A stretch of DNA of 64,000 nucleotides from Prevotella sp. (lineage in GTDB: Bacteria > Bacteroidota > Bacteroidia > Bacteroidales > Bacteroidaceae). The DNA is taken from positions 62,001 to 126,000 of the forward strand of contig JAFUTI010000023.1 in assembly GCA_017471465.1 (NCBI GenBank). Reading direction: 5' to 3'. A program made the position numbers and the translations under genes. The notes below the pieces were generated by a model. It did not search any database. It saw only the letters and a program-made list of their open reading frames with translations, and was not told where the DNA came from. Of this stretch, positions 1-64,000 are shown piece by piece. The number at the start of each line of letters is the position of its first letter. Within the stretch, counting starts at the first letter, position 1.

Positions 1-2457
1 GATGGCCACACGGGCATCGGGCACGTACTTGTGTATCATGCCGGCTATCTCCTGCAACTGGTTGATGCGGTTGTTGACGAAGTAGACCTGACCGTTGCGC
101 GACATCTCGAAATTGATGGCGTCGGCAATAATATCGGCACCGAAGGTGTGTATCTCCGTCTGTATGGGGTATCGGTTGGGCGGCGGCGTCTGGATGACGC
201 TGAGGTCGCGGGCACCGACGAGCGAGAACTGCAGCGTTCGCGGGATAGGCGTTGCCGACATCGTCAGCGTGTCGACGTTCGACTTCATCTGGCGCAGCTT
301 TTCCTTTGTCGACACGCCAAACTTCTGCTCCTCATCGATGATGAGCAGTCCCAAGTCCTTGAACTTGACGGTCTTGCCAATGAGCTTGTGCGTACCGATG
401 ATGATATCTATCTTGCCGTCCTCCAAATCCTTGAGCACCTCCTTTGTCTGCTTGGCTGTACGGGCACGCGTCAGGTAGTCGACACGGACGGGCATGTCCT
501 TCAAGCGGCCCTGGAACGTGCGGTAATGCTGGTAGGCCAGCACCGTCGTGGGCACCATCACCGCCACCTGTTTACCGTCGCACGCAGCCTTGAAGGCAGC
601 ACGCACGGCCACCTCGGTCTTGCCGAAGCCCACGTCGCCGCAGACCAGGCGGTCCATAGGCCGTGCCTGCTCCATGTCGGCCTTCACGTCCTGCGTAGCC
701 TTCAGCTGGTCGGGGGTGTCTTCATAGAGGAACGAGGCTTCCAGCTCGTGCTGCAGGTAACTGTCGTGGCTGAAGGCGAAGCCCTTTTCACGGCGGCGCT
801 TGGCATAGAGCTTGATAAGGTCGCGGGCAATGTCCTTGATGTGCTTCTTCGTACGCTCCTTCAGGCGCTCCCACTGGCCGGTGCCGAGTGTCGACAGTCG
901 CGGCGCCTCACCACCGTCCTGCGACTTGTACTTCGACACTTTGTACAACGAGTGTATCGAGACGTAAATGGCATCGCCACGCTGATAGGTGATCTTGATC
1001 ATCTCCTGATAGCCAGTGCCCTGGGGCATACGCACCAGTCCGCCGAACTTACCGACGCCGTGGTCGACATGGACGACGAAGTCGCCAATCTCAAACTGCT
1101 GAATCTCCTTGAGCGTCAGCGCCATCTTACCCGTACGGGCCTTGTCGCTCTTAAGATTATATTTATGGAAGCGATCGAAAATCTGATGGTCGGTCAGGAA
1201 GCAGGCCCGTGCATCCGTATCAATGAATCCCTCATGCAACGTGCGGTCAACAGGAATAAAGGTCAGACTCTTCTCACCCAGAATATCCTTCAGGCGCTCA
1301 TGCTGCTTTTGGCTGTCGGCCAGGATAAACAGCTGATAGCCCTGCAGGATATAGTCGCCCAACGACTGTGCCAGCAGGTCGAAGTTCTTGTGGAACAGCG
1401 GCTGAGACTTTGTATGGAAAGTCACTTTCGTGCCTGTTTCTGCTGGTGAGTTGCCAAGTACGATATGACCGAAGCGTTGGCTGTCGTCACTGAACCGGGC
1501 GCCGGTAATGAGTTGCGACTCACGACGCAGCATCTGCTCTATCTCGTGTTGCTCCATCTCGCTTTCCGCCTCCTCAAGACGCTCAGTGACTGCCTGCCGC
1601 GAGAAGCCTTCCTGATAGGTGCGGTCAATGACATCGACAACGTAGGCAAAGTCCCTGTAGCAGAGCAGTGTCTCTTCGGGCAGAAAGGCCAGCAATGGCT
1701 CTTTGTCCTCAGTATCGCCAGCCAGCTCTGACACGATATCCGCACGCTCACAACGGTCTTTCGACAACTGGTTCTCCACCTCGAACGTACGGATAGAGTC
1801 TATCTCGTCGCCAAAGAAGTCAATGCGGAAGGGATACTCACTACTATAGCTGAAGACGTCGAGGATAGACCCGCGCAGGGCATATTGCCCTGGCTCGTAG
1901 ACATAGTCTACCTCACGGAAGCCGAGGTCCTGCAGCTGTCGCTCTATCTCAGACGTGCTGACTATCTGACCTGTGGTCAGCGACAACGTACGGCTGTCGA
2001 GCCGTTTCTTTGTCACCACCATTTCAGCCACCGCCTCAGGGTAGCTGACGATATACATGCCTCTGGAGTCAGAGGACAAAGCGGCCAGCACCTCTGTTCG
2101 CAATATCTCGTTTGCTGCATCGCGCTGGGCGTACTTCACCGAACGGCGGTAACTGCTGGGAAAGAACAGCACACGACCCTCGCCCATCAGCTGTGTAAGG
2201 TCGTGGTAGAAGTAGCCTGCCTCCTCGGCATCACGCATAATAAAAAGGATGGTTGATGACTGCTCACGCTGCTTTTCTGCCAACGCACTGAACACCAGCG
2301 GTGCCGACGAAGCCACAAGCCCCTCAAGGAGAACCTGCCGGTTACGGACGTTCCTTCCCAAGTTTTGCTCGTCTACCCGTAGCCTTTCTACGGCTTTTGC
2401 CAAGGCCGCCAACTGCGGCTGACCGGCATACTGTTTACTTAATTCCTGTATCTTCAT
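1..2457 (-). CDS. mfd: Transcription-repair coupling factor Mfd (3' end outside window)
   Basis: Mfd removes RNA polymerase stalled at DNA lesions and recruits UvrA. About 819 N-terminal residues lie in the window; the family is usually 1100-1150 long, so the last helicase part and the C-terminal domain are off the left edge. Visible in order are the UvrB-like N-terminal region, the RNAP-interacting region (around EIGDFVVHVDHGVGKFGGL), a Walker A motif CGDVGFGKTEVA near residue 604, the DEEQ box (IIDEEQKFGV) near residue 706, and helicase motif III SATPIPRTL. The start MKIQELSKQY is the ATG at 2455-2457, only about 10 nt from the likely transcription start. It is divergent from the glycosyltransferase gene at 2550. 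Identification is firm. Confidence 0.97.
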   Translation of the reverse strand, partial: MKIQELSKQYAGQPQLAALAKAVERLRVDEQNLGRNVRNRQVLLEGLVASSAPLVFSALAEKQREQSSTILFIMRDAEEAGYFYHDLTQLMGEGRVLFFPSSYRRSVKYAQRDAANEILRTEVLAALSSDSRGMYIVSYPEAVAEMVVTKKRLDSRTLSLTTGQIVSTSEIERQLQDLGFREVDYVYEPGQYALRGSILDVFSYSSEYPFRIDFFGDEIDSIRTFEVENQLSKDRCERADIVSELAGDTEDKEPLLAFLPEETLLCYRDFAYVVDVIDRTYQEGFSRQAVTERLEEAESEMEQHEIEQMLRRESQLITGARFSDDSQRFGHIVLGNSPAETGTKVTFHTKSQPLFHKNFDLLAQSLGDYILQGYQLFILADSQKQHERLKDILGEKSLTFIPVDRTLHEGFIDTDARACFLTDHQIFDRFHKYNLKSDKARTGKMALTLKEIQQFEIGDFVVHVDHGVGKFGGLVRMPQGTGYQEMIKITYQRGDAIYVSIHSLYKVSKYKSQDGGEAPRLSTLGTGQWERLKERTKKHIKDIARDLIKLYAKRRREKGFAFSHDSYLQHELEASFLYEDTPDQLKATQDVKADMEQARPMDRLVCGDVGFGKTEVAVRAAFKAACDGKQVAVMVPTTVLAYQHYRTFQGRLKDMPVRVDYLTRARTAKQTKEVLKDLEDGKIDIIIGTHKLIGKTVKFKDLGLLIIDEEQKFGVSTKEKLRQMKSNVDTLTMSATPIPRTLQFSLVGARDLSVIQTPPPNRYPIQTEIHTFGADIIADAINFEMSRNGQVYFVNNRINQLQEIAGMIHKYVPDARVAI

Positions 2458-2471
2458 GACCTAAAGCGGTG

Positions 2472-2479
2472 CAAAATTA
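2472..2479 (-). promoter_or_regulatory. -7 box of mfd promoter
   Basis: On the minus strand the box reads TAATTTTG, matching the Bacteroidota TAnnTTTG element. It sits about 15 nt before the mfd ATG, so the leader would be very short. It is back to back with the promoter of the next gene. Confidence 0.6.
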
Positions 2480-2497
2480 CTAAAAAAAATGCGATAT

Positions 2498-2530
2498 TTT
2501 GTGCGTATCACATATTTTTTACTAACTTTG
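2498..2530 (+). promoter_or_regulatory. Promoter of polyprenol-phosphate mannosyltransferase gene
   Basis: A TTTG -33 element at 2498-2501 and a TAACTTTG -7 box at 2523-2530 are separated by 21 nt, which fits the Bacteroidota sigma-ABfr promoter. The ATG follows 19 nt later. Confidence 0.65.
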
Positions 2531-2549
2531 CACCAAATTAAGAAAGACT

Positions 2550-3299
2550 ATGAACGCAAGCGACAGTATCGTTATCATTCCTACCTACAACGAGAAGGAG
2601 AACATGGAAAAAATCATCCGGGCCGTCTTCGGCCTGGAAAAGTGTTTCCACATCTTAGTCATCGACGACGGCTCACCCGACGGAACGGCACAGATTGTGA
2701 AGAACCTCATGGCCACGGAGTTCGGCGACCGTCTCTTCCTGGTAGAGCGCAGCGGCAAGCTGGGGCTGGGCACAGCCTACATTGCTGGTTTCAGGTGGGC
2801 TCTGGAGCACGACTATCAGTATATCTTCGAGATGGACGCCGACTTCAGCCACGACCCTAACGACCTGCCGCGACTCTACAGCGCTTGTGCTGACGAGGGC
2901 TACGACGTGGCTATCGGCTCGCGCTATGTCAGCGGCGTCAACGTGGTCAACTGGCCCATCGGCCGCGTGCTGATGTCGTACTTCGCCTCGAAATACGTGC
3001 GCATCGTCACCGGTTTCAAGGTGCACGACACCACCGCCGGCTTCAAGTGCTACCGTCGCCGCGTACTGAAGACCATTGAACTGGACAAGATACGCTTCAA
3101 GGGCTACGCCTTCCAGATTGAGATGAAGTTCACGGCCTACAAGTGTGGCTTCAAAATCAAGGAGGTGCCCGTTATCTTCGTCAACCGCCGCGAGGGCACC
3201 AGCAAGATGTCAGGCGGCATCTTCGGCGAGGCGTTCTTCGGCGTCATGCGCCTGCGCTGGGACGGCTGGACGCGGAAGTACCCGAAGATTGTGGAGTAA
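2550..3299 (+). CDS. Polyprenol monophosphomannose synthase (GT2, DPM1-like)
   Basis: This family 2 glycosyltransferase of 249 residues transfers mannose (or a related sugar) from a GDP-sugar to polyprenyl phosphate at the inner membrane face, making a lipid-linked donor for glycan or protein glycosylation. It starts with the typical IVIIPTYNEKENM, has the donor-binding IDDGSPDGTA, and the DxD-type metal motif in EMDADFSHDP near residue 94. The conserved IGSRYVSG and GFKCYRRRVL segments of the DPM1 branch are present. No C-terminal membrane helices are seen, as in soluble DPM1-like enzymes. It appears monocistronic, with its own promoter and a repeat-filled noncoding stretch downstream. The exact sugar is inferred from the family. 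Confidence 0.9.
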   Translation: MNASDSIVIIPTYNEKENMEKIIRAVFGLEKCFHILVIDDGSPDGTAQIVKNLMATEFGDRLFLVERSGKLGLGTAYIAGFRWALEHDYQYIFEMDADFSHDPNDLPRLYSACADEGYDVAIGSRYVSGVNVVNWPIGRVLMSYFASKYVRIVTGFKVHDTTAGFKCYRRRVLKTIELDKIRFKGYAFQIEMKFTAYKCGFKIKEVPVIFVNRREGTSKMSGGIFGEAFFGVMRLRWDGWTRKYPKIVE

Positions 3300-3315
3300 C
3301 AGCCAACCCACTCAG

Positions 3316-3420
3316 AAAAATCTCACGGCCTCTCGCAAAAAAATATAGGCGTGTGGTAAAAACGTCGCGGCCTCTCGTGAAAACGTCACGGCCTGTGGTG
3401 AAAGAAGACCGCTCGACCTC
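3316..3420. repeat. Array of five 21-nt tandem repeats
   Basis: Units fall at 3316-3336, 3337-3357, 3358-3378, 3379-3399 and 3400-3420, each exactly 21 nt. The shared core is roughly AAAACGTCACGGCCTSTSGT; units 3 and 4 are closest to each other and the outer units are degenerate. There are no spacers, so this is not a CRISPR array. The same 21-nt period with a related GGCC..GTGAAA core occurs in the element at 61710-61856. Confidence 0.75.
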
Positions 3421-3514
3421 TGGTCGCAAAGCGAGAACTTTTTCTGTCTGACCACTTTTCAATTTGTCTCATTCTCCTTCGCGCGTATATATAGCGATAC
3501 AGAAAAACAACCCT

Positions 3515-3565
3515 CACCTCCCACACCTCCCGCACCTGACGTAGGTGCGGGAGGTGTGGGAGGTG
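3515..3565. repeat. Perfect 23-bp inverted repeat (hairpin)
   Basis: Arms at 3515-3537 and 3543-3565 are perfectly complementary around a 5-nt loop, GACGT. The arms are made of repeated CACCTCCC-like blocks (right arm AGGTGCGGGAGGTGTGGG). The right arm runs on into another GTGTGGGT. There is no T-run, so it does not look like a simple rho-independent terminator. It lies 95 nt downstream of the 21-nt array and is probably part of the same element. Confidence 0.8.
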
Positions 3566-3592
3566 TGGGTTCATTTCGGGGTATTGCAATTA

Positions 3593-3814
3593 CTACGCGC
3601 GCGAATATGCAATTGTACCATTTGAACAATAACCATTGCCCCTAACGAAGGGAATGCCAATGGGCTGAGTACGAAAACTGAAACAAGCTACACAGGATTT
3701 CTGTGCCGCTTGTTTCATACGAATAGTTCTCCAATGGCTGCAGACATTAAGGCCTTGCTCCTGTCGCATACAATAAAAAGCACAGAAAGAACTTTTTTCG
3801 TTTTGTAATAACAT
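3593..3814 (-). other. Possible small structured RNA, or 73-residue ORF of unknown nature
   Basis: A 73-codon reading frame is open here, but its cysteine-rich composition looks unlike a normal protein. The DNA holds two strong hairpins. At 3679-3717, a 10-bp helix (TGAAACAAGC with GCTTGTTTCA) and a 5-bp helix (CACAG with CTGTG) stack with a 2-nt internal loop. At 3633-3663, CCATTG pairs with CAATGG, enclosing a CCC/GGG helix. The frame may therefore be a by-product of a structured RNA. I see no good promoter to fix the strand, and I cannot name a family. Confidence 0.3.
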
Positions 3815-3834
3815 TTCCTCTTACCATTATGTCG

Positions 3835-4602
3835 TTATCTTTTATTTGCCTCTTTTTTATAAGCTTTAAACTCTTCTGTTGACATTTCTCTTTCAGTGAA
3901 ATCAGTCTTTGATATTCTCAAATATTTCTCTATTACTTTTATTTCCGAGAAACCAAGATTGCCCCAAATGCCATAGATCCAGCAATCATTATCTTCCCAC
4001 TCTATTTCTCTTTTGCTAACTTGACTACCTGCTGCAATCATCATATAGCGTATATCTTTATTATGGACATCACTAATACGAAGGTTTACAACATCAGGAT
4101 TGTTTAGCAGACAACAAAAAAACTGAGACGGTCTTACATACCACGTCAAACCACGTTCCATGTCGTTTATCATCAACTCACCAATTGTAGTGTTTTCAAT
4201 CCATATGTTTATTCCTAATGTTTGTTCTGCTCTTGCATTATCTATGTATATATCTGCCAACTGTTTTGCAATTTGTGTGTTTGTTGAACTCACCAAATAT
4301 TGTAAGGTGTTTTTAGAAAAGGCTGTAGAAACACCTGACATTACAGCTGAAACAGTTGCCCAACCTGCTGCGCGTTTTGCCCGCTTGATTGCTTTTACTT
4401 TTGTAACATCCTCATGTTCTACTATTATATTGAACATTCCACTTCTTTCTTTCAACTCCAACTCTCTATAAATGTTAGAGGCAACAATAGTATCAGCATC
4501 ATCAATAATATGTATATAAGCAAGATACTTGGGAATGTATGTTGTCTTAGCTATTGCCAATAGGCTTATATTAAGCATATAAAGTAAAACTCTTTTTCTC
4601 AT
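3835..4602 (-). CDS. Hypothetical protein with N-terminal hydrophobic segment
   Basis: A 255-residue protein I do not recognise. It begins MRKRVLLYMLNISLLAIAK, a signal peptide or membrane anchor, and has a second mildly hydrophobic, glycine/alanine-rich segment near residues 78-95 (AAGWATVSAVMSGVSTA). The rest looks soluble and mixed, with a tryptophan-rich patch near residues 199-212 (EWEDNDCWIYGIWG). It lies 9 nt downstream of the exonuclease-BRCT gene on the same strand and is probably cotranscribed with it. Base composition is more AT-rich than the housekeeping genes around, which together with the neighbouring repeats and toxin-antitoxin genes suggests acquired DNA. No function can be assigned. 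Confidence 0.7.
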   Translation of the reverse strand: MRKRVLLYMLNISLLAIAKTTYIPKYLAYIHIIDDADTIVASNIYRELELKERSGMFNIIVEHEDVTKVKAIKRAKRAAGWATVSAVMSGVSTAFSKNTLQYLVSSTNTQIAKQLADIYIDNARAEQTLGINIWIENTTIGELMINDMERGLTWYVRPSQFFCCLLNNPDVVNLRISDVHNKDIRYMMIAAGSQVSKREIEWEDNDCWIYGIWGNLGFSEIKVIEKYLRISKTDFTEREMSTEEFKAYKKEANKR

Positions 4603-4611
4603 ATTATCGTA

Positions 4612-6162
4612 TTATCTATTTTTTTCGAAATTACGTCGAGCGACAGCCAATCCATATTTGAAATCATTCTCGGGATCAATGCCCAATGATTCCAAATATG
4701 CTATATAAAGGTTTTCTGTTACGTCATCTCCATGTTGCACAATACGCTCACGAGCAAATTTAAGGATGTCATGTTGCGTAACAAATTGTGCAGAAAAAGT
4801 AACTGCACGGCTTTTGTTATACCATTCTTCGTATTCACGAATTACTTTGTCCTTTTCATTCTGTTGTAATCCTGTTACTGTACTTAATGGTAATACAACG
4901 TGAGTGACCTGTGGATTCAATTCCCAATTCCCGAACGCTCCTAGATTTCCGCAAATCTGATAAAAGAGAGGGGCATTACCTGCAAAACTGTTTGGGAAAT
5001 AAAGTTCCGCTCCGGCAATACTGTTAACGGGGAATACAAGTGAATGTTTATGCTTGCGGAAATGAGAAACTGTAAAGTTGAGCTCCTTCTTGGCTGGTTC
5101 TGGGATAGCAAAGTCCTTAGCTGTAAGGGTAACATCATAAAGGACGTGGTCGAGTTGTTCATCACCCGTAATACGCGCGATATTGTACCCATTATGAATG
5201 AGTGTAGTTAAATCGGCCAGCTTCTTGGGACCTGCATTCCGTTCACCAATAAGTACAACTTGTGTTTTCTTCGTTATATTATTACTACGTTTAGCTTCCA
5301 TTGCGTCAAGAGCTTTTAGTATTTGTCTTCGGGCAATGTGAAAGAACCCTGTAATAACGACGTTACAGCCAAAAAGTGGATTCCTATTAGAGGTGTTTAA
5401 TTTATTGAAGTCCACTTCATCTATGCCATCTTCTGCTTCGCTAAATTCTTTTTCAAAGATTGTTGGGGCATGTCGTTTAGGGATATCGCAATCCAAAGAG
5501 GTTGAACATAAGGCATCTGCGAATAAATCCAATTGTTTTGCCTGACGGACTGCTCGGGCTTCTTCCTTTAACTTTCGGCGTATTTCATTTGCTCGCTCCA
5601 TCATTTCGTCGGATAATTTCCAATCAGGTTTCTGCTTGTTAATTGTTGCTATTATTATCTGTGCACACATCGCAGAGTCTTCTGCAGCATCATGATGATT
5701 CTCACAAGGAAGACCTAGGGCATACAAGCAATTTTCAAGACCGATGCCATCATTCCAATATTTTTTATCGGGTCGAATGTATAGGCGCATGGAATCAAAT
5801 ATCTGGATTGGCTTATGCGGAATTCCGTATGTGGTAAGATTCTTCTCAAGAACAGGGACTTCTACGGAAGCTGCATTGTGAGCCCATAATTCTTGCCCAT
5901 CTAAATATTCTGCTATTTCTGGCCAAACTTGTGGCAATGTTGGGCAATTCTTTGTTGTTTCAGGAGTCATCCCATGAACAGCAATAGTTTGGTCATCGTA
6001 TCTATTTTCACAGGGTTGAATATTCCAACGCTGAGTCTTGACGATTTTTGCATCTCGTACCACAGCCAAACCAAACTGACAGATACTCTGTTCGGGAAAG
6101 GCGGCATATTCAACGTCAATGACCACAAAGTCTCTCGAAGGCTTTTTGTAATTCTTATCCAT
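4612..6162 (-). CDS. DEDDh-type 3'-5' exonuclease with BRCT domain
   Basis: A 516-residue protein starting MDKNYKKPSRDF at the ATG at 6160-6162; an upstream in-frame ATG at 6216 is possible but precedes the conserved domain by more residues than expected. The N-terminal ~180 residues are a DnaQ-like exonuclease: ExoI motif VVIDVEY (D16, E18), AVHGMTPETT, ExoII-like AHNAASVEVPVL, and ExoIII NHHDAAEDSAMCA, with the H-x4-D spacing of DEDDh enzymes. In ExoII the usual Asp (as in HNASFD) is not in place; Val/Glu stand there, so activity may be altered. A BRCT-like domain (NPLFGCNVVITGFF to GDEQLDHVL) follows near residues 250-330. The C-terminal ~180 residues are unassigned. A role in DNA metabolism or repair is inferred. 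Confidence 0.8.
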   Translation of the reverse strand: MDKNYKKPSRDFVVIDVEYAAFPEQSICQFGLAVVRDAKIVKTQRWNIQPCENRYDDQTIAVHGMTPETTKNCPTLPQVWPEIAEYLDGQELWAHNAASVEVPVLEKNLTTYGIPHKPIQIFDSMRLYIRPDKKYWNDGIGLENCLYALGLPCENHHDAAEDSAMCAQIIIATINKQKPDWKLSDEMMERANEIRRKLKEEARAVRQAKQLDLFADALCSTSLDCDIPKRHAPTIFEKEFSEAEDGIDEVDFNKLNTSNRNPLFGCNVVITGFFHIARRQILKALDAMEAKRSNNITKKTQVVLIGERNAGPKKLADLTTLIHNGYNIARITGDEQLDHVLYDVTLTAKDFAIPEPAKKELNFTVSHFRKHKHSLVFPVNSIAGAELYFPNSFAGNAPLFYQICGNLGAFGNWELNPQVTHVVLPLSTVTGLQQNEKDKVIREYEEWYNKSRAVTFSAQFVTQHDILKFARERIVQHGDDVTENLYIAYLESLGIDPENDFKYGLAVARRNFEKNR

Positions 6163-6189
6163 GTTGCTTAATAGTTTTAGGTCTTTGCA

Positions 6190-6457
6190 TCGACTATTAA
6201 TCACGCTACTACGCAAAAAGTGTGATGCACCTTTTGCGTTCAGCTTCGAGGTAGCGTAGGAAGGGAACCCCGGTCATCTTCACAGGTATGCACCACACGT
6301 ATGTGTGTGCATCGCCATATAAGATGACACGATGTCCACTACGACACCTCGTCACGTATTATCTCGTTGCGTTTTTATTCCCAATAAGTTTCCTACGCTT
6401 TTGGCTGAACGCGAAATAATAGCGAATGCTTTTGGTTAGTCCGGATTTCTCCCAGAA
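6190..6457 (-). ncRNA. Long structured leader or stand-alone RNA upstream of the exonuclease gene
   Basis: A promoter at 6464-6493 faces the exonuclease gene but lies about 300 nt from its start. The transcribed stretch can form nested long-range helices: 6236-6244 with 6404-6412 (9 bp, GCGTTCAGC/GCTGAACGC), 6253-6262 with 6390-6399 (10 bp) and 6263-6267 with 6378-6382 (5 bp). Together they make a rod of 24 bp spanning about 177 nt. Inside it is a hairpin 6273-6280/6321-6328 (GTCATCTT/AAGATGAC) with a further helix ATGCAC/GTGCAT. A separate hairpin pairs ACGCAAAA with TTTTGCGT at 6211-6239 and competes with the rod. The rod-like shape resembles 6S-type RNAs but I cannot assign a family. It could be a cis-acting leader or an independent RNA. 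Confidence 0.5.
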
Positions 6458-6463
6458 CCGTTG

Positions 6464-6493
6464 CAAAGATACAAAAAGATCCCGATACTCAAA
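6464..6493 (-). promoter_or_regulatory. Promoter driving the structured leader and exonuclease operon
   Basis: On the minus strand TATCTTTG (6464-6471) matches the -7 box and TTTG (6490-6493) the -33 element, with 18 nt between them. The -33 element lies in the loop and stem of the bidirectional terminator at 6481-6504. Confidence 0.6.
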
Positions 6494-6504
6494 AGAATAT
6501 CGGG
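6481..6504. terminator. Bidirectional rho-independent terminator
   Basis: CCCGATACTC pairs with GAATATCGGG (one G-T pair) around an AAAA loop. T-runs follow on both strands: seven T at 6509-6515 on plus, and ATCTTTTTG on minus. On the minus strand it would stop read-through from the PIN toxin gene just before the exonuclease promoter starts. Confidence 0.75.
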
Positions 6505-6589
6505 GAAATTTTTTTCTTCAACAAAAAATTGAACTTCCTTATCTCAAGCTATAGGCATTTCCATTTTTAGGGTTCAAGCTTATATATTT

Positions 6590-7003
6590 CTATTCCTTTA
6601 CGCGACTGATAAACTCGGATGGAGTCATCACCAGTATGCCGAAGTCGACGAATCCTTTTTTATCGCGGGTGATTATCACATCTGGATGATATGGTAGTGC
6701 CGACAAAAATTGTACTGCATCCTCGTAGTCGAAAGGCTTAAGCTTTACAGCATCAATAAGTTGACCACGGTTTATCGGCATAACGTCGAGCATTTGACAC
6801 AATGCCTCAACCTTACTGAGCATAATGTCTGACTTAAAAGCTTTTTTCAGGATATAAGCGCAATTGACTATTGTTAGCGCCGAAGCAGAGGCTCTTATAC
6901 TCCTATCCTCAATCATTGCAAAGATAGTAGCAGCGTCATCAAAGAATCCTTCACGTTCGCCCATAAAGTCGATGACGACATTGGTGTCCAGAAAAACATT
7001 CAT
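6590..7003 (-). CDS. PIN-domain protein, probable VapC-like toxin
   Basis: A 137-residue PIN-domain protein, the ribonuclease part of a type II toxin-antitoxin module. The first acidic motif is MNVFLDTNVVIDFMG (D6 and D12). Later conserved acidic positions occur in FDYEDAVQFLSA (near residues 91-97) and VIITRDKKGF, the usual PIN C-terminal Asp. Length is typical. Its start overlaps the stop of the upstream 88-residue gene by 4 nt, the tight coupling common in toxin-antitoxin pairs. RNA target and toxicity are inferred from the family. Confidence 0.85.
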   Translation of the reverse strand: MNVFLDTNVVIDFMGEREGFFDDAATIFAMIEDRSIRASASALTIVNCAYILKKAFKSDIMLSKVEALCQMLDVMPINRGQLIDAVKLKPFDYEDAVQFLSALPYHPDVIITRDKKGFVDFGILVMTPSEFISRVKE

Positions 7004-7266
7004 CGCGCCCTATCCTCCCACATTTCGTCAAGTTCTTTGTCCAAATCGAAATCTTTCGGCAGTGGGCCACACGTCATGGCTAATACCCTCGACGACGGTT
7101 TATAGTTCTTGGGGATTTTTGGAAACACGATTTCCTTTTTCCTGTTTCTGCTCTCTATGTTTTCTGCCGCTTCTATCAAATGATCGGCTAACCAACGTTG
7201 GTTATTCGCCGTAAGCGAAAGCCCTTGCAGATAACTCCACAGATTGTTAAGTGATATTGCGTTCAT
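7000..7266 (-). CDS. Probable antitoxin partner of the PIN toxin
   Basis: An 88-residue protein starting MNAISLNNLWSYLQGLSLTANNQRWLADHL. The N-terminus is helical; a basic central stretch (ESRNRKKEIVFPKIPKNYKPS) and an acidic C-terminal tail (KDFDLDKELDEMWEDRAR) follow. This fits an antitoxin whose DNA-binding part is N-terminal and whose toxin-neutralising tail is C-terminal. I know this type from Bacteroidota PIN modules but cannot name a Pfam family. It is the first gene of the pair, overlaps the toxin start by 4 nt, and has its own promoter at 7301-7308. Autoregulation is inferred. Confidence 0.7.
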   Translation of the reverse strand: MNAISLNNLWSYLQGLSLTANNQRWLADHLIEAAENIESRNRKKEIVFPKIPKNYKPSSRVLAMTCGPLPKDFDLDKELDEMWEDRAR

Positions 7267-7300
7267 ACTTCAAAATTACCTATTATTCCTTTCTCGTTGG

Positions 7301-7308
7301 CAAAGATA
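7301..7308 (-). promoter_or_regulatory. -7 box of toxin-antitoxin operon
   Basis: On the minus strand it reads TATCTTTG, an exact TAnnTTTG match, about 35 nt before the antitoxin ATG. Confidence 0.6.
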
Positions 7309-7364
7309 TGAAATAAAAATTAAACAAACAAGAAATCAGGCGGATATTTTTGTGATTACTTTCA

Positions 7365-8123
7365 CTACTGGTCAGGATTCTCGACGAATCCTTGGTACTC
7401 GGGTACGAGTCCCGCCATGACGCTGTCGTAGGCCTGACGCATGGTGGCATTGATGTTTTCTGGTCCCTGGCCGACAGGGTAGATGGGCTGATGGATGGTC
7501 AGGCGCAGGGGGTGCCAGTTGATGAAATGCCAGTCGTTCATACGGGGCAGGATGTCGAAGGAGCCGTTGATGGTCAACGGTACGACGGGCAGCTGCAGCT
7601 CGTCGGCCAGCGCGAAGGCACCTTTGCGGAACGTGCCCATGTGGCCCGTGAACGTGCGGGCACCTTCGGGGAAGACGGTGACGGAGTAACCCTCGCTCAA
7701 GATGCGGCGGGCGTCGTCGTAGGTTTTTTTGATCTTGCTCACGCCACGCTTGTCGACCATAATCTGGTGGGACTTGCGACAGGCATAGCCCACAAAGGGA
7801 ATCTTCTGTATCTGGTATTTCATCATCCACTTGAAGTTGCGGCCCAGGAAACCGTAGATGAGGAAGATGTCGAAGGCACCCTGATGGTTGGCCACGAAGA
7901 CGTAAGACTGGTTCTTCTCCAGATGCTCGCGACCTTCGACAGTCACAGGGATAAGGAGGGTGCGGAGGATAATCCAGGCCCACCAGCGGCCGGGATAATA
8001 GCCCCAGAAATGGCCGTTGCCAATGGTGGTGCCGACGCCAATCGCGATGGCGGTGACGATGGTGACAAGGATGATGACGGGAACACCAATCAGAAGTTGA
8101 TAGAGACGATACAGGTATTTCAT
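7365..8123 (-). CDS. plsC: 1-acyl-sn-glycerol-3-phosphate acyltransferase (PlsC)
   Basis: A 252-residue acyltransferase that adds the second acyl chain to lysophosphatidic acid in phospholipid synthesis at the inner membrane. An N-terminal transmembrane segment (residues 9-32) is followed by the catalytic HX4D motif NHQGAFD (H80, D85), the acceptor-binding FPEGART (from residue 151) and a P-x-I-type motif VVPLTINGS. It is the last gene of a five-gene operon; its ATG overlaps the stop of the metallophosphoesterase gene by 4 nt. Substrate specificity within the PlsC/LPLAT family cannot be read from sequence, but the length and motifs are standard. Confidence 0.92.
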   Translation of the reverse strand: MKYLYRLYQLLIGVPVIILVTIVTAIAIGVGTTIGNGHFWGYYPGRWWAWIILRTLLIPVTVEGREHLEKNQSYVFVANHQGAFDIFLIYGFLGRNFKWMMKYQIQKIPFVGYACRKSHQIMVDKRGVSKIKKTYDDARRILSEGYSVTVFPEGARTFTGHMGTFRKGAFALADELQLPVVPLTINGSFDILPRMNDWHFINWHPLRLTIHQPIYPVGQGPENINATMRQAYDSVMAGLVPEYQGFVENPDQ

Positions 8124-9094
8124 TTCTTACGTAATGTGATGACAACTATTTCTGGCGGTACGCCGAAGCGGAAGGGGATGACGCCACTGAGGCCTGTGGA
8201 GACATTGATAGCACGGTCGCCCATATAGTAGAGGCCGGCATACTCATGACATCTGAGCGAGGCTGGCGACCACCCGAAGAGCGAGAACTGCCCACCGTGG
8301 GTATGGCCGCTGAGGGTGAGCTGACAGTGGCTGTGGGGCAGAATCTTACGGCGCCACGATGTAGGGTCGTGTTCGAGCATGACGACAAAGGACTCACGCG
8401 AAAGACCGTGGAGCGTACAGACGAGGTCGCCAAGCTGCGGGAAGCGTCCCTCGCCATCGTTCTCCATACCAGCGATGTAGATGGAGTCGCCACCACGGTG
8501 TATCTTGTGACGCTGATTGACCAGGACGTGCCACCCTGCCCGGGTCTCGCAGTCGACGGTGGCTTCAAGATTCCGGGCCTGCTGGTAGAGGTCAACATCG
8601 AGATACATGGCATAGTCGTGATTGCCCAACACGGAATAGACACCGTCCTTGGCCTTCAGGCGCGACAGCTCGGAACAGAAGGGTTCAATCTCGGTTGGTT
8701 CCTTGTTCTGCAGGTCGCCGGTGAATACTATCAGGTCGCCGTGCTGGGCGTTGATGCTGTCGACGGCCTGACGCAACAGTTCACGGCGCCAGCCCGTATA
8801 CGTGGGCACATGAGCATCGCTGAACTGGACGATACGATAGCCATCAAAGGCTGACGGCAGATCCTCGGAAGTATACTCCACGTGGCGGACTTCGAGGTAG
8901 CGGACGCCAACCAGTGAGCCCCAGAGGAAGACATACCAGAGAATCAGCAGGAGGACAGCAAGACTCCTTGCCAGCCAGCGGCGACGACAGCGGCGCCAGA
9001 GCAGCAGCAGTGCCAGCGTCAGGATGGCTAACAGCAGCGCCGACAGCCACAGGTAGGCGTCTGGTGACAGGAGTATCAGCAACAGATTCTTCAT
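8120..9094 (-). CDS. Membrane-anchored metallophosphoesterase (YaeI-like)
   Basis: A 324-residue protein with two or three N-terminal hydrophobic helices (about residues 2-33 and 42-63) and a calcineurin-like phosphoesterase domain. Metal-binding motifs are FSDAHV (92-95), FTGDLQN (126-130), GNHDYAM (157-160), an EHDP segment and SGHTHGGQF near residue 273. The family includes YaeI/YkuE-type enzymes, some of which hydrolyse UDP-diacylglucosamine (LpxG in Chlamydia), but the substrate here is not known. Placement between a MetH activation-domain gene and plsC, with 4-nt overlaps on both sides, indicates translational coupling. Confidence 0.9.
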   Translation of the reverse strand: MKNLLLILLSPDAYLWLSALLLAILTLALLLLWRRCRRRWLARSLAVLLLILWYVFLWGSLVGVRYLEVRHVEYTSEDLPSAFDGYRIVQFSDAHVPTYTGWRRELLRQAVDSINAQHGDLIVFTGDLQNKEPTEIEPFCSELSRLKAKDGVYSVLGNHDYAMYLDVDLYQQARNLEATVDCETRAGWHVLVNQRHKIHRGGDSIYIAGMENDGEGRFPQLGDLVCTLHGLSRESFVVMLEHDPTSWRRKILPHSHCQLTLSGHTHGGQFSLFGWSPASLRCHEYAGLYYMGDRAINVSTGLSGVIPFRFGVPPEIVVITLRKK

Positions 9095-9873
9095 AAGTTG
9101 CCTCCCAGGAATTTACGCATGAGCTCAACGGGGACGCCACGCCGGCGGGCATAGTCCGCTAACTGGTCGGTGCCAATCTTGCCGATGCTGAAGTAAGTAG
9201 CCTCAGGATGAGCCAGCATTAGTCCGCTGACGCTGGCATGCGGCCGCATGGCGCCGCTCTCCGTCAGGCGGATACCTATCCGCTGCAGGCCAAGCAGCTG
9301 GTCGAGCACGAAGTTAAGACTTGTGTCGGGCAGCGACGGATAGCCGACGGCAGGACGTATGCCCTGCCACCGTTCCTGAAGCATCTCGCCGACAGAAAGA
9401 TGCTCGTCAGACGCATAGCCCCAGTAGCACTTACGCACCTCCTCGTGCAGACGTTCCGCCGTAGCCTCTGCCAGCCGGTCGGCTATGAGCTGCATCATCA
9501 TCCGTTCGTAAGGGTCGCCCTCGAAATCGCGTTCCATGCCCATATCAACGGTGGTAGCAAAGACCCCTACCCTGTCAGCATCAGGACGGACGTAATCCGA
9601 CAGGCACTGATAGCGGCTGCCGGCCTCTTGCTGGCGCAACAAAGGCAGACGCACATCGGCAAACACGATGTCGTCACCGTCGCTATGGGCGTCGCATAGT
9701 TCAAAGAGAGCATGCGTACGGTAGCGGTCGGCAAGGCGGTGCAGACGCTCCTCGGCTTCAGCCTGCAGCGCCGCTTTATCCTGCTGCGACATCTGGCTAC
9801 TGCCCCAGGCATGGAAAAAGTAAATCCAATTGATATAGGGCGCTACGTCGGATATGGTATAATCAATCTTCAA
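9091..9873 (-). CDS. Stand-alone MetH activation-domain protein (methionine synthase reactivation)
   Basis: A 260-residue protein corresponding to only the C-terminal AdoMet-binding activation domain of cobalamin-dependent methionine synthase. The diagnostic AdoMet-binding segment is IRPAVGYPSLPD (RPAVGYP at 173-179), followed by MRPHASVSGLMLAHPEATYF and IGKIGTDQLADYARRRGV, which parallel the end of E. coli MetH. No homocysteine, folate or cobalamin domain is attached, so it would act in trans on a MetH lacking this domain, or serve another corrinoid protein. It lies 3 nt after pyrC and overlaps the next gene by 4 nt. The start MKIDYTISDV is the only sensible one. Family assignment is firm; partner is inferred. 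Confidence 0.85.
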   Translation of the reverse strand: MKIDYTISDVAPYINWIYFFHAWGSSQMSQQDKAALQAEAEERLHRLADRYRTHALFELCDAHSDGDDIVFADVRLPLLRQQEAGSRYQCLSDYVRPDADRVGVFATTVDMGMERDFEGDPYERMMMQLIADRLAEATAERLHEEVRKCYWGYASDEHLSVGEMLQERWQGIRPAVGYPSLPDTSLNFVLDQLLGLQRIGIRLTESGAMRPHASVSGLMLAHPEATYFSIGKIGTDQLADYARRRGVPVELMRKFLGGNL

Positions 9874-9876
9874 CGG

Positions 9877-11217
9877 TCAGTGTTCAAAGATTAAGGGTTC
9901 GCCGATATAGTCGCTGTCAACATGTCCTTGCCAGTAGACGGTACTACCGTTACAGATGGTGCGCTCCACCTGCCATAAGTAAGAGTGGCCTTCCATAGGG
10001 CTCCAGCCACATTTACTCATAATGACATCTTTCGTCACCGTCCATGCACGCCCCGGACGAACCATCACCAAGTCGGCCCTGTAGCCAGGACGCAGGAAAC
10101 CACGCTGACAGACGCCAAACAGGCGGGCCGGGTTATGGCACATCAGCTCGACCAGCCGCTCTAACGACAGAACACCATGGTCGACAAGTTCGAGCATGGT
10201 GACAAGTGAGAACTGAATCATAGGCATACCACTGGCGGCACGTGCGCAGCCGCCCTCTTTCTGCGACAGCAGGTGAGGGGCGTGGTCGGTGCCGATGACG
10301 CTGATGCGCCCGTCGTTCAAGGCCTGCTGCAAAGCCTCACGGTCGCGCTCGGTCTTGATGGCCGGATTGCACTTGATACGTGCACCGAGCTGAGCGTAGT
10401 CACGGTCAGAGAAATAAAGATGGCTGACGGTGGTCTCTGCCGTAATGAGTGGCAATTGCGTAGAGCATGGTGTCTCAAATAACTCCAGCTCTTTCGCTGT
10501 CGTGAGATGAGCCACATGCAGACGGGCCTGGTGCTTACGGGCCAGCTCCACTGCCAGACGCGTACTCTCATAACAGGCCTCAGCACTGCGTATCTCGGGA
10601 TGATGTCTGACATCGGGATCCTCGCCGTACCGCTGCTTAGCCTCAGCCATCCGGCGGTTGATGATGGCGGTATCCTCGCAATGGGCCATGACGGGCATGG
10701 AGGTCTGGGCAAAGATGCGGTCGAGGGCTTCACGCCGGTCGACAAGCATATTGCCCGTTGACGAGCCCATGAACAGCTTAATGCCTGGGAGACGGCTGCG
10801 ATCCAAGTGCGCAAAGAGGTCGCTGTTGTCGTTGGTGGCGCCGAAGAAGAAGCTGTAGTTTACATGGCTCTTCACAGCCGCCAGGCGGAACTTCTCCTCC
10901 AGGGCTTCCAGCGTCGTCGTCTGCGGCACACAGTTGGGCATGTCGAAATAGGAGGTGACACCGCCGGCAGCAGCAGCACGGCTCTCGCTGTCGATATCGG
11001 CCTTCTCCGTCAGACCAGGCTCACGGAAGTGGACATGGTCGTCGATGACGCCTGGCAACACGAAACATCCCGATGCGTCTATCACCTCATCGACAGGCAC
11101 ATCGGGCTGTGTGGTTCCCTCTGTTATTAATAAGATATCCTTATCGTCGACGACGATGGAGCCGTCGAACGTCCTTCCTTCATTGACGATGGTACCGCCT
11201 TTAATCAGCCTTCTCAT
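9877..11217 (-). CDS. pyrC: Dihydroorotase
   Basis: A 446-residue amidohydrolase catalysing ring closure of carbamoyl aspartate to dihydroorotate in pyrimidine synthesis. Metal ligands are visible in DDHVHFREPGLTEK (H61, H63), HCEDTAIINR, HVAHLTTAKE and GTDHAPH; IKLFMGSSTGNM marks the bridging-residue region. Length and the HVHFREPG form put it in the class I-like group of dihydroorotases rather than the short E. coli type. It is second in a five-gene operon; its ATG at 11215-11217 lies inside the 3' end of the upstream lipoprotein gene, a 17-nt overlap. Hydantoinase or allantoinase is an alternative, less likely given the FREPG signature. Confidence 0.93.
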   Translation of the reverse strand: MRRLIKGGTIVNEGRTFDGSIVVDDKDILLITEGTTQPDVPVDEVIDASGCFVLPGVIDDHVHFREPGLTEKADIDSESRAAAAGGVTSYFDMPNCVPQTTTLEALEEKFRLAAVKSHVNYSFFFGATNDNSDLFAHLDRSRLPGIKLFMGSSTGNMLVDRREALDRIFAQTSMPVMAHCEDTAIINRRMAEAKQRYGEDPDVRHHPEIRSAEACYESTRLAVELARKHQARLHVAHLTTAKELELFETPCSTQLPLITAETTVSHLYFSDRDYAQLGARIKCNPAIKTERDREALQQALNDGRISVIGTDHAPHLLSQKEGGCARAASGMPMIQFSLVTMLELVDHGVLSLERLVELMCHNPARLFGVCQRGFLRPGYRADLVMVRPGRAWTVTKDVIMSKCGWSPMEGHSYLWQVERTICNGSTVYWQGHVDSDYIGEPLIFEH

Positions 11218-11992
11218 TGGTCAACGGCGTGTTGGTCAGCGGCGCATTGGTCAATGGGGCCTTCGGCTGGGGCTCCACTTCGTGCAGACCATTCTGCCGA
11301 GCCTGATTCTCAGTGGCTACCTGATAATAATCCTTCACGTATGGATCGTTCTTGAACTTAGCAGACGCCTTACTCATAATATCTTCTATCTGAGGCGTAA
11401 GGACTGGGTAGCGATAGCCACTTGTCATCATCATAAACACACCTGGACCAAGGACATTGTCGAAGTTCTCGACAATGAAGTTCGTCACCAGACTGTCTTC
11501 GCGGCGAGCTATCTCTGCTGCCTCTATGCTGAGCTGCTCGTTGATTTCCTGCTCGTCGACACCATCCAGGAGCATCTGGCTCTGCTTGTGCGACAGCTCT
11601 GCCATCTGGTTGTCAAGCTGGTTATGGAAATCGATGAACTCATACAGCTTTTCATTAAGTGGTGTGCCGCTGACAATCTGCGAGGCGTTGTCAATCTTAA
11701 TACTGATCTCGCCTTTCTCCAGGACAACAGGCATGATGCTCTCATCATCCATAAACAGATTGGCCATGCATACCGTGTCAAGCAGACCGGCAAAGCGGAA
11801 CTGTCCGTGCACAACCTCACAGGAGTCGAGGTTCTTGACTTCATTGTCCTTTATTGCCTTAAGGTAGAGTTTACTACCATCAAGAGCAGAGACAGAAGAA
11901 GCGCCGTGTACAGAATAACTCTCTGCACAAGAAGCCAGCGCACAGGCTACAATCAGACCATAGATGATTTTATACATACTACTGTGTTTCAT
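11201..11992 (-). CDS. DUF4369-like lipoprotein with repetitive C-terminal tail
   Basis: A 263-residue lipoprotein starting MKHSSMYKIIYGLIVACALASCAES; the lipobox cysteine follows LAS. The body (SALDGSKLYLKAIKDNEVKNLDS, GQFRFAGLLD, ISIKIDNASQIVSGTPLNEKLYEF) matches the DUF4369 domain that in Bacteroidota precedes thioredoxin-like lipoproteins, but there is no thioredoxin domain here. The start is the ATG at 11990-11992; a longer frame upstream reads through the promoter and is rejected. The end is unusual: three near-copies of a 5-residue unit (PLTNAPLTNTPLTNEKAD) encoded by 15-nt repeats that run into the pyrC start codon. It is the first gene of the operon. Function unknown. Confidence 0.8.
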   Translation of the reverse strand: MKHSSMYKIIYGLIVACALASCAESYSVHGASSVSALDGSKLYLKAIKDNEVKNLDSCEVVHGQFRFAGLLDTVCMANLFMDDESIMPVVLEKGEISIKIDNASQIVSGTPLNEKLYEFIDFHNQLDNQMAELSHKQSQMLLDGVDEQEINEQLSIEAAEIARREDSLVTNFIVENFDNVLGPGVFMMMTSGYRYPVLTPQIEDIMSKASAKFKNDPYVKDYYQVATENQARQNGLHEVEPQPKAPLTNAPLTNTPLTNEKAD

Positions 11993-11999
11993 TTGCCTG

Positions 12000-12007
12000 C
12001 AAAAGTA
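12000..12007 (-). promoter_or_regulatory. -7 box of lipoprotein-pyrC-plsC operon
   Basis: On the minus strand TACTTTTG matches TAnnTTTG and lies 8 nt upstream of the lipoprotein ATG. Either the leader is nearly absent or an upstream promoter is also used. Confidence 0.5.
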
Positions 12008-12066
12008 CAACCTTATATTGATGTACGGAAAAAAATTTGCGCAATTTAAAACAATTGCGCAAACTT

Positions 12067-12468
12067 TTATAGTTTTTTGACCTCTTTTTCCAGTTCGTTG
12101 CTGATTCGGTGGGTTGTATACAGCTGTAAGACGGCAGCAATAAGCAGCGTCACCACCCACTTGTTATAGACATATTGCAGATAGGTGATATGGGGCAGAT
12201 GCAAGGCATTGTCCTGACTGGCAAACATCAGCAACGCCGAGACCAGGAACATGACGTCGCTGAGCAGCATGATGCGGCGCAGACGGCGGATGACGAAGTT
12301 CTGGCCTTCATAGCGCTGGAGCATCTGCATAGACGTGAAGCCCATGGCGCCCAAGGCAAAGAGCCAGGGTGCCACCGACCATCCGGGAAGACTGGCTCCG
12401 GCACCGACAACCATCAGCAGAGCTCCAGCCAGAAAGATAGCGTTCTGCCAGTTATTCAGCTCTCTCAT
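12067..12468 (-). CDS. Small integral membrane protein
   Basis: A 133-residue protein from MRELNNWQNAIFLAG, with four predicted membrane segments: about 10-25, 33-48 (WSVAPWLFALGAMGF), 68-83 (IMLLSDVMFLVSALLMF) and 105-120. A basic/acidic tail ends EKEVKKL. A start 22 codons upstream is open, but it lies deep inside the preceding ftsB-like gene and lacks hydrophobicity; the chosen start overlaps that gene by 17 nt. It is third in the dnaX operon. I recognise it as a conserved Bacteroidales membrane protein of unknown function only. Confidence 0.75.
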   Translation of the reverse strand: MRELNNWQNAIFLAGALLMVVGAGASLPGWSVAPWLFALGAMGFTSMQMLQRYEGQNFVIRRLRRIMLLSDVMFLVSALLMFASQDNALHLPHITYLQYVYNKWVVTLLIAAVLQLYTTHRISNELEKEVKKL

Positions 12469-12814
12469 TCTCTTCGGTTTCTGATGCCGGCGAACGTTCA
12501 TCGTCACTAAGGACAAAGATGTCCTCGTCGTCATGTTTCATAAAATAGCGCTCACGGGCGATACGCTCCAGCGCCTTGGGATTACGGTCCAGCTCGCGGA
12601 TCTTGCGCATATCCTCCCTGGCACGGGCATTGTACGTGTCGATCTCTTCCGACAGCTCATTGATGTAGTTCACGTTACGCATGTGTGCCAGCAAGCTGTT
12701 CTGACCGACGAAGCCGACGAGCACAACACCGATGACCGATATCACTGCGTATTTCACAAATGGCAGGTGCCACACCTTGGCCGCCGCTGCCATAAAACGT
12801 TTGACGATTTTCAT
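12452..12814 (-). CDS. Septum formation initiator family protein (FtsB/DivIC-like)
   Basis: A 120-residue bitopic protein: short cytoplasmic N-terminus, one transmembrane helix (VKYAVISVIGVVLVGFVG, about 20-38) and a periplasmic coiled coil (INELSEEIDTYNARAREDMRKI). It ends with the family hallmark around LDRNPKALERIARERYFMKHDDEDIFVL, then an acidic tail. FtsB/DivIC proteins bridge FtsQ and FtsL in the divisome. The gene starts 21 nt after dnaX and overlaps the following membrane-protein gene by 17 nt, so the three are probably cotranscribed. Confidence 0.88.
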   Translation of the reverse strand: MKIVKRFMAAAAKVWHLPFVKYAVISVIGVVLVGFVGQNSLLAHMRNVNYINELSEEIDTYNARAREDMRKIRELDRNPKALERIARERYFMKHDDEDIFVLSDDERSPASETEENERAE

Positions 12815-12835
12815 TCTCCTTATTTTTCTCTATGT

Positions 12836-14572
12836 CTATGCCAGTTCCAATTCAAATGCAGCGCGCAACTTCTCAACCGACGGGTTCTGCCTGCTGAGTT
12901 CCTCAAACTGTTCGCCACGGGTCAGTATCTTCTGCTGCTCATAGTTCGTATCAACATTGATGTCCAGCTCTATGGCACTGTTATGGAGATACATCTTCAG
13001 CGTCTTGAGGATGCTGCCACGAATCTTCTCCATCTCATCCATTATCAGGTCATTGCCCACCGTCACCGCCACCTTGGGGAAGTCAGTGATGACAGGCGCC
13101 ATATTCTTCATGCGTGTGGCAATGCCCACCAAGCTCTGCGGCATACGGTTACACATAGCCATCCATTGCAGTTCCAGGTCGTCCTGCGTGAACGAGTTGT
13201 CTTCAACCACACCGTTCATCGCCTCACCGCCAGGAGAACCTGGCAGGATATTCATCTTACGCGTCCCCCTGCGGAGATTACTCCACGAGACACCTATTGA
13301 CTCAGCCTTTAATCGGGGACGGCCGACGGGAGCGCTCTGGCCGCTCCGCTCTTCTGGCTGATGCTCAGGCACTGCCACGGCTACCTGCGGGGCCGCGTTC
13401 TTGGGCTGCGTCTGCTGTATCAGCTGCTTAAACAGGGATTTCAATCTTCTGGGCTTACGCCCACTGGCAGGCCCCTCCTCGGGCTGCGTGATCTGGGCCA
13501 CCTCTATCAGCGTCAGTTCCACCAGCAGACGTTTGTTCGACGACTGACGGTAGTTAATGTCGCATTGGTTCATCAGCTGCAGGGCCTTATACAAGAACGG
13601 TGTCGGACACTGTTGGGCCTGCTGCTGATAGCGCTGCCGCTGCTGGTCGCTCACTTCAAGCAGAGGCAGCGTCTGCGGGTCTTTGGCCATCAGCACATTA
13701 CGGACGTGCTTAGCCAGACCCTGAATGAGCAGACCTGCGTCAAAGCCCTTGTTGACGACATCGTTCAGCAGCACCATTGCCTCGCTGACCTTATTGGCCA
13801 GCGCATAGTCTACCAGACGGAAATAATACTCGGAGTCCAGCACATTCAGGTCTTCTATCACCTTCTGATAGGTGATATTGCCCTGACAGAACGAGGCGGC
13901 CTGGTCGAAGATGCTCAGGGCGTCGCGCATGCCGCCGTCGGCCTTCTCGGCAATGACAGCCAGCGCTGCCTCCTCATACTGAATGCCTTCCTTCTCGGCA
14001 ACCTGCTTCAGGTGGCTGACGGTGTTGGCTACCGTCATCCGCTCGAAATCATAGATTTGGCAACGACTCAGGATGGTAGGCAGAATCTTGTGCTTCTCCG
14101 TGGTAGCCAGGATGAAGATGACGTGTGCGGGCGGCTCTTCCAGCGTCTTCAGGAAGGCGTTGAAGGCAGCTGTCGAGAGCATGTGCACCTCGTCAATAAT
14201 AAAAACCTTGTACTTGCCCAACTGCGGCGGTATGCGCGTCTGTTCCATCAGCGTCTTGATGTGCTCCACCGAGTTGTTCGATGCGGCATCGAGCTCAAAG
14301 ATGTTCAACGAGCGCTGCTCGTTGAACGACTGACACGACTCACACTCGTTGCACGCCTCGCCATCCTGCGTCGGATTCTGACAGTTGATGGCCTTGGCAA
14401 AGATACGTGCACAGGTGGTTTTACCTACGCCGCGCGGGCCGCAGAACAAGTAGGCATGGGCCAGTTTGCCCGACTTCACCGCATTCTTCAGCGTTGTCGT
14501 CAGAGCGGCCTGTCCTACCACCGTGTCGAACGACATCGGGCGGTATTTTCGGGCCGAAACAATATACTCCAT
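12836..14572 (-). CDS. dnaX: DNA polymerase III subunit gamma/tau
   Basis: A 578-residue clamp-loader ATPase. Start MEYIVSARKYRPMSFDTVVGQ at 14570-14572, since homologues begin just before the conserved ARKYRP; nine codons of upstream frame are ignored. Walker A GPRGVGKTT (45-53), four zinc-binding cysteines (C64, C74, C77, C80), Walker B with sensor IIDEVHMLS and the SRC arginine-finger motif (ILSRCQIYDF) are all present. The C-terminal ~200 residues (tau part) are variable, as usual. I see no A-run frameshift signal for a gamma product. It heads an operon with the ftsB-like gene and has a promoter at 14597-14604. Confidence 0.95.
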   Translation of the reverse strand: MEYIVSARKYRPMSFDTVVGQAALTTTLKNAVKSGKLAHAYLFCGPRGVGKTTCARIFAKAINCQNPTQDGEACNECESCQSFNEQRSLNIFELDAASNNSVEHIKTLMEQTRIPPQLGKYKVFIIDEVHMLSTAAFNAFLKTLEEPPAHVIFILATTEKHKILPTILSRCQIYDFERMTVANTVSHLKQVAEKEGIQYEEAALAVIAEKADGGMRDALSIFDQAASFCQGNITYQKVIEDLNVLDSEYYFRLVDYALANKVSEAMVLLNDVVNKGFDAGLLIQGLAKHVRNVLMAKDPQTLPLLEVSDQQRQRYQQQAQQCPTPFLYKALQLMNQCDINYRQSSNKRLLVELTLIEVAQITQPEEGPASGRKPRRLKSLFKQLIQQTQPKNAAPQVAVAVPEHQPEERSGQSAPVGRPRLKAESIGVSWSNLRRGTRKMNILPGSPGGEAMNGVVEDNSFTQDDLELQWMAMCNRMPQSLVGIATRMKNMAPVITDFPKVAVTVGNDLIMDEMEKIRGSILKTLKMYLHNSAIELDINVDTNYEQQKILTRGEQFEELSRQNPSVEKLRAAFELELA

Positions 14573-14596
14573 AAATTGCGTTTTGGTTTTAGACTG

Positions 14597-14604
14597 CAAA
14601 AATA
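14597..14604 (-). promoter_or_regulatory. -7 box of dnaX promoter
   Basis: TATTTTTG on the minus strand fits TAnnTTTG, 24 nt before the dnaX ATG. Confidence 0.55.
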
Positions 14605-14665
14605 AGCATTATTATCCAAAACGCCAAAAAAGACGGCGCAAATTATTAAAGAAAAAAATAGTCCG

Positions 14666-16507
14666 TTAACGTCGGGCTATTATTTTACGCGAAAGGACGG
14701 CTCCGTCTTCAGACCGCAGCACCTCGACATACGGCCCGCAACAGGGCTCCGACAGGCGCATGCCACATAAAGAGAAGCGTTCGACAGCTGCCATACTGGC
14801 ACTATTGGCCGGACGCAGGGCTGTGACCGTCGTCGAGCCACCCATACCTGTAGGAGGCTCTGGATTATCCGTCACGCATAACTTGTCGATACAGGCCCCA
14901 TCCTCACGTCCGCCGATATTCAGCAGATGGCTACCTGGCTGCAGGCTACTATGACAGAGTTCCTTCCAGTCCCAGGAACCATTCGTACAGAGTCCGTTGG
15001 CGAAATCGCCGCCCAACGGCCCGTCAAGCTTTATCCAGTAGCTGTCGTCATCCCACGTGGGGCATTTGACACGGGCATAGACGTAGTAGGTGTTTGCCGT
15101 TGCCACCTCGAAGTTGAGTACTAGGATGTTAGCTTTGTCGGTAGGCGCACCGCTGGTAATGTTGTTCACCGTCTGCAGATACTTGCCGCCAGAGGCCTGA
15201 CTGTCTTCCATGAGGCCGAAGGCAGTACCCTGGTCGGCAGTGCGCAGATCCTCGGCTTCTTTCCACAGCAGCACCTCGCCATAGCTGTCCTCCTCTTCGT
15301 CGTCGGCCAGGGGATCGGTCTTTGTGAAGAGGTTCAAGTCGATACAGCCGCCCATCGTCTCGTAGCCCTGCGCGTTCAGATGGAGCCAGTCGCCCTCGAA
15401 GAGGAACTGCTCCTGCATGGCTTCCGGGTCATTGGGATTGCGCACAGCCTGGTCGAAGTCGATGACACCGTCCAGCATCTTTGTCGTACGTATCCATTTG
15501 TTGATGGTGCTACGTCCTTTCTCGTGGTCGGCCGAATAGTAACTGCTGTTCTTAAACGGTGTGACTGTTCCGCCGAACACATAGATACCTTTCTGGTGGG
15601 CCTCGCGGATAATCTGCTTATAGACTTCTATGATACGCTGAGCCGTCTGCTGTCCGTTTCCGGCATAGCCCAGGTCGTTGACGGCCTCAAAGAGGATGAT
15701 CCACTTCACGCCTTCCTGCCCCAGCAAGTCGCGCTGATAGCGGTTCACGGCGGCAGGACCCAAGCCTCCGCCCAGGACGCAGTTGCCGCCGATACCCATG
15801 TTGAGCACACCTACTTGCTTGGTTGCATCATTGGCCAGCAGACGGCGTGAGAGCACGTCAGCCCAACGGTTCTGCTGGTTGGTTGTCGAGCCGCGGCCAT
15901 CGGTGATGGAGTTGCCCAAGACAGCCACAGCGCCAGCCGTTTCGGGGGCTTCAACCTCCAATGCCAGGATGTTGTACCAGTGGTCGGTCTTGACGGCACC
16001 TGTGAAGTCTGTCGTGTTGCCGGCTTTCAGGTAGGAGGTGGTACGCGAACCAGGATGTCCGCTGACATTGGTCGATGAGGCATTGCCGTAGTGAATGGTG
16101 ATAGCCACGTTCTGTCGCCCGTCGAGATGCAGACTGACAGGGTCAGAGACCACCTTGCTCTGGGCTGGGATTGTCACAGAGGCATTACCGCCGAAAGTCA
16201 GGCTGACGGTCGACGCCTCGTATATCTCACTGCTACTGCCAGCAGTCTTGGCATAAGCCAGTTCCACGGCCTTGATGACAGTGGCGCCGCTACTGAACTC
16301 ATTGGTCAGTTTCAGGCGCACCTTCTCGCCGCCAATAGAGACCTGTACAATCTGGCGCAATGAGTTATTGCCCAGTCCGGGCGACGGCGGGTTATTGTTA
16401 GTCTCAACAAGCTGCGGAGCCGTACCCCACGTGCCTACCCAATGGTTGCCGGCAAAAACTACTGCTACCGAAAGCAGGCATACTATCGCAAAAGCTACTC
16501 TTTTCAT
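14666..16507 (-). CDS. Secreted SGNH/GDSL esterase (XynE-like) with carbohydrate-binding domain
   Basis: A 613-residue exported hydrolase, start MKRVAFAIVCLLSVAVVFAG (signal peptide; the upstream TTG start is not needed). An N-terminal beta-rich domain (HWVGTWGTAP, LRQIVQVSIGGEKVRLKLTN) precedes the SGNH core: block I AVLGNSITDG with nucleophile S200, block II GIGGN, block III FEAVNDLG, and block V DWLHLN (D373, H376). This matches the acetyl xylan esterase XynE-like branch, which removes acetyl groups from plant polysaccharides. Residues ~410-560 resemble a CBM6/35-like domain (LLWKEAEDL, YYVYARVKCPTW). The last 40 residues look like a weak C-terminal sorting tail. It starts 23 nt after asnA, so read-through is likely. 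Substrate inferred. Confidence 0.85.
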   Translation of the reverse strand: MKRVAFAIVCLLSVAVVFAGNHWVGTWGTAPQLVETNNNPPSPGLGNNSLRQIVQVSIGGEKVRLKLTNEFSSGATVIKAVELAYAKTAGSSSEIYEASTVSLTFGGNASVTIPAQSKVVSDPVSLHLDGRQNVAITIHYGNASSTNVSGHPGSRTTSYLKAGNTTDFTGAVKTDHWYNILALEVEAPETAGAVAVLGNSITDGRGSTTNQQNRWADVLSRRLLANDATKQVGVLNMGIGGNCVLGGGLGPAAVNRYQRDLLGQEGVKWIILFEAVNDLGYAGNGQQTAQRIIEVYKQIIREAHQKGIYVFGGTVTPFKNSSYYSADHEKGRSTINKWIRTTKMLDGVIDFDQAVRNPNDPEAMQEQFLFEGDWLHLNAQGYETMGGCIDLNLFTKTDPLADDEEEDSYGEVLLWKEAEDLRTADQGTAFGLMEDSQASGGKYLQTVNNITSGAPTDKANILVLNFEVATANTYYVYARVKCPTWDDDSYWIKLDGPLGGDFANGLCTNGSWDWKELCHSSLQPGSHLLNIGGREDGACIDKLCVTDNPEPPTGMGGSTTVTALRPANSASMAAVERFSLCGMRLSEPCCGPYVEVLRSEDGAVLSRKIIARR

Positions 16508-16530
16508 TTTTTTCTTCAATAACGTTTAGG

Positions 16531-17568
16531 TTAAATCAGCGGCATACCCAACTCCTTGCATTCACGACGCATATCTTCAGGCCATATAGAAGCCTGAATC
16601 TCGCCGATGTGAGCCTTGTGCAACAATACCATACAGAGACGACTCTGACCAATACCGCCACCTATGCTCAGCGGCAACTTGTCGTTCAGCAACTGCTGGT
16701 GGAAATAAAGCTGCTGGCGCTCCTCCTTATGTTCAAGCTTCAACTGGCGCAGCAACGATTCCTTGTCTACACGGATTCCCATAGACGACAGTTCGAACGA
16801 ACGACCCAGCACGGGATACCATATCAGAATATCGCCGTTCAGACCCTTACGGCCATCTTCGGCTACCGTCGACCAGTCATCATAGTCGGGCGCACGGCCG
16901 TCGTGCTTCTCGCCGTTGGCCAGCTTGCCGCCTATACCTATAATAAACACGGCGCCATAAGCCTCGCAGATGGCATCCTCACGCTCCTTCGGCGTCTTGT
17001 CAGGATACATCTTCAGCAGCTCCTCGGCATGGATGAAGTGAATCTTCTCAGGCAGGAACGGCTTCAGCTGCGGATAGGTCTCACACGTCAGGTATTCCGT
17101 ACGGCGGATGGCGGCATAGATACGCTCCACCACATCCTTCAGAAAGGCCACAGTACGATCCTCCTTACGGATGACGGCCTCCCAGTCCCACTGGTCGACA
17201 TACAGCGAGTGTAAATTGTCCAACTCTTCATCGGCACGGATGGCGTTCATGTCAGTATAAATACCATAACCAGGCTCTATCTGATACTCTGCCAGCGACA
17301 GACGCTTCCACTTAGCCAGCGAGTGTACCACCTCGGCACGTGCGTCGCCCAAGTCCTTGATGGGGAACGTCACGGCGCGCTCCACACCGTTCAGGTCGTC
17401 GTTGATACCCAGTCCCTGTAGCACGAAGAGCGGTGCTGTCACACGACGCAGGCGCAACTCCGTCGAGAGGTTCTGCTGGAAGAATTCTTTAATCAGTTTA
17501 ATACCCTGTTCCGTCTGTTTGGTATCAATCAGATGCTCATAGTTTATGGGTTTAATTAATTTGCTCAT
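16531..17568 (-). CDS. asnA: Aspartate-ammonia ligase (AsnA)
   Basis: A 345-residue ammonia-dependent asparagine synthetase, related in fold to class II aminoacyl-tRNA synthetases. Start MSKLIKPINYEHLIDTKQTE at 17566-17568, nine codons into the longest frame. Conserved stretches include LRLRRVTAPLFVLQGLGINDDLNG, AEVVHSLAKWKRLSLAEY, GIYTDMNAIRADEELDN, DQWDWEAVI and the C-terminal LPLSIGGGIGQSRLCM. It makes asparagine from aspartate, ATP and ammonia, and is widespread in Bacteroidales. It has its own promoter and is followed by the esterase gene. Confidence 0.96.
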   Translation of the reverse strand: MSKLIKPINYEHLIDTKQTEQGIKLIKEFFQQNLSTELRLRRVTAPLFVLQGLGINDDLNGVERAVTFPIKDLGDARAEVVHSLAKWKRLSLAEYQIEPGYGIYTDMNAIRADEELDNLHSLYVDQWDWEAVIRKEDRTVAFLKDVVERIYAAIRRTEYLTCETYPQLKPFLPEKIHFIHAEELLKMYPDKTPKEREDAICEAYGAVFIIGIGGKLANGEKHDGRAPDYDDWSTVAEDGRKGLNGDILIWYPVLGRSFELSSMGIRVDKESLLRQLKLEHKEERQQLYFHQQLLNDKLPLSIGGGIGQSRLCMVLLHKAHIGEIQASIWPEDMRRECKELGMPLI

Positions 17569-17592
17569 TTCGTTTCGTTTCAATTTTGCGTG

Positions 17593-17600
17593 CAAAGATA
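17593..17600 (-). promoter_or_regulatory. -7 box of asnA promoter
   Basis: TATCTTTG on the minus strand, an exact TAnnTTTG match, 24 nt before the asnA ATG. Confidence 0.6.
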
Positions 17601-17750
17601 ACCATTAAATACTAAATTGCAAACAAAATATCGAAATATTTTTGCAAAACGTCATCTATTCTTGATTTTTACTAACTATTTGCGCCAAACACCATCTCTT
17701 AAAAGAATTTAATTATCAGTTACGAATTGCCAATTCTCAATTTTATTTCG

Positions 17751-17758
17751 TACCTTTG
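17751..17758 (+). promoter_or_regulatory. -7 box of tRNA-Arg promoter
   Basis: TACCTTTG lies 22 nt before the tRNA. A TTG at 17727-17729 could serve as the -33 element, 21 nt upstream. Confidence 0.55.
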
Positions 17759-17780
17759 CACTCGCTTATTAAGCAAACAA

Positions 17781-17854
17781 GGTCCCGTAGCTTAGCTGAA
17801 TAGAGCGTCAGATTCCGGTTCTGAAGGTCTTGGGTTTGAATCCCAACGGGATCA
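17781..17854 (+). tRNA. tRNA-Arg (anticodon CCG)
   Basis: A 74-nt cloverleaf. The acceptor arm GGTCCCG pairs with CGGGATC (one G-T pair), the D arm is GCTTAGCTGAATAGAGC, and the anticodon stem TCAGA/TCTGA encloses loop TTCCGGT with anticodon CCG at its centre (codon CGG, Arg). The T arm is TTGGGTTTGAATCCCAA and the discriminator base is A at 17854. CCA is not encoded, as in many Bacteroidota tRNAs. Confidence 0.95.
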
Positions 17855-17862
17855 CAAAAGAT

Positions 17863-17910
17863 AAAGAGTCGCGAACGATGAAAGCTTGCTTTCAATCTTC
17901 GAGGCTCTTT
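17863..17910 (+). terminator. Hairpin downstream of tRNA-Arg
   Basis: AAAGAG...CGAA at 17863-17875 pairs with TTCGAGGCTCTTT at 17898-17910 (two mismatches), enclosing a second small hairpin GAAAGC/GCTTTC. The T-tail is short. A further palindromic stem GGCTGGCGCCAGCC follows at about 17925-17938. It probably ends the tRNA transcript. Confidence 0.45.
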
Positions 17911-17937
17911 AGCTTTCGTAGGATGGCTGGCGCCAGC

Positions 17938-18189
17938 CTACGGAAAAGACGCAGTCAATTCCAACGTATTTTCATTTGGAACCCACATGCCATTCTCCTT
18001 GGCATATTGTTCCGCCACGCGTTGTTCTGCTTCGAAACGGCTTACATTTTCTTGGCCATCTCGAAGTTGTGCTTCATATAGTTGGCAGCGTCTATAGAGT
18101 TCATCGGAGACTTCATAGATTCTTCTATTTTCCGCAATTTCCTCTCCACGGCCTCTTTGTGAAACTGATTGAGATATGTCATCGCTCAT
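17938..18189 (-). CDS. Small hypothetical protein (83 aa), possibly a remnant
   Basis: Starts MSDDISQSVSQRGRGEEIAE at 18187-18189. It is mostly charged and helical (EVSDELYRRCQLYEAQLRDG, FEAEQRVAEQYAKENGMWVP), with no signal peptide or membrane segment. A clean -7 box (TATCTTTG) lies 20 nt upstream, inside the decayed nucleotidyltransferase frame, which supports expression. The ending ENTLELTASFP appears cut short and the tRNA follows tail to tail. I do not recognise a family. It could be an intact small gene or the first part of a truncated larger one. Confidence 0.45.
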   Translation of the reverse strand: MSDDISQSVSQRGRGEEIAENRRIYEVSDELYRRCQLYEAQLRDGQENVSRFEAEQRVAEQYAKENGMWVPNENTLELTASFP

Positions 18190-18333
18190 TTTATTTTTAA
18201 GTTTGGTGCAAAGATACGCTTTTTGACTGCCTCTTGCAGTCGATCCAAATAGCGACAATGAAGTTATTCCATACTTTGTCTTGAGTATGTTCATAGACGT
18301 CTTAAGTAGCTGAATACATTCTTCTTTTCCCAT
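18190..18333 (-). pseudogene. Truncated MNT-type nucleotidyltransferase
   Basis: The frame starts MGKEECIQLLKTSMNILKTK and contains the nucleotidyltransferase signature SLSLFGSTARG, the start of the catalytic motif (usual GSxARGx~9-12DxD). Immediately after the arginine-glycine the protein homology ends (SQKAYLCTK), and no Asp-x-Asp follows. The frame then runs in register into the next small gene. MNT proteins of this size are usually minimal nucleotidyltransferases, or antitoxins paired with HEPN proteins; no HEPN partner is seen. I read it as a deletion remnant in which the promoter of the downstream ORF replaces the lost coding sequence. Confidence 0.65.
18209..18216 (-). promoter_or_regulatory. 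-7 box upstream of the 83-aa ORF
   Basis: TATCTTTG on the minus strand, embedded in the end of the decayed nucleotidyltransferase reading frame. Confidence 0.5.
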
Positions 18334-18391
18334 AACTACTGTTTTGGTTGCAAAAAATAAGAAGTTATTCCGAACTTTGCAAATAATTGAA

Positions 18392-18658
18392 TCACTTTTT
18401 GTATCGCTCAATAGCGTTTTTGTGCCATTCAATGATTTCTTCAGCCAATGATTGAGGCTCCAAGACCTCCACCCACTGTCCTCGTGATAGCAGCTGGGCC
18501 TTGAAGTCGCTGGTGGGGCGTAGCGTCAGTTCGAAGTCGCAATAGTCGTCGGTAGAGGCAATCATCCTCTGGCTGTGGTATCTGCTGAAGATGGCGTCCC
18601 TGAAGCGACTCAAACTATCAGGTGTTTTTTTCATAAGTGAACGATGTACATCCTCCAC
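18392..18658 (-). pseudogene. C-terminal fragment of a WYL-domain transcriptional regulator
   Basis: An 88-residue frame. Its second half, FELTLRPTSDFKAQLLSRGQ followed by WVEVLEPQSLAEEIIEWHKN, matches the C-terminal extension (WCX region) of WYL regulators, where the sequence ends shortly after an LREEI-like helix. The N-terminal HTH and WYL core are missing: upstream DNA (18659-18900) has no matching frame. It is therefore a fragment, 58 nt upstream of the nucleotidyltransferase remnant. WYL proteins often control defence or DNA-repair genes, so the pair may be what is left of a small accessory cassette beside the tRNA. Confidence 0.65.
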
Positions 18659-18806
18659 CTTTTTAACATCGTCGGCGACCCTTCACGGCTGGTGTAACAA
18701 CCTGTTTATTAGGGCGTTGCGGTGAACGGTTTGTTTTTCCCATTATGGAACTACCGGGATAGACAACTAGAGCGGTGCCTCCCGAACTTTTTGCGGCTCA
18801 ACATCT

Positions 18807-18828
18807 GTTGCTGACCTAGGTCAGCAAC
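18807..18828. repeat. Perfect 22-bp palindrome with adjacent degenerate copy
   Basis: GTTGCTGACCT is followed directly by its reverse complement. A degenerate second copy (GTTGCCGACGTAGGTCAGCAG) abuts it at 18829-18849. This could be an operator-like site or the relic of a mobile element. The surrounding 18659-19060 stretch contains no gene I can support. Confidence 0.6.
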
Positions 18829-19070
18829 GTTGCCGACGTAGGTCAGCAGAAGAAGAACAATGAATAAAATTAATTATCCAGACCATTCACCACAACCTAC
18901 TGAACCACAGTAAGATAGGTTTACGGTGAAGGGTAAACGACAAAGCAAAATCATGGCTAATAACAATACTTCGCTCGATTTGCACCATCTTTGCATCAAG
19001 CATCCTTGCAGGCCATGGAGCCTTGTTACCACTTGATTTGAATCAATAAATTATGGGATTTTAACAATTA

Positions 19071-19080
19071 AGGGGGGGGG
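19071..19080 (+). repeat. G10 homopolymer upstream of the fimbrial locus
   Basis: Ten consecutive G about 21-30 nt upstream of the T8 run in the promoter of the DUF3575 gene. Such tracts are slippage-prone; see findings. Confidence 0.8.
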
Positions 19081-19100
19081 TAATTATGCTGCATGTACAA

Positions 19101-19118
19101 TTTTTTTTGTTAACTTTG
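19101..19118 (+). promoter_or_regulatory. Promoter region of fimbrial/giant-protein locus, with T8 run before the -7 box
   Basis: The -7 box is TAACTTTG at 19111-19118. Directly upstream, at 19101-19108, is a run of eight T, placed in the spacer where the distance to the -33 element is set. No exact TTTG -33 element is present at the standard distance. The ATG of the first gene follows 29 nt after the -7 box. Confidence 0.6.
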
Positions 19119-19147
19119 CTTTCTAGTACATTATAATACGCGCGTTA

Positions 19148-19807
19148 ATGTCAACAAAAAGGATAATATCAATCGAAAAGATCATTAACAAGTTTTTTGT
19201 TATGGCATCCTTGACACTCCTCCCGACAAGGATGGAAGCGCAAGATATTACCATTGGCAACAACCTGCTCTACGACGCTTCGCTGACGCCCAACCTGAAC
19301 ATCGCCTACAGCGACAGTTCTCGCTGGTCGTATGGCGTTACGCTGGGATTCCGCCATTGGCCCATTGGAAACCTGACGCAGAAGAAGTGGCGCCACTTGC
19401 TTATCTCTCCTGCCGTACGCTACTGGAACGACACCCAGCACTTAGGACATTTTTGGAGTGGCAACGCCATCTACAGCCATTTCAATGCAGGATACACTGA
19501 CATGCTCATCTACAAGGGCGTTAAGGACGAGCGCCGTCAGGGCGACCTCATTGCCCTCGGAGCGTCCTATGGTTATGCCTGGCATTTAGGACGCCGTTGG
19601 ACCGCAGAGGCTCAAGCAGGTCTTGCCGTAGGCTACGCCTGGTACGACCGCTTCGTCATTAACAGCCAGGAGGACGACTGGAACCCCATCGGCAGCGGGA
19701 AAAACGTTTTCCTACTGCCACAGCTAGGTCTGAACATCGTCTACCACATCCCGCTGAAGAAGTCAAAGGAACCTCAAAATAACGAAACAACAAGAAACAA
19801 CCAATAA
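19148..19807 (+). CDS. DUF3575 family outer-membrane protein
   Basis: A 219-residue exported protein. The N-terminus (MSTKRIISIEKIINKFFVMA..LTLLPTRMEAQ) is a slightly long signal peptide cut near EAQ; the internal ATG at 19202 is an alternative start. The mature part (DITIGNNLLYDASLTPNLNI, GVTLGFRHWPIGN, HFWSGNAIYSHFNAGYTD, AEAQAGLAVGYAWYDRF) alternates hydrophobic and polar residues and matches DUF3575, a small beta-barrel-like family commonly found at the head of Bacteroidota fimbrial operons. Its role in fimbria export or anchoring is suggested by context only. The next gene starts 10 nt after its stop. Confidence 0.85.
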   Translation: MSTKRIISIEKIINKFFVMASLTLLPTRMEAQDITIGNNLLYDASLTPNLNIAYSDSSRWSYGVTLGFRHWPIGNLTQKKWRHLLISPAVRYWNDTQHLGHFWSGNAIYSHFNAGYTDMLIYKGVKDERRQGDLIALGASYGYAWHLGRRWTAEAQAGLAVGYAWYDRFVINSQEDDWNPIGSGKNVFLLPQLGLNIVYHIPLKKSKEPQNNETTRNNQ

Positions 19808-19817
19808 AAACGTTTTC

Positions 19818-22001
19818 ATGATGAAACAGTTCTTCAATTTTGCCTTTCTGAGTGCGATAGCACTCTCAGGCACGTTCGGACTCACAGCCTGCTCGTCGTA
19901 CGACGAGGCAGAGGTGACCAATCCGAACTTCAACCCAGAGACCAACGAGGTGCTTACCAAGTTTGTCTTCAATGTGGCAACGGGCAACGAAGCCACCACA
20001 CGTCAGTCGTCTGCTGCTACGCAGGCTACAAACACTGAAACCTTCCGCGGTATTGACAATGCCGTGCTCTTCTCATTCAAACGAGCTGCCGGCGACGGCA
20101 AGCACCTTGCTGCCGCGGGCGCTGCCGACAAGCGTTTCGACTTGTCACGCATCGTTTCAGAAGGTTCCATCAACAAAGATGCGTCCAGCCGCGTCATCGA
20201 GACCTCACTGCCACTGAACACCAACTCGCTGCTGTTCTATGGCAAGGCCATCGAAGGGACTTCCTCGACAGCCGTTGCCGGCTACAACCTCTATGGACAT
20301 CTGGAGAATTTCAACATTGCAACTGATGAAACCGGCAAAGCCCTGAGCAACACGACCATTGAACTGGCTTCGCGCATCAACGGCAACCTGGAAAACTTCA
20401 GGAAAATTGAAGATTTGCTGGCAGGTTTGCTCACCTGCATCATGAACTCCAACCTCGCCGGCGACCATCATGATGCCGTCACTTTTAACAATGAGGACGT
20501 TGAGTATCCTGACAACATTTATTGGGCCACCTATGCCAATACCGACAAGAAAAGCCCTGTAACGACATCACACGATCTCTATGCCCTGGAAGTGAAGCTG
20601 GCTAACGTCTACAAGGAGATGACAACCATCCGCGACACTGAAGGTGAGCTGCGTGGTGGCTGTGCACACAACATCGTGCATACCATTCAGGCCATGTGGT
20701 CAGTCATCAACGAAGTGCGCTGCGCCACACCGTTCTGTAAGGAAGAGGCTGTCGCACAACAGCTGGCCAAGCGTATTCACAACCGCTTAGAAGAGTTCTT
20801 CAACGGTACCGTCCCCAGTACTGGTGCAGAAGTGACGAATGTCAGTTTTAAGACAACCAGCAGTATCATCGAGAAATTCGGACTTGACCCCAACTGGCCT
20901 ACTTCAGCCGACGCGAAGCCGACAGCCGATTACTTCTCTGCTATTTCAAATGTCAGCCTGGCACAATTCCCTGAGGAGCTGTATCATTTGCCCGCCGGTT
21001 CTACCCACTATCTGTTTAACAGCACCAAGAAACAGTTCTACTATGTGCAGAATTACAACACCAGTGCTGTGGGCGGTGGAAGCGGATTTACCGTTGAGAG
21101 CTACTACTATCCTGCAGAGCTCTGCTATTTCGGAAATAGTGCCATCCGAGTCTCCAACACCGAGCACAAGGTTGCCGACTATCCACAGACCGTGGCTACC
21201 TGGCACAGCAGCTCATGGAGTGGCTGGACTGCCAACAGTCACGTTGTATCAACGACCCAGTCCGTTGCCATGCAGAACGACATCAACTATGGTACCGCAC
21301 TGCTGAAGGCCACCATAGGCTATGGAGCCACGACGCTGAAGGACAACAACCACGCTATCCAGCAATACAAGGACAATAGCATCAGCGAAACCGATGAGCC
21401 AGACAAAGAGATTACCGTCACCGCCACCAGTTTCCAGCTGAAGGGCGTCCTCATCGGCGGACAGTCGAAAAAGGTGGGATGGGATTACCTGCCTAAAACC
21501 TCGGATAACTCGGTAGGTTATATCTATGACTGTTCCATCCCTAATGGAACTATTCCTGCTACAGGTGTATCGTCACCCAACTACACGCTGGTATTTGACA
21601 ACTACACCACAGCAGGCACAGGTCAGGACAAGGTATATGTCGCCCTGGAACTGCTGAACAACAGCGGAGAGGACTTCTATGGCGAGTACGGCCTGATTCG
21701 TAACGGTGGCACGTTCTACCTCATTGGCGAGCTCGATCCGGCAGGAAAGACCGCTCCCACCTTGCCTACCCACCACCCGTTGCCACCATACAACAGCGAC
21801 GGCTCTTCCGTTGAGACGGCCCGTGTCTTCATGCAGGACTACATGACCACTGCCAACTTCGTCATTGGCGTGAACTCGCTGAAACACGCCTACCTCACCG
21901 TTCCCGACCTGCGCTACAGCGCGCTGACATTGGGACTCTCTGTCGATATGGAGTGGTCGACTGGTATCGATTTCGGCAACGTCATCTTGGGAGGCAATTA
22001 A
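19818..22001 (+). CDS. Mfa1-family fimbrial major-subunit-like lipoprotein (727 aa)
   Basis: The lipoprotein signal MMKQFFNFAFLSAIALSGTF ends in LTAC. The C-terminal half carries the Mfa1 family pattern: YYYPAELCYFGNSAIRVSN, then WHSSSWSG, TTQSVAMQNDINYGTALL, FQLKGVLIGGQSKKVGWDY, VYVALELLNNSGEDFYG, GTFYLIGELDPAGKT and VFMQDYMTTANFVIG, ending in a basic-free beta strand (IDFGNVILGGN). In Porphyromonas gingivalis Mfa1 is exported as a lipoprotein, trimmed by an arginine-specific protease and polymerised by strand exchange; Arg residues near NEATTRQSS are candidates for trimming. At 727 residues it is longer than typical Mfa1 (~560), with extra sequence around 150-330. Confidence 0.82.
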   Translation: MMKQFFNFAFLSAIALSGTFGLTACSSYDEAEVTNPNFNPETNEVLTKFVFNVATGNEATTRQSSAATQATNTETFRGIDNAVLFSFKRAAGDGKHLAAAGAADKRFDLSRIVSEGSINKDASSRVIETSLPLNTNSLLFYGKAIEGTSSTAVAGYNLYGHLENFNIATDETGKALSNTTIELASRINGNLENFRKIEDLLAGLLTCIMNSNLAGDHHDAVTFNNEDVEYPDNIYWATYANTDKKSPVTTSHDLYALEVKLANVYKEMTTIRDTEGELRGGCAHNIVHTIQAMWSVINEVRCATPFCKEEAVAQQLAKRIHNRLEEFFNGTVPSTGAEVTNVSFKTTSSIIEKFGLDPNWPTSADAKPTADYFSAISNVSLAQFPEELYHLPAGSTHYLFNSTKKQFYYVQNYNTSAVGGGSGFTVESYYYPAELCYFGNSAIRVSNTEHKVADYPQTVATWHSSSWSGWTANSHVVSTTQSVAMQNDINYGTALLKATIGYGATTLKDNNHAIQQYKDNSISETDEPDKEITVTATSFQLKGVLIGGQSKKVGWDYLPKTSDNSVGYIYDCSIPNGTIPATGVSSPNYTLVFDNYTTAGTGQDKVYVALELLNNSGEDFYGEYGLIRNGGTFYLIGELDPAGKTAPTLPTHHPLPPYNSDGSSVETARVFMQDYMTTANFVIGVNSLKHAYLTVPDLRYSALTLGLSVDMEWSTGIDFGNVILGGN

Positions 22002-22006
22002 ACTCA

Positions 22007-23068
22007 ATGATGAGCAACAGCCGTCGTGACATCAAGAACATGATGCTGACAGCAATACTGGCAACGGTATTGTTGTCGGCTTGCTCGTTGATTGACGACG
22101 AGCTGGGCGGCAAGAAGACCGACTTCAAGCTGGACTATGAGTTGCGCTTGGTGACCAACATGACCACTGAGATCAGGACGCAGCTGTCGACCCAGATGGA
22201 AGTAGGGTTGGCTCATACCCTGCGCCAGCATCTCGGAGGCATATTCACAGACTACGCCCATGATGTCAACCTGTCGTTCTACGATACCACGGGTGACTCC
22301 CTGCGCCTGCAGCACGACCAGCATATCATGGATGCCAACCAGCAGAGCTATACGCTCTACTTGCCGATGCGTCAATATATGCATCTGGCTGTGGCCAATG
22401 TGGTGAACAACCCTGTAGTTAGCCTGACCAACGATGAGCGCTGCCATCTGTCACGCCTTGAACTGGCGGTCGGCAGTTCTCCTGCCGACACCATTGACTC
22501 GCATACTACGGGCCTGTTTACAGCCCGTCAGCCCGTGGAGGTGTTGGAGGGCGTCGACCAGACGTTTAATGTGCACCTCTATATGGCCAACTGCGCCGCA
22601 GCCCTGATCATTGATCCTCGCGGGCACGACATCAGCAGCCTCAAGGTGTACACCACAGGCTTTGCCTCACAGTTCAACATCTGCGACAGCAGCTATGTGT
22701 TTGCAGACCGTGATCCTGTCGTCAGGACAAAAATGGTGACCTCGCCGGATGACAACAAGGTTTGTTACTATTCGGTCAACCTACCCTCACGCGAACCTAT
22801 GTATACACGTAGCGTCATAGAAACGGAAGACTTTCTGGGTGAGCCAGGCCGCGAGGACCTTTGGTCGTTCAGTGCCGTCATGACCGATAATGAGGGCAAG
22901 ACAACAAAGACCGACCTCACTCTGAAAGAGCCACTCCGCGCAGGACAGCTGAAAATAGTCACGGGCTATGTGACCGATGATGGAGCCATAAAGACTGACG
23001 ACGTGACAGTAGGTGTCAGCGTGTCGCTCGACTGGCACAAGGGCGGCAGCTACGAGCCAGAACTATAG
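22007..23068 (+). CDS. FimB/Mfa2-like fimbrial anchor lipoprotein
   Basis: A 353-residue lipoprotein from MMSNSRRDIKNMMLTAILAT, with lipobox LLSAC. The first ATG at 22007 follows the previous stop by 5 nt. The N-terminal part (DFKLDYELRLVTNMTTEIRT, VNLSFYDTTGD) and the C-terminal LRAGQLKIVTGYVTDDGAIK, VGVSVSLDWHKGGSYEPEL are typical of the FimB/Mfa2 family, whose members cap or anchor the fimbrial shaft in the outer membrane and limit its length. Position directly after an Mfa1-like gene matches the mfa1-mfa2 order. Subunit pairing is inferred. Confidence 0.8.
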   Translation: MMSNSRRDIKNMMLTAILATVLLSACSLIDDELGGKKTDFKLDYELRLVTNMTTEIRTQLSTQMEVGLAHTLRQHLGGIFTDYAHDVNLSFYDTTGDSLRLQHDQHIMDANQQSYTLYLPMRQYMHLAVANVVNNPVVSLTNDERCHLSRLELAVGSSPADTIDSHTTGLFTARQPVEVLEGVDQTFNVHLYMANCAAALIIDPRGHDISSLKVYTTGFASQFNICDSSYVFADRDPVVRTKMVTSPDDNKVCYYSVNLPSREPMYTRSVIETEDFLGEPGREDLWSFSAVMTDNEGKTTKTDLTLKEPLRAGQLKIVTGYVTDDGAIKTDDVTVGVSVSLDWHKGGSYEPEL

Positions 23069-23092
23069 GAGATTAAAGATTAAAGATTGAGA

Positions 23093-24727
23093 ATGGTGAA
23101 CGTTCGGAACATTCTTTACTGCTTGATACTGTGCACGATGATGCTGTCGTGTATGGCAGCAGATGATGTGTCCGACGTTGATGGTGGTCTGGAGCAGTTG
23201 GACCTGGTGCTGAGTATCGGCAAGTCGAAGACAGTGACCCGTCAGGGCATTGACGTGATACAGGATGAAGGTCAGCCGTTCAGAGGCCTGCAAGGTCTGT
23301 TGGCCATCCCCTTCGCCACTGACGACAATCAGCCCGTGACGTCAGCCGACCTGCCACTGACCTCGGTCGTGTCTGGTAATCTGGCCAATAAGATAGAAGG
23401 AAGCTACTACTATTACATGGACAAGTGCTACATGATGCGAGGAACCAACCACGTATTGGTCTATGGCCAGTCTGCAACCATCAGTGGTAAGGAGTCGCCA
23501 GTCCAAAACGGCCAGCTGGAGACCACGCTGACAGGACGCATGAAGCCTTCTGACATCACGTTCAGTCTGCAGCCGATTCGCGACACCTATGACATTCATG
23601 AAGATGCACAGGCACTGGCCCAATACATGACGGATATTGCCAACACCCCAAACTGGAGTATGACCAGCGACGCGGGTCTAAAGGCACTCTATCTGGACTT
23701 CATTCACGCTGAATCGGAAGGTTCAGGACTGATGGCGGGTTCTGCAGCCCACGTCAAGGCCTATGTCAAGGCTCTTCGGGATCAGCTGAAAGATAATACT
23801 GACGAGCTCAGTCTTGCTATTGTTGCCAACATCGATGCTGCTGCGAAATCTTGTCTTGACAACGGCTATCCCTCGGCTTCGACTTCGTTGGGTCTGCCCG
23901 ACGGTGCTACTGCCCTGCGATGGACAGGCAGTGCCTTTACCGTGCGGACACAGGCTACCACCCTCGACAACATCAATGGTATTACCCGCTTTACCTACCC
24001 TGCCGAACTTTGGTACTATGCCAATAGTGGCATATATACTTCGAGAGAGGAGGTGTCTAAGACGACTTATACGGGTGACTGGAACACTTTGCTGACGACC
24101 CATTATCATGCAGGTCGTTCTGTCAGCAATGACACCAAGTCGGTGGCTGTCGGACAGCCGCTGCAATATGGTGTCGGTCGTCTGAAGATGACGCTGGGAA
24201 CCATTCCCGCAACAATGAAGGATTCGAAGAATCAAGATGTCTCTATTGTTTCTGTCGACAAAATGCCGATGACAGCCGTCATTATCGGAGGCCAGCATAC
24301 TGTTGGCTTCGACTTCAAGCCGATGGGTGAGCCCAGTGACGTCGATGCCCGTTTCATCTACGACCCCATTGTAGGAAACACAGGAACGGTGAACACGCTG
24401 GTGCTCCAGTCGTATGACGGAGAGAAGGTGCCTATCGTGCTGGAGTTTGAGAACAAGACGGGGCAGCAGTTCACTGGTAGGGACGGCATCATCTATCCTA
24501 ACACGAAGTTCTACCTCATCGCCCGGATTGACCCGGCAGACAAAGGTACCGGCGACTATGCCAATCGTGTGTTCACGCAAGACTATACCACAGCGATGAC
24601 GATGCAGGCAAACTCGCTGGCTAATGCATATTCGTGTATGCCCGACCTGCTGTCACCACGATTAGAAATCGGTGTGCAGGTAACAACGAAGTGGGTACAG
24701 TCGACGACAACTACAGTGATATTATAA
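23093..24727 (+). CDS. Second Mfa1-family fimbrial subunit lipoprotein (544 aa)
   Basis: Start MVNVRNILYCLILCTMMLSC at the ATG at 23093; a TTG six bases earlier extends the frame by two codons but is unnecessary. It shares with the 727-residue protein the segments YPAELWYYANSGIYTSREE, SVAVGQPLQYGVGRLKMTLG, MPMTAVIIGGQHTVGFDF, VPIVLEFENKTGQQFTGRDG, TKFYLIARIDPADKGTG and VFTQDYTTAMTMQANSLAN, so it is a paralogous shaft or accessory subunit. The spacer before it is AT-rich and includes a repeated GATTAAA. Whether both subunits enter one filament or are alternatives is not readable from sequence. Confidence 0.82.
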   Translation: MVNVRNILYCLILCTMMLSCMAADDVSDVDGGLEQLDLVLSIGKSKTVTRQGIDVIQDEGQPFRGLQGLLAIPFATDDNQPVTSADLPLTSVVSGNLANKIEGSYYYYMDKCYMMRGTNHVLVYGQSATISGKESPVQNGQLETTLTGRMKPSDITFSLQPIRDTYDIHEDAQALAQYMTDIANTPNWSMTSDAGLKALYLDFIHAESEGSGLMAGSAAHVKAYVKALRDQLKDNTDELSLAIVANIDAAAKSCLDNGYPSASTSLGLPDGATALRWTGSAFTVRTQATTLDNINGITRFTYPAELWYYANSGIYTSREEVSKTTYTGDWNTLLTTHYHAGRSVSNDTKSVAVGQPLQYGVGRLKMTLGTIPATMKDSKNQDVSIVSVDKMPMTAVIIGGQHTVGFDFKPMGEPSDVDARFIYDPIVGNTGTVNTLVLQSYDGEKVPIVLEFENKTGQQFTGRDGIIYPNTKFYLIARIDPADKGTGDYANRVFTQDYTTAMTMQANSLANAYSCMPDLLSPRLEIGVQVTTKWVQSTTTTVIL

Positions 24728-24746
24728 GAATTAAAGATATAGTGAG

Positions 24747-25841
24747 ATGCGTAAGGCACTGATATACATAATGAGCATGATGACGACGGCGCTGACAGCC
24801 TGCTACTCGTACGATGAGACGGGAGAGCCTGCACAGCAGAAGCCCGCCATGCTGACCATATATGTGTATTCGCCTGAGCATCCTGTGATAACCCGTTCCG
24901 ACGTCGGTCATGTCGACCCGCTGACGGACGAGAGCAAGGTGACGCTACTACAGATATGGATCTATGATACCAGCGGCAACAAGGTGGGGTATCTACGGAC
25001 TGAGGAAACCGCCACACTGAACGGTGGTGAGGGTGCCGTCTACCAGATTCCCGTACCAGATGACTTCGCACAGAACAAGCCCAATGTGGATGTCTATGTG
25101 CTGGCCAACATTACCTATAACAATACGTTTACAGAGGCCACCAGTCGTACTGACCTGTTGGATAATGCCAAGATTCCTACTGGCAGCTACGGACTGTCGG
25201 CTCTTACGACCGCTGTTCCTGATGAAGGACTGCCAATGGCTGGCGAGCTAAAGAACCAGCCTGTCATTGGCGATGCTCCGGTGTTGCGTATCGGAACTAC
25301 GAGCAATATTGCCACTGTACCCTTGACGCGTGCCGTATCGAAGCTGCGTTTTGCCTTTGCCAACACGGCAGGCTCCCCCACACTGAGCATCACGGATATC
25401 AAGCTAAACGCAGGAATGATTCCCAACGAGGAATACCTGTTCCCGCAAAATCAAGCGCTGACCTATAACAGCAGTGCCGCTACCTTGCTGTCAACAGCCA
25501 TTGACGCAGTGGCAGAAAAACAAAATCCTGCTGTATACGTTTACAATAATCAGACGGCACAGGAGTATGAGGACCTACTCAACAGTGCCGGTCTGACGCA
25601 AACCTGTATATACTATCTGCGTGAGTCGGGCAAACAGTTGGAAGGCACCATCAGCTATGAGGTGGATGGTGCGCCCCAACCTACAGCCACCTTTAAGATG
25701 AACCAGGCGGGCGACTTTCTGCGCAACCACTCGTGGATTGTCTATGCCTACTACGAGGGGCTCTCAGGCATGCAGGTCGTAACGGTTGACGTGACGCCTT
25801 GGGACGACGTCAGCCAGGGGCATACTGTATATAATTGGTGA
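24747..25841 (+). CDS. Fimbrial accessory/anchor lipoprotein (Mfa2/Mfa3-like)
   Basis: A 364-residue lipoprotein beginning MRKALIYIMSMMTTALTACY. A first domain (MLTIYVYSPEHPVITRS, VTLLQIWIYDTSGNKVGYL, VDVYVLANI) and a second (VPLTRAVSKLRFAFANTAG, LSITDIKLNAG) follow the two-domain layout of FimB/Mfa2 and tip-type fimbrial proteins, including the conserved RAVSK(L/I)-like segment. It ends QVVTVDVTPWDDVSQGHTVY. It lies 19 nt after the second Mfa1-like gene, so the locus alternates subunit, anchor, subunit, anchor. Exact role (tip or second anchor) is uncertain. Confidence 0.7.
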   Translation: MRKALIYIMSMMTTALTACYSYDETGEPAQQKPAMLTIYVYSPEHPVITRSDVGHVDPLTDESKVTLLQIWIYDTSGNKVGYLRTEETATLNGGEGAVYQIPVPDDFAQNKPNVDVYVLANITYNNTFTEATSRTDLLDNAKIPTGSYGLSALTTAVPDEGLPMAGELKNQPVIGDAPVLRIGTTSNIATVPLTRAVSKLRFAFANTAGSPTLSITDIKLNAGMIPNEEYLFPQNQALTYNSSAATLLSTAIDAVAEKQNPAVYVYNNQTAQEYEDLLNSAGLTQTCIYYLRESGKQLEGTISYEVDGAPQPTATFKMNQAGDFLRNHSWIVYAYYEGLSGMQVVTVDVTPWDDVSQGHTVYNW

Positions 25842-25854
25842 GATAGAATTGATA

Positions 25855-26877
25855 ATGATGAATAGAGAACGGACATACACGAAGCTGTTACGAACAGGAC
25901 TCTTTATGGTTTGGGGAGGCCTGCTTGCCGCTTGTTCTAACGACCTAAGCGAAGAACAGGCATCGGACAGCGCACTTGGTATGGTGTCGTTCACGCGTAG
26001 TGACAGCCCCTTCACCGTTACTGATGACTATTCTCCTGTCAATGTGTTTCTGGTGGAAAATGGGACAAGTGGAACAGAGACCCAGACGGGGCGCTTCTTC
26101 TATAGGCCCACCGAAACCATCTGGAAGTCCAGCATAGAAGTAACCCCCAATCGCAGCTATGCCATCTACGGCTACGCCCCAGCCAATGCTGCGACTGTTA
26201 CCATCTCAAGCCAATCGCTCTCAGGTGCGACACTCACCTTCAGCAATCTGCCTTCTGTCAACAGTCAGGACATTTGCTTCGTCGTTGGGGTGCAACAATT
26301 GAGCAACAAGTCAGATGCCAAGGATATTCCATTAGGACAGTTCAACTTTACGGGAAAATCTGAAAGCAACTATGTCAACCTGCTAATGGATCATGTCTAT
26401 GCCGGATTATGCATTCAGATGACAATAGACAGCGATTATGCCCTGCTACGTCATATCAAAGTCAGGAAGCTGGAACTACATAGCACGAAGTCAACGGCAC
26501 AGGCTGTCGTGACGTTGGCCTCTAACACGACGAAGACATCCCCCGTCCAGTCTGTCACCTATAGTGACGAATCGGGCGAAGAGCGGTCGGTCACCTTCTT
26601 TGAAAGTACTGACGGACAAGCACTTAATGCAGAAGAGCTCATAGAGGCCATATGCTGCTTTGTACCCAGTCTCAGCAATCAGCTGACGCTGGTCACCACT
26701 TATGATGTCTACGACAGATACGACAACAAAATCAGTGAGCGTACGGCAACGAACAAGTTACCCAACATGAACGCCTCCCGTGGCCAGCGCGTGAATCTCA
26801 ACCTAACCATTGCGCCGACCTACCTCTACGTGCTTTCAGACCCGGATTTGGACAATCCGACTGTGGTGTTGAATTAG
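25855..26877 (+). CDS. Fimbrillin-family lipoprotein
   Basis: A 340-residue lipoprotein from MMNRERTYTKLLRTGLFMVW with lipobox LLAAC. The sequence (MVSFTRSDSPFTVTDDYSPV, NRSYAIYGYAPANAATVT, ATLTFSNLPSVNSQDICF, YVNLLMDHVYAGLCIQMTID, RHIKVRKLELHSTKS) resembles the fimbrillin-like family of Bacteroidota, with a first domain ending before the LMDHVYAGL segment and a second beta domain. Its C-terminus (VLSDPDLDNPTVVLN) lacks a sorting domain. It precedes the giant protein gene by 25 nt. It could be a tip adaptor to which the giant protein docks, which is speculative. Confidence 0.65.
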   Translation: MMNRERTYTKLLRTGLFMVWGGLLAACSNDLSEEQASDSALGMVSFTRSDSPFTVTDDYSPVNVFLVENGTSGTETQTGRFFYRPTETIWKSSIEVTPNRSYAIYGYAPANAATVTISSQSLSGATLTFSNLPSVNSQDICFVVGVQQLSNKSDAKDIPLGQFNFTGKSESNYVNLLMDHVYAGLCIQMTIDSDYALLRHIKVRKLELHSTKSTAQAVVTLASNTTKTSPVQSVTYSDESGEERSVTFFESTDGQALNAEELIEAICCFVPSLSNQLTLVTTYDVYDRYDNKISERTATNKLPNMNASRGQRVNLNLTIAPTYLYVLSDPDLDNPTVVLN

Positions 26878-26902
26878 TTAAAAGATAGACAAGAGATAAG
26901 AA

Positions 26903-29900
26903 TTGAGAATAAAAACAACCATAACAAGTTTGATGATGCTTCTGACTGCGGTAGCAGTGCAGGCGCAGATAGTCATTGGCGGTAGTGTCTATGGCGGCGG
27001 CAATGCCGGCAATACAGGCGGAAGAACTACCGTCAGGGTGTGCGCCGGCGATCTTAACGCTGTCTTTGGCGGCGCCCGTATGGCCAATGTCGGCGGCAGT
27101 GCCTTCGTTAACATCGACGGCAAACATGCTTCCGACAACATCCTTATTAACAAGGTATATGGCGGTAACGACATTGCCGGAACCATCGGCACATCAACAA
27201 AAGCTCCCACAGAACTGGAAGACACAACAGAGAACAACATCCACTACACTTGGAATGCATTTGTACGCGTCTCTACAAAGATGAAAACGACGGGTACAGG
27301 TAATGAAGCCGTTGTGGAGCCAGACCCAGATGCGAAAATCTTCATCGGCCAGCTCTATGGCGGCGGCAATGGAGATTATGACTATACTTCAACGGCTTAT
27401 TCAGGCCTGAACAGTCCTGTCTTGGCAAAGACCTATCTGGAAATCAAAGGCGGTACGACAGCCTACGTCTATGGCGGCGGTAATGCTGCGACAGTGACGA
27501 ACAACACCACCATCTATATCAACAACCCCAGCAACGTAGTGACGAGTATCAACGATGCTGGCGGAACGGACATCCTGGCAGACCCTGATGGTACCCGTTT
27601 GATTGCGATGGGTCTGAATACGACGCAGACACACGCCAGCAGCGCGGATTTCCAGTTTGCCCGTGTCTTCGGCGGAAACAACAAGGCCGATATGGCTATT
27701 CGCCCCAAGTGGAACCTGAAGCGCGGTGCTATCCGTGACCTCTACTCTGGTGGTAACGAGGGGCGCATGACCAGTCCAGAAGGTCTGCTTCTTCAGATTG
27801 AAAGCTCCGGGATGACAGTCGACAATGTCTATGGCGGCTGCCGTAAGGCCGATGTGCGTCCGCTATACAACAACAATGACGAGACCCCTGTACCCAATGA
27901 CGAAATCAAACTGGACCCGAGCAACAACCCCAATAACATTCCCGGTGGCTACGCTGCCCGTGTAAGAGTGCTGGACGGTCACGTCAACAATGTCTATGGT
28001 GGCAACGACATCTCAGGAAATGTCTATGGTGGCAACACTGTGGGTATCTTTACTCACATCTACGGCAACATCTATGGTGGTGGCAACGGTTCGTATGCAT
28101 ATACTGACAATACGCAACTAAAGGATGACCCCAAATGGCGTGACTTCTACTATGACCCCGAAAAGATACTGCAAGAGGAAGGGGTAACAGATGTTGCTGA
28201 TAAGCTAAAGTCGGCTACAGCCCTCAACCTCTTCCGCCCCAATGCCGAGAAAGTGTCTATTCTTGTCAGGGGTACTGCAGAAAAGCCTGTTACCGTTGAC
28301 GGCGCCTTTTATGTGGGTGGCAATAGTGCCTCGCTGCGAGATCAGACCACAACCAGAAGCGGCAACAGCCGCCAGACCCACATCAAAATCGGTTCCTATG
28401 TGACCATCGACAATGTGTTTCTCGGCAACAACGGCGAGAACATGATTAATTCCGATGAGGCCAATGTCTCCTTAGGTAAAAGTGAAGGCGTGCTGCGTAC
28501 ATTGGCTAGTACCACTCTTACTTCCGATGAGTCCAAATTCAACTCTATGGTTTTGACGGACAAAGACGTCTTTGCCAAATATATGGAAGGGTGTGCAATG
28601 AAGGTAAAGCCCACCGTAGTATTTGAGAGCATAAAGAATGGTGACAATTCTGATTACATACCCTACTCTACTAAATTTGGCTCGTTCTTCTGTGGTGGCA
28701 ATGTAGGTAGCATCTTAGTAGATGGAAAGATTACTGTCGATTTCGAGGATAAAGTGATTATCTACGACAAAGTGGTGGGGGGCTGCAATAATGCCAATGT
28801 TTATAAGACTGACTATAATGCCGAATACCTGGGCGGTATGTTAGGTGATCCGGATCCTGTGCCTGTGGGTTCTCCAGAAGGAGCCATCGGTGACAAGCTG
28901 GAACTGAACTTCTCAGGTTTGAAGATTCAGCCCATGCGTTGGAAAGATGAAAATGACAAGTCGAAAGGCTTGGAATGGAACACCTGGATTGGTGACGCAA
29001 AGGATAACATTGACCTTGCTACGGCATCTACAGGCGAAACCAATAACCCCAACGATTTGAATCGCCGTTTCAAGGGTGGCAACATCTATGGTGGCTGCTA
29101 CAATAACGGTCATGTGAATGGTAACGTAGTCATCAACTTGAATGCGTCGATAGTAGACCGTAAAGGTGAGTATGCCGTCTTCGATCAGGTGGAACAGAAT
29201 GAGGGTGAGGCCATCCTCTATGGCAACAACAGCTACAACATCACCGAACGTCGCTCGGGCGTCATCCTCGACGAGCAGGGTATGGATCCGTTAGGCAAGG
29301 CGTTGAACGTATTTGGTGGCGGCTATGGTGGCGATTCCGAAATCTGGGGTAGCACTACGATTAACCTGAATGCCGGCTATACCTTCCAGATATTCGGTGG
29401 CGGTGAGCAGGGTGCTATTGGCAAGGCTGTCAGTCACGCTCCAAACGCTACAGATCCGACTATTCGTGACTTGACTTATGAACCCAATGAGGCATATAGC
29501 ACCTATATCAACCTGAAAGGAAACGATGAAGGCGTCTACCGCGGACATGCCGACGACAATACCGATATGGCCGAGGCAGAGTTCATCTATGGCGGTGCCT
29601 TCGAAGGACTGATTGCAGGCAGCACCCATATCAACCTGGGCAACGGACGTATCTTCAACAGCTTTGCCGGCTCGTGTAACGCAGACATCTTAGGACATAC
29701 CGAGACATACGTGGGCCGTCAGAAGGTGATTGCTGCCGACGGCACCTTTACATACGTCGACGGTGGCGGTTTCCCCTATATCCGTGACCACATCTATGGC
29801 GGCAACGACCTCGGCGGAAACATCATAGGTACTACGGATTTCACAGACCGTGTTGACAACGACGTAAAAGACAAGGTGCATAGTTCCAATGTCACCAACG

Positions 29901-32900
29901 CCTCGGCCTATACGGAATATACCCAGGGGCGTGTGGGTTATATCTTCGGCGGCTGCTATGGTGACTATGACTATACGGATGACCACTATCGTAATTACAC
30001 TTATTCGGATGGCAAATCAAAGCAAGGCTTCACCAAGCCCCGAATGGACAATGCCTTTGTCAACTTCCGTCCTAACACACACACAAGAAATGAGGTAAAA
30101 AGAATCTATGGTGCCGGACAGGGACATGAAAAGGGTATAGGTGTTGACAGCATGCAGAACCGCAGCTATGTCTTGGTGGAAATACCCCAGGCTATCACCA
30201 AGTTCCAGAACGTAGCGGTGTTCGGTGCCGGTGCCAACTGCGGCCTCGGCATGGGAGTGGCTCCTGCTGATGTCGAAGCACAGCCTGACAAAGCTTCCGC
30301 CATCATCGACCTGGTACAGGGACAAATCAAGAATGCATACGGTGGCAGTTACGCAGAAGGCGTCACCCGCCGTACGGTTGTCAATGTCCCCCTCGGAGCG
30401 ACCATCCAGCTGGATAGCATCTTCGGTGGTGCCTATGGTGCCGACCCCATGTATCCTTGTGATGTTTATGAGGCACAGGTGAACTATCAAAGCGAGGATG
30501 CACGTGTAACCGCCATCTTTGGTGGCAACAACTCTGCCGACCGCACGCTCTACGGACAAGTGAATGTCAATGTACCCGTTTGGCAGAAAAACGGCTATAT
30601 GGGTACTGTCTATGGTGCAGGTTTTGGTAAAGACACGTGGTCACAATATACGGAGGTCAACCTGTTGGACGGAGCCCATGTCTGGGAGGTCTATGGTGGC
30701 GGCTACGGCGGTAAGGTATTGAACACGGAATCGTTGGTTAAATGGAGACACGATGAAGGCGCGGCTCTCGAGCTCAGTCTGCCAGGCTACGAAGACGCCA
30801 GCAAAACCTATAAAGACAAAGACAATGGAGACTTCCATCTGGACGTAGGTCTGAACAGCTCCTTGGCTCATGCCGTACGCATGGATGGAAAGAAATACAA
30901 TACCAATGTTCACATCTACAAAGGAGCGACAGTAGAAAGATATGCATACGGTGGTGGCCTGGGTGCTGATGCAGTAGTCTCCGGCACTACCTATATCGAC
31001 CTGCTGGGCGGTACTGTGGGCACCGATCTCTATGCCGGCGGTACCAGTGGCGCCGTGCAGGATTACTATCAAGCCAAAACCTTTACCGCTTCTGCTACTG
31101 CCTATATCGAGGGCGGTACGGCACGTAACGTCTATGGTGGCGGTTGGGAAGGGCATGTCGGCTATCATGACACATCGACGACAGAGACCTCCGGTGATAT
31201 TCCTGGTGAGACCCATGTGGTGATAGGCATCCGCAAAGACCGTACCGCAGCCCTGCCCTCTGACTATGGTTACTATGATGGCGTACCTGCCATTCAGCGT
31301 AACGCATATAGCGGCGGTGAGGGCGGTTCTGTATTCGGCGACGCCTATCTGACTCTCAACAATGGCTATATCGGCTATACTTATAATAAAGAAACAGGGG
31401 AATACCAAGAGAAGATTCACGACGAGACGTGGACAGACCACATCGGTAAGGACCGTCTGTCTGACTGCGGCAACCTCTTCGGCGGTGGCTACGACGACAA
31501 CAGCAGTGTGGACAATACTCATGTTACGGTCTGGGGCGGTGTGGTCCGTAACAGCGTCTTCGGTGGTGGTGAGATCGCAACCATTGGCCGAGGCAAGGTG
31601 AGGGAGAGCGATACCGACAACAAGGTTCGTGAACTGGAGGCTATCTATAAGTTTGGCGGCACGAACATCAAGATTTATAACGGCCACGTGAAGCGTAACG
31701 TCTTCGGTGGCGGCAAGGGCTATAACATTCTCGGTTACGGCGGCATCCACGGATTCTATACCGACGGCTATGTGTTTGGACAGACGGCGGTTTACATTCA
31801 TGGCGGTGAGATCGGCACCGATGCAGGTCTGGCCGAAGGCTACGGCAACGTCTTTGGCGGTGGCGACGTGGGTTATGTCTACGGCAAGGGATTCTTCACA
31901 GAGACCAGCGGCAAGACTTCTACCGGTTCTCCCGGCCACTATTATTATTATGATAGTGAAGGTAATCTGACTGAGGACTGTAAGGTGGTTGTCGCACCGA
32001 TGCTGCAAATCAGAGGAACAGGCGAAGATGTAACATTCGGCAAGGACGAAGACGATAATGATATCGTTTATCATCCATACGACTATGTGCCGACGGAATA
32101 CCTGAACAAGCTGCCTTCCGAAAAGACAGATGCCGGATGGTTGAATCTCTATACAGGCGACAAACTGACCGATGATGACCAGACAGAGCGCGGCGTACAC
32201 ATCCATAATGCCGTGTTTGCCGGCGGTAACGTGTCGTCGAACAGCGAGAGCTACAACAACGCCACGACAGTGTTCGGCAATACCACGGCAACACTCTACG
32301 ACGCCTACCATCACGACTTCATCACCGTAGGAACGGAGCATACTGGCGGCCTCTACGGTGGTGGCAACCTGTCGTTGGTGGGCGGTTACCGTGAGTTGAA
32401 TATTACCAATTACGGCACCGACTACTACGGACTGGGACAGCAGATTTCGCTGGCAGAGTATCAGAAGCTGACCAACCGCGAGCGTGCCTACTTCAAATTG
32501 GAGTACCTGTGTCAGCAGGACTATGGTGACTATCAAGCAGGCCAACGTATCAGCGAAGATGAATACAACGCGCTGCCTTCCGGGTATAAGAACGAGAACT
32601 ACTGGAAGCAGTACGGTTTCTGCTCTATCTATGCAGGTCGCCTGCTGAACACCATCCAGCGTGCCGACTTCTGTGGTGTGTATGGCAGCCGTCTGGTGCT
32701 GCAGGGTGCCAAGGATCGTGTGGCCGATGTGGGCGACGCTACCGAATATACCATCAACCGTGTGGGTGAGGTGTCGCTGAACCAGCAGCGTTCCGTGATT
32801 GATGACGACTTGACATTAAAGGGTGGAGCAACACAGGCCACTGACCCTAACGATCAGGATCCTGATGACTACGAGGAACGGGAAAAAGCTATTCACGGCA

Positions 32901-35900
32901 ACTACTTTGGCATCTATAGCGTCGTGAACTATCTGGGCGCCTTAACCAGCGACGTGCACTTCCAAAAAGACCATTACAGATACGTCGATAAGGAGCTTTC
33001 CAAGACAGACGAAAGCCATACCTATTATACTTGGAAGCAAGAGCATATTGACAAGCGCGACCGCAACAACGGCACCTCCCTCAACCAGGTGGCATTGGCT
33101 TCTGGCGTGTTCTTGGAACTGACCTCCGAGAACAGCACGCCAAACAATAAGATATATGGCGACATCACGGGTGTCGTAGAGCTTGACCTGATTAATGTAA
33201 AGAAGGACATTGAGGGCGGTGGCTATGTCTATGCCCGCAACGAGCATGGTAAAGCAACACACAATTCTGACTTGGAAAACGTGTTGCTGTCGGACTATAA
33301 CAAGCCCAAAATTGTCGATGGCAAGGAGTGGCGTGACGAAGCCCGAACCCGTAAGCGTTATACCTATAGTACATCAGAGCTGCTAAGTTGGCAGACCTCC
33401 GGCAACTTCATCCATAGGTCGAAGCGCATCGTGGACGACTGCTATCCCAACAATGGCATCTATCAGGACGCAAAGGGTCTCTATGTGACATCGCCCGCCC
33501 ACTACTGGTACATCAAGGGAGAGGTGTATATCTACAACCAGGTGGTTTCGGCATACGCCGGTTCGGCTTCTGCCTACTCGAAGGAGGTGAAGATACCGCT
33601 AACCATCACAGCAGGCTCGAACGGACGACTGCAATTGCTCAACGTAAAGCCCAGCCTCTATGCCTACTACGCTGACGAAGAGAGAACCAGTAAGATTCCT
33701 ACTGAGGGTGTGAAGGTGGACAACGAGAGTATGACCTACCATCTGAACGACGTCATATCGTGGTGGGACTGGCACCATCTGTCGAACAACGAGCAGAAGT
33801 TCTTCGTCAAGGAAACCCGTGTCAATGTAGACTCCTGTACCATCGACGGCACACCTTACCCCGCAGGAACCTTTGTCCTGGAGGATGACGCCACGATTCA
33901 TGAGACTACTGCCTGGCAGACCTTCCAGACTGAGACCCATACCATTCTCGATGCCGGCGGCAATGAAGTGACCAACTGGGCAAACCTGTTCCGTCCATCC
34001 AACAACATCGGACATGATACCGGCTACGTGCTGACCTTGGACATGAACAGCCCGAAGGATTGGGATGACTGGTACACACCCGTCAACAACAACAGCGAAC
34101 TGCCCAAACTCCGCAAGGAGCAATATGAGGCATTGTCCGATACAGACAAGGAGAAATATCGTGAAGGTCCGACCTATACGTTGAAAACAGGAGAGTCGTC
34201 TGGTCTTTACGGACAACGTGAATATACTGTAGGCGAAGTCATCTCTCAGGAGGTCTACGATGACTATGAGAAAACGGTGAGCCTGATGAATCCCCGCCCG
34301 ACGGAAGGACAGGCATCTGTAGAGCCCGCATACGTAGCCCTTACCGATTTTGATAATACACAGGCAGGCAATGCCATCTCAGAGACGGCTTATAATGCAT
34401 TATCTGCCTCTGACAAATCTCATTTCGCTCCTGCAATGATCTGTGTCAACACCATCCAGACGGGCGAAGAAGAATATGTGCTGTTGGGCGAACTGGTATC
34501 GGGTACACCCGAAGACCTCACCGCCTTGGCTCAGAAGTACATGGAGTATAACAATGACAAGATTAATGCTGACAAAATTGAGGATCTTGATGAAGCCCGT
34601 ACTTATATCATGGAACACCTGTCGAATGCCTGGTACATCAAGAGCGAGGGCCTCTATGGCGGTCAGTACTTCGTAAACGGGACCAACTATAGTGCCCTGA
34701 AGTCGTGGTGTACATTGAGTGAAAGCCGCAACAAGTTCGAATACAACTACGACGCCTTCGACGTGCTGGTGGATCCGCAGTATCATGGAGAGGGCCACAC
34801 GAATACTTACTATCACAGCCCATATAGCGATGTGAAGTCGGTAGAGTATGAAGCCGCTTACTACGGGACAGGGACTTTGACCTACTACGATAATGAGAAC
34901 ACGTCACACGAGATTTCTGCCAATGGCACCATCTCTCGCGAGAACTATGAGAAAATCAGGAACGACCAGCTCCACTACACCCGCATCCAAGTGGAATCAG
35001 GTTCCGACGAGCAGACGGTCTACATAGTCAACGAGACGTTGATTAACAACGGCACACCGTATGCCAAGGGACAGGACATCAGCGAGAAGGATTACAAGTC
35101 GCTGTCGGCCGAGAACAAGCTGAAGGTCGATGTGGTCACCTTCCAAAAAGGTACGGCAAAGGCAACCAAGTACTATTGCTACGATGCCTATACACCTGCT
35201 TCCTCGTTCACGCCAGAACGTGGTACGGCAGGCCAGAAGGGTTCCGTCATTTCGGAAACGACCTTTAACGACGCCAGCCTTGTTCCCAACTATCAGAAAT
35301 ACTTCACCATCCAAGGTGCTGAGCCTACGGAGACCACCACGCTCTACGTCTCGCGTGAGTCTAACGCCAAGGACGTAACGTCAGAAAAGATCATCAGCGT
35401 GGTCTACCAGTACACCTACTATGAGGCAGACGACGAGGGTGAGGGCGTCAGCATGGTCAACGAGTTGCACGTGGTGAACATCCACCTGCAGCTGGAGAGC
35501 GGCGCTCCGGAGATAGGACCGCTGAACGCACCGCCTGCCGTACTGCCGGGTAATACGCTCGGACTGAAGGCACCGACCGTCAATCCGGGTCTCTACGAGG
35601 TGCTGACAAACGGCTGGGAGCTGTTCGATAACGAGGAGGATGCTATGCTGCACCGCAACGGCACGCCATTCACCAACAACGGCACCCCACTCTACTGGTA
35701 TCAAAACCAGAAGGTATTCCTCGCATTCTACTCGAAGACCTATCTGGGTAAGACGTATTCGAACTACGTGCCATTGACCGTGGCCAACTACCACGACCTC
35801 GATGCCATCATGAAGGATAAGGAGCACCACCTCTATGTGGACCATCCCGATGTGATGCGCAATTCGAAGATATATATCGACAACCGCGACTGTGAGAGCG

Positions 35901-38461
35901 ACCCGACGAAGAGCGAACTCGACCTGCTGAAGGACTTCTTCGACCTCAGTGTGAACAGCGGTTCACCCGCTGTTGCAGGCCACGCTTCTCTCGACCCGCA
36001 CGTCAAAGCCGGTGCCGACCTAGAATTCATCCTCAACAGCGACATCAGTCCGAAGGCCTATTGTGTGTCCGGTGGTTCACCCACCGGATGGACGCCCATC
36101 GGCGACGCCACGAACTGCTTCGAAGGCAACCTGCATGGTGACGGCTATACCGTCAGCGGCCTCGACCACTCGCTGTTCGGTAATCTCTGCGGCAGCGTCT
36201 ATAACCTCGGTGTCACAGGTTCGTTCACTTCTGCCGGTGTCGTAGACACGGGTGACGGTTATGTCGAGAATTGCTGGATTAACACTAGTGCAACCAGCGG
36301 TTTTTCCACAAAGGCCGTCTTCGGAAATCCAACTGACGCCAGTCGCAAACAGGTAGTCAACTGCTACTATCCGAATACCAAGAGCTATGCCGCGGGCGAT
36401 GCTCATCCGATGACAGAGCAGGAGTTCTACAACGGTACGGTGGCCTTCAACCTGAACGGCTTCTATCTGAACAAGCGCTACTACGACCACACAGTGCTCA
36501 ATGGTTCTCCCATTGAGTATAAATACCTCAAGAATGTCGACGGCACCCTGTCGGAGACCTTCATCACTGGCTATTATCCTGCAGCGCCTGATGCACAGTA
36601 TGGCAATGTGGGCTATGTGGAGAGACGCTATACCGACGGCGACTTCATCTATGCCGGCGGTACTATACCGGAGTCTTACGACGACCGAAGAAGAGTGGTG
36701 ACCGAAGGAACAGCATCTATAGTGAAGTACGCTCCCATCTGGCCCGACGACTACATCTACTTCGGACAGACGCTGACCTACGACTACAACTCGTCACGTC
36801 CGCACAATGACGAGCCGACACACGTCGTGAAGAACAGCGGACGACTGCCCGTCAGCAACACCAGCAACCGCGTCTATCGTGCACCGGCCTACTACCAGAG
36901 CAAGGATATGAGCTATGCCCACTTCAACCTCTGGGCGAACCTGGCTGCCTACTCAATGCCACAGTCGCCGACCGACGACCAGATGAAGCCGGCCTATCCC
37001 GACATGACGGCTATCGACTTCGCTGGCCATAACGACAACACCTGGGCGCTCGGTACAGTGTCCAGCGGTTCATCTGCTGGAACGAAGTGGTTCTATCCGC
37101 CACTGCTCGACGATGACGAAGGCCTGCTAAGTATCGAGAACAATTACGAGACACCTAACCTGCTGGTCTATGCACCGGCGAAGGGCAACGAGGAGACCGA
37201 CAATGCACTGGCGGAATGTTTTGCGGAACCGACATACACAGACTATTATTCCAACGACAAGTATCGCCAAGTTAGCTCTGCGCCCACCTCGTCCATCCAC
37301 GGACATCTGATACAGAGCGACCTCAAGGCAACCAACGACCAGCTGCTGGTCGACAAGCGTGACTTCAACTGTCCTATCAGCTACACGTTTGCTGACGGCT
37401 ACCGCATGTGGTACCAGCGTATGCCAGACCGCTACGTCGACACCAGTAAGGGATGGGAGACCATCAGCGTGCCGTTCACCGCCGAACTGGTCACCACACA
37501 GGACAAGGGTGAGATTACGCACTTCTATAGCGGTAGCCGCTCGGTAAATGAAAACGGCACCAAGGTTGGTCACGAATACTGGTTGCGTGAGTATAAAGGA
37601 AAGAAGTCCAGCAGTGGTGACACATTTGTTGCAGCCTTCAACTATCCCACAGCCGGTGGTAGCGACAAGGATGTCGAGAACACCTTCCTTTGGGACTACT
37701 ATTACAGCAAGAACAATCAGCAGGATGCCAACACCGACGCATACCAGACATATTATAAGACTTACCGCCAGCTGGCAGCCTATCCGTTGCTGGCCGCCGC
37801 CAGACCGTATATTGTCGGCTTCCCCGGCAAGACCTACTACGAGTTTGACCTCAGCGGTGAGTGGACGCCAAAGCATACGGCTGAACCTGCACCTGAAAAG
37901 CTGAACAAGCAGCTTATCACCTTCGTCTCCTATCCGAGCAACGAAGACGAATTCCCAGTTCTCACCGTCGGCATCAGCGACGACGAACCGGGTACGGCCA
38001 ATGACGGTTATACCTTCAAGACGAACTACATGAGCAAAGCCGTCACAGGCTATCTACTCAATGCCGACGGCAATAGTTTCACGGCGACAACCGCAGCAAC
38101 GGCAGCAGTGCCGTTCCGTCCCTACTTCGTGGCAAGTGGTGGTTCTAATCCAGGCTCACGCGGCATACAGCGCATCAATTTCGACAACGTTGAATCCTCG
38201 TTCGCCATTGGCGACAACGACCCGTCAGAGGGAGAGGCCGGCGAAGGCGCCCTGCTCTTCTCCGTCGGCAAACGTAAGATTAGCGTCACATCATCACTCC
38301 ATCGCAGTGCCGATGTCCACATTGTCAACATAGGCGGACTCACCATCGCCAGCTTCAACATCCAGCCCGGCGAGACCGTCGACACCAATATCGGTGTTGC
38401 TGGCGTCTACATCATCCATGCCGCTGGCGGCAGGTATCAGAAGAAAATCGCAATCAAGTAA
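26903..38461 (+). CDS. Giant surface protein (3852 aa) with ~39 YGGG-type motifs and a T9SS-like C-terminus
   Basis: It has an exported N-terminus (KTTITSLMMLLTAVAVQAQ). Residues ~29-1835 hold about 39 motifs of the form (V/I)(Y/F)GG(G/N/A/C)(N/Y), for example SVYGGGNAGN, NKVYGGND, IFGGGEQG, WEVYGGGYGG and NVFGGGEIAT. They are spaced 20-70 residues apart, with short strands such as VNVPV or TYIDLLGG between, suggesting a beta-solenoid. Residues ~1846-2790 contain a second repeat type (G..IS...Y..L......F). A GLUG-like segment (GNLHGDGYTVSGLDHSLFG) is near 3070. The last ~60 residues, ending AGVYIIHAAGGRYQKKIAIK, resemble a T9SS type A sorting domain. Start: no ATG before the signal peptide; TTG at 26903 is used here. 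Surface adhesin or matrix component is inferred. Confidence 0.8.
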   Translation: MRIKTTITSLMMLLTAVAVQAQIVIGGSVYGGGNAGNTGGRTTVRVCAGDLNAVFGGARMANVGGSAFVNIDGKHASDNILINKVYGGNDIAGTIGTSTKAPTELEDTTENNIHYTWNAFVRVSTKMKTTGTGNEAVVEPDPDAKIFIGQLYGGGNGDYDYTSTAYSGLNSPVLAKTYLEIKGGTTAYVYGGGNAATVTNNTTIYINNPSNVVTSINDAGGTDILADPDGTRLIAMGLNTTQTHASSADFQFARVFGGNNKADMAIRPKWNLKRGAIRDLYSGGNEGRMTSPEGLLLQIESSGMTVDNVYGGCRKADVRPLYNNNDETPVPNDEIKLDPSNNPNNIPGGYAARVRVLDGHVNNVYGGNDISGNVYGGNTVGIFTHIYGNIYGGGNGSYAYTDNTQLKDDPKWRDFYYDPEKILQEEGVTDVADKLKSATALNLFRPNAEKVSILVRGTAEKPVTVDGAFYVGGNSASLRDQTTTRSGNSRQTHIKIGSYVTIDNVFLGNNGENMINSDEANVSLGKSEGVLRTLASTTLTSDESKFNSMVLTDKDVFAKYMEGCAMKVKPTVVFESIKNGDNSDYIPYSTKFGSFFCGGNVGSILVDGKITVDFEDKVIIYDKVVGGCNNANVYKTDYNAEYLGGMLGDPDPVPVGSPEGAIGDKLELNFSGLKIQPMRWKDENDKSKGLEWNTWIGDAKDNIDLATASTGETNNPNDLNRRFKGGNIYGGCYNNGHVNGNVVINLNASIVDRKGEYAVFDQVEQNEGEAILYGNNSYNITERRSGVILDEQGMDPLGKALNVFGGGYGGDSEIWGSTTINLNAGYTFQIFGGGEQGAIGKAVSHAPNATDPTIRDLTYEPNEAYSTYINLKGNDEGVYRGHADDNTDMAEAEFIYGGAFEGLIAGSTHINLGNGRIFNSFAGSCNADILGHTETYVGRQKVIAADGTFTYVDGGGFPYIRDHIYGGNDLGGNIIGTTDFTDRVDNDVKDKVHSSNVTNASAYTEYTQGRVGYIFGGCYGDYDYTDDHYRNYTYSDGKSKQGFTKPRMDNAFVNFRPNTHTRNEVKRIYGAGQGHEKGIGVDSMQNRSYVLVEIPQAITKFQNVAVFGAGANCGLGMGVAPADVEAQPDKASAIIDLVQGQIKNAYGGSYAEGVTRRTVVNVPLGATIQLDSIFGGAYGADPMYPCDVYEAQVNYQSEDARVTAIFGGNNSADRTLYGQVNVNVPVWQKNGYMGTVYGAGFGKDTWSQYTEVNLLDGAHVWEVYGGGYGGKVLNTESLVKWRHDEGAALELSLPGYEDASKTYKDKDNGDFHLDVGLNSSLAHAVRMDGKKYNTNVHIYKGATVERYAYGGGLGADAVVSGTTYIDLLGGTVGTDLYAGGTSGAVQDYYQAKTFTASATAYIEGGTARNVYGGGWEGHVGYHDTSTTETSGDIPGETHVVIGIRKDRTAALPSDYGYYDGVPAIQRNAYSGGEGGSVFGDAYLTLNNGYIGYTYNKETGEYQEKIHDETWTDHIGKDRLSDCGNLFGGGYDDNSSVDNTHVTVWGGVVRNSVFGGGEIATIGRGKVRESDTDNKVRELEAIYKFGGTNIKIYNGHVKRNVFGGGKGYNILGYGGIHGFYTDGYVFGQTAVYIHGGEIGTDAGLAEGYGNVFGGGDVGYVYGKGFFTETSGKTSTGSPGHYYYYDSEGNLTEDCKVVVAPMLQIRGTGEDVTFGKDEDDNDIVYHPYDYVPTEYLNKLPSEKTDAGWLNLYTGDKLTDDDQTERGVHIHNAVFAGGNVSSNSESYNNATTVFGNTTATLYDAYHHDFITVGTEHTGGLYGGGNLSLVGGYRELNITNYGTDYYGLGQQISLAEYQKLTNRERAYFKLEYLCQQDYGDYQAGQRISEDEYNALPSGYKNENYWKQYGFCSIYAGRLLNTIQRADFCGVYGSRLVLQGAKDRVADVGDATEYTINRVGEVSLNQQRSVIDDDLTLKGGATQATDPNDQDPDDYEEREKAIHGNYFGIYSVVNYLGALTSDVHFQKDHYRYVDKELSKTDESHTYYTWKQEHIDKRDRNNGTSLNQVALASGVFLELTSENSTPNNKIYGDITGVVELDLINVKKDIEGGGYVYARNEHGKATHNSDLENVLLSDYNKPKIVDGKEWRDEARTRKRYTYSTSELLSWQTSGNFIHRSKRIVDDCYPNNGIYQDAKGLYVTSPAHYWYIKGEVYIYNQVVSAYAGSASAYSKEVKIPLTITAGSNGRLQLLNVKPSLYAYYADEERTSKIPTEGVKVDNESMTYHLNDVISWWDWHHLSNNEQKFFVKETRVNVDSCTIDGTPYPAGTFVLEDDATIHETTAWQTFQTETHTILDAGGNEVTNWANLFRPSNNIGHDTGYVLTLDMNSPKDWDDWYTPVNNNSELPKLRKEQYEALSDTDKEKYREGPTYTLKTGESSGLYGQREYTVGEVISQEVYDDYEKTVSLMNPRPTEGQASVEPAYVALTDFDNTQAGNAISETAYNALSASDKSHFAPAMICVNTIQTGEEEYVLLGELVSGTPEDLTALAQKYMEYNNDKINADKIEDLDEARTYIMEHLSNAWYIKSEGLYGGQYFVNGTNYSALKSWCTLSESRNKFEYNYDAFDVLVDPQYHGEGHTNTYYHSPYSDVKSVEYEAAYYGTGTLTYYDNENTSHEISANGTISRENYEKIRNDQLHYTRIQVESGSDEQTVYIVNETLINNGTPYAKGQDISEKDYKSLSAENKLKVDVVTFQKGTAKATKYYCYDAYTPASSFTPERGTAGQKGSVISETTFNDASLVPNYQKYFTIQGAEPTETTTLYVSRESNAKDVTSEKIISVVYQYTYYEADDEGEGVSMVNELHVVNIHLQLESGAPEIGPLNAPPAVLPGNTLGLKAPTVNPGLYEVLTNGWELFDNEEDAMLHRNGTPFTNNGTPLYWYQNQKVFLAFYSKTYLGKTYSNYVPLTVANYHDLDAIMKDKEHHLYVDHPDVMRNSKIYIDNRDCESDPTKSELDLLKDFFDLSVNSGSPAVAGHASLDPHVKAGADLEFILNSDISPKAYCVSGGSPTGWTPIGDATNCFEGNLHGDGYTVSGLDHSLFGNLCGSVYNLGVTGSFTSAGVVDTGDGYVENCWINTSATSGFSTKAVFGNPTDASRKQVVNCYYPNTKSYAAGDAHPMTEQEFYNGTVAFNLNGFYLNKRYYDHTVLNGSPIEYKYLKNVDGTLSETFITGYYPAAPDAQYGNVGYVERRYTDGDFIYAGGTIPESYDDRRRVVTEGTASIVKYAPIWPDDYIYFGQTLTYDYNSSRPHNDEPTHVVKNSGRLPVSNTSNRVYRAPAYYQSKDMSYAHFNLWANLAAYSMPQSPTDDQMKPAYPDMTAIDFAGHNDNTWALGTVSSGSSAGTKWFYPPLLDDDEGLLSIENNYETPNLLVYAPAKGNEETDNALAECFAEPTYTDYYSNDKYRQVSSAPTSSIHGHLIQSDLKATNDQLLVDKRDFNCPISYTFADGYRMWYQRMPDRYVDTSKGWETISVPFTAELVTTQDKGEITHFYSGSRSVNENGTKVGHEYWLREYKGKKSSSGDTFVAAFNYPTAGGSDKDVENTFLWDYYYSKNNQQDANTDAYQTYYKTYRQLAAYPLLAAARPYIVGFPGKTYYEFDLSGEWTPKHTAEPAPEKLNKQLITFVSYPSNEDEFPVLTVGISDDEPGTANDGYTFKTNYMSKAVTGYLLNADGNSFTATTAATAAVPFRPYFVASGGSNPGSRGIQRINFDNVESSFAIGDNDPSEGEAGEGALLFSVGKRKISVTSSLHRSADVHIVNIGGLTIASFNIQPGETVDTNIGVAGVYIIHAAGGRYQKKIAIK

Positions 38462-38468
38462 AACAGTG

Positions 38469-38489
38469 CCCAGCGGTTCACCCGCTGGG
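38469..38489 (+). other. GC-rich hairpin between giant gene and MBG gene
   Basis: CCCAGCGG pairs with CCGCTGGG around TTCAC, 8 nt after the stop codon. No T-run follows, so it may act as an attenuating or mRNA-protecting hairpin rather than a full terminator. The 3' gene lies only 45 nt from the stop. Confidence 0.5.
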
Positions 38490-38506
38490 ATAAATAAAGA
38501 AACAAT

Positions 38507-41275
38507 ATGACTCTATATATGAGAAATAGCATAGTAAAACATATAAAGCCCCTGTCACTTTCCCTCCTGCTGATACTCTTAGGGGGCATTAATGCCTGGG
38601 GACAGGCGGACTATTCGGGAACGTATTATATTGCGAGCTACGCCAAAGTTCCCAATTCAAGTCCGGCTCAATACTTCTATGACCCCACAAATCCGACAAA
38701 CGCTGAAAACTATTACCTTTGTCCCTCGGACGGGTGGATATACTACAAGAAAGGCAACAATTGGACCGCAGACAAAGCAAGTAGTGACGGCCCATTCCTT
38801 ACAACATTTAAATGCAGAACGAATGATTATGTTGCTCAAGGCGGCATGAACAATGCAAAGTGGGTTATTACAAAGCATGGTGATTATTACACTTTCTATC
38901 ATACTGGGACTAGTAAATACTTGGTACTCAGCGGGAAAATCAGCGGATGTGGAGATGATCGTATGCGCGTGCACCTTGAAGCGATTGATTCACCTGAAAC
39001 TGACGACAATGCATTGTTCACCATTGCTTCTGATGGTAATCCTGGTCTTTATATCGCGCCCAAAACCATTTCTGGCGACAGGCTTACTGTCAATGGAGGA
39101 AATAAAGATGCTCTTACGGGACAAAGTGGAAAAACTGGAGGTCCTACGGGATATGAGAACACGGCAGGTATTCTTGGTATATACAGGGGTACGAGCACAG
39201 ATAACAACAGATATTTCTATCTTGAAGAAGTACTTCCTCGTCCAACTTTTACCAGTACTAGTAGTCAAATTGTAATAGGCCACTCGGAAGAGAACACCAC
39301 TATCTATTATACTACGGATGGTACTAATCCCTCCGCGACAAATTATGCTGGCAGTGGACAAGCGCCTCTTCAGATTGACATGCTGGGAAGTTCTGCCACC
39401 CTCAAGGCGGTAGCTGCGAAATCAGATAATTTCCCGTCGTGTATTTCAAAGATACAGGTAATCCCTGCGGCAAGTGTAACCTTAGCTCCTTCTACATTCA
39501 CTTATACAGGCTCTGACATAGAACCTACAGTCAGCAGCGTTTTGGATGGTAACACGGTAATTCCTGTGGACGAATATACTATTGGTTATAGCGATAATAA
39601 AGATGCTGGTACTGCTTCCGTCACTATTACCGATAATGCAAGCGGCGACTACATCGTATACGGCTCTAAGAGTTTCACCATTAATCCGAAGCCACTGAGC
39701 ATCACGGCTAACAATAAGACAATCACCTATGGTGATGCTCCAGCGAATAATGGCGTGACTTACGGCGAGTTTGCCGGGACAGAGACGTCAGCGGTGCTGA
39801 CAGGAACGCTCACTTACACCTATAGCTATGAGCAATATGGCGATGCAGGCAGTTATGAGATTACGCCCAGTGGTTTGAGCAACAGCAACTATGACATTAC
39901 TTTTGTTGCAGGTACATTGACCGTTAATCCAAAGGAGGTAACCGTCACCAGTGGAATAACAGCAGCCGACAAGACTTACGACGGAACGACCGCTGCAACA
40001 CTTGACGGCACAGAAGCTGTTATTGAGGGTAAAATTGGAAGCGACGAGTTAACGGTGGAGGTCGGAACAGGTACGTTTGCAGATAAGAATGTAGGAACAG
40101 ACAAAACTGTCACCATTAACAGCTTTACCTTTGGCGGTGCTAAAGCCGGAAACTACCAAATGGCAGCTTCTGGTCATCAAGCGACGGCTCAGGCATCCAT
40201 TACTCCTGCAACGCTGACCGTTACGGCCGATGCCAAATCAAAGACCTATGGTGATGATGATCCGGAATTCACCTATACGTCAGATGGACTTATTAGCCCC
40301 GATGTCCTTTCAGGAGATTTGTCTCGTGCAGAAGGTGAGGATGCCGGCACCTATGCTATCGGTCAGGGAACGCTGACTGCTGGCAGTAACTATAGTATCA
40401 CTTTTACAAGTGCGAATCTAACGATTACTCCCAAGAGTATCGGTGACGGCAATCAAACTGCGGAAGGCATAACTATCACATTAACCTCTGAGGGCGCATT
40501 GAGTGCTGTGAAGGACGGGAGCACAACACTCGAAGAAGATGCAGACTACACCTATACGACTGTGACAGAAGGTGCCAATCAGTTTGTAACAGTTACTGGT
40601 ATCGGCAATTACACTGGCTCTGCCAAGGCCTTGTATGCCAACCCCGTCTTTACGAAACCTGCCGGTTCCGACAATGCCGCAACAGTCTACAAGGCATCGA
40701 AAGACTTGGCAAAGCCCACAGGCATCACTCCATATATCGTAAGAAAGGTGAATCCCTCTATAGGAACAATCACCATTACTCCTTTGGACTACATTCCCGA
40801 GGGTGTTCCCGTCATACTGCTATCGGATGAAGAGGCGGCAGGCTTTGTCGCTTCACCAAAAGAAGAAGCCACCCCAGAGATTACCGACGGAACGAAAAAC
40901 AGCAATAAACTAATGATGTCTCAAGGAGGAGAGACGGTGGAAGCCGCTCAGATTTATATGTTCTATAAAGGTGAATTTGTGCTCACGAAGGCAGGAACTT
41001 TAGGCACGGATAAATACTATCTCTATAACCCCAACTACCATACAACACCTTCCGAAGAACCAGGCAATTCTGAATCACGTACCACACTGGAGTTCGTGAT
41101 TGAAGAAGAGACCACTGGAATCGATGAAATTAATCTGCCCCCTGGCGGAAGCCAGCCCCCCGTTTGGCGTGGAGATTCCGGGTATTCGCTGGATGGCCGT
41201 CGCCTTGAAAGAAAGCCCACCAAGAGTGGAATATATATCCTAAAAGGACAAAAGGTGTATATCAAAAAGAAATAA
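38507..41275 (+). CDS. Secreted MBG-domain surface protein with T9SS-like C-terminus (922 aa)
   Basis: The signal peptide is in MRNSIVKHIKPLSLSLLLIL..NAWGQ; ATGs at 38507 and 38519 are both possible. Residues ~25-240 resemble a beta-trefoil or lectin-like region (YYTFYHTGTSKYLVLSG). At ~265 there is a chitobiase/Fn3-like element (TTIYYTTDGTNPSATNY). Three or four MBG-type Ig-like repeats follow, near 395 (ITANNKTITYGDAPANN), 476 (VTSGITAADKTYDGTTAATL) and 568 (TVTADAKSKTYGDDDPEFTY). The end, GYSLDGRRLERKPTKSGIYI followed by LKGQKVYIKKK, is the common Prevotella-type sorting tail. It sits between two giant proteins, 3 nt before the second, so cotranslation is likely. It is probably an adhesin. 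Confidence 0.8.
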   Translation: MTLYMRNSIVKHIKPLSLSLLLILLGGINAWGQADYSGTYYIASYAKVPNSSPAQYFYDPTNPTNAENYYLCPSDGWIYYKKGNNWTADKASSDGPFLTTFKCRTNDYVAQGGMNNAKWVITKHGDYYTFYHTGTSKYLVLSGKISGCGDDRMRVHLEAIDSPETDDNALFTIASDGNPGLYIAPKTISGDRLTVNGGNKDALTGQSGKTGGPTGYENTAGILGIYRGTSTDNNRYFYLEEVLPRPTFTSTSSQIVIGHSEENTTIYYTTDGTNPSATNYAGSGQAPLQIDMLGSSATLKAVAAKSDNFPSCISKIQVIPAASVTLAPSTFTYTGSDIEPTVSSVLDGNTVIPVDEYTIGYSDNKDAGTASVTITDNASGDYIVYGSKSFTINPKPLSITANNKTITYGDAPANNGVTYGEFAGTETSAVLTGTLTYTYSYEQYGDAGSYEITPSGLSNSNYDITFVAGTLTVNPKEVTVTSGITAADKTYDGTTAATLDGTEAVIEGKIGSDELTVEVGTGTFADKNVGTDKTVTINSFTFGGAKAGNYQMAASGHQATAQASITPATLTVTADAKSKTYGDDDPEFTYTSDGLISPDVLSGDLSRAEGEDAGTYAIGQGTLTAGSNYSITFTSANLTITPKSIGDGNQTAEGITITLTSEGALSAVKDGSTTLEEDADYTYTTVTEGANQFVTVTGIGNYTGSAKALYANPVFTKPAGSDNAATVYKASKDLAKPTGITPYIVRKVNPSIGTITITPLDYIPEGVPVILLSDEEAAGFVASPKEEATPEITDGTKNSNKLMMSQGGETVEAAQIYMFYKGEFVLTKAGTLGTDKYYLYNPNYHTTPSEEPGNSESRTTLEFVIEEETTGIDEINLPPGGSQPPVWRGDSGYSLDGRRLERKPTKSGIYILKGQKVYIKKK

Positions 41276-41278
41276 GAC

Positions 41279-44200
41279 ATGAAGCATACGATAAGATTCA
41301 TCATCCTGATATTTGCAATCGTGATAGCCGGGGCAGGCAATGCCTGGGCTATCTCTGAAAGTGACATTATTATCAATGTACAGCCTAATAAAGATGTTGG
41401 TACGGTAACTGTAACTGATATTAGCGGAATGACTGTCACTATTTTGGCATCCCCTGCGACAGGCTATTCTATCGATGCAAATCATATCCTTGCAGAGAAG
41501 ATGGTGGATCCTATGGCTGCAGCTCGCCGTGCCTCTGGTTTTGCCTCTTCCCTATCCATCACTTCTAATGGTGCCAATTCTTTCTCTTTTACTATTCCAG
41601 AGGGCTATTCAGGGGCTTATGTCACAGTAAATTTCTTTAAACCATCAGTGGGCTTCACTCAAATTACTTCTCTATCCGAAATAACTGATATGAATGGCAG
41701 TTACCAATTAACGGCAGATGTAACAGGCGTCAGTATCAGTTTAGGAGTATTTACAGGAACGTTGGATGGTAACCTCCATAAGATTTATAGCCTTGGCGTA
41801 CCCTTGTTCAGCAGTGTGAACGGGGGTACGGTGAAGAATATCATCTTTGAAGATGTGAACATCAGTAACGGTGATTCTGATGGAGATGCGGGTGCGGTCT
41901 GTTCAAAAGCCACAGGTGATGCCCGTATCTACAACTGCGGTATCAATCCTTCCTCTGCCGATTATGACAATAACGGCAATATCACAGGATTTACAGGCAG
42001 TTCTGTCAGTGGCTCTCGTTATGTCGGTAGTTTGGTGGGGTTCCTTGATGGTTCAGCTCGTGTCATCAACTGTTATAGCTATGCCAACATCTCAGGCGGC
42101 ACCCATAATGCAGGTATTGTGGGCTATAACAATGTGGGCACAACGTCTGCCAACCTTAAGACCATGGTAATGAACTGTATGTTCTATGGTAATATTTCAG
42201 GCGGTTCCATAGCTCCTATCTATAACGGGGAGATTATCACGAATGTTAGTACTGGTTCAGGAGCAAACAACAAAGGTGTAAGCAACTATAACTATTTCTG
42301 GGCTGGTGCTTCATACGTAGAAGAAAAAGATATTGATGTGTATAACTGTGCCCTTACAGCAGAGACGCGCTATCTGCAACGTTTCGAATTCTTCCGCCAC
42401 CTGCTAAACGGTCATCGCGAGTTGGCTGCTTGGTGGGCAACGGGTGATATGGATAACAAAGCTCAGATGATGAAGTGGGTGTTGGAACCCAGCCAGATCG
42501 GCAGTAATGTTCCGTTCCCAATCCTAAAAACTCCAGGCTATTATCCATCGGTAGTAAATATCGATGCAGAAAACGCCACCATACAAACAGAGCGAAATAA
42601 GGGTGGTAAGTTGGGAACACTGACGGTGAACATTCAAATGGGTGATGGGGAGGTGTATAATCATCCCGGCACAGGTGATAACGAGGCAAAAATCACCACC
42701 ACGCAACTTACCCTTAATATCACCGACAAAGACCCCGATCATTTCAATTTCAACTATTACAAGGTACAGTTGCCTTATTATAATGACGTAGGCACAAAGA
42801 ATTATACAGGGAATCGTGTGGTGACGGGTTGGAAGATTGTCAGCATGAGTAAGTCTGCAGGAAGCTTTGATGATAGTTCTGATAACGCATCAGCGGATGT
42901 TAATGCAGATGGGGATATCACACTCACGACCCCATACAACTTTGCTGACCGTAACTGTACACAGAAAGATCTGTACAGCGTAAGTGGCCGTATATTCTCG
43001 CAGGGGGCATATTTTGACGTTCCGGAAGGTGTGACCGCCATTACGATTGAGCCCTACTGGGCTAACGCAGTGTTCGTTGCGGACGCATCACCTGATGTGG
43101 TATATAATACAGATATGAGTACCGCTTATTCTGTGCCAAACGTTGGTGGGAGAATCTACACAGATAATACTGCTTATACCTTCACTGATGTAGACGAAAA
43201 TGAGTTCTCGCTGACAGTTCGTAACAGTATGAATAATGCCAATGGCGCTTCGCGATCCGATGGTACTGTTTATGACAATGCCGTCGTGCTTGTGGGTAAT
43301 GTCCATAGTTTGAGTAATTTTAATAATGCTAAGCATTATACCATCATGTCGGTCGATTTCGACCATGATAATGAGCCGGATTATTCGTATATCCTGCGTT
43401 TTAATGGTCGTGTTCGTGAGCATCCTGTAAGAGTGGACTTTATCAATATCCCGGGTCTTGGTATGGCTCAGAAATCCACAGGTGGTAAAGGTACCTACAA
43501 TTTTGGTATTATGCAGCCAAAAGGATGGCTTGAGGCTACTAATACAGCTCTATTCCGTGTCACTCAGTTTGAGTATGACATGGCAGACAGAACAATGAGT
43601 CCAATCATCTTACATGGCGGTGTCATTGAACAGTGGGTAACATATGCACAAAATGGTAGCGAAGCTAATGCTGTGCAGTATTATCATGTGGGAGGCAATG
43701 TCTGGTTCAAGGAATTTCATATTGGGCAGCACCAGGATAGGACTGAAGCCAACGCTTACTCACCACATCCTCCAATATCTGTGACTGGAGGCGATTATGA
43801 CGAGTTCTACCTTACAGGCCTCTATAATACGCCTACGAATAATTATGATGACAATGCCGAGTGTTATATCAATGGTGGACGCTTTGGCAAGGTGGCAGGA
43901 ACAGGTATGCAGGGTATAGGCGATAAAACCAACCATACCAATGGTAATATTATCTGGCAGATAGACAATGCCGACATCGATGAGTTCTACGCCGGTGGCA
44001 TCAATGCAGCCCATATTGCCGAGGGCAACATTTACACCGTCATCACGAACAGTCGTGTTGACCAGTTCTGTGGCGGTCCCAAGTTCGGTGACATGAACAG
44101 TGGTAAGAAAGTGGTCACCAATGCCACCAACTGCACATTCCGTACCTTCTTTGGTGCTGGATATGGCGGTAACTCCTATAACCGCAGGTATCCTAAAAAT

Positions 44201-47200
44201 AAAACTAGTATAATAAATCTAGAGAATCCTACTTGGGATTCTTGGCTTCAAAATGGAGGTGACGGATTCGGAGGCTATAAGAATGCGTATAATAGTACTT
44301 ATGGTGGTGTCGAGACACGAATTGACTACCAGTTCCTCCCTATGTCTGACAATAAAACCAACGTGGCCCGTCTGTTCGTCGACTATGTGAGTTTCTCACT
44401 GGCCACCACTCGTGATGTCACATCAAAGCTCACGGGTTGCACCATTACTAAAAGCAAGCTTGGAACCCTCGACCTTTTCGACGGATGTATTGGCAACTTC
44501 TATGGTGGCGGTAGTCTCGGAAAGGTGGACGGTCCTGCCAAGTCAACGCTCACCAACTGCACCATAGAAGGCAATGTGTTCGGTGCGGGTTACTCAGCAA
44601 CATTGCCCCCAGTTAGCGTGATGGCCAATAGTTTCCAGACTGAGCCATATTATGATGAAAACCTTGGAGCCTATATGGAGGCCGTACTACCTGCAACAAC
44701 TCCCTACACATGGGCACACCGTGATGTGGTCAACTCTACAGCAACAGCCATTAACACAACTGACCATATTCTTTATACCACTAAGAACCTTGATGAACTT
44801 GGTACCGTTACTGGCGATATTTCTCTCACCATTGACGGAGCAACCACCGTTGCAGGAAGCGTTTATGGTGGTGGTGAGGAATCGGCGGTTAACGGCAGCA
44901 CCGCCGTAAATGTCAACAGCGGCACCGTCGGTACTACTGGTCAGAGCGGAGCCTCGAATGGTAGTGTCTTTGGCGGCGGTAATCTGGGTGTAGTTAATGG
45001 GAGCACTGAAGTCAACATCAGTGGTGGCTCTGTAAACTATAGCGTCTTCGGTGGTGGTTGCCTGGCTGATGTGCTGGGCAACACCAATGTGACGATGACG
45101 GACGGTTATGTCTTTAACGGTATTTTTGGCGGTGGTTATTCCGGTTCAGTAGGAACATTCACAAGGTCGACGAATACAGATGACGTAACAGTCTTTGGCC
45201 ATGTCCCTCATGAAGGCTGTATTGGCAGACCTATGTCGTGTGCAGCAAATACTGGTAAATGTACGGTGGTTGTTACTGGCGGTCAGGTAGGTCCCATTGA
45301 GGTAGCCACTGAGGGTATGACAAGGCGTGCCACGGTAGATGGTCCTCTCGATCCTGTTGAGGAAGGTTGGATATGGGGCGGAGGTCGAGGCTTGGTGCAG
45401 GATCCTGCGACTCACCCGGATATGCACTTTACGGCTTACGTTAATGAAACCGACGTGACCATCGGTGGCGATGCCTTCATTCTAGAGTCCATTATTGGCG
45501 GTGGTGAGTTTGGACGTGTGCTTGGCGACACACATGTAACGATTCAGGACCACTGTCAGATAGGTGTAGGATATCAACAGACAGAGGGTGGTAAGCCTAA
45601 GCGTTATACTGATGAACAGTTCGTCGACCCATCCACGACAACGATAACCGATACCAATGCTCTGGCCGAGTGCTCGCATTTCCCCTATGGATATGATTCT
45701 GATGGAGACAATAAGCCTGATAAATACTTGTCTTACGACCAGTACTACGATAAGTATTATGGTAATAGTGAAAATGTTCCTGCAGAATATGCCCTTGGCA
45801 GCTCTTCGCATCCTTCTGACGGTAAGACATGGATTGGTCTAGTGTTTGGCGGCGGTTCCGGCTACATGCCTTGCGAGAAAGAGGATGGTTCGGGCTACGG
45901 ATGGGGTCTTTCTGCCGGCTGGGTGGGAGGTAACACCAATGTGACTATCACTGGCGGTCATATTCTGACCAATGTTTATGGTGCTAATGAATATACCAAC
46001 GTCGAGGGTAAGAGTACGGTGAAGATGTCTGGCGGAACGATTGGCGTGCCGCGTACCCTGGCACAAATTCAGGCCAATCCATTGAATGGCAACCTGTTTG
46101 GTGCAGGTAAGGGCGACCCGCGTACCCACTTCAACAAAATGACCAATGTGGGAAGCACGGAAGTGGAGGTAACAGGTGGTATCATCTACGGCTCCGTCTA
46201 TGGCGGTGGTGAGGATGGTCACGTGTTAGGCAATGCCGTGACAACCATCGGAAAGGAAACGGCAACTGCTGGAGTAACGACAAAGACGGGACCTGTGATT
46301 GGCTGTGACGGCAGAGCCGGCAACAATGGCAATGTGTTCGGTGGCGGACAAGGTGCTACTACTGCACTGACGGCTGGTGTGGTCGGTGGCAATATTACCG
46401 TGAACATTCTTGGAGGTACTATCAATGGCTCCGTCTATGGTGGAGGAGAATTAGCCTCGGTGGGTACCCACTTTGCGATGACCACAGAAACTGGTTACGG
46501 TACGATGCAGGAAGGCACTAATCACGGATACATCGATGTTAATCTGACAGGGGGCACTATTGAGCAAAACGCCTACGGCGGTTGCATGGGTACCATAGAG
46601 AATGACCTACTGGGTATCTCGAAGAATGTCACTGTAGAGCTAAACAAGAACGTAAATGACGCTGTTCAGGGCTGTGCTGTAGTTGGCAGCATCTTTGGTT
46701 GCAATAATGTGAACAGCTCACCAGAGGGTACTGTCACCGTGCATGTCTATGGCACACAGCATAAAGGGAAATCGCAGATTGCCAACACAAGCGGCGAGAA
46801 CTCGGTGACAGATGCCAAGAAAAAGAATGACTATGACGTGAAAGCTGTTTATGGCGGCGGTAACATGGCTGCATACATGCCGACGGACTTGACGAACGGT
46901 ACGACCAATGTCATCATCGACGGCTGTGGGCGTACGAGCATCCAGCAGGTGTATGGTGGTGGCAATGCCGCCTCCACACCGGCAACAAGTCTGACCATTA
47001 ACGGTACGTTTGAGATTGAAGAAGTCTTTGGCGGTGGCAATGGTAAAGAAGATGTTGTTAAGGACGGTGTTACAAAACCAAACCCCGGTGCCAACATTGG
47101 CTACAAGGATTACTCTGAATACTACCAAGAAGACAATGTCTGGAAAGTCAGGGATAAGGCTGATGCCGACACGAAAGAGGAGCGTCTGGCAAGTGGTTAT

Positions 47201-48202
47201 CGCTATGGCACGGGTAAGGCATCCGTGAATATCTTCGGTGGTACGGTTCACCATGTGTTTGGCGGTTCCAACACGAAGGGTAATGTGCGTCAGACCGCTG
47301 TCACGATGCTTGAGGAAGCAGGAGGTTGCGACTTCTGTGTCGACGAGGCCTACGGTGGCGGCAAGAGTGCACCGATGGATGCTGAGGCAAAGCTGCTGAT
47401 GGCCTGTATCCCAGGATTAAGTGATGCCTACGGTGGTGCCGAGGCTGCCGACATTCAGGGCGATGTGACGCTTAACATCACCAACGGCACGTTCGACCGT
47501 GTGTTTGGCGGTAACAACAAGAGTGGTACAATCCATGGCTCCATCACGGTGAACGTCGAGGAGGTGGGATGTAAGCCCATCATGATTGGTGAACTTTATG
47601 GTGGCGGCAATCTGGCAGGCTATTCCGTCTATGGATACAACGACGACGGGAGTCTGAAAGAGTCGGGCACTACCCCACTCTATGACGACCCTCAGGTCAA
47701 CGTCAAGTCGTTTACCAGCATCGGCACCATCTACGGCGGCGGCTACGGCGCAGGTGCCACGATGGTGGGTAATCCGACGGTCAACGTCAATGTGGCCTAC
47801 GGCAGATATTACGATGATAACAAGTCCGTTATCAGTAAGGACTCGACAACAACCAACAATTATCCTATCCCCTCGCATGCCAAAGGAAAGATTGGAGCTA
47901 TCAGCAACGTCTTTGGCGGAGGCAACGCAGCCAAGGTTATCGGAAATACCAATGTCAATATCGGTACGCTGACTGAGGTCTATGTCGTAAAGGAGCTTAC
48001 AGCAGGTGACGCTGTGACAGGCTACTACACCCGAATCGGGAATACCTATACTGAAGCCACAGGTACCGCTAAGGAGGGGACCACCTATTACGAAAAGAAA
48101 GCCGTCCAGGGTGCCGACATCCGTCACAATGTCTATGGCGGTGGCAACAACGCCGAGGTGACAGGAAATACGAACGTGAATATCGGAAAACGCGACGAAT
48201 AA
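41279..48202 (+). CDS. Second giant surface protein (2307 aa) with GLUG-like N-terminus and ~31 YGGG motifs
   Basis: Signal peptide MKHTIRFIILIFAIVIAGAG..AWA. Residues ~128-341 are GLUG-like (FTGTLDGNLHKIYSLGVPLF, VGSLVGFLDGSARVINCYSY, HNAGIVGYNNVG). A middle region to ~860 is unassigned. From ~861 to the end about 31 motifs such as SVYGGGEESAV, SVFGGGNLGVV, EEVFGGGNGKED and TIYGGGYGAGA alternate with V-x-V-x-(V/I) strands and GNTNVNI-type turns. The domain order is the reverse of the 3852-residue protein (GLUG part first). It ends NVYGGGNNAEVTGNTNVNIG then KRDE, in the middle of a repeat, without a C-terminal sorting domain. It may be truncated or exported differently. Only 29 nt separate it from buk. 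Confidence 0.78.
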   Translation: MKHTIRFIILIFAIVIAGAGNAWAISESDIIINVQPNKDVGTVTVTDISGMTVTILASPATGYSIDANHILAEKMVDPMAAARRASGFASSLSITSNGANSFSFTIPEGYSGAYVTVNFFKPSVGFTQITSLSEITDMNGSYQLTADVTGVSISLGVFTGTLDGNLHKIYSLGVPLFSSVNGGTVKNIIFEDVNISNGDSDGDAGAVCSKATGDARIYNCGINPSSADYDNNGNITGFTGSSVSGSRYVGSLVGFLDGSARVINCYSYANISGGTHNAGIVGYNNVGTTSANLKTMVMNCMFYGNISGGSIAPIYNGEIITNVSTGSGANNKGVSNYNYFWAGASYVEEKDIDVYNCALTAETRYLQRFEFFRHLLNGHRELAAWWATGDMDNKAQMMKWVLEPSQIGSNVPFPILKTPGYYPSVVNIDAENATIQTERNKGGKLGTLTVNIQMGDGEVYNHPGTGDNEAKITTTQLTLNITDKDPDHFNFNYYKVQLPYYNDVGTKNYTGNRVVTGWKIVSMSKSAGSFDDSSDNASADVNADGDITLTTPYNFADRNCTQKDLYSVSGRIFSQGAYFDVPEGVTAITIEPYWANAVFVADASPDVVYNTDMSTAYSVPNVGGRIYTDNTAYTFTDVDENEFSLTVRNSMNNANGASRSDGTVYDNAVVLVGNVHSLSNFNNAKHYTIMSVDFDHDNEPDYSYILRFNGRVREHPVRVDFINIPGLGMAQKSTGGKGTYNFGIMQPKGWLEATNTALFRVTQFEYDMADRTMSPIILHGGVIEQWVTYAQNGSEANAVQYYHVGGNVWFKEFHIGQHQDRTEANAYSPHPPISVTGGDYDEFYLTGLYNTPTNNYDDNAECYINGGRFGKVAGTGMQGIGDKTNHTNGNIIWQIDNADIDEFYAGGINAAHIAEGNIYTVITNSRVDQFCGGPKFGDMNSGKKVVTNATNCTFRTFFGAGYGGNSYNRRYPKNKTSIINLENPTWDSWLQNGGDGFGGYKNAYNSTYGGVETRIDYQFLPMSDNKTNVARLFVDYVSFSLATTRDVTSKLTGCTITKSKLGTLDLFDGCIGNFYGGGSLGKVDGPAKSTLTNCTIEGNVFGAGYSATLPPVSVMANSFQTEPYYDENLGAYMEAVLPATTPYTWAHRDVVNSTATAINTTDHILYTTKNLDELGTVTGDISLTIDGATTVAGSVYGGGEESAVNGSTAVNVNSGTVGTTGQSGASNGSVFGGGNLGVVNGSTEVNISGGSVNYSVFGGGCLADVLGNTNVTMTDGYVFNGIFGGGYSGSVGTFTRSTNTDDVTVFGHVPHEGCIGRPMSCAANTGKCTVVVTGGQVGPIEVATEGMTRRATVDGPLDPVEEGWIWGGGRGLVQDPATHPDMHFTAYVNETDVTIGGDAFILESIIGGGEFGRVLGDTHVTIQDHCQIGVGYQQTEGGKPKRYTDEQFVDPSTTTITDTNALAECSHFPYGYDSDGDNKPDKYLSYDQYYDKYYGNSENVPAEYALGSSSHPSDGKTWIGLVFGGGSGYMPCEKEDGSGYGWGLSAGWVGGNTNVTITGGHILTNVYGANEYTNVEGKSTVKMSGGTIGVPRTLAQIQANPLNGNLFGAGKGDPRTHFNKMTNVGSTEVEVTGGIIYGSVYGGGEDGHVLGNAVTTIGKETATAGVTTKTGPVIGCDGRAGNNGNVFGGGQGATTALTAGVVGGNITVNILGGTINGSVYGGGELASVGTHFAMTTETGYGTMQEGTNHGYIDVNLTGGTIEQNAYGGCMGTIENDLLGISKNVTVELNKNVNDAVQGCAVVGSIFGCNNVNSSPEGTVTVHVYGTQHKGKSQIANTSGENSVTDAKKKNDYDVKAVYGGGNMAAYMPTDLTNGTTNVIIDGCGRTSIQQVYGGGNAASTPATSLTINGTFEIEEVFGGGNGKEDVVKDGVTKPNPGANIGYKDYSEYYQEDNVWKVRDKADADTKEERLASGYRYGTGKASVNIFGGTVHHVFGGSNTKGNVRQTAVTMLEEAGGCDFCVDEAYGGGKSAPMDAEAKLLMACIPGLSDAYGGAEAADIQGDVTLNITNGTFDRVFGGNNKSGTIHGSITVNVEEVGCKPIMIGELYGGGNLAGYSVYGYNDDGSLKESGTTPLYDDPQVNVKSFTSIGTIYGGGYGAGATMVGNPTVNVNVAYGRYYDDNKSVISKDSTTTNNYPIPSHAKGKIGAISNVFGGGNAAKVIGNTNVNIGTLTEVYVVKELTAGDAVTGYYTRIGNTYTEATGTAKEGTTYYEKKAVQGADIRHNVYGGGNNAEVTGNTNVNIGKRDE

Positions 48203-48205
48203 AGA

Positions 48206-48213
48206 TATCGTTG
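48206..48213 (+). promoter_or_regulatory. Possible -7 box of butyrate kinase gene
   Basis: TATCGTTG differs from TAnnTTTG at one position and lies 18 nt before the buk ATG, right after the stop codon of the giant gene. It would let buk be expressed independently of the surface-protein locus. Confidence 0.4.
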
Positions 48214-48231
48214 CCCCAAAACTATAAGTCT

Positions 48232-49293
48232 ATGAGAATACTTGCTATTAATCCAGGAATGATCTCGACGAAAGTGGGCGTCTTCAATGACGAGGAGTTG
48301 CTGATGCACGCCACGCTGAACCACCCGTATGAAGAGCTGTGTCGCTACCCGTTTATTATGGACGAATTCGACTACCGTAAGGAGAAAATCATGGAGGAGT
48401 TGCAGCGTCAAGGCTACGAGATGGACTTCGACGTGGTAGTAGGACGTGGCGGTCTGGTAAAGCCCATCGAGAGCGGGGTCTACGAACTGAACGACAAGGT
48501 GATCGAGGACACACGCCACCCGCGTCTGCACCACGCCTGCAACCTCGGCTCACTGATAGCGCTGAGCATCGCCCGCGAGATAAAGGGTTGCCGCGCCTTC
48601 ACTGTAGACCCTGGCGTTGTCGACGAGCTCGACGACGTGGCACGTATCACGGGTCTGCCAGAGCTGCCCCACCAGACCATCTGGCACGCCCTGAACCAGC
48701 GCGAGATAGCCAAGCGCTACTGTCGCGAACACGGTGTGAAGTACGAAGAGCAAGACCTCATTGTCTGCCACATGGGCAGCGGCATCTCCTTTGCCATGCA
48801 CCACCACGGACGCGCCATCGAGTGCAGCGACGCGCTGAGCGGCGACGGTCCGTTCTCACCCTCGCGTGCCGGCATGCTGCCCACGGCGGCATTGGTAAAG
48901 CTATGCTACAGCGGACAGTACACCGAGGCCGAGATGCTGCGCAAGATTAACGGCCACAGCGGACTGACGGCCCATCTGGGTACCAACGACGTGCGCGAAG
49001 TGGAGCGGCGCATCGGCGAGGGCGACGAGAAGGCACGTCTGGTGCTCGACGCCATGATTTACTCTATAGCACGTTGGCTGGGGTCATTAGCACCGACTAC
49101 CAACGGCCATGTTGATGCCGTTATCCTGACCGGTGCCATCGCCAACAGCCATTATGTCACCGACGGTCTGCGGCGGCGGCTAAGTTATCTCGGCCCCGTC
49201 TTCGTCTACCCCGGCGAGGACGAACTGACGGCTCTGGCCGTGAACGTGCTCAGAGCCATGCGCGGCGAACAGGAGATTAAAGTGTATTCTTAA
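48232..49293 (+). CDS. buk: Butyrate kinase (acetate/butyrate kinase family)
   Basis: A 353-residue ASKHA-fold kinase, start MRILAINPGMISTKVGVFND; seven codons of upstream frame are not conserved-looking. Phosphate-binding motifs are INPGMISTKVGVF, GRGGLVKPIESGVY, VCHMGSGIS and TGAIANSHY. The pattern (PGxxSTKxGVF, GRGG, HPRLHHACNLG) fits butyrate kinase rather than acetate kinase. It makes butyrate plus ATP from butyryl phosphate, or works on branched-chain acyl phosphates. The usual partner ptb (phosphate butyryltransferase) is not adjacent; a giant surface gene occupies the upstream side. A strong terminator follows. Confidence 0.92.
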   Translation: MRILAINPGMISTKVGVFNDEELLMHATLNHPYEELCRYPFIMDEFDYRKEKIMEELQRQGYEMDFDVVVGRGGLVKPIESGVYELNDKVIEDTRHPRLHHACNLGSLIALSIAREIKGCRAFTVDPGVVDELDDVARITGLPELPHQTIWHALNQREIAKRYCREHGVKYEEQDLIVCHMGSGISFAMHHHGRAIECSDALSGDGPFSPSRAGMLPTAALVKLCYSGQYTEAEMLRKINGHSGLTAHLGTNDVREVERRIGEGDEKARLVLDAMIYSIARWLGSLAPTTNGHVDAVILTGAIANSHYVTDGLRRRLSYLGPVFVYPGEDELTALAVNVLRAMRGEQEIKVYS

Positions 49294-49307
49294 GAAACGG
49301 AAAAGGG

Positions 49308-49342
49308 AGCACCCCGTTTAGCATATTGCCAAACGGGGTGCT
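49308..49342. terminator. Terminator between convergent buk and nagB
   Basis: AGCACCCCGTTT pairs perfectly with AAACGGGGTGCT around an 11-nt loop. It lies 14 nt after the buk stop, with nagB converging from the other side. The T-tail on plus is weak (GTCTTGATT); on minus, TCCCTTTTCC follows. Confidence 0.7.
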
Positions 49343-49367
49343 GTCTTGATTCGTCCACTGAAGGATG

Positions 49368-50162
49368 TTAGAGCAGGTTCTGACGCTCAATGTCCTTGAA
49401 GTAGCGGTAAGTACCTACCTTCAGTTCGTCACAGGCAGCATCGTCGGCAACGATAATGCCGTGCGGATGCATCTGCAGGGCCGAGATGGTCCACATATGG
49501 TTGACGCTACCCTCTACAGCGGCCTGCAGGGCGCGGCACTTGGCATGTCCGTTCACCAGAATCATCACCTCGCGGGCCGCCATGACGGTGCCTACGCCTA
49601 CGGTGAGTGCCGTCTTGGGCACCTTGTTGATATCGCCTTCAAAGAATCGGCTATTGGCGATAATAGTGTCGGTGGTCAGTGTCTTCTGGCGCGTACGGCT
49701 CGTCAGAGATGAGCCTGGCTCGTTGAAGGCGATATGTCCGTCGGGACCGATGCCGCCAAGGAACAGGTCGATGCCGCCAAACTTCTCTATCTCACGCTCG
49801 TAAGCCTCGCACTCGGCAGCCAGGTCCTTGGCGTTGCCGTTGAGGATGTGGATATTCTCCTTGGGGCAGTCGATGTGGTTGAAGAGGTTGGTAAACATAA
49901 ACGAATGGTAGCTCTCAGGATGGTCTACCGGCAAGCCTACATACTCGTCCATGTTGAACGTGACAACATTCTTGAACGACACCTTGCCCTCCTGACAGGC
50001 CTTCACCAGGGCGCGGTACATACCGATGGGCGACGAGCCTGTGGGGAGTCCAAGCACAAAGGGTTTTTCTGCTGTGGGTTTTGCGGCGTTGATACGCTCG
50101 ACAACATGATTGGCTGCCCACTGGGACATCAAATCATAATCTGGTTCAATAATTACTCTCAT
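49368..50162 (-). CDS. nagB: Glucosamine-6-phosphate deaminase
   Basis: A 264-residue enzyme converting glucosamine-6-phosphate to fructose-6-phosphate and ammonia, part of amino-sugar catabolism. Recognised by [18 protein letters not shown] (substrate phosphate loop), FNMDEYVGL (catalytic Asp), [29 protein letters not shown] (catalytic His and Glu) and [14 protein letters not shown]. Length and N-terminal [20 protein letters not shown] are standard. Downstream, on the same strand, is the convergent terminator. No NagC-like operator was identified. Confidence 0.96.
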
Positions 50163-50185
50163 TGTTGTTGTTTGTTTGTGTTATG

Positions 50186-51709
50186 CTAAAATCGGATGAT
50201 TTTTCCATTTCTTATATATAGTCCGCGGCCTGGCTGTTCGACACGCTGTCCTTGCAGGTTGTAGTAGCCGTCACCGGCAGATTGCTCACGACGGTTACTG
50301 ATGGCAGGACCGACGGCAGTGGCCAGTCTGTAGCCGAAGAAGACGTGGCCCTCGTCAGAGACGCCGATATTGGTGATGGGCTTCGACAGGTATTGGCTGC
50401 CCGCACTGTTGGCACCGAACATCAGCGCCGCCGGGGTTGAGTCGTCTGTCAGCTGGTTGTTGACGAAGTCGGTGCTGTCTGTCGTCCAGGGATAGGCCGA
50501 CGTGCTCAGGTAGCGCGAGTGTCCACTCTTTTTCGGGTTGCTGCTGCCGATGATGCTGTCCCAAGCCGCGTAGTCGAGGTTGTCGGCATTGACGAGCTGG
50601 AAGCGGCGGTGGGTCTTGGTGTTATTGACGTAGTTCCCACGCCACGCCGATTCGTCGTAGTCGACATGATAGACGACGAGTCCCTTTCCTGGCAGGTAGC
50701 TGTCCCAACCCTTCCACTGGCGGTTCTCCAGCAGGTAGTATTCGCGGTCGTTATGCCTGACGAGATAGGCATCGCCGCCCTCCGAGACGGGTTTCATTCC
50801 CGTAATGGTCGTCGGCTCGTCCAGCTCTACAGGCGTCAGCCATCCCATCTGCATCTTCTCATGGGCCGTGTAGTTGGGTGGGCACCACCCGTTTCTTATG
50901 AAGTTACCGCCGTCCATCAGGTCCCACTCGTCGACGACCGAGTAGCCGGCAGTCGAGGAGGTGGGATACAGGTCGGGCAGTCCCAGACTGTGAGAGAACT
51001 CATGACAGATGGTGCCGAGTCCGCAGTAGCGTCCTTCGACAAAGAGTTCAGCGCTGGCCGAATAGTTACTCAGGCGGTAGCCGTCGGCGGTCGTAATAGT
51101 GCCGAACGAACTGGTGTTAGGCCACATATAGCCGTCATTACCCGTCATGTTTCCACTCAGTCCGGCAAGGATAAAAATCACCTGCGGCACCTTTTTGTCG
51201 CCCTGCCAGTCGTACTGCGAGTAGTCTATCAGCAGCGAGTCGGCCAACTTTTGTGTGGCTTCCCTCATGGCATCAGCGGCATAGTTGCTGCCTGACGACG
51301 TGCTCTTTGCCGTAGCGCTCACCTTGACGGGGCCGTAGATGTCGAACGCCAGGTTGAACAGCCCACCCGACTGGTCGCGGAAGTAGTCGGCTATACAGCC
51401 CTGTGAACCGCTTACAGCGTAGCCCTGCTCGTTGAACAGTTGCTGGTAGTACTCCTGCGGGTTCTCCATCGAGAAGTCGCGGTCGGAGTATGCCACGAGG
51501 ATAACCATCTGGCGGTACACCTGCTGCGGGTCCCAGTCGGTATTGGGCTTTTGAAGTTTATGCCGCACTCCGGCACGTGTGACGTCGCCGCTGGCCGTCG
51601 GCATGCAGTCGCCACGGAGCACCGTCGGCAACTGGGCAGTCATCGTCAGCGGCAGCATCAACAGCAGACAGCATACCGACAACGAGCACCTTCTCCCTAT
51701 TTTCCACAT
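50186..51709 (-). CDS. Secreted M6-family metalloprotease with T9SS-like tail
   Basis: About 507 residues, start [20 protein letters not shown] (an ATG three codons earlier at 51718 is equally possible; both overlap the end of the fumarase gene). After the signal peptide the catalytic domain has the zinc motif [13 protein letters not shown] (HExxHxxGxxD, near residue 236), with a downstream WDLMDGGN that may supply the Met-turn. This is typical of immune-inhibitor-A-like M6 peptidases. The C-terminus [20 protein letters not shown] followed by NGKIIRF is the Prevotella sorting-tail pattern, so the enzyme probably goes to the surface. Substrate unknown. Overlap with fumA-type gene suggests read-through transcription. 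Confidence 0.88.
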
Positions 51710-53346
51710 GGTGTCCAAGGCTTCAGTTGTTTGAAGAAGTCGTTGCCCTTGTCATCGACGAGGATGAAGGCGGGGAAGTCCTCGACGTCGATTTTCCAGA
51801 TAGCCTCCATACCCAGCTCCGGATACTCCACGCACTCTATCGACTTGATACTGCTCTGCGAGAGCACGGCAGCCACGCCGCCGATGGTGCCCAGGTAGAA
51901 GCCACCATGCTTCTTACAAGCCTCGGTAACGACGTCCGAGCGGTTGCCCTTGGCAATCATCACCAGCGAGGCACCGTTGTCCTGGAACTCGTCCACGTAC
52001 GGATCCATGCGGTTGGCCGTCGTAGGCCCCATTGAACCGCAGGGGTAGCCTTCCGGCGTCTTGGCTGGTCCGGCGTAGAGCACGGGGTATTTCTTGAAGT
52101 AGTCGGGCATACCCTCGCCAGCATCCAGACGTGCCTTCAGCTTGGCATGGGCTATGTCGCGTGCCACAATGATGGTGCCACGCAGGTTCACGCGTGTCGA
52201 GACAGGATACTTCGACAGCTCCTTGCGGACGGCGTCGATGCCCTGGTTCAGGTCAATCTCTATCGTGTTCTGACCCTCGCCGGCCTTGGCATACTCGGCA
52301 GGAATCAGTTCTGCGGGGTTGGCGTCCATCTTCTCCAGCCAGATACCGTCGGCGTTGATCTTAGCCTTGATATTACGGTCGGCCGAGCACGAGACACCCA
52401 TGCCGATGGGACACGAGGCACCATGGCGCGGCAGACGGATGACACGGATGTCGTGGGCCAGCGCCTTGCCGCCAAACTGCGCACCCAGACCTATCTTATG
52501 AGCTTCGTCCAGGAGTTTCTTCTCCAGGTCGACGTCGCGGAAGGCGCGGCCTGTCTCGTCGCCTGTCGTGGGCAGCGAGTCGTAGTATTTGATGGAAGCC
52601 AGCTTCACCGTCAGCAGGTTCTTCTCGGCCGACGTGCCACCGATGACGAAGGCGATGTGGTAGGGCGGACAGGCTGCCGTGCCCAGCGACTTCATCTTCT
52701 CTACGAGGAAGGGTATCAGCGTGCCTTCGTTCTGTATCGTGGCCTTCGTCATGGGGTAGAAGTAGGTCTTATTGGCCGAACCGCCACCCTTAGCCACCAT
52801 CACAAACTTATACTCGGCGCCCTCAGTGGCCTCGATGTCAATCTGTGCCGGCAGGTTGCAGCGCGTGTTCACCTCGTCGTACATCGTCAGCGGCGCGTTC
52901 TGCGAGTAGCGCAAATTGTCCTGCGTGAACGTGTTGTAGACGCCGCGGCTCAATGCCTCCTCGTCCTCAAAGCCCGTCCACACCTGCTGGCCTTTCTCAC
53001 CGTGGATGATGGCGGTGCCGGTGTCCTGACAGAAAGGCAGGATGCCGCGTGCTGCCACCTCAGCGTTGCGCAGAAACTGCAGGGCGACGTACTTGTCGTT
53101 CTCCGACGTCTCAGGGTCGTTCAGTATCTGTGCCACCTGCAGGTTATGCTCGCGGCGCAGCATGAACTCCACATCGTGGAAGGCCTGCTGTGCCAGCAGC
53201 GTCAGTGCCTCCTTCGACACCTTCACAATCTTCTTGCCCTCGAACTCCGTCGTTGTCACGCCCTCTTTCGACAGCAGTCTGTACTCAGTTTTGTCCTCGC
53301 CCAGCTGGAACATCGGGGCATACTTGAAATCTACTACGTTTGCCAT
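51697..53346 (-). CDS. Class I fumarate hydratase (Fe-S)
   Basis: A 549-residue single-chain class I fumarase, interconverting fumarate and malate in the reductive branch that many Bacteroidales use to make succinate. Cluster and active-site segments: [71 protein letters not shown] (second Fe-S cysteine region) and TAGP-type [19 protein letters not shown] in the beta domain. Full length, starting [19 protein letters not shown]. It has its own promoter at 53375-53382. Oxygen-sensitive, which fits an anaerobe. Confidence 0.94.
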
Positions 53347-53374
53347 ATCATTAGTTTTTTTGTTATTATGGCCA

Positions 53375-53382
53375 CAAAAGTA
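53375..53382 (-). promoter_or_regulatory. -7 box of fumarase promoter
   Basis: TACTTTTG on the minus strand, 28 nt before the ATG. Confidence 0.55.
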
Positions 53383-53462
53383 CGGAAAAAAAACGAGTCA
53401 GACAAAAAAAAGGCAAGAAAAATATGAAAGACAGGGATATACTATTGCAATATTCAAAAAAA

Positions 53463-53496
53463 GGCAGCCCCCTGCGACCAAATACAGGGGGCTGCC
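53463..53496. terminator. Strong bidirectional terminator
   Basis: GGCAGCCCCCTG pairs perfectly with CAGGGGGCTGCC around a 10-nt loop. Five T follow on plus and seven T on minus (complement of the A-run at 53456-53462). On minus it ends the hflX-DUF4954-M16 operon 20 nt after its last stop. Confidence 0.9.
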
Positions 53497-53515
53497 TTTT
53501 TGTTGTCTGTTTTCC

Positions 53516-56416
53516 TTAGTACCCGAAAATCTCGCTGAGCGAGACGCGGCGCAGGGGGCCGTATTGCTGCAGGGCGGCCATGTCGAGTTCGCGCTCGTCG
53601 CCGAGGATGATGTAGCGATAGGGCTTGCGGGCTATCTGGCTGTTGGCGAAGTCGACGATGTCGCGCAGTGTGAGTGCCGGCAGGGCGGCATAGATCTTCT
53701 CGTTGAGATCGTAGTCGAGCCCTAGGTCGCGGGCTGCTATCCAGGCGTTGATGAGCTCAAACTTCGTGGTGCGCTGGCTGGCGAGCTGCTTTGTCAGTCC
53801 CTCCTTGGCAATCTGGAAGGAGGCGTCGCTCTGGGGGATGGTGTCGAGGATGACGTGGAAGTGGCTGATGCAGTCGGCCATCTTGTCGTTCTGCGTGATG
53901 ATATGCGTGAAGAAGTCCTCGCGCTGGTCCTTATAGGAGGGATGGCGATAGATGGCCCAGGCGTTGTAGGCCAGTCCGCGGGTCTCGCGCATCTCCTGGA
54001 ACACTACCGTATTCATACCACCACCAAAGTACTCATTGAACAGGGCCTGGACGGCGGCCTCGTCGGCACGCCACTGGCGCTGCTCGTTATGGTACATGCG
54101 CATGTAGATGTTTTTGGCGTCGTAGGGAGCCAGTAGTATCTCGTTCGTGGGCGTCGGCTGCTCGTCGTACAGCTCGTAGGACAGCGGTGGCAGCAGTGAG
54201 GCGGCAACAGCATGGCGGGCGGCAACGGCTTCGGTAAGCTGTTCCTGGCTCATGGGGCCGTAGTAGAGCAGTGTGTGCTCATAGCGGCTGAGGTCGCTCA
54301 GCAGCGAGAGCAGGTCCTGCGGCGAGGTCTGTCGCAACTGTTCGGCGGTGAGGAGGTTACGCTTTGGGTTATTAGGGCCATAGACGCCGTAGGCGAAGAG
54401 ATGGTCGAAGCAGACGCGCTGGTCGAGCTTGTCGTCGGCACGGCTCTTCTCGACGAGGCTGACATACTGGTCGTAGGCCTCCTGGTCGGCCTTGGCGTGG
54501 TGGAGCAGATGCTCCAGGAGTCCGAGTGCCTCTGTCATGTTCTCGCTCAGACCGTTGAGGGTGATGGTGATGTTGCGGTCGCCGACGTTGACGTGATAGT
54601 TGCAGGCCAGCCGGTAGAACTGCTGCTTCAGCTGCTGGGGCGTGAGACTGTCGGTGCCGAGGTAGTCGAGGTAGCCGGCGGCATACTCATAGCGCACGTC
54701 GGCCTGCTTGCCGAACTCATAACGGAAGGCGAGCTGGAAGCGTCCGTTATCGGTGTTCTTGACATAGACGAGGGGGAGCCCCTGGCGGACATTGCCGTAG
54801 GCGAGGTCGGTCTGGAAGTTGACGAAGCGCGGCTCTATCGGTTTGACCTCAGCAGCCTGGATGTCCTTCACAAACTGGCTGACATTGTCGCGGTTGGCAG
54901 CAATGGGGGTGATGGCGGGCTTATCGATCTTCTTCTGGTTGGGGTCGACACCCTGGCGCTTGTAGACGGCGGCATAGCCGCTGGTGAAGTGGCGGCGTGC
55001 GAAGTCCTGTATCTGCTGCTTCGTGATGGCGGCGATGCGGTCGAGACGGCCCACATGCTGCTCCCAGGGGATGCCGAGGATGAAGGCGTCGACAAACATG
55101 TCGGCACGCGAGCGGTTGTTTTCGAGCGCCTCGTAATACTTCAGTTTCATGTTGTTGACGACGGAGGGCAGCAGGTCGTCGGAGAACTGTCCCTGCTTGA
55201 GCTTCTCTATTTCGTCGAGCAGCAGCTGGCGCACCTCGTCGAGGGTCTGTCCCTCTTTGGGAGTGCCGGCGAGGATGAACATCGAGTGGTCCATGAGCGT
55301 CTCTGCCCCACCCCACGAGCTGAGCATCTTCATCTGCTGGTTGATGTCGAGGTCGAGCAGACCGGCGGTGCCGTTGCTCAGCATCTGCTCGACGACCTGC
55401 AGCGTGTCGGCTTGCAGCGAGGCACCGCGGTCGAAGCGCCACCCCAGCCACAGCTGTTCGGTCTCAGGACCGACGACGCTGGTGTCCTGCGGCTCGGTGA
55501 ACGCTGGCTGGTCAGAGAACTGCGGCTGGCTGACGTCGTCGCCGGCCTGCCACTGGCCAAAATACTTGTCGATGGTGGCTATCACCTCATCGGGATTGAA
55601 GTCACCCGCCATACAGATGGCCACGTTGTTAGGCACATACCACTTCTTGAAGTAGTTCTTGATATTCGTAATCGACGGGTTCTTCAGGTGCTCCTGCGTG
55701 CCGATGGTGGTCTGCGTACCATAGGGGTGCGTCGGACAGAGCTGACGGCACAGAGCCTCGTAGAGCTTGCGCACATCCTGTGTCAGACCAATGTTGTACT
55801 CCTCATAGACGGCCTCCAGCTCCGTATGAAAACCACGGATGACCATGTTCTGGAAGCGGTCGGCCTGTATCTTGGCCCAGTTCTCGACCTCGTTGGACGG
55901 GATATCCTCAGTATAGCACGTCACGTCGTTCGACGTGTAGGCATTGGAGCCCTCGGAACCGATGGCGGCCATCAGCTTGTCGTACTCATTGGGGATGAAG
56001 TACTGGGCGGCCACCTGCGAGACGCTGTCGATCCCGTGGTAGGCCTGTCGGCGCGCCTCAGCATCGGTCAGGCGGCGATACTGCTCGTAGCGCTCCTCGA
56101 TATCGTCGAGCAGAGGGGCCTCCTTGGTGGAGTCGGTGACGCCAAACTGCCCGGTGCCCTTGAACATGATGTGCTCCAGGTAGTGAGCCAGGCCGGTGGT
56201 CTCGGCAGGGTCGTTCTTAGAGCCTGTACGCACGGCGATGAACGTCTGTATGCGCGGCTGTTCCTTGTTGACACTGAGGTACACCTTCAGACCGTTCTGC
56301 AGTGTGTAGATACGTGTCTGCGACAGGTCGCCCTTGACCTCTTCATACTTATACTTACTGCATGAGACGAGCCCGGCGGCCAATACTGACAATAGAAGCA
56401 ATAACTTAGTTTTCAT
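53516..56416 (-). CDS. M16 family zinc peptidase, lipoprotein
   Basis: A 966-residue pitrilysin-type peptidase. N-terminal lipoprotein signal MKTKLLLLLSVLAAGLVSC. The inverted zinc motif is HYLEH (H78, E81, H82) with the downstream glutamate in LEAVYEEYN. Two further M16 domains follow, giving the four-domain layout of long M16 proteins. The C-terminal half has the R/Y-type segment RETRGLAYNAWAIYR that completes the active site. Located in periplasm or on the outer membrane by its lipid anchor, it would degrade peptides. Its ATG overlaps the DUF4954 stop by 11 nt. A long antisense frame over this gene is a shadow. Confidence 0.92.
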   Translation of the reverse strand: MKTKLLLLLSVLAAGLVSCSKYKYEEVKGDLSQTRIYTLQNGLKVYLSVNKEQPRIQTFIAVRTGSKNDPAETTGLAHYLEHIMFKGTGQFGVTDSTKEAPLLDDIEERYEQYRRLTDAEARRQAYHGIDSVSQVAAQYFIPNEYDKLMAAIGSEGSNAYTSNDVTCYTEDIPSNEVENWAKIQADRFQNMVIRGFHTELEAVYEEYNIGLTQDVRKLYEALCRQLCPTHPYGTQTTIGTQEHLKNPSITNIKNYFKKWYVPNNVAICMAGDFNPDEVIATIDKYFGQWQAGDDVSQPQFSDQPAFTEPQDTSVVGPETEQLWLGWRFDRGASLQADTLQVVEQMLSNGTAGLLDLDINQQMKMLSSWGGAETLMDHSMFILAGTPKEGQTLDEVRQLLLDEIEKLKQGQFSDDLLPSVVNNMKLKYYEALENNRSRADMFVDAFILGIPWEQHVGRLDRIAAITKQQIQDFARRHFTSGYAAVYKRQGVDPNQKKIDKPAITPIAANRDNVSQFVKDIQAAEVKPIEPRFVNFQTDLAYGNVRQGLPLVYVKNTDNGRFQLAFRYEFGKQADVRYEYAAGYLDYLGTDSLTPQQLKQQFYRLACNYHVNVGDRNITITLNGLSENMTEALGLLEHLLHHAKADQEAYDQYVSLVEKSRADDKLDQRVCFDHLFAYGVYGPNNPKRNLLTAEQLRQTSPQDLLSLLSDLSRYEHTLLYYGPMSQEQLTEAVAARHAVAASLLPPLSYELYDEQPTPTNEILLAPYDAKNIYMRMYHNEQRQWRADEAAVQALFNEYFGGGMNTVVFQEMRETRGLAYNAWAIYRHPSYKDQREDFFTHIITQNDKMADCISHFHVILDTIPQSDASFQIAKEGLTKQLASQRTTKFELINAWIAARDLGLDYDLNEKIYAALPALTLRDIVDFANSQIARKPYRYIILGDERELDMAALQQYGPLRRVSLSEIFGY

Positions 56417-58259
56417 AGTCTATTTCGTGATCAAGTTTACTCAAAAAGTCTTCGTAGACCTCCTGCTCGACGTCGCCCATCTGGAACTCCTTCTCGGCGT
56501 CCTTGCGGATCTCGGCAATCCAGGCACGGCGCGCCCGGACATAGTCCTCGCGGATGCGCTCGCAGGCAGCGTCGTCGAGCCGGTCGAGGTGGTAGTAGTC
56601 GAGAATCATCTGGTAAGACCAGGCCCAGCGGTAGTCGCTATAGTGGTTGTTGATGTCGACAAAGCGGTCGAGCACCTGCTGGATATTCTCAATGGCGCCC
56701 TGCTTGATGTCGTCGATGAGACGCTGCTCCTCGCTCTCGGGCAGCAGCAGACCGCTGAGGTCGGTCCACCGCCCCTTGCCGACGGCGCTGACGGGCTCGC
56801 CGATGTAGCCCTCCTTCTGGGCACGCTTCAGGACGGCACCCATATAGATGCGCAGGGCGATGTCGTAGTACTTCAGACCCTTGCGCAGGCTAGAGGCGTT
56901 GATGACATACTCATGGAAGTTGTAGGTCGACACGTTGTCGCCGGAGGCACCGCGCAGGGCTTCCAGAATCTGCATGCCCTCCATAATCTCACCCACGGTG
57001 AAGGGTGACAGCCAGTCGAAGTTGATGATCGACTTGCGCGACTGCTTCGACCGCTTGTCGCGCTTGGGCCACTTCTTGATGTCGCGGTACAGACCCACAG
57101 TGGTGATATTGCGGCCCGGCACGAGGTAGCAGTCGTCGCCATAGGCCATCAGATAGCTGAAGGGCAGGTTGCGCGTGTCAGGATGGTGCATCAGCTTGCC
57201 GAAGCAGACGCTGAAGGCGCCGATGGTGGCGGGCATGAGGATATAGCTGCCAGAGGCCGTCTTCGTGCCACGCTCCAGGGTGCCGTAGTGCAGGGGTCCC
57301 ATCTTGTAGGCGTGGTTCGAGAAGTTGGTGTTGGAGCCGGCGTTGTAGAACGAGAACTCACCGCCGATGAGCAGCGAACTCTTATGGTGGGAGGCCGAGA
57401 ATGGTCCGCAGAAGGCGGCACAGGCCTCGCCGTTGGCCATAAAGGAGTTGGCAAAGAAGAGGGAGGCCTCAGCGGTGAAGCCATTGGTAATCTGGCAGGC
57501 CTCGCCCACGAAGCAGTCCTGCATCTTGACGGAGTTGTTGATGGAGCAGCCGTCGCAGATGATGGAGTTTTCGCAGATGACACCTGTGCCGATGAACACC
57601 GGCGCGTCCATCGACGACATGACGGTACACTCGCTGAGACGGGCGGCACCGCTGATCTCGCAATAGCCTTTGATGACGGTGTTGGCGATGTCCTTGGCAT
57701 TGATGATCTTCACGTTGTTGCCGATGAAGCCACGCTCAGGACGGCTGACGCGCAACTCGTCCTCAATCATCTGCTGAAGCGTCTGGCGCAGCTCCTTGTC
57801 GCGGTTGTGCTTCACCATGAAGGCCGCCATCTGCGAGTTCAGCTTACGGAAGATGGTGACGTTGCCGTCGCCCATCTCGTTCAGCACCGATATCACCGCT
57901 CCCTCGCCGTAGGTGGCGTCATCCGTCGTCTCCAGCGTACAGATATTCGAGATGTAGCAGTCGTTGCCGATGGTGTAGTTATTGATGTAGTTGCCCACCT
58001 TCTCTATCAAACAGTCGTTGCCCACGGTGACGTTGCGCAGCGTGGCGTCGTTGATGCCTGAGTGTTTGAAGAAGCCCTTGGTCACCTCTACGGTCTTGTT
58101 GAACTCGCCCAGGCGGATATCGCCATAGAACATCACGCGGTGGAAATTGTAGGGTTTGAAACCCTCGGCCACCTTCACGCGCTGCCAGTCCTCGGCCCAG
58201 CACACGTTATTCTCAAGCACATCGATTTCCGATGGTGTCAGTTGTCTGTAGTCAGTCAT
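56406..58259 (-). CDS. DUF4954 family protein with left-handed beta-helix repeats
   Basis: A 617-residue cytosolic protein, start MTDYRQLTPSEIDVLENNVC at 58257-58259 (the longest frame begins 14 codons earlier in non-conserved sequence). Residues ~80-330 contain hexapeptide-like repeats (VTVGNDCLIEKVGNYINNYT, IGNDCYISNICTLE, VFIGTGVICENSIICDGCSI) as in acyltransferases of the LbH superfamily. The second half is a family-specific domain with a helical end. DUF4954 is almost confined to Bacteroidota and has no established function. It overlaps hflX by 8 nt upstream and the M16 gene by 11 nt downstream, a conserved-looking operon. Confidence 0.88.
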   Translation of the reverse strand: MTDYRQLTPSEIDVLENNVCWAEDWQRVKVAEGFKPYNFHRVMFYGDIRLGEFNKTVEVTKGFFKHSGINDATLRNVTVGNDCLIEKVGNYINNYTIGNDCYISNICTLETTDDATYGEGAVISVLNEMGDGNVTIFRKLNSQMAAFMVKHNRDKELRQTLQQMIEDELRVSRPERGFIGNNVKIINAKDIANTVIKGYCEISGAARLSECTVMSSMDAPVFIGTGVICENSIICDGCSINNSVKMQDCFVGEACQITNGFTAEASLFFANSFMANGEACAAFCGPFSASHHKSSLLIGGEFSFYNAGSNTNFSNHAYKMGPLHYGTLERGTKTASGSYILMPATIGAFSVCFGKLMHHPDTRNLPFSYLMAYGDDCYLVPGRNITTVGLYRDIKKWPKRDKRSKQSRKSIINFDWLSPFTVGEIMEGMQILEALRGASGDNVSTYNFHEYVINASSLRKGLKYYDIALRIYMGAVLKRAQKEGYIGEPVSAVGKGRWTDLSGLLLPESEEQRLIDDIKQGAIENIQQVLDRFVDINNHYSDYRWAWSYQMILDYYHLDRLDDAACERIREDYVRARRAWIAEIRKDAEKEFQMGDVEQEVYEDFLSKLDHEIDYEN

Positions 58260-59499
58260 AATCTTGATATAAAAAATCGTTATACGGGTATTTCTGTACA
58301 TGCAGCTCGCGAACCTTCTTATAGAGCACGGTACGCAGCTCCTCGATATTCTCCTTCTCGCGGGCAGAGATGAAGAGACAGTTGTCGTTGAGACGGGCCA
58401 TCCACGTACGCTTCAGCTCGTCGAGCGAGATATTTTCACGCGTTGGCTCAGTCAGGTCGTCCTCGTCCTGCGGTGTCCAGCGGTAGGCGTCAATCTTATT
58501 GAAGACGAGCATCGACGGCTTCTCGGCACAGCCCAGCTCGCTGAGCGTCTTCTCAACCACAGTGATCTGCTCCTCGAAGTCAGGATGCGAGATGTCGACG
58601 ACGTGTACCAGCAGGTCGGCCTCGCGCACCTCGTCGAGTGTCGACTTGAACGATTCCACCAGGTCGGAGGGCAGCTTGCGGATGAAGCCGACGGTGTCGG
58701 CCAGCAGGAACGGCAGGTTGTCGATGGTCATCTTGCGCACCGTCGTGTCGAGGGTGGCAAAGAGCTTGTTCTCGGCAAACACCTCGCTCTTCGACAGCAG
58801 GTTCATCATCGTCGACTTGCCGACATTGGTATAGCCCACCAGAGCCACACGGATCAGGCGGCCGCGGTTCTTCCGCTGCGTCGTCTTCTGCTGGTCTATC
58901 TCCTTCAGACGCTGTTTCAGCAGCGTGATGCGCTGCAGGATGATACGACGGTCCATCTCCAGCTGTGTCTCACCAGGACCACGCAAGCCTACCGACCCCT
59001 TGCCGCCACCGGAGCCGGAGCCGCCGCCCTGACGTTCCAGATGGGTCCACAACCGCTGCAGACGGGGCAGCATATAGCGGTGCTGCGCCAGTTCCACCTG
59101 CGCCTTGGCCTCGGCCGTCTGTGCCCGCATGGCAAAGATGTCGAGAATCAGGCTCGTTCGGTCCAGGATCTTCACTTGCAGCTCCTTCTCGATGTTGCGA
59201 AGCTGCTTTGCCGACAACTCGTCGTCGAAGATGACCATGCCCACAGGCTCGTCGGCGTCCTCACATTCCTTTATATACTGTTTGATTTCCAGAAGCTTGC
59301 CGCTGCCGACGTAGGTTACGGCACTGGGGCCGCCCACACGCTGGGTGAACCGTCGTACGACCACCGCTCCTGCCGTGTCGGCAAGGAACTCCAGCTCGTC
59401 GAGATATTCCTTCGTCTTCGACTCATCCTGCTGGTTGGTAATCAGTCCCACGAGCACAGCCGTCTCGGCTTTGGCTTCTGATATGACAAATTCTTTCAT
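58252..59499 (-). CDS. hflX: GTPase HflX
   Basis: A 415-residue ribosome-associated GTPase that rescues or splits stalled 70S ribosomes under stress. The N-terminal domain has VTYVGSGKLLEIKQYI, a glycine-rich linker (GGGSGSGGGKG) precedes GLRGPGETQLEMDRR, and the G domain has G1 ALVGYTNVGKST, G2-region ATLDTTVRK, G3 DTVGFIRKLP and G4 VFNKIDAY. Length is standard for Bacteroidota. It heads the hflX-DUF4954-M16 operon and has a promoter at 59508-59515. Confidence 0.96.
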   Translation of the reverse strand: MKEFVISEAKAETAVLVGLITNQQDESKTKEYLDELEFLADTAGAVVVRRFTQRVGGPSAVTYVGSGKLLEIKQYIKECEDADEPVGMVIFDDELSAKQLRNIEKELQVKILDRTSLILDIFAMRAQTAEAKAQVELAQHRYMLPRLQRLWTHLERQGGGSGSGGGKGSVGLRGPGETQLEMDRRIILQRITLLKQRLKEIDQQKTTQRKNRGRLIRVALVGYTNVGKSTMMNLLSKSEVFAENKLFATLDTTVRKMTIDNLPFLLADTVGFIRKLPSDLVESFKSTLDEVREADLLVHVVDISHPDFEEQITVVEKTLSELGCAEKPSMLVFNKIDAYRWTPQDEDDLTEPTRENISLDELKRTWMARLNDNCLFISAREKENIEELRTVLYKKVRELHVQKYPYNDFLYQDYD

Positions 59500-59507
59500 C
59501 GTGGGTG

Positions 59508-59515
59508 CAAAGTTA
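59508..59515 (-). promoter_or_regulatory. -7 box of hflX operon
   Basis: TAACTTTG on the minus strand, 8 nt before the hflX ATG. It is divergent from the PL11 gene. Confidence 0.55.
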
Positions 59516-59630
59516 GTATAAAAGGAACGAAATACAAAAAGAATTGTCTGTTTTTTCGAAAAAATTTGCCCTCTCCATTAAACCTTTGTGAGGGTCGGAC
59601 ATCAAATAGAAAGCAAAACTACGGAAACTA

Positions 59631-61574
59631 ATGACACAGAAAAGCCTTATCATCACAGCCCTGATGCTGGCGACAACCGTCCTGGCAACAGCACAGACAA
59701 ATTATGACTACTCACAGCTGAAACGTGAAAAGCTCAACCGAGGCGTTGTAGCCGTCAAGACCCAGGACGGACAGGTAGCCGTCAGCTGGCGCACGCTGAC
59801 GAGCGACGCCAAGGGGCAGCCTTACGATGTCTATAGAAACGGCGTTAGACTCAACAAGGAGCCGCTGACCACTGGCGGCACCTTCTTCGTTGACGAGCAA
59901 CCGCTGACTACCGACGCCACCTATACCGTTTCCGGCGGTTCCACCACCGGAACGTTCACCCTGCGTGCCGACGCTCCCGTGGGCTACCTGACAATACCCA
60001 TCCAGAAGCCGGAGGGCGGCAAGGTGCCCACCATGCAGACGCAGCAGCCCCAACGCCCTAACGGCGGCGGACGGCGCGGCAGCGGACGCCGCGGCGGTTT
60101 CGGCGGGTGGCGCGACGACGGCTCCTACACCTACTCGGCCAACGACGCCTCTGTGGGCGACGTCGACGGCGACGGACAGTACGAGATATTCCTGAAATGG
60201 GAACCCTCCAATGCCCACGACAACGCTCACGACGGATACACGGGACCAGTCCTCATCGACTGCTACCGCCTTGACGGCACCCTGCTGTGGCGCATCAACT
60301 TAGGTAAAAATATCCGCGCCGGAGCCCACTACACGCAGTTTATGGTCTACGACTTCGACGGCGACGGACGCGCAGAGATGATCTGCCGGACAAGCGACGG
60401 CACCGTCGACGGCCAAGGCACAGTGGTCGGCGATTCCGCCGCCGACTACCGTGCACAGAACGGACGCATCCTCACGGGAAACGAATACCTCACCGTGTTT
60501 GACGGACTGACGGGACGGGCTCTCGACACGAAACCCTACATCCCCGAGCGGGGCGACCTGCAGGGATGGGGCGACACCCGCGCCAACCGCTCCGACCGTT
60601 TCCTGGCAGCGGTGGGCTATCTCGACGGCAAGCGGGCCAGCGCCATCTTCTGTCGCGGCTACTACACCCGCACCGTCATCGCCGCCTGGGACTGGGACGG
60701 ACACCAGCTGAGACAGCGCTGGACCTTCGACACCAACGAGCCCGAGTGGACCAGCTATGCCGGACAGGGCAACCACAACCTGCGCATTGCCGATGTCGAC
60801 GGCGACGGCTGCGACGAGATAACCTACGGCTCGATGGCTGTCGACAACGACGGACGCGGACTCTACAACACGGGCTTCGGACACGGCGACGCCATACACC
60901 TCGTGGCCGCCCCCAAGGACAACCAGTTATACATCTGGGACTGCCACGAGAATCGCCGCGACGGTTCTGACTTCAGAAACGCACGGACGGGCGAAGTGCT
61001 CTTCCAAATCAAATCGAAGACGGATGTGGGACGTTGTATGGCGGCCGACATCGACCCGACGAATCCCGGCTGCGAGATGTGGAGTGCCGACAGTCACGGC
61101 ATACGCAACATGCAGGGCGACGTCATCAACAAGGCGAAGGATGCCGACGACCCGCAACACCAGAACTACCTCGTCATGAACGGCCGATGGCTCTCCATGA
61201 ACTTCGGCATCTGGTGGGACGGCGACCTGCTGCGTGAACTGCTGGACCGCGAAACGGTATCAAAATACGACTGGGAGAACCACCAGATTGTCGACATACA
61301 GCGCTTCGACGGACAGTTCAACAACGGCACGAAGTCGAACCCATGCCTGGCCGCCGACCTCCTTGGCGACTGGCGCGAGGAGGTGCTCATCCGCAACCGC
61401 GAGTCGACGGAGCTGCGCCTCTACGTCAGCACCATCCCCACCGACTACCGCATCAACTGCCTGATGGAAGACGTCCCCTACCGCCTCTCTGTTGCCACGC
61501 AGAACGTGGCCTACAACCAGCCGTCGGAGACTGGCTATTACATCGGGCCCGACCGCACCGACTACCTAAAATAA
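59631..61574 (+). CDS. Rhamnogalacturonan lyase, polysaccharide lyase family 11
   Basis: A 647-residue exported lyase (signal peptide MTQKSLIITALMLATTVLAT, cut after AQ). PL11 enzymes cleave the rhamnogalacturonan I backbone of pectin by beta-elimination on a calcium-loaded eight-bladed propeller. Calcium-binding DxDGDG loops are seen at ~176 (DVDGDGQYEIF), ~241 (DFDGDGRAEMI) and ~389 (DVDGDGCDEI), plus the N-terminal Ig-like domain (VAVSWRTLTSDAKGQPYDVY). Conserved PL11 blocks include LADLLGDWREEVL-like ADLLGDWREEV and YETGYYIG-like SETGYYIGPD. An odd low-complexity insert, GGGRRGSGRRGGFGG, sits at ~144. There is no C-terminal sorting domain. Next to an HTCS sensor, it fits a pectin-utilisation region. 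Confidence 0.92.
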   Translation: MTQKSLIITALMLATTVLATAQTNYDYSQLKREKLNRGVVAVKTQDGQVAVSWRTLTSDAKGQPYDVYRNGVRLNKEPLTTGGTFFVDEQPLTTDATYTVSGGSTTGTFTLRADAPVGYLTIPIQKPEGGKVPTMQTQQPQRPNGGGRRGSGRRGGFGGWRDDGSYTYSANDASVGDVDGDGQYEIFLKWEPSNAHDNAHDGYTGPVLIDCYRLDGTLLWRINLGKNIRAGAHYTQFMVYDFDGDGRAEMICRTSDGTVDGQGTVVGDSAADYRAQNGRILTGNEYLTVFDGLTGRALDTKPYIPERGDLQGWGDTRANRSDRFLAAVGYLDGKRASAIFCRGYYTRTVIAAWDWDGHQLRQRWTFDTNEPEWTSYAGQGNHNLRIADVDGDGCDEITYGSMAVDNDGRGLYNTGFGHGDAIHLVAAPKDNQLYIWDCHENRRDGSDFRNARTGEVLFQIKSKTDVGRCMAADIDPTNPGCEMWSADSHGIRNMQGDVINKAKDADDPQHQNYLVMNGRWLSMNFGIWWDGDLLRELLDRETVSKYDWENHQIVDIQRFDGQFNNGTKSNPCLAADLLGDWREEVLIRNRESTELRLYVSTIPTDYRINCLMEDVPYRLSVATQNVAYNQPSETGYYIGPDRTDYLK

Positions 61575-61600
61575 ATCGACACACAGATATTTTTGATTTT

Positions 61601-61948
61601 AACCTACACACCTACACTTTTCGGCATAACAATCTGATTACCTGCGCGTTATTCAGTGTAGGTTACCAAACAAACCTACACACAACCTACACTATGAAAA
61701 AATTTAACAAACCGCCAAGAAATTCTAAAATACCGCCGCGAAATTTTTAAATACCGCCGCGAAATTTTTAAATACCGCCGTGAAATTTTTATAAGCGGCC
61801 GTGAAATTTTCAAATCCCGCCGTGAAATTTTCACAAAAAGCCGCAAAAATATTTTAGTGTAGGTTCATTCTTCAAAGTGTAGGCTACCTACACTTCATAA
61901 GCTACTAAACCACAGGTATTTAAACGCAAAAGTGTAGGTATGTAGGTT
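61601..61948. repeat. MITE-like noncoding element with 21-bp terminal inverted repeats
   Basis: The ends 61601-61621 and 61928-61948 are inverted repeats of 21 bp with one mismatch, built from CCTACAC blocks. Internal copies occur at 61655-61664 (AGTGTAGGTT), 61673-61680, 61684-61693 (AACCTACACT) and 61856-61865, and as a hairpin at 61875-61895 (AAGTGTAGG, loop CTA, CCTACACTT). The centre is the 21-nt tandem array at 61710-61856. No reading frame of note is inside. I see no clear target-site duplication. Confidence 0.7.
61710..61856. repeat. Array of seven 21-nt tandem repeats
   Basis: Units start at 61710, 61731, 61752, 61773, 61794, 61815 and 61836. The best units share CCGCCGCGAAATTTTTAAA; outer units drift (CCGCCAAGAAATTCT, GCCGCAAAAATATTTT). 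There are no spacers. Translation gives a heptad-like KIPPRNF but is interrupted by stops in every frame, so it is not coding. Confidence 0.85.
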
Positions 61949-62080
61949 AGTTTTAAACTTTTTTCAGTGACAAAAATAAATAATTAGATTTTTCTCATAA
62001 CAACTGAGGCACCCATTGCCAACAAGACCTTTAGCATGTACCCCAAGTCTCTTTCACATTCAGCAGGGCAACATCGGTGG

Positions 62081-62305
62081 TCACGCAGATTTCTGCCGCC
62101 AGGTCGTTCCGTCGGTGATGGCGGCAGGAGCAACACCGTTCGAGCTGGTAAAGGAAGAAATAGTAGAACTTTCAGAGAGCGTGTAAACCGGGTAGTAATA
62201 ATCACCTACCTTGTTCATGCCGCTGAGCGTGGCCGTAACGGTTGCCCACGCCCCCTTCACTCCCACCAGGGCGAGCATTAATAAAAATAGTAGTTTTTTC
62301 TTCAT
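62081..62305 (-). pseudogene. Decayed exported-protein gene (signal peptide plus ~50 residues)
   Basis: The frame starts MKKKLLFLLMLALVGVKGAW, a clear signal peptide like those of the surface proteins in this window, then TVTATLSGMNKVGDYYYPVY, before a stop at 62081. Sequence after the stop in another frame (to about 61988) ends in a short MGASVVMRKI that recalls a sorting-tail end. So the start and perhaps the end of a once long secreted protein seem joined by a deletion. A good promoter box remains at 62435-62442. It borders the MITE-like element. Confidence 0.55.
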
Positions 62306-62434
62306 TTGTTTGTTAGTTGTTTTATTTGTTTGTAATTCGCGTTATGTCCTCTTTTTGTTCGTCCCGAAACAATGCTTTCTACCTAAAAAAACCAGAAACC
62401 CAACTAACTAAAACTATTACATACTAACTTGGGG

Positions 62435-62442
62435 CAAAGGTA
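62435..62442 (-). promoter_or_regulatory. -7 box upstream of the decayed exported-protein gene
   Basis: TACCTTTG on the minus strand, 130 nt before the start codon, divergent from the sensor gene. Confidence 0.5.
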
Positions 62443-62537
62443 GGGAGAACAGGCACTAGTGGCGGTCAATTAAGAGGCCGAAAGGGTAAAAAACGAAAAA
62501 ATTACCTGTTTTGACCGATTTTTTACTATATTTTTCA

Positions 62538-62545
62538 TATCTTTG
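62538..62545 (+). promoter_or_regulatory. -7 box of hybrid two-component sensor gene
   Basis: TATCTTTG, an exact TAnnTTTG match, 37 nt before the ATG at 62583. Confidence 0.6.
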
Positions 62546-62582
62546 CAGCAGTTAATGCACAAGAAAACTAAAACAACCGAAC

Positions 62583-64000
62583 ATGAACAGCCTTACGCGA
62601 CAGCTACTCGCCCTCATGCTGATGCTGATCCTCGGTAACACTGAGGGCAGGACACAGCCGGCCTACGACATCCGCCATATAGGAGTGACGGAGGGTCTGG
62701 CCGACGCACTGCCGCAAGACGCGGTAAGCGACAACGAGGGGCGACTGTGGATAGGCACCGAGTCGGGGCTCTGCCTACAAGAGGGCAACGGCCGGATAAC
62801 GGTGCTGACACAAGAGAACAGCGCGCTACCTACTAACATGCTGCGCGCCGTCTATCACGACAGGACCACCGACCGTCTGCTGGTAGGTATGATGAAAGGC
62901 GGGCTGGCGGTGGTCGACTGCCAGACGCAGGCAGTGACGCCCCTACCGGGGAGCGAGGGCGACGTGGCGCGTATTGCAGCGGCTTCCGACGGCGGCGTTT
63001 GGGTGGTCTACTACAAAGGCTTCGTGTGCCACTACGACTTCCGCACCGGTAAGCTACAGACGCTGCTGCTGCGCCAGCGTTTCGGACTGAAGGGCACCTT
63101 GCGCTCCTGTGCCGACGACGGACTGGGCCAGCTCTTCATCGGCAGCAACGACGGCATCTACGCGTTCCGCCTTGCCGACTCGCTGCTCACCAAACGCGCC
63201 AGCGGTCACGCGCTGAAGATGGTGACAGCCCTCTGGGTAGACCCTGTGAAGAACCTCTGGATAGGTTCTCCGGAAGGGCTGCATCTGCTGAACACGCGCA
63301 GCGAGGAGCTCACGTCATTCCACCGCAGCAGCAACGGCGAGCAGCCCGTCATCGACGGCAACGTGCGTGCCCTCTATGGTGCTACGGACGGACGCCTATG
63401 GGTGGGTGCCGATCCCGGCGGCATCTGTATCATCGACATCAACGAATACTACGGCAACGGCACCGACAAGCTGCCGCGGCGCTGGCTGAACCCCAGGAAC
63501 AGTCAGCTGGCGGCCAACAGCATCAACCGCATAGGAGGCGACATGCAGGGGCATGTCTTCGTCAGCATGGTGAACGTAGGCTGCGACATTCTCACACCGT
63601 CGCTGCTACCTATCACGATGCTCACCACACCCTCGTTCACTGTGCCAGCTGCCGACGGTAGCGGTCTGATCTGGGCAGGCGGCACCGGCAGTGTTTTCCT
63701 CCAGTCGGATGGCCGGGAGTGGAAGATGGAACAGGGACAGTTCGACGTCATCGCCATGATGGCCGACAGCAAGGGGCGCCTCTGGATGGTGTCGAACTAT
63801 CAGGGCGTGCTGTGTTTCGACCCGGTGACAGAACAGTACCGGAATGTCGGTATCAAGGGCTTTTATATAAACAGTGTCTACGAAGACACCGACAGCACCA
63901 TCCTTGTCGGTTCCGAGAACGGTCTCTACACCATCAGAGAGAACGGCGAGGGGCAGTACGTCGTGCAGCGCGACACGCTCTGCCATCGGCAGATGAGCAA
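62583..64000 (+). CDS. Hybrid two-component system sensor (HTCS), N-terminal part
   Basis: The frame is open from ATG 62583 to the window end, 472 codons. After the signal peptide MNSLTRQLLALMLMLILGNT come propeller repeats of the two-component regulator type (Reg_prop): VSDNEGRLWIGTESGLCL, LFIGSNDGIYAFRLADS, DPVKNLWIGSPEGLHLLN, YGATDGRLWVGADPGGICI, MADSKGRLWMVSNYQGVLCF, TILVGSENGLYTI. These form the periplasmic sensor half of Bacteroidota HTCS proteins, which usually continue with a Y_Y_Y domain, a membrane helix, histidine kinase, receiver and AraC-type HTH. Those parts lie beyond the edge and are inferred. Beside a PL11 lyase, it probably senses pectin oligosaccharides. Confidence 0.85.
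   Translation, partial: MNSLTRQLLALMLMLILGNTEGRTQPAYDIRHIGVTEGLADALPQDAVSDNEGRLWIGTESGLCLQEGNGRITVLTQENSALPTNMLRAVYHDRTTDRLLVGMMKGGLAVVDCQTQAVTPLPGSEGDVARIAAASDGGVWVVYYKGFVCHYDFRTGKLQTLLLRQRFGLKGTLRSCADDGLGQLFIGSNDGIYAFRLADSLLTKRASGHALKMVTALWVDPVKNLWIGSPEGLHLLNTRSEELTSFHRSSNGEQPVIDGNVRALYGATDGRLWVGADPGGICIIDINEYYGNGTDKLPRRWLNPRNSQLAANSINRIGGDMQGHVFVSMVNVGCDILTPSLLPITMLTTPSFTVPAADGSGLIWAGGTGSVFLQSDGREWKMEQGQFDVIAMMADSKGRLWMVSNYQGVLCFDPVTEQYRNVGIKGFYINSVYEDTDSTILVGSENGLYTIRENGEGQYVVQRDTLCHRQMS

Follow-up and report, generated by a model that had tools for sequence, protein, structure and literature searches.

The window, the whole 64,000-nucleotide stretch of Prevotella sp. DNA analyzed here, contains a run of nine genes on the same strand (g1 to g9) at positions 19148 to 48202. 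An earlier note on this DNA had described nine such genes with gaps of 3 to 45 nt, ending in three large proteins of 3852, 922, and 2307 residues, and the open reading frames (ORFs) bear out both lengths and positions for all nine. From g1 to g9, the intergenic gaps are 10, 8, 18, 19, 7, 25, 45, and 3 nt, taking 22010 as the start of g3 (the mechanical ORF start, 21953, overlaps g2). The locus comprises the following features.

19111..19118, + strand: TAnnTTTG, Bacteroides-type -7 promoter element, 37 nt 5′ of the g1 ATG
19148..19807, + strand: g1, DUF3575 protein, 219 aa (Pfam)
19818..22001, + strand: g2, lipoprotein, 727 aa, same family as g4
22010..23068, + strand: g3, Mfa2-family anchor-type lipoprotein (Pfam)
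23087..24727, + strand: g4, pilin lipoprotein of 546 aa; predicted structure: type V pilin fold plus a helical insert
24747..25841, + strand: g5, FimA/Mfa1/FimD-like lipoprotein (Pfam, NCBIfam)
25849..26877, + strand: g6, fimbrillin-like lipoprotein and putative g7 adaptor, with PTYLYVLSDPDLDNP as its conserved C-terminus
26903..38461, + strand: g7, giant of 3852 aa with signal peptide, YGGG-type motifs, non-repeat half, and T9SS-type tail
38276..38458, + strand: g7 T9SS type A-like sorting domain, residues 3792 to 3852 (22.3 to 22.6 bits, cut-off 23)
38469..38489, no strand given: hairpin with 8-pair stem between g7 and g8, terminator-like on the - strand only
38507..41275, + strand: g8, 922-aa MBG/YDG/Fn3-associated protein, optional operon member (Pfam)
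39874..39905, + strand: full TTTG-TAnnTTTG promoter-like match within g8, possible internal g9 promoter
41279..48202, + strand: g9, YGGG-motif protein of 2307 aa, N-terminal part M26_N-like, without T9SS tail
48113..48190, + strand: conserved C-terminal repeat of g9, ADIRxNVYGGGNNAEVTGNTNVNIGK

Pilin-type lipoproteins and the candidate adaptor g6

The DUF3575 assignment of g1 in the earlier note is clear (E = 1.5e-37), and its Mfa2-like call for g3 is upheld at 29.5 bits against a Pfam cut-off of 21.2. g5 lies narrowly above the Pfam cut-offs for FimA (23.6 versus 21.4) and Mfa2 (22 versus 21.2) and below the NCBIfam cut-offs for FimD and Mfa1. For the window's g2, g4, and g6, no match exceeds a Pfam cut-off and NCBIfam returns none. 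The proposed “Mfa1-like” label for g2 and g4 thus stands as to fold and falls as to family profile, since the predicted g4 structure resembles type V pilins and the profiles give no match above cut-off, in which g2 and g4 differ from FimA and the type V pilins of gut Bacteroidales. Of the 19 Foldseek matches to the g4 model with E ≤ 1e-3, two are Cpa (4bug), and the other 17 are fimbrial or “putative adhesion” proteins of Bacteroidales or Porphyromonas. The type V pilins 4gpv, 3sy6, 6jzk, and 5nf4 are among the structures that the model matches in Foldseek. TM-scores against the type V pilin structures are low (0.20 to 0.31 of query), and the model has a helical insert near residues 172 to 256. 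By its predicted structure, g4, the sole pilin modeled here, has a type V pilin fold. A g2/g4 profile built on the window's two sequences plus 26 of 118 complete ones hand-picked for spread (set A2) found no PDB sequence at E ≤ 1.

Profiles of g2 to g5 and aligned residue counts were limited to the first 45 sequences of each gene. Cys occupies the lipobox position in 41/42 g2, 45/45 g3, 44/45 g4, 44/45 g5, and 45/45 g6 sequences, and Arg is aligned at the place of the maturation site in 42/42 g2 (Arg62), 41/45 g4, and 45/45 g5 sequences, which suggests that the stalk pilins are processed at this Arg. A TR site is found in none of 45 g3 anchors, a contrast with the stalk that depends on the strict TR form because the looser pattern [TSVIL]R is present in 29 of the 45. 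All 45 aligned g5 sequences end in a C-terminal NW.

In g6, the most conserved part is the C-terminus. The fimbrillin-like family PF13149 matches 6 of 28 aligned sequences at E ≤ 0.1 (set A1, the window plus 27 of 56 hand-picked for spread); near the N-terminus no Arg reaches 60% of aligned sequences, a TR site is present in only 24 of 45, and the g6 profile finds no PDB sequence at E ≤ 1.

The large proteins g7, g8, and g9

Searching for the motif [YF][GA]G[GNSC] against a background of 200 shuffles, we find 29 copies in g7 (shuffle mean 1.9, maximum 8) and 22 in g9 (mean 1.8, maximum 7), confirming that the two giants share one short glycine motif; g8 has a single copy (mean 0.4) and is not of the YGGG type. 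In g7, the motifs lie mainly in residues 30 to 1820 beside a long non-repeat half, and a signal peptide is seen by eye. Self-BLAST of g7 and g9 returned the full-length match alone and is uninformative on repeats. No Pfam family matches g7 at E ≤ 1, and no von Willebrand factor A domain match is found; conservation along g7 was computed from the window's copy together with the first 40 of the long g7 copies.

The type IX system (T9SS) type A domain TIGR04183 is detected in 56 of 58 g7 C-termini at E ≤ 0.01 (set A5, the window and 57 of 59 tails, with L043 and L075 omitted as near-duplicates of L042 and L049), the window's own tail falling 0.4 bit short of the curated cut-off at 22.6 versus 23 bits. 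SprA, the T9SS component searched, is above cut-off in the window's genome and in 95 of 100 genomes of the genus. Judging from these sequence matches, g7 is probably exported by the T9SS.

g8 contains MBG, YDG, and Fn3-associated domains (Pfam) and is present in only 22 of 57 loci; some loci have unrelated cytoplasmic-type genes between g7 and g9. Against NCBIfam, 0 of 19 g8 tails match at E ≤ 0.01 (set A6, the window and 18 of 21, omitting L043, L076, and L082). By eye, the g8 tail looks CTD-like.

The window's g9 has no NCBIfam match and no C-terminal sorting domain, and 15 of 16 complete g9 ends carry a C-terminal repeat motif in place of a T9SS tail (set A4 lists the window and 14 of 16, omitting L075 and L083). 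This end yields a confident all-beta model (pLDDT 85.6) with no significant match in the PDB (best E = 1.5) or among viral models (best E = 0.25), and its profile finds no PDB sequence at E ≤ 1. The “solenoid arms” suggested previously are compatible with the predicted all-beta repeats.

Conservation of the g6-g7 pair

We compared 64 loci drawn by peptide patterns from g7, a choice that favors close relatives. g6 lies immediately 5′ of g7 in 57 of the 59 loci having DNA upstream of g7 (55 by ORF calling, and L069 and L092 by profile); in the other two, g6 is nearby in one and absent in one. The giants are thus not found mainly away from fimbrial genes, in keeping with the linkage that the earlier note had supposed. 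The g6-g7 gap has a median of 16 nt and is at most 60 nt in 52/55, at least two of g1 to g5 occur upstream in 52/59 loci, and g9 follows g7 in 53 of the 57 loci with a downstream gene.

Strong matches in 100 genomes of the genus show both g6 and g7 in 21, g6 alone in 1, g7 alone in 1, and neither in 77, and a g2/g4-type pilin with g7 in 15, the pilin alone in 9, and g7 alone in 7, absences not being firm because at most 20 (A1) or 12 (A2) candidates were scored per genome. The limits were E < 1e-70 for g6 (22 genomes), E < 1e-100 for g7 (22 genomes), and E ≤ 1e-10 for pilins; at E ≤ 1e-3, g6 is found in 33 genomes and g7 in 25, of which G001, G094, and G095 drop out for g7 at the strong limit.

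Six loci (L069, L076, L078, L080, L090, and L096) keep g6-g7 while their visible pilins match no g2 to g5 profile, and the same is seen in three genomes of two other families (G310, G392, and G307). In G310, BLAST still links one of the replaced pilins to the g4 family over a short stretch of 82 aa (E = 1.8e-5); in G307, g9 is on the opposite strand. What is new here is that the constant unit is the g6-g7 pair, across differing pilin sets. In one lineage (G008, L091), g7 and g9 are present but the 4 kb upstream contain no g6. A distant g7-like giant occurs in G001, where the 40 kb read show no g6 relative; giants can therefore exist without the pairing.

The same gene order minus g8 is observed in cultured Xylanibacter brevis ATCC 19188 (L087) and Prevotella sp. 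tc2-28 (L062), the latter with one extra gene 5′ of g9. An assembly chimera was rejected since these isolate-type strain records share the order, and the layout is therefore not an assembly artifact. The genome sets of this order comparison and of the SprA, g6, and g7 genus searches probably overlap and are not independent.

Promoter elements

The -7 element of Bacteroides type occurs near g1 in 35 of 37 related loci. In scans from -150 to +60, it is found near g9 in 0 of 53 loci and near g7 in 4 of 59, all four within the called reading frame. In the window, the full -33/-7 pattern has no match 5′ of g1, and one full TTTG-TAnnTTTG match lies within g8, 1.4 kb 5′ of g9. The earlier note had the giants share a transcript with the fimbrial genes, and the near absence of -7 elements at their starts agrees with this while the full match inside g8 speaks against it. 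Sigma-70 and terminator scans are both at shuffle level. A 22-bp palindrome 5′ of g1 was considered as a feature common to related loci and is unsupported, none of the scanned loci having two or more copies of its core. We infer that g1 to g9 form one transcript, driven mainly from the promoter 5′ of g1.

Relation to known fimbriae and adhesins

The system appears to be an outsized form of a fimbria known from an oral bacterium. As in the Mfa1 fimbriae of Porphyromonas gingivalis (mfa1 to mfa5), we observe lipoprotein type V pilins, an Mfa2-type anchor, Arg at the place of the maturation site, and a large T9SS-tailed protein after the pilins. Here, however, there are three large proteins rather than one, those of 3852 and 2307 aa with YGGG motifs, and the DUF3575 gene comes first. 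According to PMC5954841 and PMC7835359, Mfa3 binds Mfa1, Mfa4, and Mfa5, the last being a substrate of the T9SS. The likeness to Mfa5 and its export drawn in the earlier note holds for g7 by its C-termini and finds no support in those of g8 and g9; unlike Mfa5, g7 has no von Willebrand domain match and is for that reason not filed as Mfa5, though it may work like it. PMC5954841 also reports mfa5 to be transcribed independently of mfa1 to mfa4, whereas no own promoter is seen near g7.

The large gliding adhesins SprB and RemA of Flavobacterium depend on the T9SS and are comparable in size class. The g7 tail profile matches RemA only weakly (E = 0.31), and the g7 gene sits in a pilus operon. RemA carries a type A CTD, according to PMC10202324.

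Proposed assembly and alternatives

At somewhat better than even chances, we favor one operon encoding a type V (FimA/Mfa-type) pilus together with giant exoproteins, in which g6 would be the adaptor carrying T9SS-exported g7 as Mfa3 carries Mfa5. In such an assembly, g1 would act as an outer-membrane helper; g2, g4, and g5 would reach the surface as lipoproteins, be cleaved after the conserved Arg, and polymerize by strand exchange, and g3 would be the uncleaved anchor. g6 would serve as adaptor pilin. The C-terminal domain of g7 would direct its exit from the cell via the type IX system, and g6 would capture g7 at the pilus, as Mfa5 is captured via Mfa3 in P. gingivalis; g9, plus g8 where present, would extend the surface complex as long all-beta repeat proteins. 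Joint physical assembly of pilus and giants, binding of g6 to g7, a role of g9 in the surface complex, and adhesion as the function are each putative parts of this picture.

Alternatively, the giants may be independent T9SS adhesins on the outer membrane, off the pilus, with the operon doing no more than co-express two adhesin types for one niche. We consider this unlikely, though a serious contender: g7 and g9 are kept without g6 in G008 and L091, cell-surface anchoring of T9SS effectors can occur (PMC10202324), and the long non-repeat half of g7 could hold binding sites of its own, but co-expression by itself leaves unexplained why g6 stays with g7 more than the stalk pilins do. It is quite improbable that g6 is instead a lipoprotein outside the filament, serving g7 specifically as surface receptor or chaperone; g6 does stay while pilins change, with its C-terminus best conserved and its TR site weak, yet the fimbrillin-like matches and the g1 to g5 genes upstream in most loci argue for a pilin. 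A loose collection of surface genes lacking a common function, to which the patchy g8 and the cytoplasmic-type genes before g9 might point, is very improbable given the -7 element at g1 and an order, strand, and spacing conserved over many species and genomes of two other families.

Returning to the pilus-borne arrangement, a bolder form of it is possible but doubtful: g6-g7 would be a portable docking module, its adaptor pilin linking giant repeat proteins exported by the T9SS to whichever pilins a species has, and g9 would be exported and attached via its C-terminal YGGG repeat, a sorting or docking signal unlike known T9SS tails. If so, these pili would bear about 6000 residues of beta-repeat arms.

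Prevotella-related rumen bacteria appear to have a conserved gene set that builds a pilus and giant secreted proteins. The Mfa5 principle of a type V pilus bearing a T9SS protein would reach beyond one oral pathogen and be common in gut and rumen Bacteroidales, where the cargo would be giant and the stalks interchangeable. The locus offers a direct test of how the type IX export route and that of the lipoprotein pilins meet at one structure, with the small adaptor g6 singled out as the first candidate.

Gene content and order

Nine genes lie on one strand at 19148-48202, separated by intergenic gaps of 3-45 nt, and a butyrate kinase gene starts 8 nt past the last of them (g9). The source genome is 2.4 Mb at 63% completeness.

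Genes of the operon with family or size assignments
19148-19807, g1: DUF3575 protein, 219 aa, DUF3575 only
Third gene, g3: Mfa2 family
Fifth gene, g5: FimA/Mfa1-like
Large proteins: g7, 3852 aa; g8, 922 aa; g9, 2307 aa

We counted 29 YGGG-type motifs ([YF][GA]G[GNSC]) in g7 and 22 in g9 (shuffle means, 1.9 and 1.8), and the same count shows that g8 is not of this type. The earlier note's description of a nine-gene run with short gaps and two YGGG-motif giants is borne out. Relatives of g1 are usually longer, 421-561 aa in 27 of 37 complete copies, and the one relative tested (locus L046) shows weak OmpA and TPR matches C-terminal to DUF3575.

Scanning genome contigs with g7 gave 64 loci. Their titles read Prevotella, Xylanibacter, Prevotellaceae, Bacteroidaceae, or Bacteroidales, and by title many are ruminant gut MAGs; upstream DNA was available for 59. 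The fimbrillin-like lipoprotein gene g6 lies immediately 5' of g7 on the same strand in 57 of these 59, which upholds the claim that the giant genes neighbor fimbrial genes. ORF calling recovered 55 cases and a profile search two (L069 and L092), where an opposite-strand ORF had hidden g6. Small ORFs separate g6 from g7 in L096, and no g6 was seen within 4 kb upstream of g7 in L091. At least two of g1-g5 are found upstream of g7 in 52/59 loci. Among the 57 loci having a downstream gene, g9 follows g7 in 53 and g8 is present in 22; of those lacking g9, three (L068, L076, and L085) stop shortly after g7 and L053 has different genes there. At L053:21911-28562, the place expected for g9 is taken by an M64-peptidase/dockerin protein together with a C10 peptidase that carries inhibitor and dockerin domains. 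Across 41 sequences g7 is conserved end to end, with a commonest-residue share of 0.41-0.86 (mean per 50-residue block).

The slot between g7 and g8/g9, empty in the window (45 nt), varies across related loci, holding cytoplasmic-type genes (RhuM, AAA-ATPase/PDDEXK, YhcG-type nuclease, and HATPase) and a transposase-like gene (by eye).

Examples of the variable slot
L050:21823-23145
L062:21651-22553
L042:13080-14306
L056:6818-7966
L095:23430-24077

g6 and g7 as a constant unit

Strong g6 matches (E < 1e-70) and strong g7 matches (E < 1e-100) each occur in 22 of 100 genus genomes, and the 21 genomes with both carry them on one contig in every case. One genome, G121, has g6 only, close to the end of its contig, and one, G008, has g7 only. 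Pilins of the g2/g4 type occur in 24/100, with g7 also present in 15 of those 24. All these counts derive from a limited number of candidates scored per genome, and the Fisher tests of co-occurrence ignore shared ancestry. The two genes are also kept together in six loci (L069, L076, L078, L080, L090, and L096) and three further genomes (G310, G392, and G307) in which the genes before g6 gave no g2, g3, g4, or g5 profile match, the scan of the loci covering about 10 kb upstream, or about 4 kb in L096. This last locus lends weak support, because of that short span and because its sole upstream pilin-like gene is itself a weak g6-profile match (E 0.00026). A short stretch of one G310 pilin matches g4 by BLAST (E 1.8e-5). 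Tighter coupling of g7 with g6 than with the stalk pilins is the strongest new point of this analysis. AAA-ATPase-like genes (by eye) are interspersed with pilin genes at L076:4053-5633, L078:84-3308 and 5941-7500, and L080:5963-7546.

Repeats of the g9 type were found in 4/294 other Bacteroidales genomes examined, the window's own genome being a fifth positive, and g6 adjoins g7 in all four. Carriers outside the window's family are G310 and G392 (family f111) and G307 (family f108). DUF3575 and DUF5119 proteins open the gene sets of G310 and G307; in G310 the DUF5119 match falls below the cut-off. In G307 (L161-L163), g9 lies on the opposite strand, beside the g1 end of the operon.

A second set of relatives is larger still, at 5019-6301 aa; judged by eye, their ends are CTD-like, and some adjoin fimbrillin-like genes.

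Second giant set
G095, contigs C11 and C34: L135-L138
G001, contig C20: L139-L140
G008, contig C8: L141-L142

A g6 relative sits directly upstream of the G095 giants of 5019 and 6301 aa and downstream of the 5804-aa giant of G008; none was seen in the 40 kb examined in G001.

Promoter signals

The Bacteroides -7 element, TAnnTTTG in an excerpt of PMC4747536, occurs 37 nt 5' of g1 and is absent from the 200 nt preceding each of g2-g10. In related loci (-150 to +60 of each gene start; background, 0.05 per 210 nt) it was found at 35/37 g1 starts, compared with 6/43 for g2, 5/49 for g3, 5/58 for g4, 2/46 for g5, 2/56 for g6, 4/59 for g7 (every one within the called frame), 1/22 for g8, and 0/53 for g9. 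These motif counts favor a single main promoter before g1. Against this, TTG at 17-25 nt accompanies just 14/37 g1 regions, and the full pattern TTTG-N18-23-TAnnTTTG, with 10 matches in the window versus 0.5 expected, has none before g1 and one inside g8 (39874-39905, + strand), 1.4 kb 5' of g9. A 22-bp palindrome lies about 300 nt upstream of g1 (18807-18848) in two copies, one perfect and the other imperfect.

Pilins, export, and the ends of the giants

The pilins g2 and g4 form one alignable family (alignment A2), and a Pfam search of 28 members returned nothing convincing (best E, 0.0066). The AlphaFold2 model of g4 (pLDDT 83.7) gave 19 Foldseek matches in the PDB at E <= 1e-3, comprising 17 Bacteroidales fimbrial or putative adhesion proteins, FimA and Mfa3 among them, and 2 Cpa; since the 17 have TM-scores of 0.20-0.31 of query, the modeled likeness is at the superfamily level, with a large insert. 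Four helices are predicted around residues 172-256 of g4 (23087-24727).

Arginine occupies the expected maturation position in 42/42 g2, 41/45 g4, and 45/45 g5 aligned sequences. A TR site 12-48 residues past the lipid cysteine is present in 31/41 g2, 33/44 g4, 29/44 g5, 24/45 g6, and 0/45 g3; a looser [TSVIL]R pattern is found in 29/45 g3. In P. gingivalis, Mfa1, Mfa3, and Mfa4 are cleaved by Rgp, and Mfa5 is joined to the stalk through Mfa3 (excerpt of PMC5954841).

The T9SS component SprA is encoded in 95/100 genus genomes, including that of the window. The type A sorting domain, a signal named as TIGR04183 in an excerpt of PMC10202324, matches 56/58 g7 tails and 0/19 g8 tails, and g9 has no such tail. 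Instead, g9 terminates in one shared repeat in 15/16 complete copies (the exception is L083), as do the copies of G310, G392, G307, and G210. The g9 end retains 60-73% identity to the window (14 other sequences), with lower values for g6 (26-55%) and g2/g4 (21-60%, reference g4). The predicted model of the g9 end is all-beta (pLDDT 85.6) and had no significant match among PDB entries or viral models.

Among the matches listed in the open PMC literature, no title or abstract describes such an operon, and nothing on YGGG-type proteins of this kind was found there; subscription papers fell outside this scope and absence is not proven. On balance, we lean toward g7 acting in an Mfa5-like manner, with g6 as the adaptor through which, we infer, it would be attached.
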